Positions 1 through 64,000 of a stretch of DNA of 64,000 nt are shown here, in pieces. Each line of letters begins with the position of its first letter. Position 1 is the first letter of the stretch. Source of the DNA: Streptomyces sp. NBC_01775 (GTDB lineage: Bacteria; Actinomycetota; Actinomycetes; Streptomycetales; Streptomycetaceae); assembly GCF_035917675.1 (NCBI RefSeq), contig NZ_CP109104.1:1798001-1862000 (forward strand), read 5' to 3'. The notes beneath the pieces were generated by a model that did not search any database, had not been told where the DNA came from, and saw only the letters and a list, made by a program, of their open reading frames with translations. Position numbers and translations under genes: made by a program.

Positions 1-2816
1 TTGCGCACCGTGCGGCCGAGCGCGTCGCGCTCATAGATGATCTCCTCACCCAACGGCGTCGTCCGGCGGACGAGGCTTCCCACCCCGTCCAGTTCATAGC
101 GCTGGGTGCGGTCGTCGAAGTCCGTCTCCGCGATCAGGCGCCCGGCCGAGTCGTAGGTGTAGTCCCAGGTGAGCCCCTGCGGATTGGTCACCCGCGTCAT
201 GCGCAGCTCGGCGTCGTAGGCGAACTCGTAACGCACACCGTCCGGGCCTGTGCGGGCTTCCAGCATGTCGAAGTGCGTGTACTCATAGCGCGTCTCGCCG
301 CCCGCCGCGTCCACGTGCCGAACGCAGCTGCCCTCCCCGTCCCACTCCCACCGCTCCGTCGACCCGTCAGGAGCAGCACGGCTGCCCAGGCGGCCTTCGG
401 CCGTCCAGGTCAGCGTTGCCTCCGCGCCCAGGGGATTCGTCTCTCGCACGGGGCGGCCGAACGCATCGCGTTCGTAGCGGGTCGTCGCACCCAAGGGGTC
501 GGTGATCTCGACGGGGAGCCCCGCCGGGTCGCAGCGCACCCGCGTTACCGCGCCCAAGGGGTCCGTCACCAACGCGAGGTGGCCCCGGGTGTCGTAGGCG
601 TAGCGGGTGGTGTGGCCTGCGGGGTCGGTCAGCGCGGTGCGGTTGCCGTGCTCGTCCCACTCCTGGCGCCAGACCGCTCCGTCGGGGTCCGTCGTCGTAA
701 CGGGCAGGCCCATTTCGTTGCGGGCCGTCGTGACCGTTGTGCCATCCGGGCGGACAACCGCCGCGAGGCGGCCCGCCGCGTCGTAGGTGAACCGCGTCGT
801 GTGGCCCAGGGCGTCCGTGTGGGACAGCGGACGGTTGTACGCGTCCCGTTCCGTCGTGGTGCGGTGGCCCAGGGGATCGATCTCGCCGACCATCAGGCCG
901 TGTTCGTCGAACAGGGTGCGGGTGGTGTGCCCGGCCGCGCTGGTCAGCGTGGTGACTCTGTGGCCGGACGCGGTGTCGTGGCCGTCGTAGTCGATGCGGA
1001 CCTGCATGTGGCCTGCGGTGCCGCCTTCGGCGATGACGCGGTGGAGGTTGTCGTAGACGTAGTCGTAGCGCCGGTCATTGGTGTCGGTCCAGGAAATGAC
1101 CCGGCCCTCGTCGTCGTACTCGAAGCGCAGCGGCAGCCCGGAGGAGTTGATCACCTCGGTCAGGTAGCCGTCGGTGTAGCCGTAGCCCAGCACTCGCTCC
1201 TCGATGCCGTCGGTCCGGACCAGGCTCAGCGCGGTGACGCGGTCGTCCTCGACCGTCAGCTTCACCACGTAGCCGCCGCTGTGGACCAGGCGTGACGGGG
1301 CGCCGGAGTCGGGATCGTATTCGAAGGTGATGCTGTGGCCGTTGCGGTCGGTGATCTGCTCGATCCTGGCGGTTCCGTCGTCCGCCGAGTCCGTTCCCCC
1401 TTCAGATGGGGCGAAGTGCCGTACCCACCCTGTCTCCGGCTCCGTCAGGGTGTATCCGCCGTCGGAGGTGCGTTCCAGCGGCATGCGCGCCGAGCCTGCC
1501 GAGGGGAGGGTGGGCAGGCCGGGGGCCGGATGCGGGTAGGAGAGGAGGCGACCGTCCTCGGCGACGAAGATCACACCTTCGGGGTCGATCTCCAAGCGCT
1601 GGTCAACCGTGGAGGCCCAGGAGAGGCCGAACCAGCGGCCGAGCCCGTAGCCGGACTCGACCCGGCGGGTGAACGTCAGGGGGAGGGCGCCGGGGAGCGA
1701 CAGGTCGGTCTGGGGCAGGAACATCCTCCCCGTCGCCAGATCGACCGGGTCCGTGCGGCCCGTCGGGATCTCATCCCCACTGCGGGCAGCCTGACCCCGC
1801 CCCCTCTCCCTCAGCGCCCTGCGCCCACTCGACAGCTCTTTGGCCAGCTTCCCGACCCGGCCGGCCTTCGTGGCCATACCGACGCCCTTGGTGCCCAGCA
1901 ACTCCGGGATGAGGCGGCCGATGCCTTCTGCGGGGTCCTTTTTGAAGGTGTCCCACATCTGTTTGCCGGTGCCGACCGGGTCGTTGGCCACCCTCGCTAT
2001 GCCGGTGACGGTGGAGTTGAGGTTGGTGACGTACTCGGCGGGGTGGGTGAGGTTGTAAGGATCGACGGGGTTGACGCTGCGCACGAAGTTGTTGAGCCCG
2101 GCGACGCCCTTGATGACGCCGCCGCTCAGGTGGGTGGCGTCCAGTTGCAGGCCGGTCAGCCCGTCACTGGCCTGTGCGGAGTAGGAGGGCTTGGGCGGAG
2201 CCGCATCCCGGGCCGCCTTCACCGCCGTCTGCGCCCGCCCGGCCGCCTCGTTGCGCTGAGAGCGGGCCTCATCCAGCTGCTCCTGGGCCGCTTCCTTCTT
2301 GTCGTCCTTGTACTTCGCCGCCGCCTCACGCGCCTGGCCCTGGGCCCACTCCACCGTTCCGGCGAAGTCCTCCAGCGCCCCGGCGGCCTTCTCACACGCG
2401 TTGGCGGCCTTGACCCACTTCGCCGGCTCCAAGCCGACTTTCTCCCAGAAGGCGTCCGCCGCCTTCCCCTTCAGCGTCCCCTTCGACACCCCCTTGAGGC
2501 CCTTGGCGACGTTGTCGAACGCCTTCTTGAAATCCTTCAAATGGCCCGATGTCGAACGCAGCTTGCTGGAACTGCCAAAGATGAGTTTCTTCGGATCGTC
2601 TGTCTCATCCAATTGGAACTCGGCGGTATCGGCGCCCATCGCATTTGCCGCCGAACGCGAATTGTCCCGCGTCCAGTCCGCACCGCTCTCCCAACCGACA
2701 TCATCCATCCGGTCGGCCGACCAGTTGCCGAACCCCTCGACACCATCGCCGACATCCTCGACGAGGTCCTCGCCCTTGTCCTCGATGGAATCAGGTACGA
2801 AATCCCGCCACCCCAT
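1..2816 (-). CDS. RHS/YD-repeat polymorphic toxin protein (3' end outside window)
   Basis: The reading frame opens with ATG at 2816 and stays open to the left edge, so about 938 residues are visible and the C-terminal toxin part is missing. Roughly the first 200 residues are charged and helical, with a WXG100-like stretch as in putative type VII-secreted proteins. Near residue 350 a DUF6531-type segment begins (VDLATGRMFLPQTDLSLPG), followed by the FTRRVESGYGLGRWFGLSW signature that opens RHS barrels. From about residue 470 onward there are many YD repeats such as YDAAGRLAAVVRPDG and YERDALGRTVRKD. Family knowledge: RHS proteins form a shell around a variable C-terminal toxin. The ATG shares one base with the stop of the upstream WXG-like gene (TGATG), so the two are translationally coupled. 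The toxin and any immunity gene lie beyond position 1. Confidence 0.93.
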   Translation of the reverse strand, partial: MGWRDFVPDSIEDKGEDLVEDVGDGVEGFGNWSADRMDDVGWESGADWTRDNSRSAANAMGADTAEFQLDETDDPKKLIFGSSSKLRSTSGHLKDFKKAFDNVAKGLKGVSKGTLKGKAADAFWEKVGLEPAKWVKAANACEKAAGALEDFAGTVEWAQGQAREAAAKYKDDKKEAAQEQLDEARSQRNEAAGRAQTAVKAARDAAPPKPSYSAQASDGLTGLQLDATHLSGGVIKGVAGLNNFVRSVNPVDPYNLTHPAEYVTNLNSTVTGIARVANDPVGTGKQMWDTFKKDPAEGIGRLIPELLGTKGVGMATKAGRVGKLAKELSSGRRALRERGRGQAARSGDEIPTGRTDPVDLATGRMFLPQTDLSLPGALPLTFTRRVESGYGLGRWFGLSWASTVDQRLEIDPEGVIFVAEDGRLLSYPHPAPGLPTLPSAGSARMPLERTSDGGYTLTEPETGWVRHFAPSEGGTDSADDGTARIEQITDRNGHSITFEYDPDSGAPSRLVHSGGYVVKLTVEDDRVTALSLVRTDGIEERVLGYGYTDGYLTEVINSSGLPLRFEYDDEGRVISWTDTNDRRYDYVYDNLHRVIAEGGTAGHMQVRIDYDGHDTASGHRVTTLTSAAGHTTRTLFDEHGLMVGEIDPLGHRTTTERDAYNRPLSHTDALGHTTRFTYDAAGRLAAVVRPDGTTVTTARNEMGLPVTTTDPDGAVWRQEWDEHGNRTALTDPAGHTTRYAYDTRGHLALVTDPLGAVTRVRCDPAGLPVEITDPLGATTRYERDAFGRPVRETNPLGAEATLTWTAEGRLGSRAAPDGSTERWEWDGEGSCVRHVDAAGGETRYEYTHFDMLEARTGPDGVRYEFAYDAELRMTRVTNPQGLTWDYTYDSAGRLIAETDFDDRTQRYELDGVGSLVRRTTPLGEEIIYERDALGRTVR

Positions 2817-3481
2817 CAGCCCTCATCCCCCTGACCGCCCTCATCCTGCTGGGCGGCGCGTTCCTCCGGTGACGGGCCGAAGTATTCGTCCTGCTTGACC
2901 GCGATCTGCTCGTCACTCACCCCGGTAGCGCCCTGGGCCAGGTCCATGTACATGCCGCCACGGCCCTTGGTCGTCAACTCCCGGCCCGTGTCCTTCCAGT
3001 CTTGGGTGATGTCATCCCCCGCCTTCTGGAAGGACTCCTTGCTCCAGTCCGGCGCATCCGGCTTCACGATGTCGCCCCACCCCTGCTTGGTGACATCCTC
3101 CTCACTCGCGTGCGGATTACCCGTCACCAGGAGGGAATTCGCAGCGATCTTCATCGTGCCCGCCGCGTACTGGTCCTCCTCGTACGACATCCCCGCCGAC
3201 AGACCCAGCTTCTGCGCCAGCGCATTCGCGTTCTGCACCAGCGCCCGCACTCCCCACTCCCACTTCTCACAAAAGTCCTCGAAAGCCCCGGCAAGCCCCG
3301 GATGCCCCGCCTCCATCCCCGACAGCGACAGCTCTTCGAACCCCGCCCCTTGAAGCGAAGAGGTCGACGAACCCCCCGACTCCTTCAGCTCACCGATCGC
3401 CCCCTTGAGCCCCTTCTCGATCAGGTCGAGGGACTCCTTGTTCCAGTGGACACCGTCGACGTTCTTGCCTCCGCCGCCCAT
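2816..3481 (-). CDS. WXG100/T7SS-like helical protein partnered with RHS
   Basis: A 221-residue protein with no cysteines, rich in Gly, Glu and Ala. It contains an amphipathic helical core (AGAFEDFCEKWEWGVRALVQNANALAQKLG, read in two parts) with a KWEWG element in the helix-turn position typical of WXG100-like proteins, and an acidic, glutamine-rich tail ending in GGQGDEG. No signal peptide or membrane segment is visible. It starts one base inside the stop of the SseB-like gene and ends one base into the RHS start, so three genes form a tightly coupled operon. Proteins of this type act as adaptors or carriers for export of RHS or LXG toxins; here that role is inferred from position and size rather than from a diagnostic motif. 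Confidence 0.72.
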   Translation of the reverse strand: MGGGGKNVDGVHWNKESLDLIEKGLKGAIGELKESGGSSTSSLQGAGFEELSLSGMEAGHPGLAGAFEDFCEKWEWGVRALVQNANALAQKLGLSAGMSYEEDQYAAGTMKIAANSLLVTGNPHASEEDVTKQGWGDIVKPDAPDWSKESFQKAGDDITQDWKDTGRELTTKGRGGMYMDLAQGATGVSDEQIAVKQDEYFGPSPEERAAQQDEGGQGDEG

Positions 3482-3912
3482 CAGACGCCTCCCCCATGGA
3501 CAGAACCGCCAAAGGCACCCTCACCAAGGCCGTCGACATCCACCGCCACCGCGTACGGCACGATCCCCCGGACCGGCGGAAACAACATCGAGCTGTCCTC
3601 ATCGGCCACATCCACCGCGACACCCGTCGGCTCCGCCTGTGCCGGCACCACCGCGTCCAGCAGCCGCGCCCCCAGCACCGCCGCGTAATCCCAGGGCGAG
3701 CCAGGCGGCGTACCCCGCAAGACAGCGAACCGCGCCAACGCCGCCTCATCCGTGAACGCGAAGATCCACCGCACCCCGCCGAAGTGCGCGGACATGACCT
3801 GGTCCTGACCCACCGTCGGAACCAGCACCGCAGTGCGACGGAACTCCCCCACCAACGCTCCCGGATCCCCGACCCCGCCACGCGCCGCCGCTATCTCCTC
3901 GGCCAGCTCCAT
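3481..3912 (-). CDS. SseB-family-like protein
   Basis: A 143-residue protein if started at the ATG at 3912, which follows a purine-rich GGGACGGGAC; a GTG at 3924 gives four extra residues. The pattern FRRTAVLVPT, then GGVRWIFAFTDEAALARFA, then WDYAAVLGARLLDAVVP and FPPVRGIVPYAVAVD is that of SseB N-terminal-domain proteins of actinomycetes, which commonly sit beside WXG100 and RHS genes. It is the first gene of the operon leading to the RHS toxin. A cognate immunity or chaperone role is possible, but the sequence does not show it. About 85 bases upstream lies a degenerate copy of the motif found at the defence promoters further along the window. Confidence 0.7.
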   Translation of the reverse strand: MELAEEIAAARGGVGDPGALVGEFRRTAVLVPTVGQDQVMSAHFGGVRWIFAFTDEAALARFAVLRGTPPGSPWDYAAVLGARLLDAVVPAQAEPTGVAVDVADEDSSMLFPPVRGIVPYAVAVDVDGLGEGAFGGSVHGGGV

Positions 3913-4554
3913 GTCCCGTCCCACCCCATTCGTCCCCTACGGTCACCCCGTCCGGACAGCACCTTGCTGCTCCCAAGGCTTTGACCAGGGACAACCGTAA
4001 ACACGTCAACGCATGATCACGCAATCAAGAGACCGAAAAGCAGTCTCCGCGAAGCGGTCCTGGCCATTCCCAGCAGAACTCCGGCGTGCCCGTGCGCCGA
4101 GACTGCTCCCGAATCCTGCGACTGCGCAGATGAGCGCCCCAGTCCGAGACCTGTTTCGGTCTCCTCGGACAAGAACAGACTGGGCAATCGGATGAAGTGC
4201 CGATGTGGCGACGAGCTGCGTACCGTGGCCTGCCGTTGCGCCCCAGGTCCTGTGATCACTCTGTCACTCAGTGCTGTTACGGTCACGACAGTCGCAGGGG
4301 GCTCGTTGGTGGGAGGCTGTCGTCGCCGGGTACCGTTAGCGGCGCTCGTGCCTGGGCAGCAACGGCTCGATCACCGCCCACAGTTCGTCGCAGACCTCGC
4401 ACGACTTCGGCAGAGTCACCCTCACCCCCGAACAAGACCACCTACCCCTCCACCGTGCCACACGGAGATCATCCTCCAAGGACTCCTTACGCGCTTCGGG
4501 CGGAGACCTGCCAAACCGCTGCGTTCGTGTCGGCTGCCCTGACTCAATGGGCAC
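3913..4554. other. 642-base intergenic region with a transposase scrap
   Basis: No intact gene is supported here. The left part should carry the promoter of the SseB/WXG/RHS operon. The minus strand around 3996-4011 reads CGTTGACGTGTTTACG, which has a TTGAC box and resembles the operator-like motif at 44454. A remnant of an IS5-type transposase N-terminus lies at about 4300-4420 on the minus strand. Short frames elsewhere in the gap are out of character with neighbouring coding sequence and match nothing I recognise. Confidence 0.5.
4300..4420 (-). pseudogene. IS5-type transposase N-terminal remnant
   Basis: Read on the minus strand, about 20 residues give CDELWAVIEPLLPRHERR, the characteristic opening of many Streptomyces IS5/IS4-group transposases (DELWALVEPLLPPHERR type). 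The frame then meets TAA at 4338-4336, followed by RYP, the next expected residues (RRYPGRRR), so the stop lies inside the conserved block. No DDE catalytic core and no terminal inverted repeats are visible. This is a decayed fragment. Confidence 0.6.
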
Positions 4555-5343
4555 ATGAATGTTGAAGAGAGCTGGGCCTACCGTGCGGCCCCGAAAGATC
4601 TGGGCGCTGAGGTTCGCCGAGTAGAGATCGTCCGGGTGAGCGGCTCGGGACGATCCGATCGAGTACATATCCGGTTCGTCGACGGAGACGAGGCCGGATT
4701 GCAGGAATGGGTGGCGATGGGCTGCCTGCTGGCGCCCTGGGAGGACGTGGAAGCGTTCCGCGCTGACGACCAAGCGGAGCTGGCTCTGGCTGACGTATCG
4801 AGAGAGGTGCGGGGCAGCGTCGAATTCGAAGCGGCGCGCATGGTCTTGGGATTCGTCCGGCCGAAGAGTCGGTTGCGCCTGCGCCGCACAGTGGCTGACG
4901 CGGGCGTGCTGGACCTCGGACCTGTTAAGGATGCGGCACGGATCGTCGGTATGGAGCCCGACGAATTCAGGGAGGACCCCATGCTGCACCAAGACCGCGA
5001 TGGTCGGTGCCTGGCGGGCTGGCCACTTACTGAACGGATCGCCCGCAACGTCGCCAAGCACCGTGCCGACGAGATCCTTCCGGAAGTGGACCGAAAGCAG
5101 CAGTCCATCGACGAGGAACGTACCCAGCCTGTCTGGGGATCGTGGCGGCGGGACGACCGCAAGCTGGACGCGGATGCGGCCGTGCTGCGCACCGTTCGCG
5201 AGTGGTGCGGCGAGGAGAAGGCCGAGCGTTACGACGAGTTGGTGGCTCTCCGAGAGGAAGTAACGCGTCTGGGGAAAGTCGTCGAGCGTGCGCTGGAGGA
5301 ACTGCGGCGCCGCGGACACGGGGTCACCCGCCTCCACCATTGA
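4555..5343 (+). CDS. Hypothetical protein with C-terminal helical tail
   Basis: A 262-residue cytoplasmic-looking protein that I do not recognise. It starts MNVEESWAYRAAP, continues with VRRVEIVRVSGSGRSDRVHIRFVDGDE (read in two parts), where conserved-looking strands and a WVAMGCLLAPWEDV segment suggest a compact N-terminal binding domain. The C-terminal third is helical and charged (EEKAERYDELVALREEV, VVERALEEL), probably a short coiled coil. Codon use is normal for the region, so it looks like a live gene. Its last 115 bases overlap the end of the next gene, which runs in the opposite direction. Confidence 0.75.
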   Translation: MNVEESWAYRAAPKDLGAEVRRVEIVRVSGSGRSDRVHIRFVDGDEAGLQEWVAMGCLLAPWEDVEAFRADDQAELALADVSREVRGSVEFEAARMVLGFVRPKSRLRLRRTVADAGVLDLGPVKDAARIVGMEPDEFREDPMLHQDRDGRCLAGWPLTERIARNVAKHRADEILPEVDRKQQSIDEERTQPVWGSWRRDDRKLDADAAVLRTVREWCGEEKAERYDELVALREEVTRLGKVVERALEELRRRGHGVTRLHH

Positions 5344-6968
5344 GCGCGACCTTGGCGTCCGTATCTCCAGCCTTGATCCCGAGGTACGTCGTTGATCCCC
5401 TGCCACGGCGCAGGATCTGGCTTCGGCGGGGCGGTCTCAGCCCTCGGCTTCTCCTTCTCGGGGCGGTCCGGATGCCAGCCGTCCAGGAAGGGCCTCAGCT
5501 CATCGCCCGTCGGCTCCCTATGGAAGTCCCGCGTGCTCAGCCCTTGGCCGCTTACCGTGGGGTCGAGCCGGTCGGCTTCCGCCTGTCCCCATTCCAACCA
5601 CTGACGCAGCCGGTTGCTTTCGTCCGGATCGGTGGTGCGGTCGGCGGCGTCCCTGAGGGCGGAGCAGAAGGTGCGCATCTCGCCGGCGGTCCGCCACTGG
5701 TCGAAGGCTGTCCCGAAGTGCTTGGCATGCGCTGCTTCTACGGCCTTCACCCTCGCTGTGCCGACCACTGCCTCCCACTCCCGCTGGGCGCGTTCCCGCT
5801 CCTCGGCCTCCTGGCGCCTGCGCTCTTCCTCCTTCCGCGCTAGCTCCTCCCGCAGCCGTCGCTGCTCGGCCTCCCGCGCGAGCCGTGCGCGTTCCTCCTC
5901 CTCGGCACGCGTCTTCAGCGTCCGGAAGACCGAACCGATCTGACTCTCCAAGGGCTTCTTGGGCGTGTCTCCCCAGTCGTTCTTCCAGCCGTAGTAGCCG
6001 TGCGCGCTGATGTGCAGTTCCAGCTCGCCCGATGGCTCGAACCGGTGTTGCGGGGTGACGCGCTGCCAGTCGTACGTTCTCCTCCTCCCGGGCTGCGTCG
6101 GCACATACCGCACCGGCTTCTGCCGCTCCTTGAAGGACACCTCGTAGGTGCGGCCGTGCACGGTGAGCAGGGGCCGCGGCTGCTTGCGCTTCTTGGAGAC
6201 CGAGAGGTCACCCAGACGGTTCTCGGCCTCCTCTGCCAGGAGACGGAGCAGGGACTGCACGCGGGGCAGCACGTCGTCCGTGATCTCGAAGGCGCTGTGG
6301 TCTGCGGCGACGGCTGCGAGTACGTCGTCGAGGTCGGAGATCACGCGACTGCGTTGGAGACGGACCCGGTTCCACTCCGTGTCGTCCTCGCCCGAGATCC
6401 GCAGCAGGCCGAGGAAGAAGTCGCCCTTGGTCCTCCCGCTGTACTTCAAGTGGTAGCCGGGCGGAGCGCACTGGCGGGCCGCGTCGAAGGCGCGACGGTA
6501 GCGCGCCCGGTCCGCGGCCTCCGGATTCGGGATGCGCAGGAAGCGGCCCGCCTTCTGGACCTTCTCGATCAGAGCGGGCCCGGGGATCTCCAGGTTGGGA
6601 CGGGCCGGTGGTCGGGAGGCGGACTTGGCCGCCTTGGCCTGGACGTCACTCGGCTTGGACGGATCCCGAGCCGGCGCCGGACTACGATCGGCTACCGCCT
6701 CGTCGGTGGCGGGCGTCTTCCTCCTGGACGCATGCGCGGGCTTGTCCGGATGATGTCCGTGCTCTAGATAGAAGCGGCCGACGTCGGTGATCTCGGCCCG
6801 CCACCCGCCTCCTGCCTTCGGCATGGCGATCAGGCCCCGGTCCTTCAACGCGCGTGCCGTCAGGGCGAGGGCCGGGGAATCGGAGGTGACCGGCTCAGCC
6901 CCATCCGCGATGCGACGGAGCGAAGCGAGTTGACGCTCGTTGAGCGGTGTCCATCGATGCATGCTCAT
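5229..6968 (-). CDS. Hypothetical protein with winged-helix-like N-terminus and coiled coil
   Basis: A 579-residue protein starting with ATG at 6968 (MSMHRWTPLNERQ; a second ATG at 6962). Residues 1-75 look like a winged-helix or HTH fold (LNERQLASLRRIADG, ALKDRGLIAMP, GWRAEITDVGRFYLEHG). A low-complexity linker follows to about residue 130. A central domain of about 200 residues begins near IPGPALIEKVQKAGRF and includes AHGYYGWKNDWGDT. Next comes a strong Arg/Glu coiled coil (EEEERARLAREAEQRRLREE onward) and a helical C-terminus. I cannot name the family. It is soluble, with no membrane segment. The gene runs convergently into the 262-residue gene and the two overlap by 115 bases, which is unusually long. 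Confidence 0.72.
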   Translation of the reverse strand: MSMHRWTPLNERQLASLRRIADGAEPVTSDSPALALTARALKDRGLIAMPKAGGGWRAEITDVGRFYLEHGHHPDKPAHASRRKTPATDEAVADRSPAPARDPSKPSDVQAKAAKSASRPPARPNLEIPGPALIEKVQKAGRFLRIPNPEAADRARYRRAFDAARQCAPPGYHLKYSGRTKGDFFLGLLRISGEDDTEWNRVRLQRSRVISDLDDVLAAVAADHSAFEITDDVLPRVQSLLRLLAEEAENRLGDLSVSKKRKQPRPLLTVHGRTYEVSFKERQKPVRYVPTQPGRRRTYDWQRVTPQHRFEPSGELELHISAHGYYGWKNDWGDTPKKPLESQIGSVFRTLKTRAEEEERARLAREAEQRRLREELARKEEERRRQEAEERERAQREWEAVVGTARVKAVEAAHAKHFGTAFDQWRTAGEMRTFCSALRDAADRTTDPDESNRLRQWLEWGQAEADRLDPTVSGQGLSTRDFHREPTGDELRPFLDGWHPDRPEKEKPRAETAPPKPDPAPWQGINDVPRDQGWRYGRQGRAQWWRRVTPCPRRRSSSSARSTTFPRRVTSSRRATNSS

Positions 6969-7146
6969 GGTCGTACCGTGGATGCCCGCTGGAGGACGGC
7001 AGTTCGGGGAAACTTCCTCCGAGCCGGTTACCCCTGTGCTCCGGAGTGGAGCGTCGGCGGCTCCCTGGGGGCCAGCCGAGAGCCATGTCCGGGGGTCGGC
7101 TTCCAAACGGTTCCCAAAGCTGGCCCCTGACCTGCTGTTCCCTCTG

Positions 7147-7185
7147 TCGGGGTGGCGGGATTTGAACCCACGACCTCTTCGTCCC
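7147..7185 (-). tRNA. tRNA-Pro 3' fragment (probable att site)
   Basis: On the minus strand the sequence gives the 3' half of a tRNA-Pro: the end of the anticodon arm (GGGACGAAGAGG), then the T arm GGGTTCAAATCCC and the acceptor 3' strand CACCCCGA. The D arm and 5' acceptor strand are absent; the bases on the 5' side (CCTGTTCT) do not continue the gene. Integrases of actinomycete integrative elements commonly recombine within tRNA 3' ends and leave such half copies. This is a fragment, not a functional tRNA gene. Confidence 0.7.
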
Positions 7186-7244
7186 AGAACAGGGGCACTG
7201 GCGTTTATCTCGCCTGCACGGGTGGTGTTGCGCTTGGGGGGGTG

Positions 7245-7283
7245 TCGAGCTCAGCGCACGATGTTCCGGCGCTGGTGGCGGGG
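7245..7283 (+). repeat. 39-bp direct repeat, left copy
   Basis: The 39 bases starting TCGAGCTCAGCGCAC recur in the same orientation at 13343-13381 with only two mismatches (relative positions 16 and 32). The right copy lies in the 3' end of a recombinase remnant. The two copies bracket about 6.1 kb of accessory genes. They could be attachment-site copies or the footprint of a recombination event. Confidence 0.75.
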
Positions 7284-7492
7284 ACGCTGGCGCTGTCGTA
7301 GGGCTCTATCGTAGCCGCGCGTGTGACCACGCTCCGTGCCCGTGCTAGCGATCGACGGGCAGGAGTGGCACTTCGCGCGCTCGTGCCAGGCGACGTTCAC
7401 GCTGCTACTCCGACCCGCGCGGGGCTACCGCCCGGCGGGCCCGCTGCCTGGCGTTTTTGTGACGAGCGCCCCCGGAAGACTTCAATGGCCGG

Positions 7493-9175
7493 GTGAGGAC
7501 TTTGGTGGGGTTCAGTGAGGACGATCTGCGGGCGGCGGCCGGTGCGCGTTCCTTCGCGCGAGGGCAGGGCTATCTGGACGCGGTGAGCGGACTGGAGGTG
7601 GGAGACAGCTGGTTCGCCGCCCGCGTGCAGGGCACCGAGGCGTACGAGGTGGAGATCGCCGCGGACGGTACGGACCGTCTCCATGGCGAGTGCGACTGTC
7701 CGTATGGGCAGGAAGGGCACTTCTGCAAGCACTGTGTCGCGTTGGGTCTGGTGGTGCTGGGCCGGGCCCGGGAGGTGCCGGCCCAGCGGTCGGCCGCCGC
7801 CCACCGGGCCGAGGGGCTGGAGCGGTGGCTGGACTCCCTCTCCCGCGAGGAACTGCTGGAGTTGGTGCGCGAACAGCTCGGTACCGACCGAGAGTTGCGC
7901 CGCCGTCTGGAGCTGCGCGCGGCAGCCGCGCGCAGCGACGAGCCCGCCGTACGGGACCGGGTGCTGGCCCTGCTCGACCCCGCGCCCTTCGCGCAGTACG
8001 GGTACGTGGAGTACGCGGACGCCCGCGCCTATGGCACGCAGGCGTCGGAGGCCGTCGCTGCGCTGCGCGTACTGATCACCGGCGACCGGGCGGCGCAGGC
8101 GGTCACCCTGGCCCGCGAGGCGATGGCCGTCATCGGCTCGGCGTACGAGGACGTCGACGACTCCTCCGGCCACCTCGGCTCCGTCGCGGCGAAGCTGGCC
8201 GAGGTGCATCTGGAGGCGTGCCGGGCAGCGCGCCCCGACCCGCGGGAGACCGCTGCGTGGCTGGCCCGCCACCTGCTCGGCGACGACCACTATCTCTTCG
8301 ACACGGATCCCGCGGATTACAGCGAGGTCCTCGGTGGCGAAGGGCTGGCCCGGTTGCGGCAGTTGGCGGACGAGGCATGGCAGCGCAACCCGTCCGGCTG
8401 GGCCGAGAAGTACCTGAGGGAACGGTTGGTGAAGGCGGCCGGGAACGTGGACGAGCTGATCGCCGTCTACGCCACCGATCTGTCACCCAGCGGCGAAACC
8501 CACCTGCGCATCGCCCAGGGACTCGACGCGGCGGACCGTCCGGACGAGGCCCTTGCCTGGGCCGAGCGCGGCCTGCGCGAGACCGACGCGGCGCACCGCG
8601 CCCACAGCGGCCTGGAAGACTACCTCTGCGCGCGCTATACGCGCGCCGATCGCCTGGCGGACGCGGTCGCGGTACGCCGAGACGGCTTCCGCGCCCACCG
8701 CTCCCTCGCTGCATACCGGCTGCTGCGCGAGGCCGCACGCGCCGAGGGAGGCTGGGAACGGGAACGTGAGGCCGCCGTGAAGCTGCTGCACCAGGAAGCG
8801 CAGGGGCAGCAGTCCGGCTGGTACGGCGGGCACGTACTGCTCGACGCCCTGCTCGACGACGATGATCTCGAAGCCGCCTGGCAGGCAGCACAGGATGGCC
8901 TCGCGACCGACGCTCAGTGGCTGACTCTGGCCGATCGTATCCGCGAGGACCGCCCGGCCGACGCGCTGGAGGTCTACCTGCGCCTGGTCGAACCACGCAA
9001 GCAAGTCACCGGCGACGCGAACTACGAGCAGATCATTCAGCTCCTGCTCGGCGCCCGCGCCTGCCACCAACGACTCGGCACCCAGAAGCGGTTCACCGAC
9101 TACGTGGCCGCACTGCGCACCGAACAGAAGCGCAAGCGGAACCTGATGAAGCTCCTCGGCCAGCATGGCCTCTAA
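7493..9175 (+). CDS. SWIM zinc-finger protein
   Basis: A 560-residue protein starting with GTG at 7493. The SWIM zinc-binding motif CxCx8CxH is clear at C67, C69, C78 and H80 (ECDCPYGQEGHFCKHC). The rest is a long all-helical, TPR-like array (for example AERGLRETDAAHRAHSGLED and AVRRDGFRAHRSLAAYRLL), as in actinomycete SWIM proteins of 500-650 residues. SWIM domains bind DNA or protein partners; the substrate of this group is unknown. It is monocistronic and lies between the integration scar and a pseudogene. Length and frame look intact, so it is probably expressed. Confidence 0.88.
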   Translation: MRTLVGFSEDDLRAAAGARSFARGQGYLDAVSGLEVGDSWFAARVQGTEAYEVEIAADGTDRLHGECDCPYGQEGHFCKHCVALGLVVLGRAREVPAQRSAAAHRAEGLERWLDSLSREELLELVREQLGTDRELRRRLELRAAAARSDEPAVRDRVLALLDPAPFAQYGYVEYADARAYGTQASEAVAALRVLITGDRAAQAVTLAREAMAVIGSAYEDVDDSSGHLGSVAAKLAEVHLEACRAARPDPRETAAWLARHLLGDDHYLFDTDPADYSEVLGGEGLARLRQLADEAWQRNPSGWAEKYLRERLVKAAGNVDELIAVYATDLSPSGETHLRIAQGLDAADRPDEALAWAERGLRETDAAHRAHSGLEDYLCARYTRADRLADAVAVRRDGFRAHRSLAAYRLLREAARAEGGWEREREAAVKLLHQEAQGQQSGWYGGHVLLDALLDDDDLEAAWQAAQDGLATDAQWLTLADRIREDRPADALEVYLRLVEPRKQVTGDANYEQIIQLLLGARACHQRLGTQKRFTDYVAALRTEQKRKRNLMKLLGQHGL

Positions 9176-9203
9176 CCACGCAGGCTCGCCCATTTCGAGG
9201 CGC

Positions 9204-9548
9204 TCAACGCCGTGGGGCCTGCGCCGCCAGCGCGGGAATGGAAGCGATCTCCTCAGGGTCGAGGTCGTCCCAGACGAGGCCGGTGGGGCGATGGGGATGG
9301 TGGCAGGTGATGACGTCGTCGGGAGTGACGATGAGATCGACGTCGAAGTCGTGGCGGGAGAAGGGGAGTTCCTCGTCCAGCACCTGGAGGCTGTGGACGG
9401 TGGTGACCACGACGGTCTCCGGACGGTGAGTCCCGCCTCGGCCAGGAAGGCGAACTCCAGGTCCGAGTAGCCGGTCCCCTTCCCGACACGCATGCCCCTG
9501 TGTTCCGCGGAGACGCTGCCGACCAACCACCAGGTCGGATAGAAGGCG
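9204..9548 (-). pseudogene. 5-formyltetrahydrofolate cyclo-ligase remnant, truncated and frameshifted
   Basis: Two minus-strand frames join into one recognisable C-terminal half. From about 9548 the first frame gives LVGSVSAEHRGMRVGKGTGY and SDLEFAFLAEAGL, the 5-FTHF cyclo-ligase core where GKGxGYSDxE contributes to nucleotide binding. At about 9425 the homology moves to the next frame and continues PETVVVTTVHSLQVLDEELP, FSRHDFDVDLIVTPDDVI, with a stop at 9204. The first half of the enzyme is missing upstream. The shift needs one inserted or two deleted bases. The intact enzyme converts 5-formyl-THF to 5,10-methenyl-THF; this copy cannot. Confidence 0.8.
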
Positions 9549-9715
9549 TCACCTCGGCACCGACCTCCGGCGCGGTCGCCATGCCTGACCTCGGGCCTCT
9601 TCACAGCAGTCCACGGCCGGACTGTCGGCCGGTGCATACGCTGCCGCTTCGAAACCCATGCGAGTCCCACGCCTGGATCGCACCCAGCCCTGGGGGGCGG
9701 TTGCCGAGGGAGGGG

Positions 9716-11323
9716 TCAGGCGTCGTCGTAGCCGAGGGCGAGGCGGATGCGGGCGATGTCGTCGGCCAGGGAAAGGCATTCCTCGTCGTCCTCCCCCAGG
9801 ACCAGGTGCATGTCGTCGAGGAGTGGTTCCAGGACCTCCAGCGCTTCGCGCAGGCGCTGCTGAGAGGCGAGAAGACTGCCGATGCTGCGGCGGAGTTCAA
9901 TGGCTTCTTCGCTGGCGTCGCTCGCCACATTGCGGACCAGCTCCAGCACGGCGTGCAGCTCCCGTAGGGCGACGGTCGCTTGGCCCAGGTTGGCGCGCGC
10001 GTGGGCGGCCTGGGCACGACAGAGGCGTGCTGCCTTGCTTGTGGGGCCGGAGGTACGGGCGTACGCGTCGGCGAGGGCGTCGAACTCGGGGAGCGCGGCG
10101 CGGTAGTCGCCGCCGAGGATGAGCATGCCGGAGCGCTTCCGCCGTAGCTCCAGTACCTTCTTGTTGTCCGCGCCCAGGGCCTGGGCGGCTGGAGCAAGAA
10201 CTTCGCCGAGTACCTCGGCAGCCTGGGCGAAGCGCTCCTCGCCCATGAGTGCGTCGGCCTGCGCGTACGCGGACTCGATGTCGACTCGCAGCTGCTCGGG
10301 AACGGGGACAGGCTGAGCCTGGGGATCGATGAGCGTAGGGGTGGGTGCGGGCGGAGGCGCGGTGGGACGAGAGCGCGGCGCGTAGGGGTGACGAAAGACC
10401 CCGGTGGGGTCCGGCGCTCCTGCCGGGCCTGTCTCCTCCGGCGCGGGGTCCTGGCCCGCTTCGGGCAGGAAGGGGAGCAGCCGTTCGTAGACCTCCTGCG
10501 TGTCTGCAGGGCGTTGCTCGGCGCTCTTGCTCAGCATCTGGAGGACGAGGTCTTCCAACGCTGCCGGGACATCAGCGCGCAACTGCCGCAGCGGAGTCGG
10601 GGCGGCGTGGACCTGCATCTCCATGATCTCGTAATCGCTCGGGCCGTTGAAAGGCCGTTGGCCGGAGAGAAGTTCGTGGAGGATGCAGCCGAGTGCGTAG
10701 AGGTCCGTCTGCGGGGTGATCTGTCCCGACTGGATCTGCTCGGGCGCCATGTAGGGGCGGCTGCCCATGTAGCTGCCGACGGCGGTGAGCTTGGTGACGT
10801 CGGTGCGGAGGATCGCGGCAATACCGAAGTCGAGCACCTTCACAGTGCCGCCGCGGGCGACGATGATGTTGTCCGGCTTCAGGTCCCGGTGCACGGCGGG
10901 GATGACGTGCGCGTGCGAGAGGACAGTGGACACCTGTGCTCCGACGGCGGCGGCCCAGGTGATCGGCAGCTGCTGATCCGTTCCGAGATATTTGCGGAGC
11001 GACGTCCCGTCGACCAGCTCCATCACCAAATACAGCTGCTCGTGCGCGGCGTCGAGCACGGCGTCGTAGACCTGCGGCACACCGGGGTGCTGAATGCGCG
11101 CGGTGATACGTGCTTCGCGGCGGAAGCGCTTGGCGAGCTCGTCGGCAGCCGCGGGAGCCAGCGCGAGGCTCTCCGGCCGAATGCGCTTAATCGCGACCGG
11201 CCGGTCGAGGACTCTGTCGAAGCCTCGCTGCACGGCGCCCATTCCGCCCGCACCGAGTTCGCCAATGATCTCGTAGCGCTCGGAGATCGGCTGTGCTGGC
11301 ACTGTGTGTTCCCCGTCCCTCAC
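9716..11323 (-). CDS. Cytosolic Ser/Thr protein kinase with C-terminal TPR region (kinase 1)
   Basis: A 535-residue Hanks-type kinase. The glycine loop is GELGAGGMGAVQRG (residues 21-34), the ATP lysine K46 is in VAIKRI, the catalytic loop HRDLKPDN is at 145-152 and DFG at 165-167, followed by GSRPYMAPEQ, so it should be active. A proline-rich linker (about 300-345) leads to a TPR-like helical array of about 190 residues (AQAAEVLGEVLAPAAQALG, AALPEFDALADAYAR). There is no membrane helix and no PASTA repeat, unlike PknB housekeeping kinases. It resembles kinase 2 at 38485 in architecture. It lies downstream of a truncated HsdR gene, with a strong terminator between them, so it probably has its own promoter. 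Confidence 0.93.
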   Translation of the reverse strand: MRDGEHTVPAQPISERYEIIGELGAGGMGAVQRGFDRVLDRPVAIKRIRPESLALAPAAADELAKRFRREARITARIQHPGVPQVYDAVLDAAHEQLYLVMELVDGTSLRKYLGTDQQLPITWAAAVGAQVSTVLSHAHVIPAVHRDLKPDNIIVARGGTVKVLDFGIAAILRTDVTKLTAVGSYMGSRPYMAPEQIQSGQITPQTDLYALGCILHELLSGQRPFNGPSDYEIMEMQVHAAPTPLRQLRADVPAALEDLVLQMLSKSAEQRPADTQEVYERLLPFLPEAGQDPAPEETGPAGAPDPTGVFRHPYAPRSRPTAPPPAPTPTLIDPQAQPVPVPEQLRVDIESAYAQADALMGEERFAQAAEVLGEVLAPAAQALGADNKKVLELRRKRSGMLILGGDYRAALPEFDALADAYARTSGPTSKAARLCRAQAAHARANLGQATVALRELHAVLELVRNVASDASEEAIELRRSIGSLLASQQRLREALEVLEPLLDDMHLVLGEDDEECLSLADDIARIRLALGYDDA

Positions 11324-11438
11324 GTGTCGTACGGACCGTGGTGCGCTCCCGGAGGGGTACGCGGTCGCTCGTGCCCGGGGAGCGAATGCTTCAGTGTGAC
11401 CGCTGCGGCGATCTTCCGTCTATGGTGCAGCGGATTCG

Positions 11439-11478
11439 GGGGCTGGGGACGGGCCCGTTCGAGCCCGTCCCCAGCCCC
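11439..11478 (-). terminator. Intrinsic terminator hairpin, 16-bp perfect stem
   Basis: GGGGCTGGGGACGGGC (11439-11454) pairs perfectly with GCCCGTCCCCAGCCCC (11463-11478) around an 8-base loop. It begins 12 bases after the HsdR stub's stop (11490) in the direction of that gene, so it is the original terminator of the restriction gene. No U-tract follows, which is common in high-GC actinomycetes. Confidence 0.8.
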
Positions 11479-11489
11479 GTCGACGGCGG

Positions 11490-12066
11490 TCAGGCCGCGT
11501 CGTCGAGTCCTTCGTCCTGGCGGATCATGCGCCACGCCGCCCGCCGGGCGATGCGGTCCAGGTCCGACTTGAAGTCCTTGTCCGGGCCGAAGTACTGCTT
11601 ACCGAGCCCGGCGATGGTGCTGATGTGGTCGGCCATCTTGTCCTCGAAGACCTCGTCGAAGACCACGCCGAAGTTGTCCTCGTCGTTCACCACCGCGGCC
11701 TGACGCACCTTCGGGTCGGCCTTGGCCTCCTCAAAGGGGCGGATGAGGTCCTGCTCGGTGAAGTCTGTGCCGAACTTGGAGTTGAACTTCTGGATCAGCT
11801 CGGACAGCAGACTCTTCTCTGCTTCCTTGGCTCCGCCGCCGGTGCCGTCCCCGAAGCCCGGGAGCGTGGTGTTCCCTTCAGGGGTCAGGCGCTTGTCATA
11901 CTCACCCGACTTCTGGACCCGCACGTGACTCAGGTCCACGTCGCCGATGTCCACACCCCCGTCGGCGCGCCGCGGCAGCCGGTTGAGGAGGTGTCGCCCG
12001 TAGAGGTGGAGCCGCTCCAGCTCCGGGTCCTGATAGGGCACGACCTGCGCGAGGAAGCCGTACTTT
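11490..12066 (-). pseudogene. hsdR: Type I restriction enzyme HsdR, C-terminal stub
   Basis: About 190 residues are left. From roughly YGFLAQVVPYQDPELERLHL onward the sequence follows the C-terminal helical domain of type I R subunits (GRHLLNRLPRR, KSGEYDKRL, LLSELIQKFNSKFGTDF, NDEDNFGVVFDEVFEDKMAD, IARRAAWRMIR). The PD-(D/E)XK nuclease and DEAD motor domains are entirely missing. Homology ends at about 12066, exactly where a recombinase fragment of the opposite strand begins, so both genes lost their 5' parts in one event. No HsdM or HsdS gene is near. A perfect terminator follows the stop. The stub should be non-functional. Confidence 0.82.
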
Positions 12067-13399
12067 CGGACGTAAGGTCCGCGTCCACACCGCGATGTCC
12101 GCTCAAGCTCAGATCGAGGGCCGCTACCTCGGCGGGCGCCCGCCCTACGGCTACCTCCTCGCCGACGCCGGACCGCACCCCAACCCGGCCAAGGCCGCCG
12201 ACGGCAAACGGCTCCACAAACTCGCCCCCGACCCCGTCGCAGCGCCCGCTGTACGCCGCATCTTCCGCGAGTACCTGCGCGGAAGCGGCATGTACGCCAT
12301 CGCCGAGGGCCTCACCCGCGACGGCATCCTCTGCCCCTCCGCGCACGACCGCGCCCGCAACCCGCACCGCGACGGCCACGCCTGGTCCAAGGGAGCCGTC
12401 CGCACCATCCTGATGAACCCCCGCTACACCGGCCACCAAGTCTGGAACAAGCAGCACAAGAAAGAGATCCTGCTCGACATCGACGACGTCACCCTCGGCC
12501 ACCGCACCCAGCTCACCTGGAACTCCCACGACAAGTGGATCTGGTCGGCCGAACCTGCCCACGAACCGCTCGTGCCGATGGCCGACTTCCAAGCGGCCCA
12601 GGCCCAACAGGAACGCCGTCGCAACATCGCGGGCGTGGAGCGCATGGTCGGCCCGACCAAACGCAGTTACGCACTTCGCGGCCTGCTGCGCTGCGGACAG
12701 TGCGACCGCAAGATGCAGGGCAACTACAACAACGGCCTCCCCAACTACCGCTGCCGCTACCCCGCCGAATACGCCCAGAGCGCGTCCCTCCCCCACCCTC
12801 TGACCGTCTACGTCCGCGAGGGCGCGCTCCTCCCCGCACTCGACGCGTGGATCGCCCGCACCTTCGCCCCGGGCCAGCTCAAGTGCACCCTCCAAGCCCT
12901 GCACCAAGCCCAGAGCGTGACCACCCCCGCCCCCGATCCCGCACTGGAAGTCGCCCGTCGCACCCTCGCCGACTGCGACCGCCGCATCGACCGCTACCGC
13001 GCCGCCATCGACGCCGGAACGAACCCGGCGCTCGTCACCGAGTGGATCAACAAGGCGACCGCCGACCGCGCAGCCGCCCACCGTCAGATCGCCGCCGCCG
13101 CGACAGCGGCCCCCACAGCGCGCCCCCGCCCGCTCACCGAAGAACAGATCGCCCAGATCATCAAGGACCTCGGCAACCTGACCGACCGACTCCAGCAAGC
13201 CGCCCCGGAGCGCAAAGCCCCGCTCTACGCCGCCTTCGGCCTGTCCCTCACCTACGACCACAGCAAAAGGGCCGTGACAGTGGAGTCACGGCCCGAGAGC
13301 GTGTGTACGGCATGTGCGTACGGTGCGTGTCCGAGGGCGGTATCGAGCTCAGCGCACCATGTTCCGGCGCTGGCGGCGGGGGTGCTACGGCTACGTTGA
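12065..13399 (+). pseudogene. Large serine recombinase lacking its catalytic domain
   Basis: Visible are the recombinase domain (GRYLGGRPPYGYLLADAGPH, LAPDPVAAPAVRRIFREYL, NPRYTGHQVWNKQ) and the zinc-ribbon domain (LRGLLRCGQCDRKMQGNY), followed by a coiled-coil segment. Homology starts near FGRKVRVHTAM at 12065, upstream of the first ATG at 12095. The resolvase catalytic domain with the nucleophilic serine is missing; upstream is the HsdR stub instead. These features are those of a roughly 500-residue Streptomyces integrase, so about 150 N-terminal residues were lost. Near the 3' end a 10-bp stem (13269-13278 with 13285-13294) and one copy of the 39-bp repeat are embedded. It cannot catalyse recombination alone. 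Confidence 0.83.
13343..13381 (+). repeat. 39-bp direct repeat, right copy
   Basis: This copy matches 7245-7283 in the same orientation with two mismatches. It overlaps the last codons of the recombinase remnant, the place where an attachment site is expected next to an integrase gene. Confidence 0.75.
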
Positions 13400-13540
13400 C
13401 GCGGCGGGTGCGGTGCCGCCGTCGCGCCACCGCACCCCACGCGCGCCGACGTAGGGGTCCAACCGCGTCTCCTCGTCGCCCTAATGCTCGCCGCATTGTG
13501 GGCTTCGCCCGATGAAGCCGACCCCGCCGCCGCTCTTCTG

Positions 13541-16500
13541 TCAGCCCTCGAGCCCGAGTGTTGCCATCGCCGCGTGAAGCACGGCGTCTGGCCGCAGCCG
13601 GCTGCCGTCCTCTTCCAGTGTGTGGAGCATACTCAGGCAGGAAACCGCCCCCCGTGACTCCTCAGCCCCAAGGCCGGCGAGCTCTCCGGCAGCCTGGCAG
13701 TCCTCCTCCGGGCTCCAGTCGAGGCCAAGCTCGCGAACTATCGCGAAATACGCGGTTCGGATCCGTTCGTCCTTGAGCACGCCTACCGCATCGACCAATT
13801 CCTCGGCCCCGGAACGGCTGCCGAGCCATGCGTCGAGTTGGTCGAGTGCCCGGTCCTGGTCCCGGCAGCGGCCGTGAAATTTGAGCGCCTCGCCGAGCAG
13901 TATCGGCCAGCCGCTGGTGATCCGGCCCAGCCTGTCCAACCGCTCATCCGTCTCCCACACGCTGTGCTGCTGGGCCCAGCGCTTCATGTCACGCGCGTCG
14001 TAGCGGCGCAGTACCACCGCAACACCGGACATGTCGAAACCCTCCGTCTGCGTCGTGGCGAGTTCCTGCCAGAGGTCGAGGTGGTTGGTACCCGATACGA
14101 GAACCACGGAGCGCGTCGCTCCCTGCGCCGCGGGCAGCATTTCCTGAGCAAGCGCCAGGGACTCGCGGCAGGACTTCGCGGTGCCCACCTGGGTCAGGTC
14201 ACTGATGAGCAGCCGCCGGTCGCCCTCATCATCAGCCTCCACCGCGCGCCGGAAGCTGTTGGCACTGCCGATGACGGGAACGGTCCAGCCTTCGACCTGC
14301 CCGGCTGCGCCCCGCAGGGTCTGTTCGACCTCCTCGATTCCGGTGGCACGGGATCCGAGCACTACGCGTACCTGGTTCTTCCGGTTGCCCAACAGATAGT
14401 CGATCTGGCTGATGGTCAGCGGTGCCGAGCGTCCGTCCCGCAGCAGCGGGCGGCTCTCCAGGACAACTGCGTCCTCCAGCCGGGAATCGCGTTCGGCCCC
14501 TTCCAACCGGGCCTCGATCTCCTGGGCAGTGCCGATCATGCGCAGCGCGTTGGGACCACGCAGGTGCCAACCCCGGCCGTCGTGATTGGGAGCGAGGACG
14601 CCCAGGCCGACCATTTCCTCCAGGTAGGTACGGAAGGCGTTGCTGTGTAGCTGCTCGAAGCCCTGCGGCCACCAGACCGCGCACTCGTCGTGCAGTTCGC
14701 GGTCACTGAGGCGGGTCTCCAGGCCGTTGTCGCGTGCGTGCTGGGCCAGCACGTTGGCGATCAAGGTGTAGCGGTCGTCAAGGTCAAGGGTGTCCTTGAA
14801 AGCGGCAGTGATGTCCGAGCGCAGGCTCGCATCCTGTTCCACCGCCTCCACATCGTCCTCTCCGATGAAGTACGGCGGCGATGCCCCCATTTTTTGGACC
14901 CGCTTGGCCTGCATCACCTGCACCATGCGGCTGCCGAAGATCTGCAGGAGGAACGGCTGGTAGGAGCAGAAGCCGAGGACACGGTTGACCAGGTCCAGAT
15001 CGTCGAACTCGAAGCCGAGGGCCCGCATGGGCTCAACGAGCAGGTCAGCCGCGAACTGCGGCGTCAGCGGCCCGATCACGGTCGGGGTCTGGGCGAGATG
15101 GCTGAAGGGTGTGTTCCCGGCGATCCGGGTGAACCGCTGCACGGAGTGCAGCCCCGCGAACACCACCTTCGCTCTGCCGGGCGAGTCCTCGCCGAGTCCG
15201 CGCAGCCGACGGGTCTCGGTGAACTCGGGGGCGTCGGCCTCAAAGAAGCGGTCACACTCATCCAGGAGAACAAGCAGCCGCCGTCCGCTGTCCTGCTCCA
15301 GCCAGCGGGCGATGCCGTCGGTGACCCGCCGCCACGCCTCTCTGCCGCGTTCCCGATGCGTGGGTTCGGCGAGGACCTCGACCTGGATCAAGGCCCGTTC
15401 GAGCGTGGGCCAGATCGCCTCGGAGCCGATGGCGGTGCCGCTGCTGATGCCGACCTTGTCGAGGTTGAGATACAACTTGCGGTAGTGGTCAGGGCGCTGC
15501 CTCTCGAACCTCTCTCCCGCGTCGGCGAGCAGCGCGGACTTGCCGAGCCCGCGACCGCCGTAGATGATCTGTGTCCCGTTGTGGGCGATGATGCTCTGCC
15601 GTTCGGCATCGCGTCCGTAAAACATCTCCCAGCCGATCCGCCCGCGCTTCTCCTTGATGTACGGGTTCACGGCTGAGAACGGCAGCAGTACTTTCGTCGA
15701 TGCGTCGGCCCGCCGGTTTCCGTGGGCGACCAGGTAGGCCAGAGCGGCGTCGTCCACGACCACGACCGGTCTGCCTCCCCGCGCGGCGACCGCGAACTCG
15801 TTCCTGGTCCGGGCGCTCATGGTGCCGAAGTACACGACGAGCAGGCTGCTGTCGTCTCGGTCCTTGGCAATGCACGCGTGCAAGAATTCCGCGGTGGGAC
15901 GGTCCCAGACCAGCAAGGCCCGTAGCTTGCGCCCATTGTCGGCGATCTGGGAGCCGAACGCGGGGGCCCAAGCGCGGCCGGTGACCTCGACCTCGGCCAG
16001 TTCGAAGAACCGGTGGTCCTTTCCGTACGGAAGGTCGGTCAGTGGGCGGGCGCGCTTCGCCCCGTATCCCAGGAGCAAGAGAGCCGGGTTGAGATCCTCG
16101 CGCGGATTGATCTGCCCGCGGCTCCGCACGGATGCAATCTTATGCCAGCCCCGCAGCGCGCTCGCGGCATGTGCGGCCTCCTCCTCGGTCAGATGCGCGT
16201 AGTCGAGCAATGGGTGATCCTCGTACCTGCTACGGCTGCATACCGCCTCGATCAGCTCCTCACCGAGGCCATGGGGCAACGCCTCGGGCACTCCCGGGAA
16301 GAACGCCTCCAGATGAGAGTCCTGGGAGTGGACCTCGGGGACGGATTCGCCCAGTTCGAGGAAGTACACCAGCTCGGCAGCGACGGCCAGGTTGTCGATC
16401 TTCACGTTGTGCAGGACGCGATCACGGTCCGCATCAGTCACACCGGTCAGACTGTCGAGCCTCTTGAGTAGCCGGTCAGCCGCCTCTCGCCGGTAGCCGG

Positions 16501-19500
16501 GCAGCAGCTCCGCCACCTGGTCCAGACCCGCGCGTACGGCGATCAGGTCGCACCGTTCGCTGTCGGCCAGTCGCAACTCGGCGTCCGCGAGCGTCTCCTG
16601 GAGCCGGACATCCTGCTCGACGGTGAGCGTGCCATCGGCTTGGGCCCGGCGGAGGTCGGCGGCCAGCTGACTGGCACGTGTGGTGAGGACTTGGTGACGG
16701 CCTCGCTCCTGCTCCGCCAGGCTGGTCCGGCACGCGCCGTCCAGCGTCAAGGTGTGCCGCTCGGGCAGGACTCCAGCGTCAGCGAGTTCGATGACGCGGC
16801 GCAGCGCGGCGAATCCGTCGCGCCGGACCTGAAGCTCGACCGCCTCGTCCCACGTCCGGTCCACCGCCAGCAACAGGTCGGACGCGTCGACGTCTCGGCC
16901 AGGCGTCCGCTCCACCTTGTGCAGCTCGGAGTCCAGGATGTCGTCCACCGTCAAGGTGGAGTCGGTGGTGCCTTGGGGCCGGATGCCCTCCTGAAGCTCG
17001 GTGAAGATCTCTCCGAATGCCACCTTGGCGTGGAGGGCGGAGGCCCGTGTCAGCGGAGTGGTGCTGCGCGCGGCGCCGACCAGATCCTGGTCCACCCTGT
17101 CCTTGAGGGTGAGCAGGTCCTGCCGCAGCGCCGTCACTGCTTCGTACGCCCACGCGTTCGCCTGCGTGGGCGTGGCGGCCAGCTCACGCCGTGCCGAGCG
17201 CCATTCACCTACGCTGTCCCGTACCCGCTCGAGGAGCTGGCGTACGCATGTCCGGCCGACACCGTCGATCCGGGCACCGCCACTACCCCGCAGGGCAGTG
17301 TCCATCTCGTCGATCAGCGACTCGATCCTTGCACGGGAGGCCAGCTTCTCCAGCAATTGCTCCGCCTGTGCCTCCGCGGCGGACGATCCCTGGACGATCG
17401 AGGTCAGCACCGAGCCCAGCAGTTTGTGGGGCTTCAGCCATTGTTGGGCCATACGGGAGGCCCGCTGGAAATTCATCCGCGGCGGGCTGAGCTGGGCGCG
17501 GCAACTCTCCACCGCCTCTCGTAGCCGGTTCTCCGTCTGAGAGACGTCGGAGATGACCGTGTGGGGCGGCACGCTCAGTAGAGCGGTGGACAGCGCCCGC
17601 TCCGCCACTGCAGTGGCCACCGTCTGGAGATTTTCCGGCAACTGCGGTGCCATCGCCTTGAGATGGGCGCCAGCCACCGGAAGTCCGGTCAGGAGCGCCG
17701 TACGGACGAGGACGGGCAGCATTAGCAGTGCTACGCCGTGGGGTTCAGAGCCCTCGTGGGGCTCCCAGTCCCGTAGCTCCAGTTCGAGGGCGAGGGCGGC
17801 CTGCCGCGACCGGGACGTGAGCAGCGCGGAGACAGCGGACATGCGAAGCACCCCGCTCTCGGACTCGGGCCGGGCGGCTGCCCGCGAAATGTGAGCGCCG
17901 AGCCCGAAGCGCTTCTCCTCGATGAGGCGCGCGAGTACCGCGTCGATGTGCTGTGTGGATAGATCGTCGTGACTCTCGGACCTCTCGTGGCCAGAGCCGG
18001 CGGAAGTGTCGGACGCGTCGGTCCCGGCGGCCGGCTCGGAACCCGGGGGCGCGTCAGAGTGCTCTGTCCGGTCAGTGCTGCCCGCTGTCGTGGGCACGGT
18101 TCCGCTGGGGTCCCCGGGAAGGATGTCCAAGGCCCCTGCTTCCATTCCCGGTTCCGGCTTCATGCCGCTGTCCGCCCCATCGGCGACGGCCGACTCCTCG
18201 GGGGCCTCGGCGCACTCTCCCGATCCGGGCCGCCCGGGATCCGGCTCAAGGGCGTCCGACGCTGGAGGGCCGGGGACGACAGGCTGGGCGTCAGGGCTGG
18301 GTAGCACTTCCGGCGCGGCAGACGCCAGGGTGATCTGCTCGTGCAGGACCGCCGCCACGGCGTACCGCGCGTTCCCCTCCCCGATGCGCTTCATGATCTC
18401 TTGCCGGCGCGCCTCCTGCTGTGGCTGGTCCCGCAGTTCGACCAGTTCGGCGAGGAGGGCCAGGAAGGCCGCCTCCTCGCGGTCTCGGTCGTCCCAGGTC
18501 TGTTTGCCGAGCAGGCTGTCGGCCCGGGAGCGAGCGTCGTCCAGGACGTCCGCTACCGCTCCGCCCTGAGGGCACCTCAGGGCCAGAACACTGTCGAGTG
18601 CGCGGCGTGCCGCTTCCTGCTCCCGCGCAGTCCGAACATGTGCGTCTACGGCGGTGGCGACCGCTTCGAGGCTGCGCGGTGGCCTGGCGACACCGGCGTT
18701 GTCAAAGGCGCCCTCCACCGCGTGAAAGGCGGGAGACACTGCTCGCAGCGTGTCCAGGTCTCCCTCGTCGGGAGGAAACCCCGCCTCCACCGCGTCGCGG
18801 ACCTGCTGGGCCGCCGGGCGCGCCTGGGCCAGTGCCCTGGTGAGCTGCTCACGTGCCGTGGTCAGCATGAGTACGTTTCCCTCCGGGGCAGGTGGCGCGG
18901 CGGGTTCCTGGTCTGCGGCCTCGGGAGAAGCCGTTACTTCAGGGAGCGGCAGGGCAGACAGCCCGGCTGTCTGCGCCGCGGCCATGTCCGTGGCGGGGGC
19001 GGGCGCGCCGAACCCGGGGATAGCGTCGATCACCGCGCAGGCTGCGTCGCGCGCGGCCCGCCCCTCGGGGGCGTCGCCCAGCCAGCCCTTCTCCGCCAGC
19101 CATCGGACGAGGTGGGCGTGCAGGGCCGAGGAATCAACGTCGCAGAAGACGGCGATCCGCAGCAGGGTGGGGCCCCATCGGCCGACTAAGTCGCGTGCGT
19201 CTGTGCCCGGTTCGCCGGAGAACACCTCTTCCTCGATCTCGTGCCGGATGCGCCACGTGATGTAGGCGATGGCATCTTTGCGTTCCACTTCCGTGGGACG
19301 AGCGCGTAGCCGCTTGAGAATCTGCTCGGTGAGCACTGTGCCGAAGCGGCGCGGCACTACCTGCCGGAAGCCGAGGTTGCGCATGACCCTTGATCGATGT
19401 TTGGGCTCAAGCGAGTTCAGCGCACGCTCCATCTCCGCACCGGTCAGCGTAGCGAGATCCGTCGCGAACACGGGACCGAGCCCGGAGAGAGCGGTGGCGA

Positions 19501-19576
19501 GGCCCTTGAGCAGATCGACGGGAATGTCAGGCGGGGAGTTCGGCGACTCGTTCCGCACCGGGTACATGGAGTCCAT
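13541..19576 (-). CDS. Giant STAND-like P-loop ATPase (2011 aa)
   Basis: Start ATG at 19576 (MDSMYPVRNE; a second ATG at 19567). Residues 1-180 form a helical domain; 180-560 is low-complexity, acidic and proline-rich; 560-1150 is mostly helical and probably coiled coil. Around 1200-1320 lies an alpha/beta segment (FFELAEVEVTGRAWAPAFG, ALLVWDRPTAEFLHA) just before the P-loop. Walker A is IIYGGRGLGKSALL near residue 1345 and Walker B LLVLLDECDRFFE near 1435, followed by an Orc/Cdc6- or STAND-like lid with winged-helix character. The last 450 residues look like a sensor or helical repeat region. No nuclease or membrane segment is recognised. It is the last gene of an operon with the 741-aa and exonuclease-helicase genes, 81 bases after the former. 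A sensing or signal-transduction ATPase is inferred. Confidence 0.85.
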   Translation of the reverse strand: MDSMYPVRNESPNSPPDIPVDLLKGLATALSGLGPVFATDLATLTGAEMERALNSLEPKHRSRVMRNLGFRQVVPRRFGTVLTEQILKRLRARPTEVERKDAIAYITWRIRHEIEEEVFSGEPGTDARDLVGRWGPTLLRIAVFCDVDSSALHAHLVRWLAEKGWLGDAPEGRAARDAACAVIDAIPGFGAPAPATDMAAAQTAGLSALPLPEVTASPEAADQEPAAPPAPEGNVLMLTTAREQLTRALAQARPAAQQVRDAVEAGFPPDEGDLDTLRAVSPAFHAVEGAFDNAGVARPPRSLEAVATAVDAHVRTAREQEAARRALDSVLALRCPQGGAVADVLDDARSRADSLLGKQTWDDRDREEAAFLALLAELVELRDQPQQEARRQEIMKRIGEGNARYAVAAVLHEQITLASAAPEVLPSPDAQPVVPGPPASDALEPDPGRPGSGECAEAPEESAVADGADSGMKPEPGMEAGALDILPGDPSGTVPTTAGSTDRTEHSDAPPGSEPAAGTDASDTSAGSGHERSESHDDLSTQHIDAVLARLIEEKRFGLGAHISRAAARPESESGVLRMSAVSALLTSRSRQAALALELELRDWEPHEGSEPHGVALLMLPVLVRTALLTGLPVAGAHLKAMAPQLPENLQTVATAVAERALSTALLSVPPHTVISDVSQTENRLREAVESCRAQLSPPRMNFQRASRMAQQWLKPHKLLGSVLTSIVQGSSAAEAQAEQLLEKLASRARIESLIDEMDTALRGSGGARIDGVGRTCVRQLLERVRDSVGEWRSARRELAATPTQANAWAYEAVTALRQDLLTLKDRVDQDLVGAARSTTPLTRASALHAKVAFGEIFTELQEGIRPQGTTDSTLTVDDILDSELHKVERTPGRDVDASDLLLAVDRTWDEAVELQVRRDGFAALRRVIELADAGVLPERHTLTLDGACRTSLAEQERGRHQVLTTRASQLAADLRRAQADGTLTVEQDVRLQETLADAELRLADSERCDLIAVRAGLDQVAELLPGYRREAADRLLKRLDSLTGVTDADRDRVLHNVKIDNLAVAAELVYFLELGESVPEVHSQDSHLEAFFPGVPEALPHGLGEELIEAVCSRSRYEDHPLLDYAHLTEEEAAHAASALRGWHKIASVRSRGQINPREDLNPALLLLGYGAKRARPLTDLPYGKDHRFFELAEVEVTGRAWAPAFGSQIADNGRKLRALLVWDRPTAEFLHACIAKDRDDSSLLVVYFGTMSARTRNEFAVAARGGRPVVVVDDAALAYLVAHGNRRADASTKVLLPFSAVNPYIKEKRGRIGWEMFYGRDAERQSIIAHNGTQIIYGGRGLGKSALLADAGERFERQRPDHYRKLYLNLDKVGISSGTAIGSEAIWPTLERALIQVEVLAEPTHRERGREAWRRVTDGIARWLEQDSGRRLLVLLDECDRFFEADAPEFTETRRLRGLGEDSPGRAKVVFAGLHSVQRFTRIAGNTPFSHLAQTPTVIGPLTPQFAADLLVEPMRALGFEFDDLDLVNRVLGFCSYQPFLLQIFGSRMVQVMQAKRVQKMGASPPYFIGEDDVEAVEQDASLRSDITAAFKDTLDLDDRYTLIANVLAQHARDNGLETRLSDRELHDECAVWWPQGFEQLHSNAFRTYLEEMVGLGVLAPNHDGRGWHLRGPNALRMIGTAQEIEARLEGAERDSRLEDAVVLESRPLLRDGRSAPLTISQIDYLLGNRKNQVRVVLGSRATGIEEVEQTLRGAAGQVEGWTVPVIGSANSFRRAVEADDEGDRRLLISDLTQVGTAKSCRESLALAQEMLPAAQGATRSVVLVSGTNHLDLWQELATTQTEGFDMSGVAVVLRRYDARDMKRWAQQHSVWETDERLDRLGRITSGWPILLGEALKFHGRCRDQDRALDQLDAWLGSRSGAEELVDAVGVLKDERIRTAYFAIVRELGLDWSPEEDCQAAGELAGLGAEESRGAVSCLSMLHTLEEDGSRLRPDAVLHAAMATLGLEG

Positions 19577-19657
19577 CGTTTACGTGCTCCGTTCGTACAG
19601 TGCGACCGCACGCGGGGTGCGCCGGCTCTGTTGGCGGGATGATGGCGGTGGGTGGGT

Positions 19658-21883
19658 TCAGCGCCTGCGCGAGTGTCCGGTCACGAAGGTGTAGCCAGGG
19701 GGAAGCTGCCAGCCGTCGGCCTTGCCGAAGCTCTGGCAATGCGCGCGATAGGCGGCCTGCTGACCGGGGGTGGGTTTGCGGCCGGGTGGGAGCTTTCGGA
19801 TGAATCCGGCGACCGCGTACTCGACGGCGGGGCGGCGCCGGGTGTCCTGGCTGCCCTGTGGCCGGGAACGTGGAACCGGCATGGGGGCGGGGTCATAGCC
19901 GATCAGCCGAATTCGGGGCCAGCCCGGGCGGGCCGGATGGTGCGGGACACCGTACGGGTCACGGCTGCCGTCGGCCTCGTACAGCCGTCGCTGCGCGACG
20001 AGTTCATCCGTCGCGAGTTGCAGCAGTTCGTACTGGGACCGCCTCGCCTCTGCCCCGTACACAGCCTGCGGCAGAAAGTCACGATCCAGTAAGGCATGAC
20101 CGTCGGTGGTGAGGTGCCCACAGCGACGCACGGTGCGCAGAACGATGTCCTGGGCACTCAGCCCGCTCGCGTGGTCGCCCTCCCGACCGCTCCCGGGAGC
20201 TCCTTCGCGGATCAGAACCCGGGGATCGTAGCGGTAGGCGACAAGAGTCCCGTCGATCTCGACGGGGGTTTCCAGCTCGATGGTCGAGACTCTCACCACC
20301 CCACCCCCACGCGGCCATTGAACATGCAGTACCAGGCCGGGGAAGAAGTCGATGGGCCAGGCGATGCCGGACAGCAGCCCACTGTCCCCTGTGGGGGCGA
20401 CGCTCGTCTCCTGGACCTCCTCCGAGGGCTCGGCGTCACCTCCTGGGTGGTGCAGTTCGAGCCGTACCGTGTGAGCGCCGGGGCCGGTCCGGGGCAGGCC
20501 TTCGAGAACCAGGGGGTCCAGGGGAAGAGTGCCCTCAATGAGGTGCTTGAGCCGCAGTGGCGCCTGCCAAGCGACTTCGCTGTCGATGGCCCGCAGGTCG
20601 TACGGGACGCCGAGTCGGTGGTCGTCGTCCAGCGGCGCTTCCAAGGGAGCCGACGGCTCGGGGCGGTCGGCCAGGTCCTCATGGTCGGCCGACGGGGTGG
20701 AGCTCTCCGCCTTCCGGGGCCCGAGGTACGTGCTACGCCAGATTCCGCCGTCCTCGAACGCATCGACGAGTTCGACACGCACCCCGTTGGCCAGCACGCT
20801 GTCCTCCGCTTCGCTGGAGACGAAGTCGGCCATGGCGAGATTGGCCCGGCAGACGGAGACCGCGTACTCGACACCGGTGAGGAGGCTCTCCGCCCCATGC
20901 ACGTCACGAAGCCAGGGGCCGATACGCGTGTCCATGGTGGTCAGCACTGTGGACCCGTGGCGGCGTCGGCGTCCGGAGGGGATCGGGCCCGCCCCCAGAG
21001 TCTTGGCGAGGGCGGCCAGGTCGGCGGCGCACAGTGGACCGTCATATGCGAGCCCTTGGGCAACGCGTTCCCGGGTCAGCGTATAGGGGCCGACTCTGCG
21101 TAAGTAGTCGCTGGTATTCAGGACATACGCGACCGTTGCGAGGAGGTGACCGAGAGCGGCGCGTAACCGCTCGGGACGACGACTACCGGCGAGGTGGACT
21201 ACGGAGTGGGGAACAAGTGGGTCCAGGAGTGAGTCGATCTGCGTGCTGAGCAGGTGTTGGGCGAAGGCGGCTGTGTCATCAAGGCCAAAGAGCCAACCGC
21301 TGGGATAGCGGGCGTCGACGGTGACGTGTCCGTCCTGGCCGAGCCATCGTCCCCGGGAGCGAAGCCGCTTGACCTGCTTCTCATCAAGTGCGAGACCGGG
21401 ACCGAAAGCATTCAGGTCGGGCACGAGCAGTTCTGGTCGCGTGACGCTGCCCTCCGCGGTGTGCCCGAGTGCGTCGTGCACCGCACCACGGCCCTCCTTG
21501 TAGACGAGTTCGGCATACAGCGGATCGGAGCCGGTCGCGATGCGAACGAGGGCACCGACGGGGAGGGCTGGTATCTCGCTGTCGAGGGTGAGGACGGGGA
21601 AGGCGTTGAGGTCGAACGCGCCGTTGCCGTAGCCCTCACCGCCAGTTTCGAATCCGAAGTAGGCGGCGTTGAAGGCGACCGCTGTGTGCAGAGGGCCGGG
21701 GCGGTCATGGGCTACCGCCTCCAAGTAGATCCGCAATCGGTCGAGTTCGGCTGTGGAGACGGCCGCTGGCCCCTGCGCCATGGCAGGGGTGAGGACAGGA
21801 TCGCTTTCGTAGGGCTTCCACGGTCGCATGCCAGTCTCCGGCTCACCATGAGTCGTAGTCGTCCGGTCGTCCGCCATGGTCAT
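19658..21883 (-). CDS. Unrecognised 741-aa protein of the exonuclease-helicase operon
   Basis: It starts with ATG at 21883, overlapping the stop of the exonuclease-helicase gene by ATGA; a second ATG at 21877 is possible. I do not recognise a domain. The N-terminal 400 residues are mixed alpha/beta with aromatic clusters (HTAVAFNAAYFGFETGGEGY) and a helical part (RAALGHLLATVAYVLNTSDY). Residues 530-620 have a strand-rich segment (GIAWPIDFFPGLVLHVQW, EIDGTLVAYRYDPRV). The C-terminus is basic (AVAGFIRKLPPGRKPTPGQQ, GYTFVTGHSRRR), which would suit nucleic-acid binding. No signal peptide, transmembrane helix or nuclease motif is seen. Strict coupling to the helicase implies a shared complex or pathway. 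Confidence 0.8.
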   Translation of the reverse strand: MTMADDRTTTTHGEPETGMRPWKPYESDPVLTPAMAQGPAAVSTAELDRLRIYLEAVAHDRPGPLHTAVAFNAAYFGFETGGEGYGNGAFDLNAFPVLTLDSEIPALPVGALVRIATGSDPLYAELVYKEGRGAVHDALGHTAEGSVTRPELLVPDLNAFGPGLALDEKQVKRLRSRGRWLGQDGHVTVDARYPSGWLFGLDDTAAFAQHLLSTQIDSLLDPLVPHSVVHLAGSRRPERLRAALGHLLATVAYVLNTSDYLRRVGPYTLTRERVAQGLAYDGPLCAADLAALAKTLGAGPIPSGRRRRHGSTVLTTMDTRIGPWLRDVHGAESLLTGVEYAVSVCRANLAMADFVSSEAEDSVLANGVRVELVDAFEDGGIWRSTYLGPRKAESSTPSADHEDLADRPEPSAPLEAPLDDDHRLGVPYDLRAIDSEVAWQAPLRLKHLIEGTLPLDPLVLEGLPRTGPGAHTVRLELHHPGGDAEPSEEVQETSVAPTGDSGLLSGIAWPIDFFPGLVLHVQWPRGGGVVRVSTIELETPVEIDGTLVAYRYDPRVLIREGAPGSGREGDHASGLSAQDIVLRTVRRCGHLTTDGHALLDRDFLPQAVYGAEARRSQYELLQLATDELVAQRRLYEADGSRDPYGVPHHPARPGWPRIRLIGYDPAPMPVPRSRPQGSQDTRRRPAVEYAVAGFIRKLPPGRKPTPGQQAAYRAHCQSFGKADGWQLPPGYTFVTGHSRRR

Positions 21884-24800
21884 GCCCGCCCACCCCTCTT
21901 CTGCTGCTCATTGGTGACCGACGTCGTGCTGCGCACCACGCGGACCGCGCGCCACCGCCCGTGCTCCGTTTCGACGGCGGCGCCTACTCCGGCGAGACGC
22001 TGGAGACTCTGCCCGACCTCAGCCCAAGGAAGATCGGCGCGACCGCCGAAGTGGCGGCTGTCACGGACTGCTCGCGGGAGCGCGACGACCTTGTGAGAGG
22101 TCGGCAGGTACGCGGATTCGTCGCCGCGTAGGGCGTGCCAGAGCCGCCGAGGATGCATGCCCTGGGGCTGAAGCTGCAGCAGCCTGTACACCTGGAGATC
22201 GACGCGGTGCGCGCGCTGCGCGCTGTCGCTGTCTCCGCCGTCGCGGGGACGCGCGCTCTGGAAGGCCCTCGCCACGGCTGGGCGGCGCTCCTCGACGGGC
22301 CACTGTCCGCTGTCCCAACAGGCCGAGCAGCGGCAGCGTTCAGTAGTGCAGCAGCCATCAGGGAGTTCGGTGACGCCGAAGTAGTCGGCGAAGAGACGTT
22401 GGGCGCAGACAGTGGGCGCCTCGAAGAAGTGCCGGAGTGCTGCGAGTTCGGCGGCGGCGCGGGCGGAGCCGCGGGTGAGGAGGGCGAGGTAGCCGTTGGG
22501 CAGCTGGCGGGTCCGCACGGTCAGGCCGGTGACGAAGCGGCGGCTGGGCGCGGCCGACACATCGAGGAGTCCCCGGTCGTGGAGGTCCGCGAGAAGTTCC
22601 CAGGTCCCGGCCGGCCCGTCGGCGATCTCACGGTAGTCGGGGCAGGTGGCCGCGAGGTGCTCGTCGAAGCGGCGCACGTCAAGCCTGCGGGGGGTGTCCC
22701 AGGACAGAGCGGAGGCGATGAGGAGAAGTTCGGCGCGGGTGAGCCATCCGGCCGCCCGCTCGTCCGTGGCGTCCGGACCAAGTTCGCCGGGCGCCACCGC
22801 GCAGTAGGGCGGGTGATCACCTCTGTCGGTTACGGCGCCGAGGTCGGCCAACGCGCTGAAGGCACGCATGACACCGCCCTGATAGCGCTCCTGGGTGTGC
22901 CGGTCCTCGCATTCGGCCTCGGTGAGGGTGCCGTCGGCGGCGTCCTGGTTCATGAGGAGTTCCGCGAGGGGTACGGGGTCCAGGGTGCCGCCCTCCCGTG
23001 TGAGGACGAGAGCGCCCATGCGCCGCAGCAGGGATGGCGCCAGTTCCTGTCCGGTCATGAACCGCACAGTGCGGAGCCCCTTCCCTGTGACGAGAGCGAG
23101 GGCCGAGTTCACCGGGCCTTCGTCCAGGGTGGAAGTGCCCGCGCTGTCCCGTCCGGCGCGTCCGATCTGTTGGTAGAGCGCGGCAAGGTCCGTGGGCGGA
23201 GAGACGCAGAACACGGTGCGTACGTCGGACCGGTTGACGCCGAGCCCGAAGGCGGAGGTGGCGACAGTGACGACCGGTGCGAAACCATCCTCGCCTGCGC
23301 GAGGAGCCTCCCGGAACTCGGACATGGCGGCGGTCTTTTCGGCCTCGGTGAGGCGGCCGTGGAAGCGCAGGACACGAGTAGCGCCGTCACCTACGTACTC
23401 GCGGAGGTGGGTGTAGAGGGTGTTGACCTCCTTGACGGTGAGGCAGTAAAGGATGGCGTGTCCTTCGAGGGCATCCACGACGCGCTCTACGAGCCCGGCA
23501 GCCCCACCCTGTCCGAGCTGGTTCAAGGAACGACGGAACACGGCGAGCTCGGGCCTGATCGGGTTCTCGCGCACGGTGATGAGACTTCCCTCCTCCCGTG
23601 CAGCCTCGGCCTTCTCCTCCGCGGATCCCGGCTGCGGCACTGCGGCGGGGAGCCCGAACAGCCCTTCGCGCAGCGCTTCGTGGACGGTGCGATTGGCGGT
23701 CGCGGTCACGGCGGTGACGCCCACGCCATGTTCCTCGCGCAGCTCGCCGACAAAGCGCGCGGCCCGGCGCATGCTGGGTCGGAAGTCCTCCCACTGGGCG
23801 ATGGTGTGCGCTTCGTCAAAGGCAATCCGGGTGAGGCGCCCAGTCGCTGTCGCCTCGCGGACGAGCCCCTGGAAGCGACGCTGGCAGAGCCGCTCCGGGC
23901 TGACGTACAGCAGGCGTATGCCGTGATCCTGGCGGCCCAGGAGCTGCTCGGCGACCTCGGTCTTCCCGGCCCGGCTGCTGGATTCACGCAGCGGCGAGAT
24001 GAGTGCGCGCACGGCGCCGCCGATGGACTGGTTGAGTTCGAGAGCCTGGTCGTGCATGAGTGCGACCAGCGGACTGACGACCAGCGTGACACCGGGCAAA
24101 ACCAGGGCGGGCAACTGGAATGTGAAGCTCTTACCGAAGCCGGTGGGCAGCAGGCCGAGCACGTCGCGCCCTTCGGCAACGGCGGTGATAACGGCTCGTT
24201 GGGCGGGCTTGAGGCTGACAGGGGCCTCGGAAAGCTTCAGCAGCCCGCCGACCCGCGCGCATCGCTCGCCGACCTCCTGCACAAGGCGTCCTGCCGCGCG
24301 CAGAGAGGTGACGTCGGCCGGAGTGAGGGTCAGCTCACGGATGCGCCTGGTCTGCGGGAGAACGGTGTGCTCCGCCAGAGCTCCAGGGGCCACCAGCTCA
24401 GCAGCGCGCGCGGGCTCGATCAGTGCCCGGGCAGCGAGGAATTCCCAGATGCGCCGCCAGCCTTCCGCCATGGTGACAACGTTCCCGGCGTGGGCTTCCC
24501 GGGTGTCCGGGTCGGAGCGTACAAGGCCGTCGTCGAGGCTTCCAAGGAAGGCACGACGGTAGCTGCGGCGTAGCGCGCTGTGCCCGGCGAGCTTGCGGTC
24601 GCTGATGATGATCACGCCGCGGTGCCGCTCGGAGCGGATGAGCCGCCCGACGGCCTGGCGGAGCTGGAGGGCGGCCAGCGGCAGGTAGTAGCGTTCAGTG
24701 GCGGCCGCATCGGGGTCGGGATGTCCGGCCTGTTCGGCACGCTCGCGCACGGCGGCGCGCCGGGCCTCGACAAGAGGGGCAGCGAACGGCGCGAAGGGGA

Positions 24801-27798
24801 GCTTGTTGATCCAGACGAGGCGGAGGCGCTCCTGATCGGAGACGTCGACGCCCTGCCACAGCCCCCTGGTGCCGACGAGGAAGCCGCCGCCGGACTCACG
24901 GTCGGTGAAATCGTCGTATGCCCGGCTGTTGCCGAGGGTGAGGGCCTCATGGACAGGCGCCTGGTGCTCCCGGGAGCGGAGTTCGGCAGCGAGGTAGGCT
25001 CCGCTCCCGGCGGCGGTGGCCCAGGCGGTGGTCAGGACCATGGCACCGCCGTCGAAGCCGTGGCCGTCCTCGCGAAGCCGGACCATTTCGGCGGCGTAAC
25101 CGGCCAGCTGGTGGGCGACGGTGCGCAGGGCACCCTCCTCCTGCTCCGCCCAGGAGGGGAAGTCGGAGAAGCAGACGAGCTCAGCCTGGCTGCGCAGGTC
25201 GAACGGAGAGGCGAGAGCGAGAGTAGGCAGCCCAGCAGAGAGCCCGAGCCGCTCGCGTACGAAGTCCCAGCGCCCGGCGACGCGCAAGGTGGCGGAGATG
25301 TAGTGGACGCGGTCGAACGCCTTCAGGAAGCGTCGCCAGTCGGGATCGGCGGGCAGCTCCAGAGGGCTGTCGGCGATCCGGAAACGGTAGGCACGCATCT
25401 CCCCGACGGGCTCGGCGAGCTCTTCGAGATGGACGACGCGAGAAAGAGATGTCCCGTCGAGGGTAGGAGCCGGGTCGAGGAAGGCATCGGTGTCAGCGCA
25501 AACGCGGTCGAGGGCCGTGGTCAGGGTGTCCGTGCGGGCGGCCAGCGCGTCGAGGCGTTCACGGACCAGCCTGTCGAGGCCCTCCGCGTACTGGGCGGCG
25601 TGCCGCTCCAGGGCGATGCGGCATCCGGTGGCGGCAGCGGAGATCTTCGCGAGAAGTACGGAGAGTCTGCGGGCCGTCCTGCCACCGCCGGTGCCCGTGT
25701 ACGGGCTGGCGAGGGTGGCGGTCCTGCTGCCGATGCGTACGCCGACGCCCTTCGCGTGGGCGTCGAAAACCTGCGCGGCGAGCCGGGGCAGCCGCTCGTC
25801 GTCGAGGAGCCGCTCGAATTCGCCGATGGCGGTAGCCGCACGCTGCTGTTCAGGGCCTGAGTGTGCGCTCGCGCACCAGGCGGCGTAGTCGGCAAGGAGG
25901 GTTTCCAGGTCCTGGTGGTCGACAGCGACGGTCAGCGCGGAGGTGGCCGCGTTCTCAAGCTCGTGCGCTTCGTCGAGTAAGACGAGGGTGCCGGGCCCCA
26001 GCGCCGCCATGTCGTCAAGGTGTGTCAGGGCGAGCGCATGGTTGGCGAGGACGAGACGGTGCGCAGCGAGCGCCTCGCGCACGGTGTCAGTGTGAACGGC
26101 GAGCGGACTGTGCGCGCCGGGACCGAAGTCCCCGTCCCGCTGTGAGAGCGCTTCGAGCCAGCGGGGCAGGGAGCGGCCGGTGTACGCGGTGAAGAACGCA
26201 GGTACATCGACAGGGTCGACGGACCGGGCGGTCCAGGTGTACGGGGCCCCCTCGGCGGCCAGCAGGCGCAGCGTGAGGTAGACGAGCAGCTCGCGGAAGC
26301 GGGAGTCGGCGGTGGGCCGGGCACGGTCGTGGACGGTCGGCCCCGTCGGACCGACGTACCTGGTGGCGTCGGCGAGTGCGTGCGTGAGCGCGGCGAGTGA
26401 GAGCCGGTTGGACTGCCCCTTGACGAGGTCGGCAACCCCGAGGAGCCCGGGCAGAGCCCGTTCGACGTCCCTCAAGTCCCGGGCGAGCTGGCTCTGGAGC
26501 TGCTTGGTGTACGTGGCGATGACGGCGGTGCGGTCCTCGCCACCCGCCAGCCAGTCGAGTGCGGCAGCGAGGATCGCGTAGCTCTTACCCGTTCCGGTGG
26601 GAGCTTCGAGCAGTCCGCTCACTCCCTGGTCGGTCCAGGTGTGGAGGGTGGCCGCCATCTCCTGCTGGGCAGGGCGCGGTTCGACGTGGGGGCCGTGGAC
26701 GACGCGGGCCAGCGCTGTGGGATCGACCCGCCCGTTCGCGCCGGTGAGCCCGCCCGGTATGTGCAGGGCCGCGCGGCCGGACGGGCGTTCGCCGGTGGCG
26801 CGGCGCGGGGTACGCCCGCCGAGCCGGTCGCCGAGCAAGGCGCCAACCTCGGACTGCTCCCACCCACGTGGTTCACGCACTGCCGATCGACCGATGGGAG
26901 CCATTCGCCGGAGTAGGCCCCACCCTTGGGAATCCGGGCAGACGTCGGCGATCAGCCCGGCCAGATCCTCACCGCTTGCGACCAGTTCCCGAGAGGCCCG
27001 CTCCAGCAGGGCGGCGAGGAGCGTCGCGTCATCGGCCGCCCGGTGGTCGTGCAGCCCAGCAGCAGGTATGTCCAGCTCCCGGGCAAGGGCGTGCATGCGG
27101 TGGGCGGGGGCAGTGGGCCAGAGGCAGTGGGCGAGATAGAGCCCGTCGACGAGAGGGACATCGGCGAGCGGATCGCCTGCTCCTGCGCGCTGCGCCGCCT
27201 CCCGGATGACCGGGAAGTCGAGCGCGGTGCCGTTGTAGGCGACGACAAGGTCGGCGTCGGCAACACGGGCGGCGAGTCCCGCCCACACTCCGGCCGCCCC
27301 GGACTCCTCCACACCCCTCTCCCGTACGGCAGCGCGCACCCGTGCGTCGCGGAGTTCTTCCTGGTCGTGGGGGAAGCGCAGGTAATACTCCCAGCGCGGC
27401 TCGTCGGCTATCCACTCGGGATCGGTGCCGAAGCGGACGGCGGCGACCTCGTATACGTACCGCTCGACATAGGGGGCGCTGGGGACCGTGCGGACGACGC
27501 TCTCCAGGTCGAGGGCAATGGCCCGCACTGCAAGGTGTTCCCCGCCCTCTCCTCTGGGATGAGGCGGGGACGCCGTCACGGCCTCCGGAGGCCGGTAGCG
27601 GCCGTTACCCAAAGCCAGCAGTCCGCCTTCGACGCACTCAGCGAGAAGTCGCTCCAGCCGGGGTGCGGGCAGCCGGGGGAAGAGCCGCACCGCTTCTCGG
27701 TGCAGTGCGGCAGGGTCGAGTCCACCGTGCTGGGCGCGGACGATCTCGGCGATCTTGCGGGCCGCTCCCGAAACCTCGCCGACTTCCCCGTGTGCCAT
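21880..27798 (-). CDS. DEDDh exonuclease - DinG-like helicase - RecQ helicase fusion (1972 aa)
   Basis: Three enzymes lie in one chain. A helical N-terminus is followed (about 90-265) by a DnaQ-type DEDDh exonuclease: IALDLES supplies the D and E, VVAYNGTALDFPVI the second D, and HDHRAADDATLL the H and last D. Next is a DinG/XPD-like superfamily 2 helicase with Walker A EAPTGTGKSYAIL near 395 and DEAH near 605. From about 1190 comes a RecQ-like helicase: LLPTGFGKSFTFQLP (about 1215), IAFDEAHTIAQWEDF (about 1320) and LYQQIGRAGRD (about 1540). All catalytic residues I checked are present. DinG-exonuclease fusions exist in Firmicutes; fusion to a complete RecQ is unusual. It is the first gene of the operon, and an AT-rich stretch (27832-27860) just upstream may hold the promoter. 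A role in unwinding and degrading foreign or damaged DNA is inferred. Confidence 0.92.
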   Translation of the reverse strand: MAHGEVGEVSGAARKIAEIVRAQHGGLDPAALHREAVRLFPRLPAPRLERLLAECVEGGLLALGNGRYRPPEAVTASPPHPRGEGGEHLAVRAIALDLESVVRTVPSAPYVERYVYEVAAVRFGTDPEWIADEPRWEYYLRFPHDQEELRDARVRAAVRERGVEESGAAGVWAGLAARVADADLVVAYNGTALDFPVIREAAQRAGAGDPLADVPLVDGLYLAHCLWPTAPAHRMHALARELDIPAAGLHDHRAADDATLLAALLERASRELVASGEDLAGLIADVCPDSQGWGLLRRMAPIGRSAVREPRGWEQSEVGALLGDRLGGRTPRRATGERPSGRAALHIPGGLTGANGRVDPTALARVVHGPHVEPRPAQQEMAATLHTWTDQGVSGLLEAPTGTGKSYAILAAALDWLAGGEDRTAVIATYTKQLQSQLARDLRDVERALPGLLGVADLVKGQSNRLSLAALTHALADATRYVGPTGPTVHDRARPTADSRFRELLVYLTLRLLAAEGAPYTWTARSVDPVDVPAFFTAYTGRSLPRWLEALSQRDGDFGPGAHSPLAVHTDTVREALAAHRLVLANHALALTHLDDMAALGPGTLVLLDEAHELENAATSALTVAVDHQDLETLLADYAAWCASAHSGPEQQRAATAIGEFERLLDDERLPRLAAQVFDAHAKGVGVRIGSRTATLASPYTGTGGGRTARRLSVLLAKISAAATGCRIALERHAAQYAEGLDRLVRERLDALAARTDTLTTALDRVCADTDAFLDPAPTLDGTSLSRVVHLEELAEPVGEMRAYRFRIADSPLELPADPDWRRFLKAFDRVHYISATLRVAGRWDFVRERLGLSAGLPTLALASPFDLRSQAELVCFSDFPSWAEQEEGALRTVAHQLAGYAAEMVRLREDGHGFDGGAMVLTTAWATAAGSGAYLAAELRSREHQAPVHEALTLGNSRAYDDFTDRESGGGFLVGTRGLWQGVDVSDQERLRLVWINKLPFAPFAAPLVEARRAAVRERAEQAGHPDPDAAATERYYLPLAALQLRQAVGRLIRSERHRGVIIISDRKLAGHSALRRSYRRAFLGSLDDGLVRSDPDTREAHAGNVVTMAEGWRRIWEFLAARALIEPARAAELVAPGALAEHTVLPQTRRIRELTLTPADVTSLRAAGRLVQEVGERCARVGGLLKLSEAPVSLKPAQRAVITAVAEGRDVLGLLPTGFGKSFTFQLPALVLPGVTLVVSPLVALMHDQALELNQSIGGAVRALISPLRESSSRAGKTEVAEQLLGRQDHGIRLLYVSPERLCQRRFQGLVREATATGRLTRIAFDEAHTIAQWEDFRPSMRRAARFVGELREEHGVGVTAVTATANRTVHEALREGLFGLPAAVPQPGSAEEKAEAAREEGSLITVRENPIRPELAVFRRSLNQLGQGGAAGLVERVVDALEGHAILYCLTVKEVNTLYTHLREYVGDGATRVLRFHGRLTEAEKTAAMSEFREAPRAGEDGFAPVVTVATSAFGLGVNRSDVRTVFCVSPPTDLAALYQQIGRAGRDSAGTSTLDEGPVNSALALVTGKGLRTVRFMTGQELAPSLLRRMGALVLTREGGTLDPVPLAELLMNQDAADGTLTEAECEDRHTQERYQGGVMRAFSALADLGAVTDRGDHPPYCAVAPGELGPDATDERAAGWLTRAELLLIASALSWDTPRRLDVRRFDEHLAATCPDYREIADGPAGTWELLADLHDRGLLDVSAAPSRRFVTGLTVRTRQLPNGYLALLTRGSARAAAELAALRHFFEAPTVCAQRLFADYFGVTELPDGCCTTERCRCSACWDSGQWPVEERRPAVARAFQSARPRDGGDSDSAQRAHRVDLQVYRLLQLQPQGMHPRRLWHALRGDESAYLPTSHKVVALPRAVRDSRHFGGRADLPWAEVGQSLQRLAGVGAAVETEHGRWRAVRVVRSTTSVTNEQQKRGGRA

Positions 27799-28500
27799 GT
27801 GCGCCCCCGGCCCTGGTACCCAATCGTGGTCATTTTAACGGTGCATGCTGCGTTTTATATCTGAATCGGAGCAGTTCAGCAGCAAAATCTCCTCCCGCTC
27901 GTCGTCGGGCTCCGTCGCCAGGCCAGCGGCGTCAGCGCAATGCTGGACTGGTTTCCATGGCTGGCCACCGAGCACCGCGTGGTGAAGTGAGCGTTCCATT
28001 ACCCGGCGGCTCAGGACTGCCTCGCGAACTACCGCGAAGACTGGGCACAGCCGTTCCTCTCGCAAACCCGTCTCGCGATGGGCCTCTACCAGACCGCAAG
28101 GATCTGTCAGCACTCCATGACGAGAACCTCACCGTGAACGAGGAGGCACGGCCGCTCTGCTCGTTGGTGTGAAAGCAAGAGGCTCCACTCGCCCACGACC
28201 ACGGAGACATGTATCGCGTCCGCCTCCCCTACCACCACAAGAAGTGACCGCTCACATCTGCCTCTTCACCCCGCCGCCCGCTCCGGACATGCAGTTCGTT
28301 TTGCTCCGGATCCCGCAGTCGCGAGCCAGGCCAGCGGCCGGTTCCCTCGGCAGGACACTGCAGCCACGACCTCACTGTCCAGCGAGTCGGGCAAGGCCCG
28401 TAGCGGTCTACGGCCGTCTTGATCGACTCGTGGCCGATCCGGGCCTGAATGACTGGGGTGCTACAGCCCTCTCTGACGCGTGGTGCGGGAACGCCGGTGA
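27799..28500. other. 702-base gap between two large operons, with integrase remnant
   Basis: No intact gene is seen. Next to the exonuclease-helicase start is an AT-rich patch (TTAAAAT on the minus strand at 27832-27838), which could be a -10 region. The middle part (about 27900-28290) has broken frames with no recognisable protein. The right part carries a decayed tyrosine recombinase C-terminus. The gap separates the three-gene helicase/ATPase operon from the pPIWI-RE operon, so the two are probably transcribed separately. Confidence 0.5.
28300..28470 (-). pseudogene. Tyrosine recombinase (integrase) C-terminal remnant
   Basis: On the minus strand from about 28470 the sequence reads TPVIQARIGHESIKTAVDRYG, the H-x-x-x-T-x-x-x-Y-G region around the catalytic His and Tyr of phage-type integrases (usually LGHSSIQTTLDTYGH). 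It then slips frame and continues ALPDSLDSEVVAAVS, as expected after the GHLLPD turn. Upstream Arg motifs are absent. This is a dead fragment that marks past integration between two defence operons. Confidence 0.6.
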
Positions 28501-31500
28501 TCAGGTTCCCGAGGCGCTCTGCGCGTTCGCCTCGTCGTCGCCCGTGTCCGGTTCGGCAGCTAGACCGGCCGCATCGGCCAGGTCGGGGTCTTCCACGTCT
28601 TGGCCCGTGGTCGGCTCCGCCTCCTCTGCCTCGGGGAGTCCCTCGCTCGACGCCAGCATCGGCAGGACGTATGCCTGGGCGAGCCCCGCCAAATGGAGGG
28701 GAAGCGGTAGGGACAGAGCGGCGGCGTAGTCCGGTGCCTGGCGCAGCTGGTGCACGGCAAGGGCCAGCGCTTCTGCGTCATCGGGTTTCCCCGGTACGTC
28801 ATCCGCGTGGCAGCCCAGTACCGCGATTTCCACTAGCGTCGGATTCCAGGCGCCGGTGCCCGCCTGTGAAGTGAGGTTACCGGCGGCGTTGACCCTTGTG
28901 GCCAGCCGGTCCAGTGCGGGCGAAATCGAGTGCGTCGCTGGACGTTCCGTGGTGCTGTAGAAGACCCGCTCATCCCTCGAGGTGCCGTCTCCCTGCTCCC
29001 GCTGCTCAGTCCAGAATCCGGCCGGCTGCCCGTGAGACTTACCCGGGTCGGCAAGGCCCCACCACTGTGCGGTCTCGCGTCCGCCGCGCCCGCGCACGCG
29101 TACCAGTCGAAGTTCGTCGTCGAGACGGCCAGCGGGAGCATGACCGGCCCTGAGCAGGTCCCGTTCGGTCTGACTGTCTTGCAGCCACGGCCAGTGCAGC
29201 CTGCTGTTCTGCGCGTGAGTGATCAGTGCGGTCGGCTGTCCGCGCAGCGAATGCAGCATGCGCTGGAGGAATCCGGCAGTCTCTCTCCGCTGCTGGGCGA
29301 GGTTGGTGCGCCACTGCTTGGCGGTGACCCAAGGTGTTTCAGTCTGCGGACCGTCGGCCGACGATTCAGGTTCCGCGAACACGTCGGGATCGATCTCGGC
29401 TTGCTTGACGAGGCCCAGGAGAAATTGCGGATAGGAGACCCATTCCCCGGTGCTGTCGTCCCAGCCCTGTACGGATGCCATGCCTTCCCCTTCCGGGAGT
29501 GGAGTCACCAGGACGGCCACCGGCAGGTGCTTGGGCAGCCGGGTCGGGCCGTCCTTGCGGCGCTTCACCATCCACACCGCCGCGAACTGCAGCCCGTCCG
29601 GGAGGTCGTCGCCGAGCGTGTGCTGGGGCAGGACGCGGACTCCGAGCTGGCGCAGTCCGTCGAGCCAGGAGCTGTGCGCGCGATGTCCGAGACTGTCGGC
29701 GTTGTCGATCTGCTTGTCGGTGGAGGGGGTGACGACGAACTGGGTCAGCAGACCTGCGTCGGCGCATCCCAGGCGGATGGCGAACTTGGGGTCCGTCGAA
29801 GCCGGACGGAACGTACTGCGGTGTGCGATCTCTACGAGTGCGAGTGCCGGGTGGGACGGATCGGCGCCGTCCGCATGGAGCCATTCGCGCAAGGCACGGC
29901 GACGTGTGGTGACGGCTGCCGCGAGCGCCGCACCTTTGCCCTTGACCGCGGGGTCGGGGACGAGTCGGTCACCCAGCCCGTCAGCCAGCGGGATGCAGCG
30001 GAGTCGGAACGTCAGCTCCGGGGTCTGCCATTCCAGAATGGCGGGGGCACCGGGCCTCGCCTCGTCAAAGTCCTGGTCCGTCAGATGTGCTGCGGCGAGT
30101 CCTCCGTCACCGTCAAGGCCGAGAGCCTTGGCGAACTCCGCCACCGCTTCCTTGCGCGTTTCAGGAGACTGCCACAGCAGCCGCGCCTCCACCACGGCCG
30201 GGGCACCCTGTCCCCGGCCGTCACCGACGGTCCGGTGCTGCGTCTCGAGGGCGACACGCCGCGCGTGTGTCTCGCGCACCATCTCTGCCTTCTTCGCCTC
30301 CTCGGTCCTCGGCTTCGGTCGCCGGTTCTCCGGGGCCCCGATGCCCTTGCCGCGTCCGCGCACCAGGTCGGGTACTCGGACTACCTCGTCCGGCAGGGCC
30401 TGTTCCGCCCATTCCGTCAGCTGGGCACGCTGGTTGGGCATCAGCCCGGCGCCGACTTCGTGCTTGCCCATCCTGGTGCTGTGGACCACGGCCGCCCGCA
30501 CGCCGCTGCCCTCGCTGATCCAGGAGACCGGCTCCGACAGCAGCTGTTCGGGATCGGGGAAGTTCCCGGCGAGGCTCAGCCTGCGGAGGATGCCTGCCGT
30601 GTCGTTCTCCACCCAGGCGAAGGAGTCGGCCACACGGTCCCGGCGCAGGCGGGCCAGTGCGTAACGGTCGGTCGTCGGTGCTCCGGCCAGCCAGGGGATC
30701 GTGGGTCGGAGGTAGACCGTAGTGGCCTCCCTGTACGGGAGATTCAGGCGCTTGGTGGTGGCCCGGGGATGAGTGGCCCAGCGTCGGACGCCCCAGTGCA
30801 GGTGGAGGCGGGGTCGAGGATCGAAGGGCGTGGTGTGCAAGGAGATGTTCAGCACGACGGAGAACCACCACTCCTTGCGCTTGATGGTCCGGAGCAGGGG
30901 TTGCGACATGAGCTCGGCGCCCTGGTCGCGGGGGCCGCGGGGGACGGCCCGGAAGTTCAGTTCTCCTCCGTCGAACGGGAACGTGTCGAGGGCCAAGACA
31001 CGGCGTGCCAGGGCGTCGGTGGCTAGTTGGAACTGCCGGGACTCCGGGGCGGCGGTACCGCCCCCGGTGGCCGGCGTGTTGAGGAGATCCACGCCGGTGA
31101 CCGGCTGCCATCGAGGCAGATTCCGCTTCAGGTCGGCGCTGCGCTCCAGCAGTAGGGACCGGAAGCGGGGATTCTCGGCGGCGCCCTTGGGACCGAGCGT
31201 GCGCAGCCAGGCGTCGAGCAGTTGCCCGAGCGAGCGGCCCGGCAGGGGGTCGGGGACCGTACCCGGGACGTACATCCAGAAGTCCTCGGCGGCCAGCGGA
31301 CCGGGCTCGACCGGTGTCCTGGGCCTGGGGCGGACGATCACGTCGGGAGCGAGAGTTTGGAGCACGCCGTCGAGGCGGCGGGTGGGGAGGGACGGGCGAT
31401 GCTTCTCCTCGTCGCGCTCGTGGTTGTGCAGATCCAGGAGCCCTGGGTGCCACTGCTCGGGGAAGGGGATCGCGCGGAAGTCCTCGGTCCAGGGCACAGC

Positions 31501-31545
31501 GACGTCGGCCAGGTGGTAGGCGGATCGGCGGTTCTTCTTGTACAT
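28501..31545 (-). CDS. pPIWI-RE family PIWI protein
   Basis: About 1014 residues starting at ATG 31545, chosen because AGGGAG precedes it by seven bases; an upstream ATG at 31596 lacks such a site. The N-terminus (MYKKNRRSAYHLADVAVPW) and the internal blocks (PTIPWLAGAPTTDRYALARL, ALVEIAHRSTF) look like the DUF3962-type N-terminal and middle domains of pPIWI-RE. The C-terminal third is the RNase H/PIWI-like domain (GQPTALITHAQNSRLHWPWL, RDERVFYSTTERPATHSISP, WNPTLVEIAVLG). Family knowledge (Burroughs, Iyer and Aravind): pPIWI-RE is named for conserved Arg and Glu near the pocket and is encoded with a DinG-like helicase and a REase, predicted to target invading nucleic acid through RNA-DNA hybrids. 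Both partners are here upstream. It is the last gene of the operon, 85 bases after the helicase. Confidence 0.85.
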   Translation of the reverse strand: MYKKNRRSAYHLADVAVPWTEDFRAIPFPEQWHPGLLDLHNHERDEEKHRPSLPTRRLDGVLQTLAPDVIVRPRPRTPVEPGPLAAEDFWMYVPGTVPDPLPGRSLGQLLDAWLRTLGPKGAAENPRFRSLLLERSADLKRNLPRWQPVTGVDLLNTPATGGGTAAPESRQFQLATDALARRVLALDTFPFDGGELNFRAVPRGPRDQGAELMSQPLLRTIKRKEWWFSVVLNISLHTTPFDPRPRLHLHWGVRRWATHPRATTKRLNLPYREATTVYLRPTIPWLAGAPTTDRYALARLRRDRVADSFAWVENDTAGILRRLSLAGNFPDPEQLLSEPVSWISEGSGVRAAVVHSTRMGKHEVGAGLMPNQRAQLTEWAEQALPDEVVRVPDLVRGRGKGIGAPENRRPKPRTEEAKKAEMVRETHARRVALETQHRTVGDGRGQGAPAVVEARLLWQSPETRKEAVAEFAKALGLDGDGGLAAAHLTDQDFDEARPGAPAILEWQTPELTFRLRCIPLADGLGDRLVPDPAVKGKGAALAAAVTTRRRALREWLHADGADPSHPALALVEIAHRSTFRPASTDPKFAIRLGCADAGLLTQFVVTPSTDKQIDNADSLGHRAHSSWLDGLRQLGVRVLPQHTLGDDLPDGLQFAAVWMVKRRKDGPTRLPKHLPVAVLVTPLPEGEGMASVQGWDDSTGEWVSYPQFLLGLVKQAEIDPDVFAEPESSADGPQTETPWVTAKQWRTNLAQQRRETAGFLQRMLHSLRGQPTALITHAQNSRLHWPWLQDSQTERDLLRAGHAPAGRLDDELRLVRVRGRGGRETAQWWGLADPGKSHGQPAGFWTEQREQGDGTSRDERVFYSTTERPATHSISPALDRLATRVNAAGNLTSQAGTGAWNPTLVEIAVLGCHADDVPGKPDDAEALALAVHQLRQAPDYAAALSLPLPLHLAGLAQAYVLPMLASSEGLPEAEEAEPTTGQDVEDPDLADAAGLAAEPDTGDDEANAQSASGT

Positions 31546-31630
31546 GTGGGGTCTCCCTGTGAGGGCGTTCGGGATCGGGGCGTTCTCGGTTCTCATCTGC
31601 CGCTACGTCTCGTTGAGCAGTTGAGCCGCT

Positions 31631-34600
31631 TCAGTCCACAGCTCGTGAGCCGGGCCCGGCGCTCATGGCGCACAGCGCCTCGTACAGCGGGCGGTAGAGC
31701 AACTTGACCAGTGCCGTGTCGGCAGGGTCGGCGAGCGTCTCCGCGGGGGCTGAGTCCGTGAAGTAGGGGTCAAGGACGTCCCGCAGGCGGATGAGCAGCC
31801 CTGGGTCATAGGTCCGTCGGGTACGGCGCTCCCGTCCGGCGACAGGGGCTCCCGCCTCGGCGAGCCCTGGGGCGAAGGCAGCGTCGACGAAGACGACGCG
31901 TGCGGACACTCCGCCGCGCACCAGGCGTCCGATGACCTGCCAGATGGTGACGAGCTGGTCCCAGACGAAGGACTTCTTCTCGTCGTCGGACAGGGCCGAG
32001 TAGATGTAGGGCCGTGACAGCACGTGCCGCCAGACACCACGCGCGGTGGTCCGGAAGTCGCTTCCTGCGCTGTCCAGGCTGTCGGCCGCGGCGACCAGCG
32101 TGCTGAAGGTCCCTTGAGGCAAGCCCGGATGGTCGCGTACGAAGCGCGTGGCCCAGTCGTTGATGGCGAAGACAGCGAGCGACAGATCGTCGGGGCGAGG
32201 GTGCGGGCGCACCAGGAAGAACACCGTCCCGAACGCCGCCACTCTCTCCTCGCCGGCCCGCTGGGGGACGGTGAGGATGTTGTGCCCTCGCTCGACAGCG
32301 AGGAGCGGTGCCACCAGCAGTTCGGCGTCCGGATCGTCGGCGAACGAGGCGAGGTCGCCGCGCCGCACGGGGCTCGGTCCCGGCGCCTGGCCTCCAGCTG
32401 GTGCCGCGCCATCGATGGCGGTCTCCAGTTCGGCGTCGTCGGCGGCCAGTACGCGCACTCGTCCTCGCCAGCGCGGGATCTCGTCCAGGAACCCCGCGGT
32501 CACCTTGGCCTCGCGGTAGCTGCCCACCAGGAGCAGGGCACGTTTGCGGCGCTGGTCCTGGATCTGGGCGAGCTCGCTCTGCAGGGGGGAAGCACTCCCG
32601 TTCCGCCCCGACCTGGCGAGCCGGTCCATCATCAGACGCAGGACATCCTCACGCTTCTCCGGGTCCTGCCCCGACAGCCGGATCGGCTGCCCCGCGTCGT
32701 CGTAGAGGAACTCGGTGCGGAAGACGGTGTCCCGGATCGAGTCCAGCGCCTTCGGCTGGGGTTTGAGAACGGCACGGACGGGAGCGAGGACGTGTGCGCG
32801 GGTGGAGGTGCCGGCCCAGCTGGTGCCTGACATCAGCAGGACGTGCGGGCCGGCCTCGCCGCTGCCCGGGTCCGCGCCGAGCCGGGACAGGTTCAGCAAG
32901 AGCTCGCGGCCTACGCCGGCGCACCGGAAGAAGCGCAGCGTTCCGGTGCGGTGCCCGTTCTTGTTGCGGGCGGCGGCCCGTTCGTCCACCAGGTACTGGA
33001 AGCCGATCACATTGCCCATGGGGGCCTCGGGCAGCAGCGGCGCGTAGTCGAGGGGCGGGCGCCGAGTCAGCTCGTGGCTGGTCGAGTCCAGCCGCAGCGC
33101 GGCCTCCACCTGGGGCCACAGGAATGTCACCCGGTCGAGGCGCTGGTGCAGGGCGGCGAGCACCAGGGTGAACTCCAGGCGCTGTGCATGGAGATTCCGC
33201 CATTCCTCGCTCAGGGCGACCTCCTGCGGAGCGGGCTCCTTGCTGCCCTTGGTAAGGGGCGGCGGGCGCTGCCCTGGCCCTGGCGCTCCGACAAGGAACC
33301 GGTCCAGCAGCACGCGGACACGGCGGCGGGTCTGTTTCTCATCGAGGGTGTGGAGAACGTCGTGGGTCAGATCGGTCAGGTCGTCGGTGGGCGTTCCGTA
33401 GGGGCCGCCTCCCCCCAGTGGGTCGTCGCGGAACTCGTCGAAGAAGGCGGTGATCTCGGCACGGCGTTCGGCCCAGGGGATGGCGGGTGGAGGAGTGGTG
33501 GTACCGGCTTGCCCGAGTGCTTCATCGTCGCCGTACAGCGTGCCTTCGTCCTCGATGCCGTACTCATCCGGGTCGGCAGGGCGGTCTGCGGACGGGCCCG
33601 GCGTCGGCGGGTACCAGGCGTGCAGCAGCTTCTCTTGCAGTGTCCAGGCGCTGAAGTAGTCGATCTGGGCCCATTCCCGCAGGCCTTCGTCGTCGATGAG
33701 CATGGCGTACAGCCGGTCCGCCGCCGATCCGACTACGTCCAGCGCGGCGGACCACCGTTCCACATCCTGGTCGGAGAGCGGCAGCCGCCCCTGCTGCGCC
33801 AGTTCCGCGATCTCATGGGTCTGGAGCTGATCGAGCCAGGAGTCGGGTCCCGTGGTGACCAACGTTGCCGAGGGGGCGAACATCTGGTCGAGTTGCATCT
33901 GTACGCGGTCCACCTCGTCGACGATCATGATGTCGCTGCGCAGACAGGCCAGTTCCAGGTAGCGCAGACGCTCCGCGTTCAGCTGGCGGGGGACCGCCGT
34001 CTGCACGAGGCTCGCGGGGTTGGCCACCCAGATCAGCGCGTCCACCAGGTCGCGCGCCGCGGAGTGACGCGGGCAGGTGCTCCAGAGCGGGCAGCCGTGC
34101 AGGGTGCCCAGGTCCTCGCCGTCCTCGATGTCGTCCGCCGAGGCTACGGGCCGGGCTCCGCGGGCGCGTTCCAGCGCGCGGGTGGCGCGTTCAGCCGGTG
34201 ACTCCTCTGCGGCTTCCTGCCGTTGCACGGGGTGGAGTGCTCCGCAAGGCGCATCGGCGTAGCGCAGCGGCTCGGACGCGTCCAGTCCGCGCAGGGCATC
34301 CAGCGGGCAGGCGGTGCTGAGGTGGTTGAAGACAGTGCCGGTGTGGGACAGCAGCGAGTGCTCGCCGCGTGCCGCAAGCCTCCGGTGCAGGCGCTGGGTG
34401 TGCTGTGGCCGGGTCGTGCCGCCCTGGACAGGGGCGGCGCTCAGGCCGAGCCCACGGAACAGCTCGGTCAGATTGAGCTGTTCGGCAACATCCCCGACGA
34501 CGAGCGTGATGCGCAGTCCCTTCTGGTGCGCCCAGACGGCGACCAGCGTCATCAGCGTCGACTTCCCTGCGCCGACCATGCCCACGAGGTGGGTGAGCCC

Positions 34601-35356
34601 ATCGAGGGGCAGCGCCTCCGTCGGCGCGAAGCCTGTTCCGTCCTCCGTGCGGGCATCCAGGTCCAGGTGCTCCAGCCGCTCGACCCAGTTCCCGGCCTTC
34701 AGCCCTCGTGCCTGTTCCTCCGTATCCATCCACCTCGCGACATCGGCGAGTTCATCGAGCGGTACGTCGAGCGGGCCCGCCGTGCCTTTGCGTTCGGCAG
34801 GGAGTGCATGGGGAGGGAAGGGCTCCTGCACGAGTTCGGCGGGGATCGTGACGGAGGTGCGCCGACCACGTCGGTCCACGAACCGGTGCTCGCCCTCTGC
34901 TGCCTGAGGCAGTGGGTTGGCGGAGTAGCCGGGGAGGTTCCCGAGCGCCGCGTCGTAGATCGCGATCCGGTCCGCCGCCACACGGGGGCTGACCCGGCGG
35001 GCAGGGGCCCCGGATGCGGGGACGCGGTAGGCACGCAGCCTTTCGGGCAGGCCAAGGTAGGCGTCCAAACTTTGCTGCCACATGCGCCGACGGCGCATCG
35101 GCCAGAGCAGATGGCGGGCCGCGGCCAGCGCGACCTGGTCGGCGGGGCCGATGGCGAGGCCTGCGGCCTGGGCGAAAGGGTATCCGCCGAGGAGAGTCCA
35201 CGCGCCGTCGGCCGCGTGGCCGGGGGCCACGGATTCCATCAGCCGCAGGCCGAGTTCGACCTGGCACAGCAGGGCGGGCTTGGTCCGGCTGTGCTCCTCG
35301 GGCCAGGGGGCGAGTGCCCCGATGACAGGCTGGTACCAGCTGCTGCGGTCACGCAT
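31631..35356 (-). CDS. pPIWI-RE-associated Fe-S (DinG/XPD-like) helicase
   Basis: About 1241 residues from ATG at 35356, which has a GGAA-type ribosome site; the frame is open further up to 35467 without coding character. The first 230 residues match the accessory region seen in helicases of pPIWI-RE islands (domain Z, inferred). Walker A is GMVGAGKSTLM near residue 260. Four to five cysteines follow between about 347 and 428 (TACPLDAL, APCGAL, GCPLWSTC), positioned as the Fe-S cluster of DinG/XPD helicases. Walker B is IMIVDEVDRV near 475; motif VI is QVIGRLVRGG near 1137. It is expected to unwind duplex DNA for the PIWI protein or REase. It starts 41 bases after the REase stop. Confidence 0.87.
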   Translation of the reverse strand: MRDRSSWYQPVIGALAPWPEEHSRTKPALLCQVELGLRLMESVAPGHAADGAWTLLGGYPFAQAAGLAIGPADQVALAAARHLLWPMRRRRMWQQSLDAYLGLPERLRAYRVPASGAPARRVSPRVAADRIAIYDAALGNLPGYSANPLPQAAEGEHRFVDRRGRRTSVTIPAELVQEPFPPHALPAERKGTAGPLDVPLDELADVARWMDTEEQARGLKAGNWVERLEHLDLDARTEDGTGFAPTEALPLDGLTHLVGMVGAGKSTLMTLVAVWAHQKGLRITLVVGDVAEQLNLTELFRGLGLSAAPVQGGTTRPQHTQRLHRRLAARGEHSLLSHTGTVFNHLSTACPLDALRGLDASEPLRYADAPCGALHPVQRQEAAEESPAERATRALERARGARPVASADDIEDGEDLGTLHGCPLWSTCPRHSAARDLVDALIWVANPASLVQTAVPRQLNAERLRYLELACLRSDIMIVDEVDRVQMQLDQMFAPSATLVTTGPDSWLDQLQTHEIAELAQQGRLPLSDQDVERWSAALDVVGSAADRLYAMLIDDEGLREWAQIDYFSAWTLQEKLLHAWYPPTPGPSADRPADPDEYGIEDEGTLYGDDEALGQAGTTTPPPAIPWAERRAEITAFFDEFRDDPLGGGGPYGTPTDDLTDLTHDVLHTLDEKQTRRRVRVLLDRFLVGAPGPGQRPPPLTKGSKEPAPQEVALSEEWRNLHAQRLEFTLVLAALHQRLDRVTFLWPQVEAALRLDSTSHELTRRPPLDYAPLLPEAPMGNVIGFQYLVDERAAARNKNGHRTGTLRFFRCAGVGRELLLNLSRLGADPGSGEAGPHVLLMSGTSWAGTSTRAHVLAPVRAVLKPQPKALDSIRDTVFRTEFLYDDAGQPIRLSGQDPEKREDVLRLMMDRLARSGRNGSASPLQSELAQIQDQRRKRALLLVGSYREAKVTAGFLDEIPRWRGRVRVLAADDAELETAIDGAAPAGGQAPGPSPVRRGDLASFADDPDAELLVAPLLAVERGHNILTVPQRAGEERVAAFGTVFFLVRPHPRPDDLSLAVFAINDWATRFVRDHPGLPQGTFSTLVAAADSLDSAGSDFRTTARGVWRHVLSRPYIYSALSDDEKKSFVWDQLVTIWQVIGRLVRGGVSARVVFVDAAFAPGLAEAGAPVAGRERRTRRTYDPGLLIRLRDVLDPYFTDSAPAETLADPADTALVKLLYRPLYEALCAMSAGPGSRAVD

Positions 35357-35396
35357 GGTCGATTCCGTTCTTCCGTGATGCTGTACGTGGCGTCGT

Positions 35397-36563
35397 CTAT
35401 GGCGAATTTGTGGGTGCGATTGATGCGTCCGGTCCCCGTTCGCCGCGCAGCCGCTGTCGTGCGGCACGCTTCAACTGATCGTCTGTCAGCAGCCGCAGGC
35501 CGCCGGCACGGTCGTTCCGTTCGCGGGCGAAGATGTCGAGGTAGTCGCGACGCATCCGGGCTCGGAAGCGCGGCACCACCCAGCAGGCCTGGTCGTACGG
35601 CGGTTCACCTCGTACGGCGGTGGCAGACCGTCCGAGCAGACCGGGGTGGGCCCAGTCCTTGACGTCGACGGCCCAGACGTGCCCGTCCGGGAACGTGATG
35701 CGCAGGTCGTACGCGTCGAAGCCGGGCCACATCTCGACCGTGAGCCCCATGCCGCGCAGCTCCCCCTCCAGGGAGGACTCCGCCTGTCCGGGCCCGGTGA
35801 CGAACTGCCGCAACGGCTTGCGCAGTTGTCGCAGCTCACCCACCTCGGAGGCAACGAGTCTCCGTCCGGGCGGCGGGGTCCCGCGGTGGCGGCACTGATC
35901 CCGCTCGCACCACCACTCCTTGCCGGAGAGCGGGGTGAGCAGCGTCAGGCAGCGGTGGCAGCAGAGGTACGAGCCGTCCCGCCGGTATCCGAGGGGGACC
36001 GGGGCGTAGATCTCCTCGATCAGGAAGCGAACGGGATCGAGATGGAGGTCGGTGCTGACCTCCATCCAGTCGTCCGTGGTGAGGACCGGCTGGGTGACAA
36101 GGAGTCGGCGGAAGGCTGTGTACGACTCCGGTGACGACATGGCGCGGCAGGCGCGCAGGGCCTCCTGGATCACCAGACGGTCGTACTGCCGTCCGGTGCT
36201 GCTGCCGTATCCATCGACGGCCAGTTCGTGGCAGAGCTGTGCGGGCTCTCCGGACTCCTCATCGATCAACCGGTCGCCCGCACCGAACAGATCCGTGGGC
36301 AGCCGGTCGAGCGGCCAGCTGCCCAGAGGCCGGGCCCGGGCCCAGCGGATCATCTCGGGCACCCCGGCCGGTGGACGCGACCCGTTGCGCAGACACTGGA
36401 GCACCAGGGCGTCGAGGGCTCGCTGGGCCGAGGCCGGGTAGGGCAGTGTGAAGGAGTCGAGCTGGTCGACGCCCGCGAGGTGCACGACGGCGGTGGCGAT
36501 GTCCCGCAGGAGGACGACGTCGGGGTTGGACAGCCAGTCGGGGACGAGCTGATGTTCAGGCAT
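35397..36563 (-). CDS. pPIWI-RE-associated REase (PD-(D/E)XK)
   Basis: A 388-residue protein with three parts. The N-terminal half is helical and corresponds to the Y domain of pPIWI-RE three-gene islands (inferred from context). A zinc ribbon sits near residues 195-230 (CCHRCLTLL ... WWCERDQC). A restriction-endonuclease-fold core near 275-305 contains FDAYDLRITF and then WAVDVKDW, giving the D and D-x-K catalytic pattern. The C-terminus is basic (LKRAARQRLRGERG). It overlaps the end of the upstream Cas4-like gene by eight bases and precedes the helicase. With the helicase and PIWI protein it makes the canonical three-gene pPIWI-RE set, and is the likely DNA-cleaving effector. Confidence 0.85.
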   Translation of the reverse strand: MPEHQLVPDWLSNPDVVLLRDIATAVVHLAGVDQLDSFTLPYPASAQRALDALVLQCLRNGSRPPAGVPEMIRWARARPLGSWPLDRLPTDLFGAGDRLIDEESGEPAQLCHELAVDGYGSSTGRQYDRLVIQEALRACRAMSSPESYTAFRRLLVTQPVLTTDDWMEVSTDLHLDPVRFLIEEIYAPVPLGYRRDGSYLCCHRCLTLLTPLSGKEWWCERDQCRHRGTPPPGRRLVASEVGELRQLRKPLRQFVTGPGQAESSLEGELRGMGLTVEMWPGFDAYDLRITFPDGHVWAVDVKDWAHPGLLGRSATAVRGEPPYDQACWVVPRFRARMRRDYLDIFARERNDRAGGLRLLTDDQLKRAARQRLRGERGPDASIAPTNSP

Positions 36564-38307
36564 GGGCGTCTCCCCGGTCTGTGGCCCCGGCTCTGGCCCT
36601 CAGAGCCGAACCGCCCGGTGGCGGGTGGTCCGCGACGTACGCGGTGCCGGGCCGGCACCAGGTCTTCGCCTGGCAGCCGTGGCAGTGGCGCCCGGTCCTC
36701 GGCTCGTACGTGGTGTCGTCCAGGAGTGGCTGCGCGAGTTCGGCGATGACCGCACGGGCTTCGTCGACGGTCTTGGCGTGGCCCGGATCGATACGTTCGA
36801 GGCGGCTCTCTCTGTGGCCCGCACGCAGGTGTTCCAACTCGACCCAGGAGCGCCGGGGGTCGCTGCCGAGGGCGCCCGCGTGGAACAGCAGGACTCCGAG
36901 CGCGAGTTGGGGATAGGAACGGAGCAGCGAATCCCTCTCCCACAGCGGTCCCGCCGCCGTCTTGGTTTCTCGCCAGATCCACCGGCCGCGCTGCGTGTAC
37001 ACCAGATCGGGCACGGCGAGCACGATGATGTCGAGTTCGGGAATGTACGCCGTCACACGGTGCTGTACGCGTACCTGCTCGTCGGGTGCGAGCCCGTCGA
37101 GCGGGCAGAGCAGCCGGTGTTCGCCGAGCATTCCGGCGGCCTCCCGCGTGGACTCGTCGTCGAGACCCGTCTTGGCCCGTATCCCGGCGGCGTCCAGCGG
37201 CTGACGTTCGCGACAGCCCCTCACCGGCCGCTCGCCGTGCCGTTCGTTCAGCAAGGCGTCGACGGCCCGGCCACGCAGCGCGCCCCGGCCCTCTTCAGCC
37301 AGGTCGTTCAGGTGCAGCTGCCGGACCAGGTGGTATTGGGCCGGGCATTCGCCGTGCAGGCGCAGATCCCAGGCAGAGACGGACCGGCGCTGGCGGGCGA
37401 CCGTCTGGGGCTTGCCGCCCCAGAGTTCCGGGGTGCGCTTGAGGTCCGCGCATCCGGCGATGGCCTTGCAGCCGACGCAGCTCTCGCCCGGCCGCGTGCC
37501 GCCTCCCGTCGCAGCGGCTTGGAAGGCGGGTGCTGCATCGGTCCGGAACCGCTCCTGCGCCTGGGCCCGGCCTTCGGTGAGAAGCGGGAAGTGACTGCCG
37601 TCCGCGCATCCGAAATCGAAGACGCGGACCAGGTCGGGGAGGCCTGTGTTGTCGGTAGCGGTTGGTGGGGGCTCGCTGCGTGCCTTGCGCCTGGGCGTGG
37701 GCGCTCCGTACGCCATGACATGGGCCACGGCTGCCAGTTCCGCTGCCGGACGGCTCTCCTTGGCGTGACCCAGGGAGGGGATCCACAGATCCCTGACCGA
37801 TCCGTCGGCGGAAGCGTACGCCCGCCCCCAGACCGTGTGCTCGTACTGTCGCGCACCACGCGCGTCCGCGACATCTCGCCGGTCGGTCCGCACCGTCCAC
37901 TGCTGCTTGACAGGTGCGGTCGGCGGCAGTCCCGCCGCATTGGCGGCGGTCTGCTCCAGGGCTCGCGCGGCTGCGTAACGCTCCAGCGCGTGGGCGGTCC
38001 AGGCCAGCAGGGCGGGGTGAACCGGCGCGCCCCATCCCTGGAACGGACCGCGGGTGCCGCGGAGTTCCTCGCGCACCTGCTCAAGGGACCAGCCGCTGTG
38101 CTCCCACAGGTCGAGAGCCGTGAAGAGCGGCCCGAACGCGAATTCCTCACGCGGAGAGGGGCGGTAGGGCACGGGTGGGTCTGCCACCAGCAGGGGCCGC
38201 ATCGCGGTGCGCTGGTGGGTGGGACAGGCCGCGGCATCGGGCCTGGCCATGCGGGGACTTGCCTTGATCAGCCAATCGTGGCCAGCGGTGCCGGGCGGTT
38301 TCTGCAT
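36556..38307 (-). CDS. Cas4/AddB-like PD-(D/E)XK nuclease with Cys clusters
   Basis: About 583 residues from ATG at 38307, preceded by ACGGGGGT; an ATG at 38331 would add eight residues but has no ribosome site. The nuclease core is PDLVYTQRGRWIWRETKTAAG (read as PDLVY...ETK) near residue 431-450, the D and E-x-K of the RecB/Cas4 family. Two cysteine pairs flank it: CVGCKAIAGC near 275-284 and CHGCQAKTWC near 543-552, an arrangement like the Fe-S-bound Cas4 and AddB nucleases. It is the first gene of the pPIWI-RE operon. It is not part of the canonical three-gene set, so it looks like an added end-processing nuclease. The divergent promoter region with the 17-bp motif lies upstream. Confidence 0.82.
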   Translation of the reverse strand: MQKPPGTAGHDWLIKASPRMARPDAAACPTHQRTAMRPLLVADPPVPYRPSPREEFAFGPLFTALDLWEHSGWSLEQVREELRGTRGPFQGWGAPVHPALLAWTAHALERYAAARALEQTAANAAGLPPTAPVKQQWTVRTDRRDVADARGARQYEHTVWGRAYASADGSVRDLWIPSLGHAKESRPAAELAAVAHVMAYGAPTPRRKARSEPPPTATDNTGLPDLVRVFDFGCADGSHFPLLTEGRAQAQERFRTDAAPAFQAAATGGGTRPGESCVGCKAIAGCADLKRTPELWGGKPQTVARQRRSVSAWDLRLHGECPAQYHLVRQLHLNDLAEEGRGALRGRAVDALLNERHGERPVRGCRERQPLDAAGIRAKTGLDDESTREAAGMLGEHRLLCPLDGLAPDEQVRVQHRVTAYIPELDIIVLAVPDLVYTQRGRWIWRETKTAAGPLWERDSLLRSYPQLALGVLLFHAGALGSDPRRSWVELEHLRAGHRESRLERIDPGHAKTVDEARAVIAELAQPLLDDTTYEPRTGRHCHGCQAKTWCRPGTAYVADHPPPGGSALRARAGATDRGDAHA

Positions 38308-38395
38308 GGTGACCCCCGTGGAGGGCGGCATGGACAGGAGGAGCGCTGTCCCGGAGCAACGGGACTCCGGGTACTCTCAGAGCATGGCATACATC

Positions 38396-38412
38396 TGTGA
38401 ACTAAGTCCACG
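38396..38412. promoter_or_regulatory. Operator-like motif, copy 1 (pPIWI-RE / kinase 2)
   Basis: TGTGAACTAAGTCCACG, a near-palindrome around AACTNAGT, lies between the divergent Cas4-like gene (89 bases to its start) and kinase 2 (73 bases to its start). It matches the other copies at 42184, 44454 and 58873. A shared operator or activator site is inferred; no -10 box is obvious in either direction. Confidence 0.6.
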
Positions 38413-38484
38413 CACACCACATCCCCCGAGTTCTTCACGCTACTCTGGTGCGCGAGACGATGCAGGCGTACGAAGGGGTGCGCG

Positions 38485-39969
38485 GTGAGCGCAGAGGAAC
38501 ACAGGCCCGGCGCAAGGGAACTGGTCGACGGGCGGTACGAGTTGGACACGCCCCTGGGCCGGGGCGGCATGGCTCAGGTATGGCAGGCTTGTGAGGTGTC
38601 CACCGGCCGGAACGTGGCGGTCAAGTTCCTCCGCCTGGACTCAGAGGACCTGCGCCGACTCGACACGCGCGAGCTGCGGGCCGAGCTCGCTGTGCTTTAT
38701 GCGCGGTTCCGGCGCGAGGCCGAGCTCCTCAGCAGCCTCGACCATTCGGGCATCCCGGAGCTGTACGGACATGGCCTGCACCGGGACATGCCGTACATCG
38801 CCATGCGCTTGGTGACCGGTGTGACGCTGCGGTCCTTCCTCGACGAGCACAACACCCTCCCTCTCGCCCCGGCGATCGCCGTCGCCGCACAGGCGGCGGA
38901 GGCGCTAGCCTGCGCGCACACCCACCCTGTCGTGCACCGGGACCTCAAACCGCAGAACATCATGATCGACGACGAAGGGGTGGTCACCCTCATCGACTTC
39001 GGCATCGCCAAGCCGCTGCGCGCCGACGCGACGCGGTACACGGCGCACGGCTCGACACTGGGCAGCCGCGGATACCAGGCACCCGAGCAGATCATGGAGA
39101 AGGAACCCACTGCCCGGACGGACATATATTCCTTCGGCTGTGTCGTCTACGAACTCCTCGCAGGCCGCCCACCGTTCCCGCTCGGCGAGGACTCCGGCCT
39201 GATCGGCAAGCACCTCTATGAGGACCCTCCCCCGCCGGGCGTGTACACCGCTGGGGTCCCCGAGGCCCTTGACGATCTGGTACTGCGCATGCTCGACAAG
39301 GTCCCCGAGCGGCGCCCCGCCATCGGCGAAGTCCTGGACGTCTTCGCACCGTTCTGCCCCCGGCCGGGTGATCCGGAACCTCGCCCCCGCACCCACCCGG
39401 ACCCTACCGCCCCCTGCCGGCGACCGAAGGACCGATCGGTGGCCTCCCGGCCGGTCGCCGCCGCGCCTCCGTCTCCTTCCAGTCCGGGCCAGGACGAATG
39501 GCTCGACGTTCGCGTGGTGCAACAGCTTTGCGCAACGGCCGAGCAGGAGCTCTATGAGGGGGAGCCGGGCGAGGCCACCCGCAGCCTCCAGGGGATGACG
39601 GGGCGCGTCCGCCAAGAATGGGGATCCCGTCGTCCTCTCGTTCGCCGCGTGTGGCGGCTGGCGGCGGACGGGCTCCGGTTGGCCGGTGACTTCGGGGCCG
39701 CGGCACCTCTCTACCAGGACATCGACAGCGGTCTCCTGCACGGTGAAGGGCCGGCCGAGCGGGCCGAGCGGGCTGTCCTCCGGCTACGGGTCGCGGAGTG
39801 CCGGCTCGCCTTCGGCGAGATGGCGGCGGCGATCGAGGCGGTCCAGGCGGCAGGGCATACGGCCGCTGGCCTGCCCGCGCCGTACGCGACGCGGGTGGAG
39901 GACGAACGACGCGCTGTGGACGAGCAGATCACGGCCCGGCTCGCCGACCCCGAAAGCACGGACCTGTGA
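38485..39969 (+). CDS. Cytosolic Ser/Thr protein kinase with C-terminal helical repeats (kinase 2)
   Basis: A 494-residue Hanks-type kinase from GTG at 38485 with GAAGGGG nine bases upstream. Glycine loop GRGGMAQVW (25-33), K47 in VAVKFL, HRDLKPQN at 151-158, DFG at 171-173 and YQAPEQ are all present, so activity is expected. A Pro-rich linker (about 300-340) precedes a TPR-like tail (QQLCATAEQELYEGEPGEAT, DFGAAAPLYQDID). No transmembrane segment is present. Architecture and size parallel kinase 1 at 9716. It is divergent from the pPIWI-RE operon across about 180 bases that hold one operator-like motif, so the two are likely co-regulated. Phosphorylation of a defence component, as in PglW or Stk2, is inference. 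Confidence 0.93.
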   Translation: MSAEEHRPGARELVDGRYELDTPLGRGGMAQVWQACEVSTGRNVAVKFLRLDSEDLRRLDTRELRAELAVLYARFRREAELLSSLDHSGIPELYGHGLHRDMPYIAMRLVTGVTLRSFLDEHNTLPLAPAIAVAAQAAEALACAHTHPVVHRDLKPQNIMIDDEGVVTLIDFGIAKPLRADATRYTAHGSTLGSRGYQAPEQIMEKEPTARTDIYSFGCVVYELLAGRPPFPLGEDSGLIGKHLYEDPPPPGVYTAGVPEALDDLVLRMLDKVPERRPAIGEVLDVFAPFCPRPGDPEPRPRTHPDPTAPCRRPKDRSVASRPVAAAPPSPSSPGQDEWLDVRVVQQLCATAEQELYEGEPGEATRSLQGMTGRVRQEWGSRRPLVRRVWRLAADGLRLAGDFGAAAPLYQDIDSGLLHGEGPAERAERAVLRLRVAECRLAFGEMAAAIEAVQAAGHTAAGLPAPYATRVEDERRAVDEQITARLADPESTDL

Positions 39970-40052
39970 GGGGCGGGCGCGCGTTGCGGGGGCGCGCGAT
40001 GCATGGAGCCCGGCACGCGAACGCGGACAAGTGACGAAAGAGCCCGGCGCTT

Positions 40053-42083
40053 CTACTCCCCGCCCGACAGCCGTCCGGCCGCCAGCTCGTCACCGAGCCC
40101 GCGGGCAAGTCCCCTCCCGAGAGCGTGTGTTCGAAGCACCATCTGCTCGAACTCGGCCAGTTCCCGGAACGCCGCCCCGTAACGGCGCTGCTCGACGAGG
40201 GGCACCTGGCGGACCTGTAGTCGCCGGACGTCGATCCGGGAGGAGCTCGTCGTGTGCGTTCCGGCCTGCCTGGCGTTGGCCGGGGCCCGCAGTGAGCCGG
40301 CCAGGAACCAGGCGTCGAGCTGATCGGGGTGCACCCGTACGGCGTGCAATTGAGGGCCGAGTACCGTCGGCTGCCCCTCATGGACCCAGGCCGAGAACGC
40401 CCGTGCCACTCCGACGACCACGACCTCTCCGGGTTCGGCCACCACGGCCCCGGATGCCCGCACGTCCTCGGGCGCGAGCCAGCCGCGGGACTCGCCCTCC
40501 GTGTACAGGTCGGGGACGGTGAGCAGGGGGACTCCGTCGCCGGGCGGCTGCCCTTCGCCCACTGTTCCCTCGGGTGGTTGCTGACCGCTGCGGAGAGTGA
40601 GGGCCCCGGCACGGGTGAGTTCGGCGACTGTGGTCGCCGTCGGCGTCTCCGTCGCATCGGCCGTGAGGTTGAGCGCCGCGAGCCGGCCGCAGGACGTGCC
40701 CAGGTCGGTGACCAGTTTCCCGAACTCCTGCCAGGATTTCGCCAGTCGGAGTGCTGTGTCCGAGGAGGACGGGGCGATATGGCGCCCCGGAGTGAGGTCG
40801 ACCTCGTGGTCGAGAAGGTCGATCACGGGCACTCTGGTCACGTAGTCGGAGGCCCCGGCCTCGGACTCCCCCCGCGAGTCCCGCGAGTCCGGCGCAGCGA
40901 AGGCGTCGCGCACGAACGACCCGATCGCCCCCCAGTCCGGGGTGGCCTCGCGGCCCGGGGTACGCGGGAAGCGGGAAGCCGCGTCAGCCAACAGGAGCCT
41001 CTCTCCAGCCCGCGGTCCTTCCTTCGGAACGGGGGTTCTCAGAACCCACAGATGCAACGAGACGCTGTGCGGCGCCGCGCACCCCGGTGGCAGCGCGACG
41101 ACGGCCCGCAGGTGTCCGGTGCGCAACAGCGACCCCCGGATGCGCCGGCCCGCCTTCCGGGCCGCCACCGCGGGGGGCAGCAGCAGTACGGCGCTCCCGC
41201 CAGGCCGCAGCCGAGCCAGGCAGTGCTGGACCCAGGCGAGTTCGGGTTCGGTGCGCGGGGGCAGACCGTGGCTCCAACGTGCATCGGTGGCCAGCTCCTC
41301 GTATCCCCAGTCGCGTTCGTTGAAGGGGGGGTTGCACAGAACGATGTCGGCGGCGGTGCCGGCGAAGGGGTCGGTACGCAGGGAGTCGGCGGACCGTACA
41401 TCGATCAGTGGCGCAGCCGCTTCACGGGCCGCGAATCCGAGCCGTAGGCGCACGTCCGTCAGCGCGGAAAGGACCGGGTCGCGGTCACCGCCGATCAGGG
41501 CCGCAGCGCCCGCCACGGCAGAAAGCAGATGGCCGGTGCCGCAGGCCGGGTCCATGACCGTCACACCGCCTCCGTCGTCCAGCGGTCGTGTGGCCGCACG
41601 CAGGGCCAGGTCCGCCATGAGGGTGGCCAGCGGCGCCGGGGTCGTCACGATCTGCCGCACATGGAGGTCGAGCCATCGGCGCAGCAGGAACTCGAAGGTC
41701 TCCGTTCCCCCGTCGCGCCGCCCGGCCTCCACCGCCTTCTCGATCAGACAGCGCGCGTCATCCGGAAACCCACCGCCCGCTGCCCCGAGCCCAGCGAGCC
41801 GACGCCCCACTTCCGTGATGGCGAACCCGGTCTCGTCACGTCCTCCGAGCGCCTCGAACTGGGGCCAGAGCCACTCCCGTTCCGCGGACTCCTTGAACTT
41901 TCCGTTCTCGCGGAGCCATGCCTCGACCTCGCCCATGGAGAATTGCGGACTCACATCCGTGCCGCTGATCCGCTCCGGGAACGTGGCATGACGCCGCCGC
42001 CAGTTGCTCACCGCGGCCCGCCCCACACCCGCGAGGCGGGCGATTTCGGCCAAGGTCACCGGTACAACACGCGACGACGACAT
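40053..42083 (-). CDS. N6-adenine DNA methyltransferase (HsdM-like, with HTH and target-recognition region)
   Basis: About 676 residues from ATG at 42083 with GGGAG six bases upstream; a GTG lies at 42089. The N-terminus is a helix-turn-helix (TLAEIARLAGVGRAAVSNWR), followed by a helical domain. SAM motif I is MDPACGTGHLL near 178-188 and the catalytic motif IV is NPPF near 249. The C-terminal 200 residues (GQQPPEGTVGEGQ, LTVPDLYTEGES, AWFLAGSLRAPANARQA, SSRIDVRRLQVRQVPL) resemble half of a type I S subunit, so it may recognise its own target, as type IIG or HsdM-S fusions do. No nuclease domain is present and no HsdR lies beside it. It has its own upstream operator-like motif. Self-DNA marking for the neighbouring nucleases is inferred. 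Confidence 0.88.
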   Translation of the reverse strand: MSSSRVVPVTLAEIARLAGVGRAAVSNWRRRHATFPERISGTDVSPQFSMGEVEAWLRENGKFKESAEREWLWPQFEALGGRDETGFAITEVGRRLAGLGAAGGGFPDDARCLIEKAVEAGRRDGGTETFEFLLRRWLDLHVRQIVTTPAPLATLMADLALRAATRPLDDGGGVTVMDPACGTGHLLSAVAGAAALIGGDRDPVLSALTDVRLRLGFAAREAAAPLIDVRSADSLRTDPFAGTAADIVLCNPPFNERDWGYEELATDARWSHGLPPRTEPELAWVQHCLARLRPGGSAVLLLPPAVAARKAGRRIRGSLLRTGHLRAVVALPPGCAAPHSVSLHLWVLRTPVPKEGPRAGERLLLADAASRFPRTPGREATPDWGAIGSFVRDAFAAPDSRDSRGESEAGASDYVTRVPVIDLLDHEVDLTPGRHIAPSSSDTALRLAKSWQEFGKLVTDLGTSCGRLAALNLTADATETPTATTVAELTRAGALTLRSGQQPPEGTVGEGQPPGDGVPLLTVPDLYTEGESRGWLAPEDVRASGAVVAEPGEVVVVGVARAFSAWVHEGQPTVLGPQLHAVRVHPDQLDAWFLAGSLRAPANARQAGTHTTSSSRIDVRRLQVRQVPLVEQRRYGAAFRELAEFEQMVLRTHALGRGLARGLGDELAAGRLSGGE

Positions 42084-42183
42084 CTGCACTCCCAGGCACT
42101 TTCGATCGAGCGAGGACCATCCCTCTGCGAGGGGCTCAGGATCAAGCCACCCATGCCCTCCGATGCCGTCAGGCTACTATGCC

Positions 42184-42200
42184 CATTGACTTTGTTCACA
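42184..42200. promoter_or_regulatory. Operator-like motif, copy 2 (methylase)
   Basis: CATTGACTTTGTTCACA on the plus strand, that is TGTGAACAAAGTCAATG toward the methylase whose start is about 100 bases away. A TAGCCT sequence 18 bases after TGTGAA (minus strand) could be a -10 element. It differs from copy 4 at only two positions. Confidence 0.6.
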
Positions 42201-42262
42201 GGCCGTACACGACGGTCGCGCACCCCCTCCACCCCTACGGCCCTTACTGTGCCGCCCCGCGC

Positions 42263-44416
42263 TCACCTCACTCCGTCGAGGAACTCGCTCGGCCGACCGC
42301 TGTATGACGCGTAGAGCCCCTCCCTGGCCCGGGTGCAGGCCACGAACAGCAGACACCGCTCGGCCGCCAGGTCCGTCGCATGCTGCAACCGGTCCACTCC
42401 GAGCGGCGTCACCGCGGCCTGGAGCGGAAAGGCGGAGGCCGTCACCCCGGCCACGGCCACACAACGGAACTCCAGCCCCTTGAGACTGTGCAGGCTCGAC
42501 ACCCGGACCCCCACCGTGTCCTCCGGGTCACCGTCCTTCACCTGTACGACCGGCAGCCCGGCCTCGTCGAGCCGGTCTCCCAGGCGCGCGGTCCGGGTGT
42601 GGAAGCGGGCGCAGACCGCGATCTCGGAAGGGGCTACACCTGCCTCCACCCAGTCGAGGACGCGCCGGACCACGGCCTCGTCCTCAGCCTGCTCCGTGCC
42701 GTGCCCCTCGCACACGGGCTGCGCCCCGTGCAGCAGCGAGCGGTATCCGGCCAGTGAGTCCCGGTCGTCCCCGGTCAGGTCGGCGACCGGTTCCCCGTCG
42801 AGCAGCGCCCGGGACCAGCGCAGGATCTCCTCCGTGGAACGGTAGTTGAGCCGCAGCCGGGCCCCGCGCCCGGTGACGGAGATCCCGAGTGAGCGCAGCG
42901 AGACCCGCGCGTCGTAGATCCGCTGGTGCGGGTCGCCGGTGACGAAGAGGTCGTCAGGACCCTCCGGGACCAGGGCCCGGAGCAGACGCCACTGTGCGGG
43001 GTGCAGGTCCTGCGCCTCATCCACCACCACATGGTCGTACGCGGGGCCCTCGCCGGGCTTGTCCCGCAGCAGCCGTGCGGCCTGGGCGCACAGCTGGAGC
43101 CAGGTGCAGGCCCGGTCGCGGTCGAGCTCGTCCTCGAACCGCGCCACGGCTTGCCATATGCGCTCCCGCTGCGCCCGCCCGAGGGCACTGCCGCGTCCGC
43201 GCCGCAGACAGTCGCGGTACTCGCTGTGAGCGCGCAGGTCCTGCGCCAGGACGACGTGCCGGTACTCCTGGGCGAGAAAGGCGTCGTTCCAAGGTAGTTC
43301 GAGCGTGCGGGCCAGTCGCTGCCAGCGGAGCCGCTCGTCCTTGTCGCCGAGGGCCGTGCCGGGATTGCCGCTCAGCTTCCGCACGGTGCGCTGGGCGAGC
43401 GCGTCGACGGTGGTGACGGTGACGCGGCCGAGGAGCGCCCGGTCGTGGTCGAGAAGGAGCGCGAGCCCGCTGCGCAGCGAACGGGCAAGTGCGCCGGTGT
43501 ACGTCGTGAGCAGGATGCGGGAGTCGGGCGAGCGGCCGAGGAGGTGCTTGACCCGGTGCAGGGCGACGACGGTCTTCCCGGTGCCGGGCCCTCCGGTGAT
43601 CTGGGCGGGGCCCGCGTAGCTGGGCCGGTAGGCGATGCGCCGCTGGGCGGGGTGAAGAAAGACTCGCCAGGCGTCGAAGGGCTTGGCGAGGATGTCGGCG
43701 AGTTCCTCAGGCCCTGTGACCAGGGCGATCCGGCTTCGGGTGCGACCGACGGCGGTGGCCAGCTCGCCCTGTGCCGTAGCCCCGTCGTCGGACGTGCTCT
43801 CCCGGGCGGTGACGGCGACCAGGTCGCGGTAGATGTCTTCGGCCTTGAACCCCTCGGCGAGCAGCCAGAGCGCCTCGAACTGGTCCTCGGGCATCAGCGA
43901 GCCGAATGCCTCCAGCTGCGCTTTGCCGGTGATGGTGCGGGCGGCGCGAAGGGTGACGTCGTCGACGCCGAGATGCCCGAGCACGCTGTCCGACCAGGAG
44001 GCGAACAGGAGTTGAGGCGCGGCCTCCGCCTCCTGCGCGAAGAGCGGGGTGACCTGTTCCATGGCGGTCAGATCGCGCACTTCGAGGCAACGCGTCACGG
44101 CATTGACCGTGTAGAGCCGGCGCTTGGCCCAGGAGTACGCCTTGTCGTGGGAGACCACGTGCACGAAGACGAAGACGTCGCTGCCGTCGTCGGGGGCGAG
44201 CAGTACGATGCGCAGCCCGTCGTCGACGCGGATGGTACGCATACGCGGGTCGCGCGAGCCGACCACCGACTCCAGGTGAAGCCCCTTGTCCGCGTGGAGC
44301 TGATGGGTGGTCAACTGCTGAAACTTCCCCATCGCCTTGTGGACCCGGGCGCGGGCCGGCTTGTCGAGCCGGTCCACGCCCTCCCAGAAGGTGTTGGTGA
44401 TCGCGATCTGCGGCAT
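42263..44416 (-). CDS. UvrD/Rep-family helicase with RelE/ParE-like N-terminal domain
   Basis: A 717-residue protein from ATG at 44416, which has a perfect GAAGGAG site; an upstream TTG at 44434 is less likely. The first 100 residues (ITNTFWEGVDRLDKPARARV, HLESVVGSRDPRMRTIRVDD, VFVFVHVVSHDKAYSWAKRR) have the pattern of the RelE/ParE toxin fold. A 150-residue helical spacer follows. The superfamily 1 helicase has Walker A TGGPGTGKTVV near 272, DEAQD near 462, LRLNYRSTEEI near 525 and a C-terminal VACTRAREGLY motif VI, so the motor looks complete. It is immediately upstream of the methylase on the same strand but has its own operator-like motif. Whether the N-terminus is an RNase or only a structural module cannot be told. 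Confidence 0.88.
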   Translation of the reverse strand: MPQIAITNTFWEGVDRLDKPARARVHKAMGKFQQLTTHQLHADKGLHLESVVGSRDPRMRTIRVDDGLRIVLLAPDDGSDVFVFVHVVSHDKAYSWAKRRLYTVNAVTRCLEVRDLTAMEQVTPLFAQEAEAAPQLLFASWSDSVLGHLGVDDVTLRAARTITGKAQLEAFGSLMPEDQFEALWLLAEGFKAEDIYRDLVAVTARESTSDDGATAQGELATAVGRTRSRIALVTGPEELADILAKPFDAWRVFLHPAQRRIAYRPSYAGPAQITGGPGTGKTVVALHRVKHLLGRSPDSRILLTTYTGALARSLRSGLALLLDHDRALLGRVTVTTVDALAQRTVRKLSGNPGTALGDKDERLRWQRLARTLELPWNDAFLAQEYRHVVLAQDLRAHSEYRDCLRRGRGSALGRAQRERIWQAVARFEDELDRDRACTWLQLCAQAARLLRDKPGEGPAYDHVVVDEAQDLHPAQWRLLRALVPEGPDDLFVTGDPHQRIYDARVSLRSLGISVTGRGARLRLNYRSTEEILRWSRALLDGEPVADLTGDDRDSLAGYRSLLHGAQPVCEGHGTEQAEDEAVVRRVLDWVEAGVAPSEIAVCARFHTRTARLGDRLDEAGLPVVQVKDGDPEDTVGVRVSSLHSLKGLEFRCVAVAGVTASAFPLQAAVTPLGVDRLQHATDLAAERCLLFVACTRAREGLYASYSGRPSEFLDGVR

Positions 44417-44453
44417 GCCCCACTCCTTCGCCAAGGTCCGCCATCAAGGCGGG

Positions 44454-44470
44454 CGTTGACTCAGTTTACG
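44454..44470. promoter_or_regulatory. Operator-like motif, copy 3 (RelE-UvrD helicase)
   Basis: CGTTGACTCAGTTTACG; reading toward the helicase it is CGTAAACTGAGTCAACG, ending 38 bases before the ATG at 44416. It shares AACTGAGTCAA with copy 4. The closeness to the start suggests it overlaps the promoter or transcript start. Confidence 0.6.
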
Positions 44471-44487
44471 CACTCGCGCCACTCTTT

Positions 44488-44937
44488 TCACCGACGGCAC
44501 ATGGCCCACACGGTCTTCCCGCCCGGATGGTGCGCCCGCACTCCCCAGCCGTCCGCCAGTGCCTCGACGAGGAACAGTCCGCGCCCCGACTCGCCCCCCG
44601 CGTCCGGACACTTCACCGGCTGCTGGCCCCTATGGGCGTCGGTGACCTCTACCCATAGCTCCGTCACGTCGAGCGTGACGACGAGCCGCGCGTCACGGCC
44701 GCGCACCTGGCCGTGCAGGGCGGCGTTCGCCGCCAGCTCGGCGATGAGGAGGGACGCGGTGCCCGCGAGATCGCCGTCGCCGGACTCCTCCGGTGAAAGC
44801 TGATCCGCGAGCCACCTCTCGGCGGCGTGCCGCGCGCCATGGGCGCCGAGCCGGGTGGTGCGGAAGAGGCTGCTGAAATGCATGTTGCGCGCGGCCGTGC
44901 GGGGTTCACGGGTAGCGGGCACAGATTCCTGGTTCAC
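44488..44937 (-). CDS. RsbW-like HATPase (anti-sigma factor/ATP-binding protein)
   Basis: A 149-residue protein starting with GTG at 44937 (ATG at 44883 is an alternative). It has the short GHKL ATPase fold of Streptomyces anti-sigma-like proteins: LIAELAANAALHG (N box with Asn), LWVEVTDAHRGQQPV (the G1-type D-x-H variant), and GESGRGLFLVEALADGWGVR (G2 box). It probably acts as a serine kinase or anti-sigma regulator of the RsbW type. It is divergent from the Xre regulator and DUF397 gene, the usual genomic arrangement of this trio in Streptomyces. Confidence 0.88.
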   Translation of the reverse strand: MNQESVPATREPRTAARNMHFSSLFRTTRLGAHGARHAAERWLADQLSPEESGDGDLAGTASLLIAELAANAALHGQVRGRDARLVVTLDVTELWVEVTDAHRGQQPVKCPDAGGESGRGLFLVEALADGWGVRAHHPGGKTVWAMCRR

Positions 44938-45125
44938 CTCACCGAGCGTGACGGAACGACTCTATGGTGGCGAGTAGCCCATCCAGTACGGAGGGTGACT
45001 GTCCGGTCATGCAGGCAGGCTGTCCGGGCGGACGGGGATGTTGTACGGGATGACGACCGTGACCTCGGTCGACGGTGGTCGGTAGTCGGACCGGTGACAA
45101 GCACAGAGCGGGTGGTGGGTGGGCG

Positions 45126-45989
45126 ATGGCGGCACGACCGGAGTGGGACACCGAGGACCCGGCGGGCTCGGAGGAGGTGGCGGACCTGTTCCGGGCCATC
45201 GGCCGACAGATCAAGGCCGCACGCGAGCGGGCCGGGATGAGCCAGAAGGAACTGGGCAAGCGGACCGGGTACGGCGAGGAGCAGATCTCGTCCATGGAAC
45301 GGGGACGCCGCACACCGCAGCCGGAGTTCTTGGTGGCGGTAGATGAACTGCTGAACTGCGGTGGGTTGTTGGCGGTCGCGGCGGAGGATGTGGAGCGTGC
45401 GAAGACACGGCGGCGGGTGCGGCATCCGGAATGGTTCCGGGACTATGCGAAGTTGGAGACGAAGGCGGTCGAGCTGTGCTTCTACAGCACGCTGACAGTG
45501 CCGGGACTTTTGCAGACGGAGGCGTACGCGCGGACGACGTTCGCGGTACGGCAGCCGCTGCTCGACGAGGAGACCATCGAGCAACGGGTAGCCGCGAGGC
45601 TGGAACGGCAGAGCATCTTGTCGAACTGGCCTCCGCCCATGGTGACTGCGGTGATCGAGGAGTCCGTACTCCACCGCCTGATCGGTGGCACGGACGTGCA
45701 GCGCGGACAGCTGAAGCATCTGCTGGAGCTTGCCGGTCTACGCAACGTGTCCATCCAGGTGCTGCCGATGAGTTGCCAGGATCATGCGGGCATGGACGGC
45801 CCATTCATCCTGCTCACGCCCAAGGGGCGGCCACAGCTGGCGTATATGGAAGTTCAGCACGTCAGCAAGCTGGTCACAGATCCGGACGAGGTCCGTATCC
45901 TGGCGGCGCGATACGGCAATATCAGAAGCCAGGCATGCACTCCACACGAGTCCCTGGACCTGATCGAGAGGATGCTGGGAGAACGATGA
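45126..45989 (+). CDS. Xre-family regulator with DUF5753
   Basis: A 287-residue protein from ATG at 45126; a GTG at 45075 would add 17 poorly conserved residues. The HTH occupies about 21-75 (IGRQIKAARERAGMSQKELG, YGEEQISSMERGRRTP). The remainder is DUF5753 (PEWFRDYAKLETKAVELCFY, TVPGLLQTEAYARTTF, VIEESVLHRLIGG, VSIQVLPMSCQDHAGMDGPF), the usual ligand or partner domain of this abundant Streptomyces family. Its stop overlaps the DUF397 start by ATGA. It could regulate neighbouring defence genes, but the family usually controls development and specialised metabolism. Confidence 0.93.
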   Translation: MAARPEWDTEDPAGSEEVADLFRAIGRQIKAARERAGMSQKELGKRTGYGEEQISSMERGRRTPQPEFLVAVDELLNCGGLLAVAAEDVERAKTRRRVRHPEWFRDYAKLETKAVELCFYSTLTVPGLLQTEAYARTTFAVRQPLLDEETIEQRVAARLERQSILSNWPPPMVTAVIEESVLHRLIGGTDVQRGQLKHLLELAGLRNVSIQVLPMSCQDHAGMDGPFILLTPKGRPQLAYMEVQHVSKLVTDPDEVRILAARYGNIRSQACTPHESLDLIERMLGER

Positions 45990-46189
45990 CCTACGAGCAG
46001 CCCGCACGGCTCCACTGGTTCAAGAGCAGCTATAGCGGTGGGGAAGGCGGCGAGTGCGTCGAGGTCGCCGCCGACCGGGCCGCGATCCATGTACGGGACT
46101 CCAAGGAGCGCGGCGGCCCGCAGCTCGCCTTCGCCCGCGCCACGTGGGCCGGATTCGTCGCCGACCTCGGGCGGGGACGGTCCAACTGA
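45986..46189 (+). CDS. DUF397 small protein
   Basis: A 67-residue protein (MTYEQPARLHWFKSSYSGGE), with the family's W-x-K-S-S-Y-S-G and GGECVEVA blocks followed by IHVRDSKERGGPQLAF. It is coupled by ATGA overlap to the DUF5753 regulator and forms the standard pair with it. DUF397 proteins bind or antagonise their partner regulator in the few studied cases. The stop codon is followed directly by a hairpin terminator. Confidence 0.93.
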   Translation: MTYEQPARLHWFKSSYSGGEGGECVEVAADRAAIHVRDSKERGGPQLAFARATWAGFVADLGRGRSN

Positions 46190-46201
46190 CCGTCCCCGCC
46201 C
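46169..46201. terminator. Bidirectional hairpin between convergent genes
   Basis: GGGCGGGGACGG (46169-46180) pairs perfectly with CCGTCCCCGCCC (46190-46201) around a nine-base loop that contains the DUF397 stop. It sits between the DUF397 gene and the convergent Eco57I-type methylase, so it can stop both transcripts. Confidence 0.75.
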
Positions 46202-46214
46202 GTGCGTCCTTCGC

Positions 46215-49200
46215 TCAGGCTTCGTGGCGAGGCCCCTTGCCCGGCGGCGGGTCCAGCAACGTCTGGTACGCGCCGCCGGTCTTGCGGGCCTCTTCCATGC
46301 GGTCGTAGGCGTCGAGGATGAGGTCGCGAGTGCGGTAGGTGCCGTGGGCGGCTTCATCCTCACGCTTGACCACGGGGAAGGTCCCCATGATGTACGCCGC
46401 GTCATCACAGCCGACGCCGTACAGACGGAACAGAGCGGCATCCAGCTCCGCCCGGAGCAGTTCACGACGTTCGCTGTTCCACCGGAACGGCAGGCCGGTG
46501 TAACCCAGTTGCTTGGCCAAGTCCGTCATGTCTCTGCTAGTCCAGGCCAGCTCGACCACTCGGTCGATGAACCAACCGGTCCCGCCGTACGCCTCGGCGA
46601 AGTCGGAGAGCTCAGGAACCGGTAGCTGGTACAGGTAGCCGTATGTCAGGTGTGTACCGGCGATCTTCTGTCGGATCACGTAGTCGAAAACGTACGACGA
46701 CAGGCACCCCTGCAAGAGGACTGCGGCCTCAGCGTTCGTCGGGAACATGAGTGGGGTGGTGTGACCGACACCGTATGGCGGCAGCATCGTGGCCATGGTC
46801 GTCCGCGTATCTGTCGACCGCGCGATGTCTCGCCACCCCATCAGCCATCCGTTCCACCACTCCCGCTCAGCAAGCCGCGACCTCACCCCCAGCCACATGA
46901 TCCGGTTCCCCTTCTTGTCCCGCTTCCCTGAATCCACGTCGAGCTCCGGCACCCAGTACCGGGGCAGCGGGGCGAAGTCTCGGTCGTCGTGCTGTTCCGG
47001 AGTCACCCGCGGCAGGGTGCCCACGTTGGCCTGGGCCTCGGTCTGGCCCTCGTACGTACCCAGTCGGTGGTCGAAATGGTGGAGCATCTTCGCCTCGTAC
47101 AGCGGGAGATAGCGCTGGCTGTCGGAGGGGTGGGTGAAGACGTTCCCGGTGAGCTTCCAGCCCTCGGCCTCCAACACCGCCTTCCCCCGGAACAGGTGCG
47201 AGTCGTTGGACATGTCGAACATGCGCATGAAGGTCAGGCCCCACGGGTTCGTGGCGCCCTTCCCCCACTCGTCCGGCTCGCGCTTGAGGACCGGGACCCT
47301 CCGGTAGATGCCGAGGGTGATCTCCGCGTCGCGTCGGGTGCGGAACACCGGGAGGGTGCCCGTGTTGGGATTGACGCGGAGGATCTCCTCCGGCGGCATG
47401 GCGAAACGGCGCTCGTCGAGGTCCGCCATGTGCCGGGTGCCGAAGGCGAAGGATGCCTGGTCCACCGTCTCGCCGCGCCCTGTCACGGTCAGCAGCGAGA
47501 AGCGGACCCGGTGGTCCACGTCCCGGCTGAGGATGAACGCCTCGTTCTCGAAGTCCAGGAACGAGGCGAGCCGTGCGGTGCGGACCAGGTCGGAGAAGAA
47601 CGGTGCCGTCGTTGCGTCCGTGGCGATGCCCGTCGGCAGGACGAGGCCGAAACGTCCGGTGGGGGCGACGCCGAGCGAGGCAGCCTCGGCGAAGACCGCG
47701 TACGTGTTGACGTCGCCGCGTCCGGCGAGCGGGAAGCGGCCCGAGGCGCGCAATAGGTGGCTGACGCCCTCGGAGACACGGCGCGCGGCGATGAACTCGG
47801 CGTGCAGCCGCCGGTCCGCCTCCTCCTCGCTCTCGGCGAGCGCGTCGATCATGCGCTCGCGGGCCGCCTTGTTCGCCGCTGTGGCGATCTTCTCGTCGCG
47901 GGTGGCGAAGAACTCCTGTTCCTGGAGCTTGACCCGCTCCCACGGCGGATTCCCCAGCACACAGCTGAACCCGCCCTTCCATCCCACCCGTTCGTCCACC
48001 CCCGGCGCCGCCGGGTCGGCCGGGGCGCGGAACACCTCGGGGAACTCCAGGTGCCAGTGGAAGAAGCGGTACTCCTTACGCAGCCGGGTCACCTCCTCCA
48101 CCGTGCCCTCGGGCAGGCTCGCGCCGCCGTCGGCGGAGTGCAGAGCGAGCAGGGAGTCCGTGGTGAGTGCGGGAGGGGCGGCCCGCTCGGTCTTCCGCCA
48201 GACGAACGCCGCACACCACGCGTCGGCCAGACCCAGAGCGCGGACGTAGTCCTTGGAGGTGGTGAGTGCCTGGTAGGCGCGGGCCTGCCGCTGGACGTCC
48301 TCAAGTTCCTCGGAAGTCGCGTGCGTGATCGCCGAAACCGCCTCCCCCAGCTCCGCGTTGGGGTCGGTGAGCACGTCGGCCTCGGCGAAGAGCGCGTCCT
48401 GGCTGGCACCGTGCCGCAGCGCCGCGAGCCACCGCTCCCGCTCGTCCGCGTTACGGGCTTTGAGGTTCCTGACCCACTTGGACTCGTCGCCCTCCAGGAC
48501 CTTGAACGCCTCGTCAGGGAGGCCGCCTGCCAGAAGCTTGGGTGTCGTCCCGAGCAGGCCGTTCCCGCACTTGATGTGGGCATCGAGGAAGGTGAGCGGG
48601 CGGCCCGGTTCCATGGCCTCGATCCACAGCGAGACCTTGGCCAGCTCGACGGCCATCGGGTTGAGGTCGACGCCGTACACGCAGCGGGAGATGACGTCGC
48701 GCAGGGCGTGCCGTACGTCTTCGGCCCCGGGCTCCGGGTCGTCGGCCCGGATCTCCGCGAGACGGCGGGCGATCCGGCGGGCCCCGGCGACCAGGAAGTG
48801 GCCGCTGCCGCAGGCGGGGTCGCAGATGGTGAGGGCGAGCAGGGCCGCCTCGCGTTCCTCCTTGGTGGTGCCGGAGCGGGCAGCCTTGTCGATGACCGGG
48901 TCGAGGGCGGAGTCGAGGAGGCAGTCGATCAGCGGGGAGGGGGTGTAGTAGGAGCCGGAGGTCTTGCGGTCGTTGCCCTCCAGCTTCTTCAGGATGTAGG
49001 CGCCGGCGTCGTCCTGGCGGGGTTCTAGTTCGAGCAGGGACTCGTAGACCGAGCCGAGCTCGTCCGCGCCCAGGTGCCGGTAGTCGACCTTGCGGGGGCG
49101 GCCCAGCTTGACGTCGAAGATGACCGCGAGGGCCTTGACCGCCTCGTACAGGGACTGGTTGGTGAGGCTGAGGCCGTCGAGGCGGCGGTCGGTGTCGGTG

Positions 49201-50339
49201 GGTTCGAAGAGACCACCGAGTGCGGGCAGGCCCAGCTCGGGGCGTCCTCCGGGCTCACCGAGGCCCTTGAAGACGAGGTTGAGGGCCTCCCACTGGTCGC
49301 CGTGGGGGGTGCCGGTGCGGCGGGACAAGCGGCGCAGCCGGGCGGTGGAGAAGTACTTCTCGTAGGTCTCCCGGGGGTCCTTGCCGGCTTCCGGGTCCAG
49401 GAGCAGACCGCGGTCCTCGGTGACGAAGAGGAAGAGCAGCCGGTAGACGAGGCGGAGGAGGGCGGGGTGGAGGTCGCGGACCGTGGTCCGGCGTGTGCGG
49501 AGTTCCTCGCGCAGCGGCGCGTTGTCGGGGTGGGTGAGCAGCCCGTCGCCGATCACGGTGAGGGCCGTCTCGACGCCCTTGCGGAGTTCCTTGAGGGCAC
49601 GGGTGCCGGAGTCGATGGCCTCGGTGCGCCACTTCTCCAGCGGGCAGCTCGCGGCCGGTTCGCCCTCGAAGCGGGTGCGGTGCAGCAGCCGCCACAGCAG
49701 GACGAAGTCGTCGGAGCGGTTGCCCTCGAAGATGGCCTGGAGGTCGAACTCGATGTACGCGGCGCCGGTCAGCGACGCGGACTCGCGCAGCAGGCGCAGC
49801 TGACGACCGTTGGACAGGACACCCCACAGGGTCCGCTCGCCGGAGCGGTTGAGGTACTCCTGCGCCATGGACTGCGGGGCCTGCGGGGCGACTCCGGGGG
49901 TGCGGCTGTCCAGGGGCACGTTCCAGCCGGTGAAGTGCACCGGCACATGTGCCCACGCGTGGCTGACGGGGAAGTCCTTCACCTCGTCGTGGGAGGGCAG
50001 GCCCGGCAGGGGCACTGCAGGGAGCGCGCCGAAGCCGAGCTGCTCGAAGAGGGGCAGCAGCCAGCGCTCGGTGGTGAGGCCGACCGCGTGCACGCCCGGG
50101 TCGGTGTCCGCGCCGTCGCGGGCCAGGGCGTCCTGGTAGGCGGCCCAGACACCGCGCAGGTAGCCCCAGGAGCGTTCGGCGGCGTCCCGGACGGACTCGC
50201 CCTTGGCGAAGAGGCGGTAGTCGGCGGGCTTGCTGCCCGACTGCTCCTTACCCTCCTTGATCCGTACCAGCAGGTCGTACGGGAGAAGGCCGCCGACGGT
50301 GGCGGCGGTGTCGGTGACCAGGGTCCTGGCGAGGCTCAT
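46215..50339 (-). CDS. Eco57I/PglX-type adenine methyltransferase, DISARM-like DrmMI
   Basis: A 1374-residue protein starting at 50339, overlapping the SNF2 gene stop by ATGA. A helical N-terminal region of about 480 residues precedes SAM motif [13 protein letters not shown] near 500 and the second helper block [20 protein letters not shown] near 545. The catalytic motif IV is [11 protein letters not shown] near 795. The C-terminal 500 residues ([49 protein letters not shown]) look like the target-recognition half of PglX and type IIL enzymes. No nuclease motif is seen at the N-terminus. In DISARM-type systems such a methylase marks self DNA. It is the last gene of the operon with two helicases. 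Confidence 0.88.
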
Positions 50340-53323
50340 GCGTCCGCTCCCAGCTGGATCGTGGCGGCCGGGCGGTAGAGGAAGACGCCGAGGATGTCCG
50401 GGTCGCCCTGCGGGGTGACCTTGAGACCTGCCAGGCGGGCCTTGGAGGCGCTGCGGACGCGGTGGTGCGACGCTTCGAGGTCCTTCGCGGCGGCGGCGGA
50501 CCGGATGCGGAGTTCACCCATCAGGTCCGCGTCCAGGGCGGCGAGAATCCCGGTGATGTGGTCGGTGGCGAACGCCGGATCGGAGTTGCCGGTGGCGCGG
50601 GCGTCGAGGAGCGCCAGGGCCTCTTCCTCCGAGAGCCACTGGGGGGATTCGGGCCTGCCGTGGAAGGCGACCACCCGGGCGTCCTCGGCGAGTTGGGGGT
50701 GCACCCCGCCCGCGCGGGTCGGCAGGTTCAGCTGGAAGCGGTGCCGGACGAGCAGCATGGTGGTGGGCCGCGTGACGGCGGTCGTGCGGACCACGCCGCA
50801 GCGGCGGGCCGGGCGCTGCCAGGTTGGAAACTTCTCGTCCAGGGCGGCGTCGAGGACGAAACGCGCCGTGGCGGCCACCACCGGGTCGGTGCGGGTGAGG
50901 GCAGCCTCGCCGGGCGGGGCGCTCGGTGCGTCGTGGAAGACGACCGGTCGGGGGTGGCGGGGGCCGAGCGCGGCGGTGACGGTGTCCCGCAGCCCCTGTG
51001 GCAGCGCTTCGGTGTGTGCGGTGAAGCCACCCTGCTTGCGGTCGGCGGGCACGCCGCGCAGGGCACCGAGCGCGCGGCGGGTGAAGTCCCTGACCTCCTC
51101 GCCGGTGCCGAGCGCGGCGCGGATCTCGGCGACTTCGGCGGCCACTTCCTCCTTCTTGATCGCGTTCTGGGCGTAGCGGGACCGGGATGCCTTCTCGTTC
51201 TCCGCAGAGGACTCCCAGGCGATCTCCAACTGCTCCGCGGCCTGCGCCTGCTCCCTTTCGAAGAGTCCCTCCTGCTCGAAGGCGGGCGTCTCGCCGTGCA
51301 GGATCAGTTCCTCGAAGACCGCCTGCATGGCGCTCTCGGCCTGCTGCGGTACTGGGACGGAGATACCGGTGGCCCGGCGGATGTGCTCGTGCTTGCGCAG
51401 CAGCACCTTGAGGACGATCTCGTCGACGGGGTTGTCGGCGCCGTACAGGGTGAGCGCCTTGACGGTGTCGGTGCGTTGACCGAAGCGGTCCACGCGGCCT
51501 TCGCGCTGCTCGTGCCGGGTCGGGTTCCATGCCAGGTCGAAGTGGACGACGGCGTCGAAGGACTCCTGGAGGTTGACGCCCTCGGACAGACAGTCGGTCG
51601 CCACCAGGACGCGCCGCTCGGGCGCCGGGTCGCCGTTCTCGTCGGCACCGGTCAGTTCGGCGATCCGGGTGATGCGCATGTCGGGAGAGAGCTCGCTGGT
51701 GACCGAGGCGACGGCGACCTGGCGCTTGGCTCCCTTCTTGTTGAACGTCTTTTCCAGGTGCCCGGCCACGTAGTCGGAAGTCGCGATGTAACGGCAGAAC
51801 ACGATGGGCCGGTAGCCGTCATCCAGGAGATCGGTGACCGTCGCCACCAGCTTCTTCAGCTTGGTGTCGCGGGTGGGCCCGGCGAGCTTCTGGGCGGCCT
51901 CGGCCATGGCGATCAGGCGGGCCCGCTCCTCCTCGCCGATGGTGTCGCCCTCAGCGTCGTCCGCGACATCGGCGGTGTCTCCGGCCGTGTCCTCGGTGGC
52001 CTTCGGCAGGAGGGTGCCCGGGACCTCGTCCGCGGACTTCTCGGCGTCGCTGTCGGCCGGGTCGGACACCGTCTGCTGCCCGGTGCGGTCCGCCTCGTCG
52101 GGTGTGCCCGCCTCCTGGACGCCGGCGCGGGTGTGCAGGGAGCGGACGGCAGCCGCAGGCGAGGAGGACAGCGTGCGCAGCAGCGCCAGCGTCGACCACC
52201 AGCGCTGGCGCTGCTGGAGCGCGCCGTCGGCGGATCGTACGGTCTCCCGGGCGTACGCCAGGACCTCGCCGAGGAGCCTGCGGTAGTCGCGGTGCAAGGA
52301 GTAGGAGACCTCTGCGGAGTCCCGGGTGGACGGGAAGTGCGCGCCGTCCTGGAAGTCCTCGCGGATGTCGGCGCGGCGGCGCTGCACGAAGAACTCGGCG
52401 AGCAGTTTGCGACCCGCCACGGTGTCGAAGCTGACCGTGGCCAGCTGGGGATCGAGCAGCCCGAGCAGCCGGCGGAAGGGCTCTTCCTTTCCGCTGTGCG
52501 GGGTGGCGGTGACCAGGAGCAGATGCCGGGCGTCGTCGTCGGCGAGAGTGCGCAGCAGCCCGTACCGCTGCTGCGAGGTGCGGGTCGGCGTCCGGGCGGT
52601 CGAGTCCGCGACGCAGGTGTGTGCCTCGTCGGCGATCACCAGGCCGGGACAGTTGCGCAGGAAGTCCTCGCGGTGCCGGGGCGACTTGATGAAATCGGTG
52701 GACACGACGTACGTGCCGTCCGGACGGAACACCGACTTTCCGTACGGCGTCTCACGCTCCAGGCGGCCGATGGTGGCGGGCAGCACCAACTGGGCTTCGA
52801 TGCCGAACTTGTCGTGCAGCTCGGACCGCCACTGCTCGGCGAGCGCGGGCGAGCAGAGCACCACCAGTCCGTGGGCGTCGCCCTGGGCGAGCAGCTCGGC
52901 GGCGATCAGCCCCGCCTCGATCGTCTTGCCGATCCCCACGTCGTCGGCGATCAGCAGCCTCACCGTGTCCTGGCGCAGCGCCATCATGAGCGGCACGAGC
53001 TGGTACGGACGCGGATCCACCGCGATTGACGCCAGCGACCTGAAGGGTCCGGCCCCCGCCCGGAACCCGATACGCAGGGCGGTGCGCAACAGTCCTGCTG
53101 TGTGCTGGTCGCCCAGGTCGGAAGGCGTGGGCGGCGCGAACGTGGCGGGCACCACGGTCTCCAGGCCCGGTAGCACGCCCGCGATGTCGACGTCGGCTCC
53201 GCCCAGCGGACGCAGCACGAACAGCTCTGAGGTGGAGTCGGGCAGCACCACCCACTCGCGGCCCCGGGCGTGGACGAGGGAGCCGACGGCGTAGGGCGGA
53301 GCCGACTTGGCGGCGGTGGTCAT
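50336..53323 (-). CDS. SNF2/RapA-type helicase, DISARM-like DrmD
   Basis: About 995 residues from ATG at 53323, preceded by GGAAGG; the frame is open up to 53467 without coding character. The N-terminal block (YAVGSLVHARGREWVVLPD) and motif I LIADDVGIGKTIEAGLI (near 125), DEAH in VIADEAHTC (near 225) and motif VI QREGRVDRFGQR (near 605) are those of HepA/RapA-like SNF2 translocases, including DrmD of DISARM class 1. An acidic insertion lies around 440-480 (about 52000 on the map). The C-terminus is helical with no recognised nuclease. It is upstream of the methylase (ATGA overlap) and 160 bases downstream of the DUF1998 helicase. Confidence 0.9.
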   Translation of the reverse strand: MTTAAKSAPPYAVGSLVHARGREWVVLPDSTSELFVLRPLGGADVDIAGVLPGLETVVPATFAPPTPSDLGDQHTAGLLRTALRIGFRAGAGPFRSLASIAVDPRPYQLVPLMMALRQDTVRLLIADDVGIGKTIEAGLIAAELLAQGDAHGLVVLCSPALAEQWRSELHDKFGIEAQLVLPATIGRLERETPYGKSVFRPDGTYVVSTDFIKSPRHREDFLRNCPGLVIADEAHTCVADSTARTPTRTSQQRYGLLRTLADDDARHLLLVTATPHSGKEEPFRRLLGLLDPQLATVSFDTVAGRKLLAEFFVQRRRADIREDFQDGAHFPSTRDSAEVSYSLHRDYRRLLGEVLAYARETVRSADGALQQRQRWWSTLALLRTLSSSPAAAVRSLHTRAGVQEAGTPDEADRTGQQTVSDPADSDAEKSADEVPGTLLPKATEDTAGDTADVADDAEGDTIGEEERARLIAMAEAAQKLAGPTRDTKLKKLVATVTDLLDDGYRPIVFCRYIATSDYVAGHLEKTFNKKGAKRQVAVASVTSELSPDMRITRIAELTGADENGDPAPERRVLVATDCLSEGVNLQESFDAVVHFDLAWNPTRHEQREGRVDRFGQRTDTVKALTLYGADNPVDEIVLKVLLRKHEHIRRATGISVPVPQQAESAMQAVFEELILHGETPAFEQEGLFEREQAQAAEQLEIAWESSAENEKASRSRYAQNAIKKEEVAAEVAEIRAALGTGEEVRDFTRRALGALRGVPADRKQGGFTAHTEALPQGLRDTVTAALGPRHPRPVVFHDAPSAPPGEAALTRTDPVVAATARFVLDAALDEKFPTWQRPARRCGVVRTTAVTRPTTMLLVRHRFQLNLPTRAGGVHPQLAEDARVVAFHGRPESPQWLSEEEALALLDARATGNSDPAFATDHITGILAALDADLMGELRIRSAAAAKDLEASHHRVRSASKARLAGLKVTPQGDPDILGVFLYRPAATIQLGADA

Positions 53324-53437
53324 ACGGGCCTTCCGGGGCGGATGTCGTGGGCGGGAGACGGGGTGGAGCGGAACGGGGCGACAGACTGGGCCGGGCCACG
53401 GCGCGGCGGGACGGGCGCAGGCGACGGAAACGGCACC

Positions 53438-53477
53438 GCCCGGCAGGGTACGGACCAGAGCCCGCACCCTGCCCGGC
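53438..53477 (-). terminator. Hairpin after the DUF1998 helicase gene
   Basis: GCCCGGCAGGGT (53438-53449) can pair with ACCCTGCCCGGC (53466-53477) with one mismatch across a 16-base loop. It lies seven bases past the helicase stop, inside the 160-base gap before the SNF2 gene. It may attenuate read-through or stabilise a processed end and could lower expression of the downstream pair. Confidence 0.5.
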
Positions 53478-53483
53478 CCCGTT

Positions 53484-56400
53484 TCAGCGGCGCGCTTCGC
53501 CGAACACCTGAGGGTACTCGGCGACCTTCTTCGACCAGTCGTCGTCGTAGCGGATGCGGATCACGTCCCAGCCGATCTCCTTGAGCCGCTCGGCCGCCTC
53601 CTCGTCGCGGAGCGTGATGTCGGAGAGGTCGTGGTGCGGCCCGTCGACGAAGACCGCGACCGGCCCGAACCCCGTGTCGTACACGAAGTCCGGCTTGGAC
53701 AGCGCGGCGCTCACCTTGATCTGCTGATGGTCGGGGAGTCGGTGGCCGTGGGACCCGAGATAGTCGACAAAGCGCGCCTCCAGGCGGGAGTCGGCGCCCT
53801 CCTTGAGCGAGACGGCGTGTTCGTCCCGGGTCCGTCCCGGGGTGCTGTCGCCGACCGATCCGTCCGCGAATGCCTGGAGCAGCTCGCCCACCAGGCGACG
53901 GTCGATGGAGCGGTGATGGCGCTGGTTGCCGAAGGAGAGGAGGCAGTCGTAGCAGCCCTGCACGCAGGGGTCACCGTTGGTCTTCTCGTCGCCCCGGTCG
54001 CGGCCGTGCTGGTCGAAGTGGGCAATCTCCAGGGCCTTTCGGGCGGCACGAGCCAGCGCGTCGGACTCGGCCTGGAGGCGGCGCAGCACCCCCGCGCCGC
54101 CCTCGGCGCTCTCGATGAACAGCAGCCGTTCGCGCGGCCCCTCCCAAGGCGGCAGCTCCTCGGTGTCGAGCTCGGAGTCCTCCAGCTGGAACTCCGCCTC
54201 GATGCCCCGCTCCAGGGCGTACTGGAGGGTGACGGCGGTGTCCCGGTCGACCGGCTCCGCCAGCTTGACGACGAGGATGTTCCGGGTGTCCTGCACGTAC
54301 GGGATCACGGGAACCTTGCGGTTGGCCTTCTCCGCGTCCGCGAGGCCCTCCTGCTCCTCGGGGGTTTCCCGGCCGGGCCCCGCCCCGCCCGGCTTGGAGG
54401 TGGAGCCCGCGAGCCACTGTCCGCTCACCGGGTCCATCCAGAAACCGATCTCGCCCTTCGCGACGGACCGGCGGTAGCCCAGGTTGGTGAGCCGGACGGT
54501 GGCGCTGTCGCCATACGCGAGCTCCGCGAGGCTCTTACCGGAGATGTCCTGGGCCTTGGCCTGGAGCGAGCCGTCTCGACCGTCCTCGTGCCTCTTGAAC
54601 CGGTAGGAGATCTCCACCCGGTAGCCGGTGCGCTGGCGCTCCTCCTCGTCGGAGGAGATCCGGTCGCGGCGGTGGGTGAAAACGGTGTGCAGGTGCAACA
54701 GGCCGGTCCGCGCGTCGCCCAGGGTGCTGGTGCAGCCGGGACAGGTGTCCTCGCGGAGGTCCTCAGAGGACAGATATCCGCAGCGCCCGCAGACCTTGGC
54801 GCTCTCTGTGGTCAGTTCACCGGCGGTGTCCGGCGGAAGCTGCACACGGTCCACCTTGTAGCGGCTGCCCTCGTGGTAGATCAGTGCACCGGGACCGAAC
54901 TCGCGGATCGCGATGAACCGGGACCGTTGCAGGTAGTCGCCGTCGTAGCCCCGGCTGTTGCGACCAGTGCCCGGGATGAAGGCGGCGAGCGGCAGACGGG
55001 GGAAGGAATAGCCGGGCAGGAACCCCTCGGAGGCGAAATACCGGTAAGGGTAGAAGTCGGACATCACGGTGCGCTCGCCGCCCTGATCGTTGCGGAGCAG
55101 TCCGAGCTGGGCCTCGGCCTGGGCGCGGCGGCGCTTGGCCTGGTCCTTGGAGCGGCCGGTGGCGGTGCGGTTGAGGATGTTGTCGTGCTGGATCTCGCGT
55201 TCTTCCAGCGCCCGTTGGAAGAGGGTCGTCCAGCGCTCGGTGGCCTTGCGGAAGCTGCCCGGCGCGGTCTCGACGGTCTGCTCCAGCCACTGCTCGTGCC
55301 ACCAGGAGGTGGAGCGGAGGACATTGAGGCATCCGGCCAGCACCGTGCGGGCCCGGACCAGCGCGCGACGCTGGGCGTCACGGTTGTCGATCTGCTCGGC
55401 CACGGAGGGCAGCACGGTGAGCGAGGGGGTCTTGCCGTCGGAGTCGAGCAACTTGGTCATCGAGCGCCCGAGTTCCAGACCTGTCTCGGCGAGCCAGATG
55501 GCGTGGACGTGCGAGGCGAGCAGGTCCTCGTTGCCCAGATCCAGGCGCGGTGGCGCGACGGCTCCGGCGACCATCTGATCACGCCGGCCGAAGTAGTACT
55601 GGTCGTGGCTGTTGCCGGTCGCGCAGTACGTGGTGACGAGGGCGGGCTGGCCGCTGCGTCCGGCGCGGCCCGAGCGCTGTGCGTAATTGGCGGGTGTGGG
55701 CGGCACATTGCGCAGACTGACCGCGTTCAGGCTCTTGATGTCGACGCCGAGCTCCATCGTCGGCGAGCAGTACAGCAGCGGCAGCCGGGTACCGCGGCTG
55801 AACAGGTCCTCACGTTCCTGGCGCAGCTCCGGGTGGACCTGTGCGGTGTGTTCGGCGGCGTGCAGCCCGGCGAAGGTGGCGGCGATGTTCTGGTAGAGGC
55901 CCTTGAAGAACCCGTTGACCCGCGGGCCCCGTTCGTCGCGGTAGGTGCGGCGCAGCCGGTCCACCGCGCCGTGCTCGTCGTCGCGGGCGTGCCAGCGGAT
56001 CACCGTGTGATTGATCTGGTATCCGGGCTCCTCGCCCCTGCCCTGGGAGATCTCGGTCAGTACGCCCCCGCCCGCCAGGACGGTGAGGAGATCGCGGATC
56101 ACGTCCTGGGCCTCGTCGAGGGAGAGACCGTGGCCCCACTCGGGGAAGGTGGTGGGCTTGCGGACGTGGCGGCCGAAGGCGCCGCGACCCGTGAGGTTCA
56201 GCTCGCTGCGGCCACGGCCTGTGCGTCCCGGACGTCCCGCGCGGGGAACGGCGACACCGGGCGCGGGCGGCGCGGACTCGGTCTCGGCGACCGCCCAGGC
56301 GTCGTTGAGTTTGGCGGACTCCTTGCGCAGCTCGGCGAACTTGGCCTCGGTGAAGTACGGGGTGTCCACGGCCCGCTGGCGGCGCAGCTCGTCCATGAGG

Positions 56401-58766
56401 ATCTTGGACAGCTGCGCACGGACGGTGGGCGCAGCGCTCCGCAGCGGGCCTGCCGCGTCGTTCCACCGCTCTTCGTCTCCGGCGATCTCGTCCAGTCCCG
56501 CGTACTCCAGGCCGAGCAGACCGGTCTGCTCCAGGTTGGGCATGGTGACGCGCCAGCCACGCTCCAGGTCAAGGAAGAGCCGGTACTCGGCGATGGCGGC
56601 CAACGCTTCGAGGGTGGCCTCCGCCAGCGATTCCACCTCGGTCGGATTGGCCGCGTACTCGTGGCGGGACAGCCCCATCACCGCCACCACTTCCTCGCCG
56701 AGCCGCTTCCAGCGCAGCCCCTTGTCACCGGCAGCGGCCATCGCACGGTAGAGGGCGCCCCGCAGCTGGGTGACCATGACGAAATCGTTGAAGTGCCCCG
56801 ACTGCAGGCTGGCGTCCTGCCGGTTGTCGACGAAGGTGAGCAACTTCCGTGCGTCTGTGTCGAGTTCCGACTCGGGAAGGCTCTTGAGGTGACGCACGAT
56901 CGAGGCGCTGACGACCGAGGTGGCCGTGGAGCGCCCTTCCTGATCGAGGGTCATGAGCTTGGCGAAGTCCCGCTCCTTGACCTGTTCGTAGCCAACCCCG
57001 CACTCCAGGCAGAAGAGGAACGGAGCGGGCAGGTAGGCGGCGTACAGGCCGCCGTTCGTCCGGTCCCCGCCCGTACCGTCCGGACGCACCCATACCGGCT
57101 GCGGCGCCCGCTTCCGGCGGCTGGCGGTGAGCGCCGGTGCGCCCTTCTTCTCGTCGAAGGTGAGCCAGCTGTCCGGGAAGCGTCGCTGCTCGATGGCGTC
57201 CCCGACCTTCTCGGGCCAGGGGTTGACGGAGGAGATGTACAGGTAGCCCTGCTCGTCGTCCTCATCCTCGCGGGTACGGAACAGCACACCGCCGTCGTCG
57301 CGCTGTTCACGGGCCACCGTCAGGTACTCCTGCCCGCACTCACGGCAGAAGGAGAGCGGGAGCAGCAGCTTCTCGGGAGCGTTCGGGACGCGCTGCTGAT
57401 AGGTGCGGGTGATGTGGCGATCACGTTCCTGCTCCAGCGAGACGTAAACAGAACCGCCTTTGGACAGGAACTGGTGCAGCCGGAAGGCGAACAGCGGGCG
57501 GTCGCTCGCAGGGGGGCAGGCACGCGAACCCGCCTGGAGCGTGGTCCGAATACTCTCCGTGCAAGCGGTGTACCACTTTTCCTCGGGGTCGCTCTCCTCG
57601 ATATCGAAGGCTTCGGCGCGAAGGCGCCGGGCGGCGGCCTCGACGGTCACAGGCTCCGCGCGTACCAGCAGCCTGCTGCCGTCCTCGTCCTCGGTCTCGA
57701 CCAGCCCGAAGGCCCTCTCGATCCAGCGGGCCAACGCATCATCGGCAAGCTGCTCGTACTCCGTCGGCGGAGCGTTATTTCTTACGCACGCGGCGAGTTC
57801 GGCCGCCGTCGGATCAGTGTCGCTGGTGGCCCGTACGAGGGTCTCGCCGACGACATTCTCCGGCAAGATCTTCTTGTCGAAGAGGGTCGAGGCAACATCG
57901 GCAACGTCACGGCGGCGCGAGGCAGGGGTGCCGCCGGTGGCCATGGTGGCGGAGGTGCCGACGCACTGGAGGTCTGGTGACTCGCACGCCTCGCGCACCC
58001 GCCGCACCAGCAGGGCGACATCGGCGCCCTGCCGGCCACGGTAGGTGTGCAGCTCGTCGAGAACGAGGAAGCGCAGCCCCTTGGCGCGGCCGATGAGGTT
58101 CATCCGCTCTCCGGGGCGGGTGAGCATCAGCTCCAGCATCACGTAGTTGGTGAGCAGGATGTCCGGCGGCGAGGCGAGGACGGCGTCCTTGTCGGCCTGG
58201 CTCTCCTGGCCGGTGTAGCGGGCGTAGGTGACCGGCTCGTTCCTCTCGCCGTACCCGGCGGTCAGGAACTTCTTCAGCTCGCGCTCCTGGCTGTTGGCCA
58301 GGGCGTTCATGGGATAGACGATGATCGCCTTGATGCCGGGGGCCGCACCGGCCTCCTTGTCGCGCAGCACTCGGTCGACGATGGGCACGATGTAGCCGAG
58401 GCTCTTCCCGGAGCCGGTGCCGGTCGTCAGGACGAAGGAACACTTCGACCGCGCTGCCTCGATCGCTTCCCGCTGATGCTGATGGAAGCGGATGGGGCGG
58501 TCCGTGCCGTCCCGCTTCTCCTTGCCCGTCCGGAAGATCTTCGCGCACTCCGGGTGCAGCGGTCCGGAGTCGGCCGCGAGGTCGTCGACGGAACCGCCGG
58601 GCGCGAAACTCGGATTGAGGGACAGGTAGGGGTCGGGCCACTGGTCGCCGTCGGCAAGCGACTTCGACACCTTCTCGTCGATCCGCGGATCGTCGATCAC
58701 CACCGAACCGGAGGTGTACTCCTTGTAGTCCCGGATGAGCCGCCGATGCACCTCGAAGACGTCCAC
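53484..58766 (-). CDS. DEAD/DEAH helicase with DUF1998 and C-terminal VSR-like nuclease (DrmA/DrmB-like fusion)
   Basis: About 1760 residues if started at GTG 58766, which has GAGG five bases upstream; GTG at 58799 is the longest alternative. Motif I is LTTGTGSGKSLGY near 112-124, motif II DELHTYRG near 235, motif III GTSATMA, and motif VI YAQRSGRAGRSGQ near 1030, the YprA/Lhr-like pattern with DELH. Cys pairs follow (CGRCGYLSSEDLREDTCPGC, about 1320-1340). DUF1998 ends with FIESAEGGAGVL and CVQGCYDCLLSFGN (near 1550-1605). The last 100 residues carry KPDFVYDTGFGPVAVFVDGP, the VSR/DUF559 nuclease pattern. DISARM usually splits DrmA and DrmB and adds a PLD protein DrmC; here the helicase and DUF1998 parts are fused and a nuclease domain is appended. 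It is the first gene of the operon. Confidence 0.88.
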   Translation of the reverse strand: MDVFEVHRRLIRDYKEYTSGSVVIDDPRIDEKVSKSLADGDQWPDPYLSLNPSFAPGGSVDDLAADSGPLHPECAKIFRTGKEKRDGTDRPIRFHQHQREAIEAARSKCSFVLTTGTGSGKSLGYIVPIVDRVLRDKEAGAAPGIKAIIVYPMNALANSQERELKKFLTAGYGERNEPVTYARYTGQESQADKDAVLASPPDILLTNYVMLELMLTRPGERMNLIGRAKGLRFLVLDELHTYRGRQGADVALLVRRVREACESPDLQCVGTSATMATGGTPASRRRDVADVASTLFDKKILPENVVGETLVRATSDTDPTAAELAACVRNNAPPTEYEQLADDALARWIERAFGLVETEDEDGSRLLVRAEPVTVEAAARRLRAEAFDIEESDPEEKWYTACTESIRTTLQAGSRACPPASDRPLFAFRLHQFLSKGGSVYVSLEQERDRHITRTYQQRVPNAPEKLLLPLSFCRECGQEYLTVAREQRDDGGVLFRTREDEDDEQGYLYISSVNPWPEKVGDAIEQRRFPDSWLTFDEKKGAPALTASRRKRAPQPVWVRPDGTGGDRTNGGLYAAYLPAPFLFCLECGVGYEQVKERDFAKLMTLDQEGRSTATSVVSASIVRHLKSLPESELDTDARKLLTFVDNRQDASLQSGHFNDFVMVTQLRGALYRAMAAAGDKGLRWKRLGEEVVAVMGLSRHEYAANPTEVESLAEATLEALAAIAEYRLFLDLERGWRVTMPNLEQTGLLGLEYAGLDEIAGDEERWNDAAGPLRSAAPTVRAQLSKILMDELRRQRAVDTPYFTEAKFAELRKESAKLNDAWAVAETESAPPAPGVAVPRAGRPGRTGRGRSELNLTGRGAFGRHVRKPTTFPEWGHGLSLDEAQDVIRDLLTVLAGGGVLTEISQGRGEEPGYQINHTVIRWHARDDEHGAVDRLRRTYRDERGPRVNGFFKGLYQNIAATFAGLHAAEHTAQVHPELRQEREDLFSRGTRLPLLYCSPTMELGVDIKSLNAVSLRNVPPTPANYAQRSGRAGRSGQPALVTTYCATGNSHDQYYFGRRDQMVAGAVAPPRLDLGNEDLLASHVHAIWLAETGLELGRSMTKLLDSDGKTPSLTVLPSVAEQIDNRDAQRRALVRARTVLAGCLNVLRSTSWWHEQWLEQTVETAPGSFRKATERWTTLFQRALEEREIQHDNILNRTATGRSKDQAKRRRAQAEAQLGLLRNDQGGERTVMSDFYPYRYFASEGFLPGYSFPRLPLAAFIPGTGRNSRGYDGDYLQRSRFIAIREFGPGALIYHEGSRYKVDRVQLPPDTAGELTTESAKVCGRCGYLSSEDLREDTCPGCTSTLGDARTGLLHLHTVFTHRRDRISSDEEERQRTGYRVEISYRFKRHEDGRDGSLQAKAQDISGKSLAELAYGDSATVRLTNLGYRRSVAKGEIGFWMDPVSGQWLAGSTSKPGGAGPGRETPEEQEGLADAEKANRKVPVIPYVQDTRNILVVKLAEPVDRDTAVTLQYALERGIEAEFQLEDSELDTEELPPWEGPRERLLFIESAEGGAGVLRRLQAESDALARAARKALEIAHFDQHGRDRGDEKTNGDPCVQGCYDCLLSFGNQRHHRSIDRRLVGELLQAFADGSVGDSTPGRTRDEHAVSLKEGADSRLEARFVDYLGSHGHRLPDHQQIKVSAALSKPDFVYDTGFGPVAVFVDGPHHDLSDITLRDEEAAERLKEIGWDVIRIRYDDDWSKKVAEYPQVFGEARR

Positions 58767-58872
58767 GTGATCCTCACTCGCTCCCGTCACGGTCCGCACG
58801 TCACGCTAGTCGCCGGCCGACCATTGTGCGCCGTACTCGCATTGATCGATGACGCACATGAGACCATGCGAC

Positions 58873-58889
58873 TGTGAACTGAGTCAATG
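58873..58889. promoter_or_regulatory. Operator-like motif, copy 4 (DISARM-like operon / kinase 3)
   Basis: TGTGAACTGAGTCAATG lies between the divergent DUF1998-helicase gene (about 107 bases to its start) and kinase 3 (about 122 bases to its start). It is the best match to the four-copy consensus YGTRAACWRAGTCMAYG. Confidence 0.6.
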
Positions 58890-59010
58890 AATATTGAATG
58901 GGACGGCATCCGCATACGGCCGGTGTCCGTGCCACACTCTCCCCCCAAGGCGTCCGCAGTGCGGGCACGTTGGGGACGGACCAGACTGACCAGACGGAGT
59001 CGTACCGCGT

Positions 59011-59976
59011 ATGGACATCGGACCTGTGGTGGCAAAGCGCTACCGGATCAAGCAGGAGATCGGCTCGGGCGGGATGGGTGTCGTGTGGCTCGCCCACGAC
59101 GAACACCTCGGTCGCGACGTCGCGCTCAAGACCATGAACGTGACCCCCGGTCTCACCGAAAACCAGCGTGCCCGCGACGCCGAGCGGTTCCAGCGCGAGG
59201 CACGGGCCGCCGCTCGCCTTGACCACGCCGGTATCGCCACGGTCTACGACCTCGGCGAGGAGCGGGGCACCCGATACCTCGTCATGCAGTACGTAACCGG
59301 CATCGACCTTGATGACCGGATCGCCGAGCAGGAGCGGCTGACCATCGAGGAGTCCGCATCCGTCGGCGTGCAAATCGCGTCCGTCCTCGGCTCCGTACAC
59401 GCCCGCGACGTCGTTCACCGGGATCTCAAGGGCAGGAACGTCATCATTCGCACCGACGGAGTCGTCAAGGTCCTCGACTTCGGCGTCGCTGCCTTCCTCG
59501 ACCCCGACACGGCCAAGCTCACCACCACGGGCGAGCGGCCGGGGAGCCTGGAATGCATGGCGCCGGAGCAGGTACGGTGCAAGCGGGTCGACCACCGCAC
59601 CGATCTGTACGCACTCGGATGTCTGCTGTACAGAATGCTCGCCGGTGAACCCGTCTTCGAGCACCGCTCGGAGCTGATGCTCCCGGGCCTCATCCTGGAC
59701 CAGCCGCCCGCCCCATTGCGCGAGCTGCGCCCCGACGTCCCTACCGACCTGGAAACTCTGGTACTCCAGCTCCTCGCCAAGAACCCTGATGACCGTCCTG
59801 CCCATGCGGGCGAAGTGTGGCAGCGGCTTGCTCTGTGGCTGCCAGAGCGCCGCGATCCGGCCACCGCGCTCACCCCCTGGGCAGAGGTCGACCCGCTCCG
59901 CCCCTTCCAGCACCCGATGGGACCGGATGCGCGGCCGGTTCGCGCGTGGGCCAGCTCACGCCGATCGGGCACATGA
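59011..59976 (+). CDS. Short cytosolic Ser/Thr protein kinase (kinase 3)
   Basis: A 321-residue protein that consists almost only of the kinase domain. Glycine loop GSGGMGVVW (18-26), K40 in VALKTM, catalytic HRDLKGRN (136-143), DFG (157-159) and CMAPEQ are present. The catalytic loop has Gly-Arg where most family members have Pro-x, but Asp138, Lys140 and Asn143 are kept, so activity is likely. It has no linker, TPR tail, membrane helix or PASTA repeat, unlike kinases 1 and 2. It diverges from the DISARM-like operon and shares an operator-like motif with it. No obvious partner follows; the next sequence is an IS remnant. Confidence 0.92.
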   Translation: MDIGPVVAKRYRIKQEIGSGGMGVVWLAHDEHLGRDVALKTMNVTPGLTENQRARDAERFQREARAAARLDHAGIATVYDLGEERGTRYLVMQYVTGIDLDDRIAEQERLTIEESASVGVQIASVLGSVHARDVVHRDLKGRNVIIRTDGVVKVLDFGVAAFLDPDTAKLTTTGERPGSLECMAPEQVRCKRVDHRTDLYALGCLLYRMLAGEPVFEHRSELMLPGLILDQPPAPLRELRPDVPTDLETLVLQLLAKNPDDRPAHAGEVWQRLALWLPERRDPATALTPWAEVDPLRPFQHPMGPDARPVRAWASSRRSGT

Positions 59977-60146
59977 AATGACCCGCGGCCCGCGCCCTGG
60001 AAGCGATCGACACCCAGGCGTCGGTAAGGCCAGATCCAGGGAGCGCGGAGCGGCAAGGATACAGAGTCGTCCATGGGCCTTGACCCCTGCTCTTGGACAC
60101 ACGAGACACTGGCTCCTGAGGATCTGAGAACGGACATCTCGTGGTC

Positions 60147-60310
60147 ATGAAGCACTACCCCGCCAAGCTCAAGGCGGACGCAGTCGCGCTGCACCCAATC
60201 GCGCCCCGGAGCAACGACCAGGCAGGTTGCTGCTGATCTGGGAGTCAAGCCGGAGACGCTGTGCAACTGGGTACGGGCGGCCGTCGCAGAAAAAGCCCCT
60301 GCCCATCTTG
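60147..60310 (+). pseudogene. IS3-family OrfA transposase remnant, frameshifted
   Basis: From ATG at 60147 the frame gives MKHYPAKLKADAVALH, the usual start of Streptomyces IS3-type OrfA proteins (KFPPEFKADAVALYRSRP). After about 17 residues the homology moves to another frame and continues QVAADLGVKPETLCNWVRAA, the HTH of the same protein, then breaks off. There is no OrfB and no inverted repeats are seen. The rest of the 480-base gap between kinase 3 and the membrane-protein gene shows nothing coding. Confidence 0.7.
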
Positions 60311-60459
60311 CGTCGTTCCATGGAATTCATACCGAAAGGTGTTGTACCTACGGCATTGGCTCTCTCTTGCCTGCACCTGCACGCTGAGGGACCGGCATAA
60401 AGCGGCGGGCTGACAGCAGGAGTCCGCGATGATGAGCGTGCGCTGTGCCTGTGCGCGTG

Positions 60460-61761
60460 TCAGTGGTTTCGGTCGCTTGGCGAGCGTCCGCGCAGGGCGG
60501 TGAGGACGAGGCGGCCGTAGCGGGTGGTGAGGAGTGCGGCGGTGGCGGCGAGGGCGGCGCTGGTGGCGGTGACGAGGTGCCAGGGGTTTTCGTCGCCAAG
60601 TACTTGGAGCACGCCCAGTGCTGTGCCGAGGGGGAGACCGAGGATGGTGAGGATGCCGAGGGCGCCGCTGATCTGTTGGTTTTCCTGGGTCTGGATGAGC
60701 CTGTTGTGGTCGGCGGCCTCGGCGAGGATTTCGGTGAAGCGGTCGGCGAGGCGGTATTGCTGTTGGTAGGCGATGAGGAGGTCGTTGGCGGTGCCGTGGG
60801 TGGTCAGGTGCTGGCGCCAGTAAGTGCTGCGGAAGTGGGCGATCTGGTGTTCGAGGCTGGACAGGCGGTTGGCTTCGCCGGGGCCGGTGAAGACCTGGGC
60901 GAGGTCTTCGGTGAGGTGGTCGATGTGGGTGCGCTGGATCATGCCGAACAGGAGGGCGTCGAGGTAGATGCTGCGCATATGGAGTTCGGCGTAGCCGTAG
61001 AAGGAGTCGGTGGGCCCGTGGTCGCGGCGGTGGCCGATGAAGGCTGCGCCCTGGCGGAGGACGAGGGCGCTCCAGTCGGCGGATATGCGCAACGCGCCGG
61101 CGGTGAGCTGGGGGACGGTGGCGGGGTCGGGTGGGTAGTCGTCGGTGTTGGTGCGGGAGGCGAGTGCCCAGAGCCATTGCTGGGTCGGGGGCCAGAGGCG
61201 GTGGTCCTGGTCCCGGTAGAGGCGAGGCAGGGAGCGTCGGCTGGGGGTGAGCAGCGTGACGGTGTAGGGGAGAGTGTCGGGCTCGATGGTGGCGTGGCCT
61301 TCGAGGAGGGTCTCCGGTCTGGTGTGGGCGTGGCCCTGCAGGAGGGCGGTGAGCGCGGATCCAGCGGCCGACGGGCGCGCGGTGGTGCCGGGGCGGCGGG
61401 CGAGGGAGCGCACAGTGTCGAGGAGTTCCGGGCCGGTGACGGTCAGGTGGAGGACAGCCAGGGCACGGTCGGGGTCGTCGTCGGTGGGAGTGCGCAGGAG
61501 TTCCATGCCGTCGACGGTGAGGGGGCCGTGGGTGTGCTGAGCGTGCCGGTGCCAGCGTGTGGGGTGTTGGGGGGTGCCGTAGAGGACGCTGGCGGCGGCG
61601 GGGGTGAAGTAGGTGCGGCGGGTGTCGGTGGTGGTGGTTCGGGCGCCGTGGGTGAAGGGCAGGGGGCCCTGGGGCCAGGCTGGGTCGGTGGGCAGGCGTG
61701 CGGGCAGGACGATGGCGATGATCTGGCGGACGCCGGTAGGTGCGGTGCGCGTGTGCCTCAC
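60460..61761 (-). CDS. Protein with two C-terminal membrane helices, coupled to NACHT-FGE gene
   Basis: A 433-residue protein starting with GTG at 61761, which overlaps the cold-shock-like gene's stop (GTGA). The first 330 residues are soluble (QIIAIVLPARLPTDP, GALRISADWSALVLRQGAAF, STYWRQHLTTHGTAND). The end holds two hydrophobic segments near 365-388 (ALGILTILGLPLGTALGVLQ) and 393-413 (LVTATSAALAATAALL) with a short loop and a basic tail. The helical stretch before them (YRLADRFTEILAEAADHNRL) and the topology resemble CorA-like two-helix proteins, but the Gly-Met-Asn signature is absent. It may be a membrane effector controlled by the NACHT protein; that is inferred from coupling. Confidence 0.7.
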   Translation of the reverse strand: MRHTRTAPTGVRQIIAIVLPARLPTDPAWPQGPLPFTHGARTTTTDTRRTYFTPAAASVLYGTPQHPTRWHRHAQHTHGPLTVDGMELLRTPTDDDPDRALAVLHLTVTGPELLDTVRSLARRPGTTARPSAAGSALTALLQGHAHTRPETLLEGHATIEPDTLPYTVTLLTPSRRSLPRLYRDQDHRLWPPTQQWLWALASRTNTDDYPPDPATVPQLTAGALRISADWSALVLRQGAAFIGHRRDHGPTDSFYGYAELHMRSIYLDALLFGMIQRTHIDHLTEDLAQVFTGPGEANRLSSLEHQIAHFRSTYWRQHLTTHGTANDLLIAYQQQYRLADRFTEILAEAADHNRLIQTQENQQISGALGILTILGLPLGTALGVLQVLGDENPWHLVTATSAALAATAALLTTRYGRLVLTALRGRSPSDRNH

Positions 61762-62051
61762 TCGTAGAACGCTTCTGGAGAGGGCTGGTTGAGCCGGATG
61801 ACGAATTCGGCTCGCCAGTTGTCGGCGGGGGCGATGTGGAAGCGGACGCGTTCGCCGGTGTGCAGGGTGCGGAAACCTTCGGTGACGATGTGGGTGTAGT
61901 CGAAGGTGTAGTGGCGGCCGTCTTCGTCGTCTTGGACGATGTAGCTGCTTGCGCGGCCGTGGATGCCGCCGCCGTGGGGGCGACGGTCGACGACGCGGCC
62001 GAACCGGGGCGCGTCGGCTGAGGCGGGCTTCTGAGGTCGGTCTGCCGTCAT
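61758..62051 (-). CDS. Small cold-shock/OB-fold-like protein
   Basis: A 97-residue protein from ATG at 62051, overlapping the NACHT-FGE stop by ATGA and ending in a GTGA overlap with the membrane-protein gene. After a charged leader, residues 18-90 read like a divergent OB fold: FGRVVDRRPHGGGIHGRASSYI then DYTHIVTEGFRTLHTGERVR and FVIRL, similar to the five-strand layout of cold-shock domains, though the RNP1 motif (KGFGFI) is not preserved. A nucleic-acid binding or linker role in the three-gene operon is inferred. Confidence 0.65.
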   Translation of the reverse strand: MTADRPQKPASADAPRFGRVVDRRPHGGGIHGRASSYIVQDDEDGRHYTFDYTHIVTEGFRTLHTGERVRFHIAPADNWRAEFVIRLNQPSPEAFYE

Positions 62052-64000
62052 GAGTGCGCTTCCTCCTTCTCGTCGTCACCGGTGATGGGCGGTAGCTCGG
62101 TGACGCAGCGGAAGCCGACGGCGTTGCTGGCTCGGGAGCGGCGGAACAGACCCTTGGCACTGGCTTGAACGGCGCGCAGTGGGTTGTCGAATGCGCCGCC
62201 GCAAATGACGGCTTCGTCTGGGTCGTTGACGCTGGTGGAGGTCCATTCCCAGGCGTTGCCGACCATGTCGGCGATGCCGTAGGGAGAGCGGTTTGCGGGG
62301 CGGGCGTCGACCGGGGTGACCCAGGCGTGGCCCAGGCCCTCGCGGTCGAATTCTTGCTTGCATGCCTGGTAGGTGACCAGGGGGCGGCCGGCCCAGGCGT
62401 CGGCGCAGTTCACCGCTTGGAGGTCTGGGGTGTCTCCCCAGGGGAAGAGGCGGCCGTCGGTGCCGCGGGCGGCGGCTTCCCATTCCAGTGAGGTGGGCAG
62501 GCGCTTGCCTTCGAAAGCGGCGAAGGCGTACGCGGCCCACCAGCTGACGCAGATGGCCGGGTGGTCGTCGTAGCGGGGGTCGTCGTAGTACTCCGGGGCA
62601 CGCAGCCGCTCGGCCCATGGGGCGTGCGTGGTGCCGGGCGGCTGGTCGGGGTGGTCCCAGGGTGAGGTTCCGTCGGGGCGCAGAGCTTGGAGGAAGGGGC
62701 GGTAGCGGGCGACGGTGACCGGGTGGCGGTCGAATCGGACCGGCTGGTGGACGCGGCGGAGCAGCAGTCGTTCGGCTGGGCCGACGAGGTGAACGCCGGG
62801 GTGGAGCACGCAGTCCTCGGCCGGGCCGGGATGTGGAGTGTCGGTGGGGTGGGCGGCGAGAAAGGCGCGGACTTGTTCGGTCAAGTAGGGGGTGCCGGGC
62901 AGGTCGGCCGCCTGCTCGCGGCCGTCTGACGTGCTGAGGTAACGGGCGGCAAGTAGCTCCTGGTACGCGGAGTGGATGAAGGCCAGTTCCTGGGGGCCGG
63001 CCGGCCGGAACAGCGGGGCCAGACGGAATGCCTCGGGCGTAATGCGGCCTCCGTCGAAGGCTTGCGGTCCGAGCGCGTTGTGCAGTTCGAGCAGAGGGAA
63101 GACCGTGCGGTCTTCCAGGAAGGCCCGGCCGCAGGTATCAGCGAGGGCTGGGGCGAGTTGCGGCAGTCCGGCGCTGGCGAGGACGTGGTCGATGTGGGTG
63201 CCGATGAGCTCAGCGACCGTGAGGGTCCCCGCCATGTTCAGGGCGGTCTGGAGGTGTCGTGCCAGCGGCGTGGAGGGAGCGGCGGCGGCGTCACCCGGGG
63301 TGGGTTCGCTGTCGGTTGGGGCGTCGGTCAGGCGCAGCATGCTGAAGCGGGGAACGCGTTGGGGGTCCACGCCGTTGGCGTACATCTGCTCGACCAGTTG
63401 CTCGGATACCGCGCTTGAGCAGTCGAGAAGTCGCCGGATCTGCGGGGAATCTGCGAGGAAGGAGACCCGGGAGCTGAGTACGACACAGGACTCGGCGGAC
63501 AACACCGATGCCAGGTCTGCGAAAAGGCGCAGGAACCCCTCGGGGCTGGGTTCGTCGACGGCCTCGTCGACAGCATCCAGGACACACAGCGCCGAGCCGG
63601 AGCGGATCAGGAACAAGAACAGGTCGAAGGCGCGTGCGCGTTCACCCGGCATGCAGGGCGCCAGGATACGGGCCACGTATTCGGCGAAGGTCTCATCCTT
63701 GGGCTTCAGACTGAGGTCGAAGTAGAAGCGGAAGCGGCGCGCCGTAGCGGGGGTGTCGTTGACCAGGGAGCGCAACAGGGTGCTTTTACCGCTTCCGGGC
63801 TTGCCGATGACCAGGACGTTGGCCGACTCCTGCATGAGCCGGGTCAGGAGTGGTGCGGCGTCTTCCACCTCGGTGATGCGGGATTCGCCGGTGTGCGGGT
63901 CGCTGGTGAGCAGTGCGCCGGGCAAGGGCAGGCACTCGCTCGGCATCTCCGGCGTGGCAGTGGCGCAGGAGACCAGGTGGGTCTGAAGGTCGACAATGGT
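62048..64000 (-). CDS. NACHT-type ATPase fused to FGE-sulfatase domain (5' end may lie outside window)
   Basis: At least 632 residues from ATG 63946, but the frame stays open to the right edge with plausible coding, and the GGAG touching that ATG is too close to serve it, so the true start is probably outside. Walker A is VIGKPGSGKSTLL near residue 45-57 and Walker B LCVLDAVDEAVDE near 120-132, with sensor SSRVSF, the NACHT pattern. From about 395 comes a formylglycine-generating-enzyme/SUMF1-like domain: VDRHPVTVARY-type opening (RFDRHPVTVARYRPF), CVSWWAAYAFAAFEGKRLP, FPWGDTP, MVGNAWEWTSTSV, GGAFDN and GFRCV. Similar FGE-like modules act as sensors or C-terminal repeats in prokaryotic STAND proteins. 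It is the first gene of a three-gene coupled operon. Confidence 0.85.
   Translation of the reverse strand, partial: TIVDLQTHLVSCATATPEMPSECLPLPGALLTSDPHTGESRITEVEDAAPLLTRLMQESANVLVIGKPGSGKSTLLRSLVNDTPATARRFRFYFDLSLKPKDETFAEYVARILAPCMPGERARAFDLFLFLIRSGSALCVLDAVDEAVDEPSPEGFLRLFADLASVLSAESCVVLSSRVSFLADSPQIRRLLDCSSAVSEQLVEQMYANGVDPQRVPRFSMLRLTDAPTDSEPTPGDAAAAPSTPLARHLQTALNMAGTLTVAELIGTHIDHVLASAGLPQLAPALADTCGRAFLEDRTVFPLLELHNALGPQAFDGGRITPEAFRLAPLFRPAGPQELAFIHSAYQELLAARYLSTSDGREQAADLPGTPYLTEQVRAFLAAHPTDTPHPGPAEDCVLHPGVHLVGPAERLLLRRVHQPVRFDRHPVTVARYRPFLQALRPDGTSPWDHPDQPPGTTHAPWAERLRAPEYYDDPRYDDHPAICVSWWAAYAFAAFEGKRLPTSLEWEAAARGTDGRLFPWGDTPDLQAVNCADAWAGRPLVTYQACKQEFDREGLGHAWVTPVDARPANRSPYGIADMVGNAWEWTSTSVNDPDEAVICGGAFDNPLRAVQASAKGLFRRSRASNAVGFRCVTELPPITGDDEKEEAHS

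What the first reader, a model, noticed from the sequence alone, without database searches (positions are those of the whole stretch)
38396..58889. One 17-bp operator-like motif in four defence promoters
The near-palindrome YGTRAACWRAGTCMAYG occurs at 38396-38412 (pPIWI-RE operon and kinase 2, divergent), 42184-42200 (methylase), 44454-44470 (RelE-UvrD helicase) and 58873-58889 (DISARM-like operon and kinase 3, divergent). I found no copy inside genes while reading. A degenerate version (CGTTGACGTGTTTACG) lies at 3996-4011 before the RHS operon. Separately transcribed defence systems and their kinases would therefore share one regulator, making the island a single regulon. The regulator may be encoded outside the window; the Xre protein at 45126 or the HTH of the methylase are local candidates.
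Basis: partly seen in the sequence, partly recalled or inferred. Interest (0 to 1): 0.88.

Follow-up and report, generated by a model that had tools for sequence, protein, structure and literature searches.

The report
Methyltransferase-linked operator uniting defence operons
A 17-base DNA switch sits in front of several unrelated anti-virus gene sets in Streptomyces and travels with one methylase-like protein that has a DNA-binding head, which suggests that this protein controls them as a group.

Summary
The motif is real: its four exact copies at the stated coordinates are the only exact copies in the 9.34-Mb genome. A slightly relaxed form occurs in 33 of 295 Streptomyces genomes (64 places); the reversed control occurs in none. 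It lies before pPIWI-RE/kinase, DISARM drmA, UvrD, GmrSD-linked, Druantia-like/kinase and methylase genes. It tracks one protein, the HTH plus HsdM-like adenine methylase at 40053-42089: all 30 genomes with promoter copies have it, and the three with only in-gene copies lack it. The methylase carries the operator or a variant before its own gene, also in other genera, and a widespread paralog has its own version. DISARM and pPIWI-RE relatives of other clades lack the operator. Best reading: the HTH-methylase is an autoregulated, M.SsoII-like regulator of an island regulon, probably a repressor. The local Xre protein is unlikely. The 3996 copy is unproven, and not every island operon has a site. 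Binding, direction of control and trigger are inferred. New variant of a known kind.

The parts
38396..38412 (+). Operator between the pPIWI-RE operon (minus) and kinase 2 (plus): TGTGAACTAAGTCCACG
   Evidence: Exact match, 30.7 bits; same site before 18 of 18 close-clade pPIWI-RE operons
42184..42200 (-). Operator of the methylase gene: TGTGAACAAAGTCAATG
   Evidence: Exact match, 35.0 bits; at least 15 bits before the methylase in 31 of 34 genus genomes
44454..44470 (-). Operator of the RelE-like/UvrD helicase gene: CGTAAACTGAGTCAACG
   Evidence: Exact match, 25.2 bits; UvrD-alone class has 4 members
58873..58889 (+). Operator between the Druantia/DISARM-like operon (minus) and kinase 3 (plus): TGTGAACTGAGTCAATG
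   Evidence: Exact match, 34.4 bits; class has 7 members
40053..42089 (-). HTH + HsdM-like N6-adenine methylase + half-HsdS-like C-terminus, 678 aa; proposed regulator (start could be 42059 by my gene caller, which would cut into the HTH and is less likely)
   Evidence: Pfam N6_Mtase; co-occurrence; model pLDDT 91.2; M and S subunit matches
41907..42065 (-). N-terminal winged HTH of the methylase, residues 9-61
   Evidence: Secondary structure of the model; longest invariant run, 14 residues, in 35 proteins; PADLOC mad1 match E 1.8e-5
42171..42176 (-). Predicted -10 box TAGCCT of the methylase, 7 nt after the operator
   Evidence: TANNNT at this offset in 31 of 49 methylase-class sites
38441..38446 (+). 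Predicted -10 box TACTCT of kinase 2, 28 nt after the operator
   Evidence: TANNNT at this offset in 17 of 28 members of the class
28501..38331 (-). pPIWI-RE operon (four genes: PDDEXK nuclease, REase, DinG-like helicase, pPIWI)
   Evidence: PADLOC Ppr models and Pfam pPIWI_RE domains
38485..39969 (+). Ser/Thr kinase 2 (PD-T4-6/mad6-like)
   Evidence: Pkinase, PADLOC
42263..44416 (-).
   Evidence: UvrD-helicase and UvrD_C
46215..58799 (-). Three-gene operon: DrmMI/IIG-like methylase, DpdE/DrmD-like helicase, DruE-like helicase with MZB domain
   Evidence: PADLOC and Pfam
59011..59976 (+). Ser/Thr kinase 3 (PD-T4-6/mad6-like)
   Evidence: Pkinase, PADLOC

Best explanation
The 17-bp near-palindrome TGTGAACWNAGTCAAYG is the operator of the HTH-methylase encoded at 40053-42089. 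The protein probably binds it, likely as a dimer, through its N-terminal winged HTH. In its own promoter and in DISARM drmA promoters the operator fills the predicted -35/-10 interval, so binding should repress. At kinase 2 promoters and the drmA-divergent UvrD promoters it lies some 40-70 bp upstream of the predicted start, where binding could be neutral or stimulatory. The result is one autoregulated circuit that keeps several separately transcribed defence systems of the island in step. Shown by sequence: the operator, its conservation, its co-occurrence with the methylase and its promoter positions. Inferred: binding, direction of control, dimer, trigger.
For: Four exact copies in the genome, all here; 33 of 295 genus genomes, reversed control 0. 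30 of 30 genomes with promoter copies have the full-length methylase and 0 of the 3 with in-gene copies only; p 2.4e-33 with those three counted against. Operator of at least 15 bits before the methylase in 31 of 34 genus genomes and 24 of 30 GTDB loci of the defence type, the sets overlapping. Close-clade drmA 13 of 13 and pPIWI-RE 18 of 18 with operator, other clades 0 of 17 and 0 of 12. On ten contigs over 7 Mb all 24 exact sites lie within 47.6 kb of the methylase. A paralog with nearly the same HTH has its own related operator. Fixed -10 offsets. Precedent M.Ecl18kI/M.SsoII (passages).
Against: No binding or expression data. Co-occurrence is partly built in, since many sites are the methylase's own promoter; in ten genomes it is not. 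The HTH stretch is nearly the same in the two paralogs although their operators differ in the centre and last base, so the HTH core alone does not explain the difference. The tally of -10-like boxes gave none on the pPIWI-RE side (at most 3 of 28) or the Druantia-like side (at most 2 of 7), nor for UvrD alone (0 of 4), so repression there rests on inspection by eye. Three genus methylases (G087, G117, G214) and six of 30 GTDB ones have weak or no match. A methylase-free pPIWI-RE relative (G078) has a 6.8-bit look-alike at the homologous place. The motif is asymmetric: 10 of 17 positions palindromic.
Confidence: 0.76

Rival explanations
1. Another regulator, such as the local Xre-DUF5753 protein (45126-45989) or a host factor, binds the motif, and the methylase is only one of its targets.
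For: Xre-DUF5753 proteins are DNA-binding (HTH_31, HTH_3), and the gene lies in the island. The HTH stretch of the methylase does not by itself explain the difference from the paralog's operator.
Against: Xre relatives were seen in fetched regions of 8 of 30 genomes, the methylase is present in 30 of 30. The operator precedes methylase genes in several genera, and a paralog has its own version before its gene.
Confidence: 0.12
2. The motif is a promoter element, for example a -35 region read by a particular sigma factor, and not an operator.
For: The reverse strand holds TTGACT/TGGACT, like a -35 box, and the motif overlaps the predicted -35 region of several promoters.
Against: It lies at offsets of about 3-7, 28 and 42-44 nt from predicted -10 boxes in different promoters, is a near-palindrome, and is absent from DISARM and pPIWI-RE relatives in genomes without the methylase.
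Confidence: 0.06
3. The motif is the methylation target of the methylase, kept in promoters to mark or gate them, with regulation by methylation state and not by HTH binding.
For: The protein has HsdM-like and half-HsdS-like parts, and 28 of 34 genus members of the defence type keep the aromatic of motif IV.
Against: Four exact copies, and eight of the relaxed core, in the genome are too few for bulk modification. In 6 of 34 genus members motif IV has lost its aromatic while the HTH is kept; the paralog reads HPPF in 50 of 58.
Confidence: 0.06

Closest known systems
M.SsoII / M.Ecl18kI regulatory DNA methylases (PMC3695355: passages read; PMC3978073 and PMC6100179: search listing with start of abstract only)
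   Same: A methylase with an N-terminal HTH binds an inverted repeat (15 bp there) at the divergent promoters of its system, inhibits its own gene, favours the partner gene, and does so without catalysis.
   Different: Those are cytosine-5 type II enzymes that control one restriction gene; here an HsdM-like adenine methylase with a half-HsdS part is linked to several unrelated defence operons. Binding is not shown here.
RptR repressor of a defence island (PMC12255303: abstract and Discussion read)
   Same: An autoregulatory repressor of a defence island whose operator is conserved with it across genomes.
   Different: RptR is a 9-kDa single-domain protein on a 6-bp palindrome and controls one operon promoter; here a 678-aa methylase-like protein and a 17-bp operator in at least four promoters.
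WYL regulators BrxR / CapW (PMC9122589, PMC9122601: search listing only)
   Same: Regulators that co-localise with defence systems.
   Different: No WYL domain was found in the proteins scanned with Pfam.
MADS, methylation-associated defence system (recalled; the main paper was not found in the library)
   Same: HTH (mad1), adenine methylase (mad2) and kinase (mad6) belong together; weak profile similarity.
   Different: MAD2 cut-off far from met (22.8 of 720 bits) and MAD6 likewise (139 and 141 of 460); HTH and methylase are fused here and go with several systems.

Membership tests
M.SsoII-like autoregulatory DNA methylases | HTH fused to the N-terminus of a DNA methylase | tested here: met
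   Winged HTH at about residues 10-61 before an HsdM-like domain
M.SsoII-like autoregulatory DNA methylases | Inverted-repeat operator in its own promoter region | tested here: met
   31 of 34 genus genomes at 15 bits or more, variants in the other 3
M.SsoII-like autoregulatory DNA methylases | Cytosine-5 methylase domain | tested here: not met
   N6_Mtase and type I M-subunit matches; so it works like, but is not a member of, that family
M.SsoII-like autoregulatory DNA methylases | Shown binding and transcriptional control | not testable with these tools
   Needs gel shift, footprint and reporters
Type I restriction methylase HsdM | NCBIfam hsdM cut-off | tested here: not met
   21.2 of 242.75 bits, although fold and profile resemble M subunits
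MADS | MAD2 methylase cut-off | tested here: not met
   22.8 of 720 bits
MADS | Eight-gene operon mad1-mad8 (recalled) | tested here: inconclusive
   Only mad1-, mad2-, mad6- and weak mad8-like matches, in separate transcription units
Restriction controller (C) proteins | Separate small HTH protein | tested here: not met
   The linked protein is a 678-aa fusion without a Pfam HTH_3 match; the one XRE protein found is not linked to the motif
WYL-type defence regulators | WYL domain | tested here: not met
   None among the window proteins scanned; not every window ORF was scanned

The most novel reading that the evidence does not exclude
The HTH-methylase is an infection sensor for the island: unmodified phage DNA, loss of SAM, or phosphorylation by the co-regulated kinases draws it off its operators, so that several unrelated defence systems are switched on together. 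In some lineages the enzyme has lost catalysis and survives as a pure regulator.
Probability: 0.3. Interest if true: 0.88.

Novelty: new variant of a known kind. Interest (0 to 1): 0.74.

Why it matters
Defence systems are counted as separate units, and how an island is co-ordinated is largely open. Here one operator and one candidate regulator join pPIWI-RE, DISARM, Druantia-like, GmrSD-linked and helicase genes, so the operator can be used to find regulon members, including unknown ones, and the regulator can be tested directly. It also gives a likely role, autoregulation and DNA binding, to a methylase-like family with relatives in 215 of 295 Streptomyces genomes searched.

Tried and rejected
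Xre-DUF5753 protein as regulator: relatives in fetched regions of 8 of 30 genomes; not searched genome-wide. My first translations of 44934-45719 and 45211-45804 (minus strand) were wrong frames; the Xre gene is on the plus strand. The motif as promoter element or as methylation target: see rivals. The HTH stretch as sole discriminator between the paralogs' operators: rejected, since it is nearly identical in both. A 2-bp-spaced operator class: in this window 3996 only; in 34 methylase genomes 24 had matches, mostly CGTGAACNNGTCCAYG, scattered. The two-mismatch palindrome 278 bp left of the window lies inside a called gene and scores 8.6 bits. Operator strings in the literature: no paper. No report found of a methylase controlling several defence operons (nine paper searches in all; subscription papers are mostly not held).

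Limits and dropped rows. The search pattern fixed 11 of the 17 positions, so that invariance of those in the 59 sites is by construction; the gene-centred searches are the unbiased tests. Before the matrix, 2 duplicate copies (G279) and 3 in-gene sites were removed (64 to 59). The E below 1e-120 cut for the defence-type methylase was set after seeing the list; G087 (1.1e-124) lies near it and was placed by the tree. 30 of 32 DrmA and 30 of 42 pPIWI-RE matches were examined upstream. The GTDB set overlaps the genus set (for example L166, L178, L179, L182 and L192 have the contig lengths of G256, G035, G116, G289 and G034 contigs). Survey tallies come from loci chosen for motif or methylase. In other gene upstreams of the same regions 26 of 426 also reach 15 bits, further variants inside the islands, and 393 stay below 5. 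Degenerate-motif-IV methylases often have weaker operators: among 12 distinct ones 5 reach 15 bits.

Full report
1. Observation. In the host genome (9.34 Mb) there are four exact places, none with one mismatch and six with two; the four exact ones are these. With a matrix from 59 copies they score 25.2-35.0 bits and the next window site 1.7.

2. Conservation. YGTRAACWNAGTCMAYG occurs exactly in 33 of 295 genomes of the genus, 64 places; the pattern read backwards occurs in none. I fetched up to 20 kb round all 64 sites, called genes with a simple codon-usage caller and clustered the proteins. Of the 64, 60 have a called gene start within 400 nt that faces away from the site. The four others are three sites well inside genes (G084, G220, G239) and L096, where the caller over-extended the methylase; the alignment puts the site 86 nt before its start. 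Four more overlap a called gene at its edge (L085, L089, L093, L098). After collapsing duplicates and dropping the three in-gene sites, 59 sites give TGTGAACWNAGTCAAYG. Eleven of the 17 positions were fixed by the pattern, so their invariance in that set says nothing; positions 1 and 4, where the pattern left a choice, are 56 of 59 T and 55 of 59 G.

3. What it stands before. In an extended set of 139 sites of at least 15 bits (loci picked for motif or methylase), the main classes were: methylase, 49; kinase 2 divergent from the pPIWI-RE operon, 28; drmA, 10, seven of them divergent from UvrD; kinase 3 divergent from the Druantia-like helicase, 7; an MTES_1575-nuclease helicase divergent from an unknown gene that neighbours GmrSD, 7; UvrD alone, 4. 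Identities come from PADLOC, Pfam and NCBIfam. Within the five classes compared the motif is 81-95% pairwise identical and the 60-nt flanks 28-37%; the sites had been chosen by score, so the contrast is partly built in.

4. The linked protein. The candidate that tracks the motif is the 678-aa product of 40053-42089. A protein search of the same 295 genomes gave 215 with a match, of two kinds: full-length defence-type relatives in 34 genomes (best E below 1e-120), and weaker matches, mostly to a paralog aligned from about residue 115. All 30 genomes with promoter copies belong to the 34, the three with in-gene copies only do not. The other four, G039, G087, G107 and G214, have variants before the methylase. 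Fisher p is 4.6e-37 for promoter copies and 2.4e-33 with the in-gene hits counted against. Part of this is built in, since many sites are the methylase's own promoter. In ten of the 30 (G003, G009, G022, G043, G085, G099, G117, G136, G156, G157) no exact copy is the methylase's own forward site, which is a variant, and the methylase is still there; in G043 the exact copy lies reversed in the same gap. G279 has its exact copies elsewhere, one before a split methylase-like gene (L073). Where site and methylase share a contig (54 sites, 30 contigs, 29 genomes) the distance is at most 47.6 kb; that includes all 24 sites on ten contigs over 7 Mb.

5. Controls with orthologous operons. DrmA: 13 of 13 loci of the close clade (60-100% identity, one a fragment in G289), all in methylase genomes, have the operator upstream at 25-34 bits. 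The five 61-63% relatives (G110, G122, G227, G039, G015) and 12 more distant ones have none: no score above 12.5 anywhere in the fetched loci. Four of those 17 are in methylase genomes (G029, G039, G107, G117), at other loci. pPIWI-RE first gene: 18 of 18 of the closer clade (41-100% identity), all in methylase genomes, at 16.5-30.7 bits; 0 of 12 distant ones, best 6.8. That 6.8-bit case (G078) lies at the homologous position and may be a diverged operator. The operator thus belongs to the pairing with the methylase and is no intrinsic part of DISARM or pPIWI-RE promoters.

6. Own promoter and paralog. The best forward site before the methylase reaches 15 bits in 31 of 34 genus genomes, 45-126 nt from the start, with TAGTAGCCT just after it in 19; G087, G117 and G214 have weaker variants. 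In GTDB loci of the defence type, 24 of 30 reach 15 bits, five are weaker variants, and L180 gave none; the 24 include Nocardia, Umezawaea, Actinoplanes, Actinomadura and Streptacidiphilus. The GTDB set overlaps the genus set. The paralog has nearly the same HTH stretch. TGTGAACCGAGTCAAC lies before it in 31 of 50 GTDB loci, variants in 13, nothing clear in 6, and before all seven fetched from the genus. TGTGAACCSAGTCAAC occurs in 154 of 295 genomes, in 150 of them once, control 0; one of these (G043) is the defence-type promoter, and I did not check the position of each. A tree of 46 proteins separates the two types with 100/100 support; with midpoint rooting the Streptacidiphilus protein L187 sits at the base of the paralog side.

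7. Regulator rather than enzyme. The longest invariant run in 35 proteins is AGVGRAAVSNWRRR; across the larger set a few members differ by a residue (L174, L224, L227, L240, L241). Motif IV has lost its aromatic (NPPS, NPPA, TPPS, YPPT, DPPS) in 6 of 34 genus members and 7 of 30 GTDB members of the defence type, and the paralog reads HPPF in 50 of 58. That such changes cost activity is established knowledge of these enzymes, not measured here. Against a simple story, those members often have weaker operator matches: 5 of 12 distinct ones reach 15 bits. The window protein keeps NPPF and may well methylate DNA. AlphaFold2 gives a confident model (pLDDT 91.2, pTM 0.80) with an N-terminal winged HTH (10-61), an HsdM-like core and a long C-terminal helix (631-670). 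The profile matches type I M subunits (126-466) and the end of S subunits (540-660); Foldseek's best hits are type I and related adenine methylases. That the HTH is of the MerR/AlpA kind is my reading of the model, not a search result.

8. How it may work. A TANNNT box starts 7 nt after the operator in 31 of 49 methylase-class sites and 3-5 nt after it in 9 of 10 drmA sites, so the operator fills the -35/-10 interval there. It starts 28 nt after in 17 of 28 kinase 2 promoters, and 42-44 nt away on the reverse side in 8 of 10 drmA-class sites. Members of a class are related, so counts are not independent. On the pPIWI-RE side (at most 3 of 28), the Druantia-like side (at most 2 of 7) and for UvrD alone (0 of 4) no such box is consistent; that the reverse-strand TTGACT/TGGACT serves there as -35 is my reading by eye. 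I infer autorepression and repression of drmA, probably of the other effector operons, and a neutral or positive effect on the kinase 2 side and on the UvrD genes divergent from drmA. M.Ecl18kI/M.SsoII work in this way: inhibition of the own gene, activation of the restriction gene, catalysis not needed (passages).

9. What is not covered. No site was found before the 13541-27798 genes, kinase 1 (9716-11302) or the 60460-64000 genes. The 3996 site has two good half-sites with a 2-bp spacer and stays open. The trigger is unknown.

10. Novelty. Methylases with a regulatory HTH are known, and so are island repressors such as RptR (abstract and Discussion read). I found no report of one operator joining several unrelated defence operons through a methylase-type regulator (the library lacks most subscription papers). 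Verdict: new variant of a known kind.

Noticed in passing
L154-L160, L192-L241: Paralog of the HTH-methylase, common in Streptomyces, with motif IV HPPF in 50 of 58 and its own operator TGTGAACCGAGTCAACA before its gene; perhaps a non-catalytic autoregulator of unknown role.
   Followed up: partly
window 3996-4011: CGTAAAC-AC-GTCAACG: two good half-sites of the operator with a 2-bp instead of a 3-bp spacer, between called genes.
   Followed up: partly
window 21880-27798 (-): 1972-aa protein with DinG-like (typeIV_DinG) and DpdF-like helicase parts and a DEDDh match, no operator before it.
   Followed up: no
window 13541-19576 (-): 2011-aa protein without any Pfam or PADLOC match.
   Followed up: no
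window 44488-46189: HATPase (minus), Xre-DUF5753 and a small 67-aa protein that looks DUF397-like (recalled, not scanned), next to UvrD; related sets near operators in some other genomes.
   Followed up: partly
window 62048-63946 (-): Protein with NACHT and FGE-sulfatase domains at the right edge.
   Followed up: no
L072, L074, L075 (G279): Same neighbourhood with the operator before a UvrD-like start (MPQIAIT) on three contigs, with no full UvrD called; perhaps repeated and truncated copies.
   Followed up: no
L068:2042-5530, L087, L089 and relatives: Unknown 280-aa gene paired with a GmrSD-type protein that ends in an MGMT-like DNA-binding domain, under the operator.
   Followed up: partly
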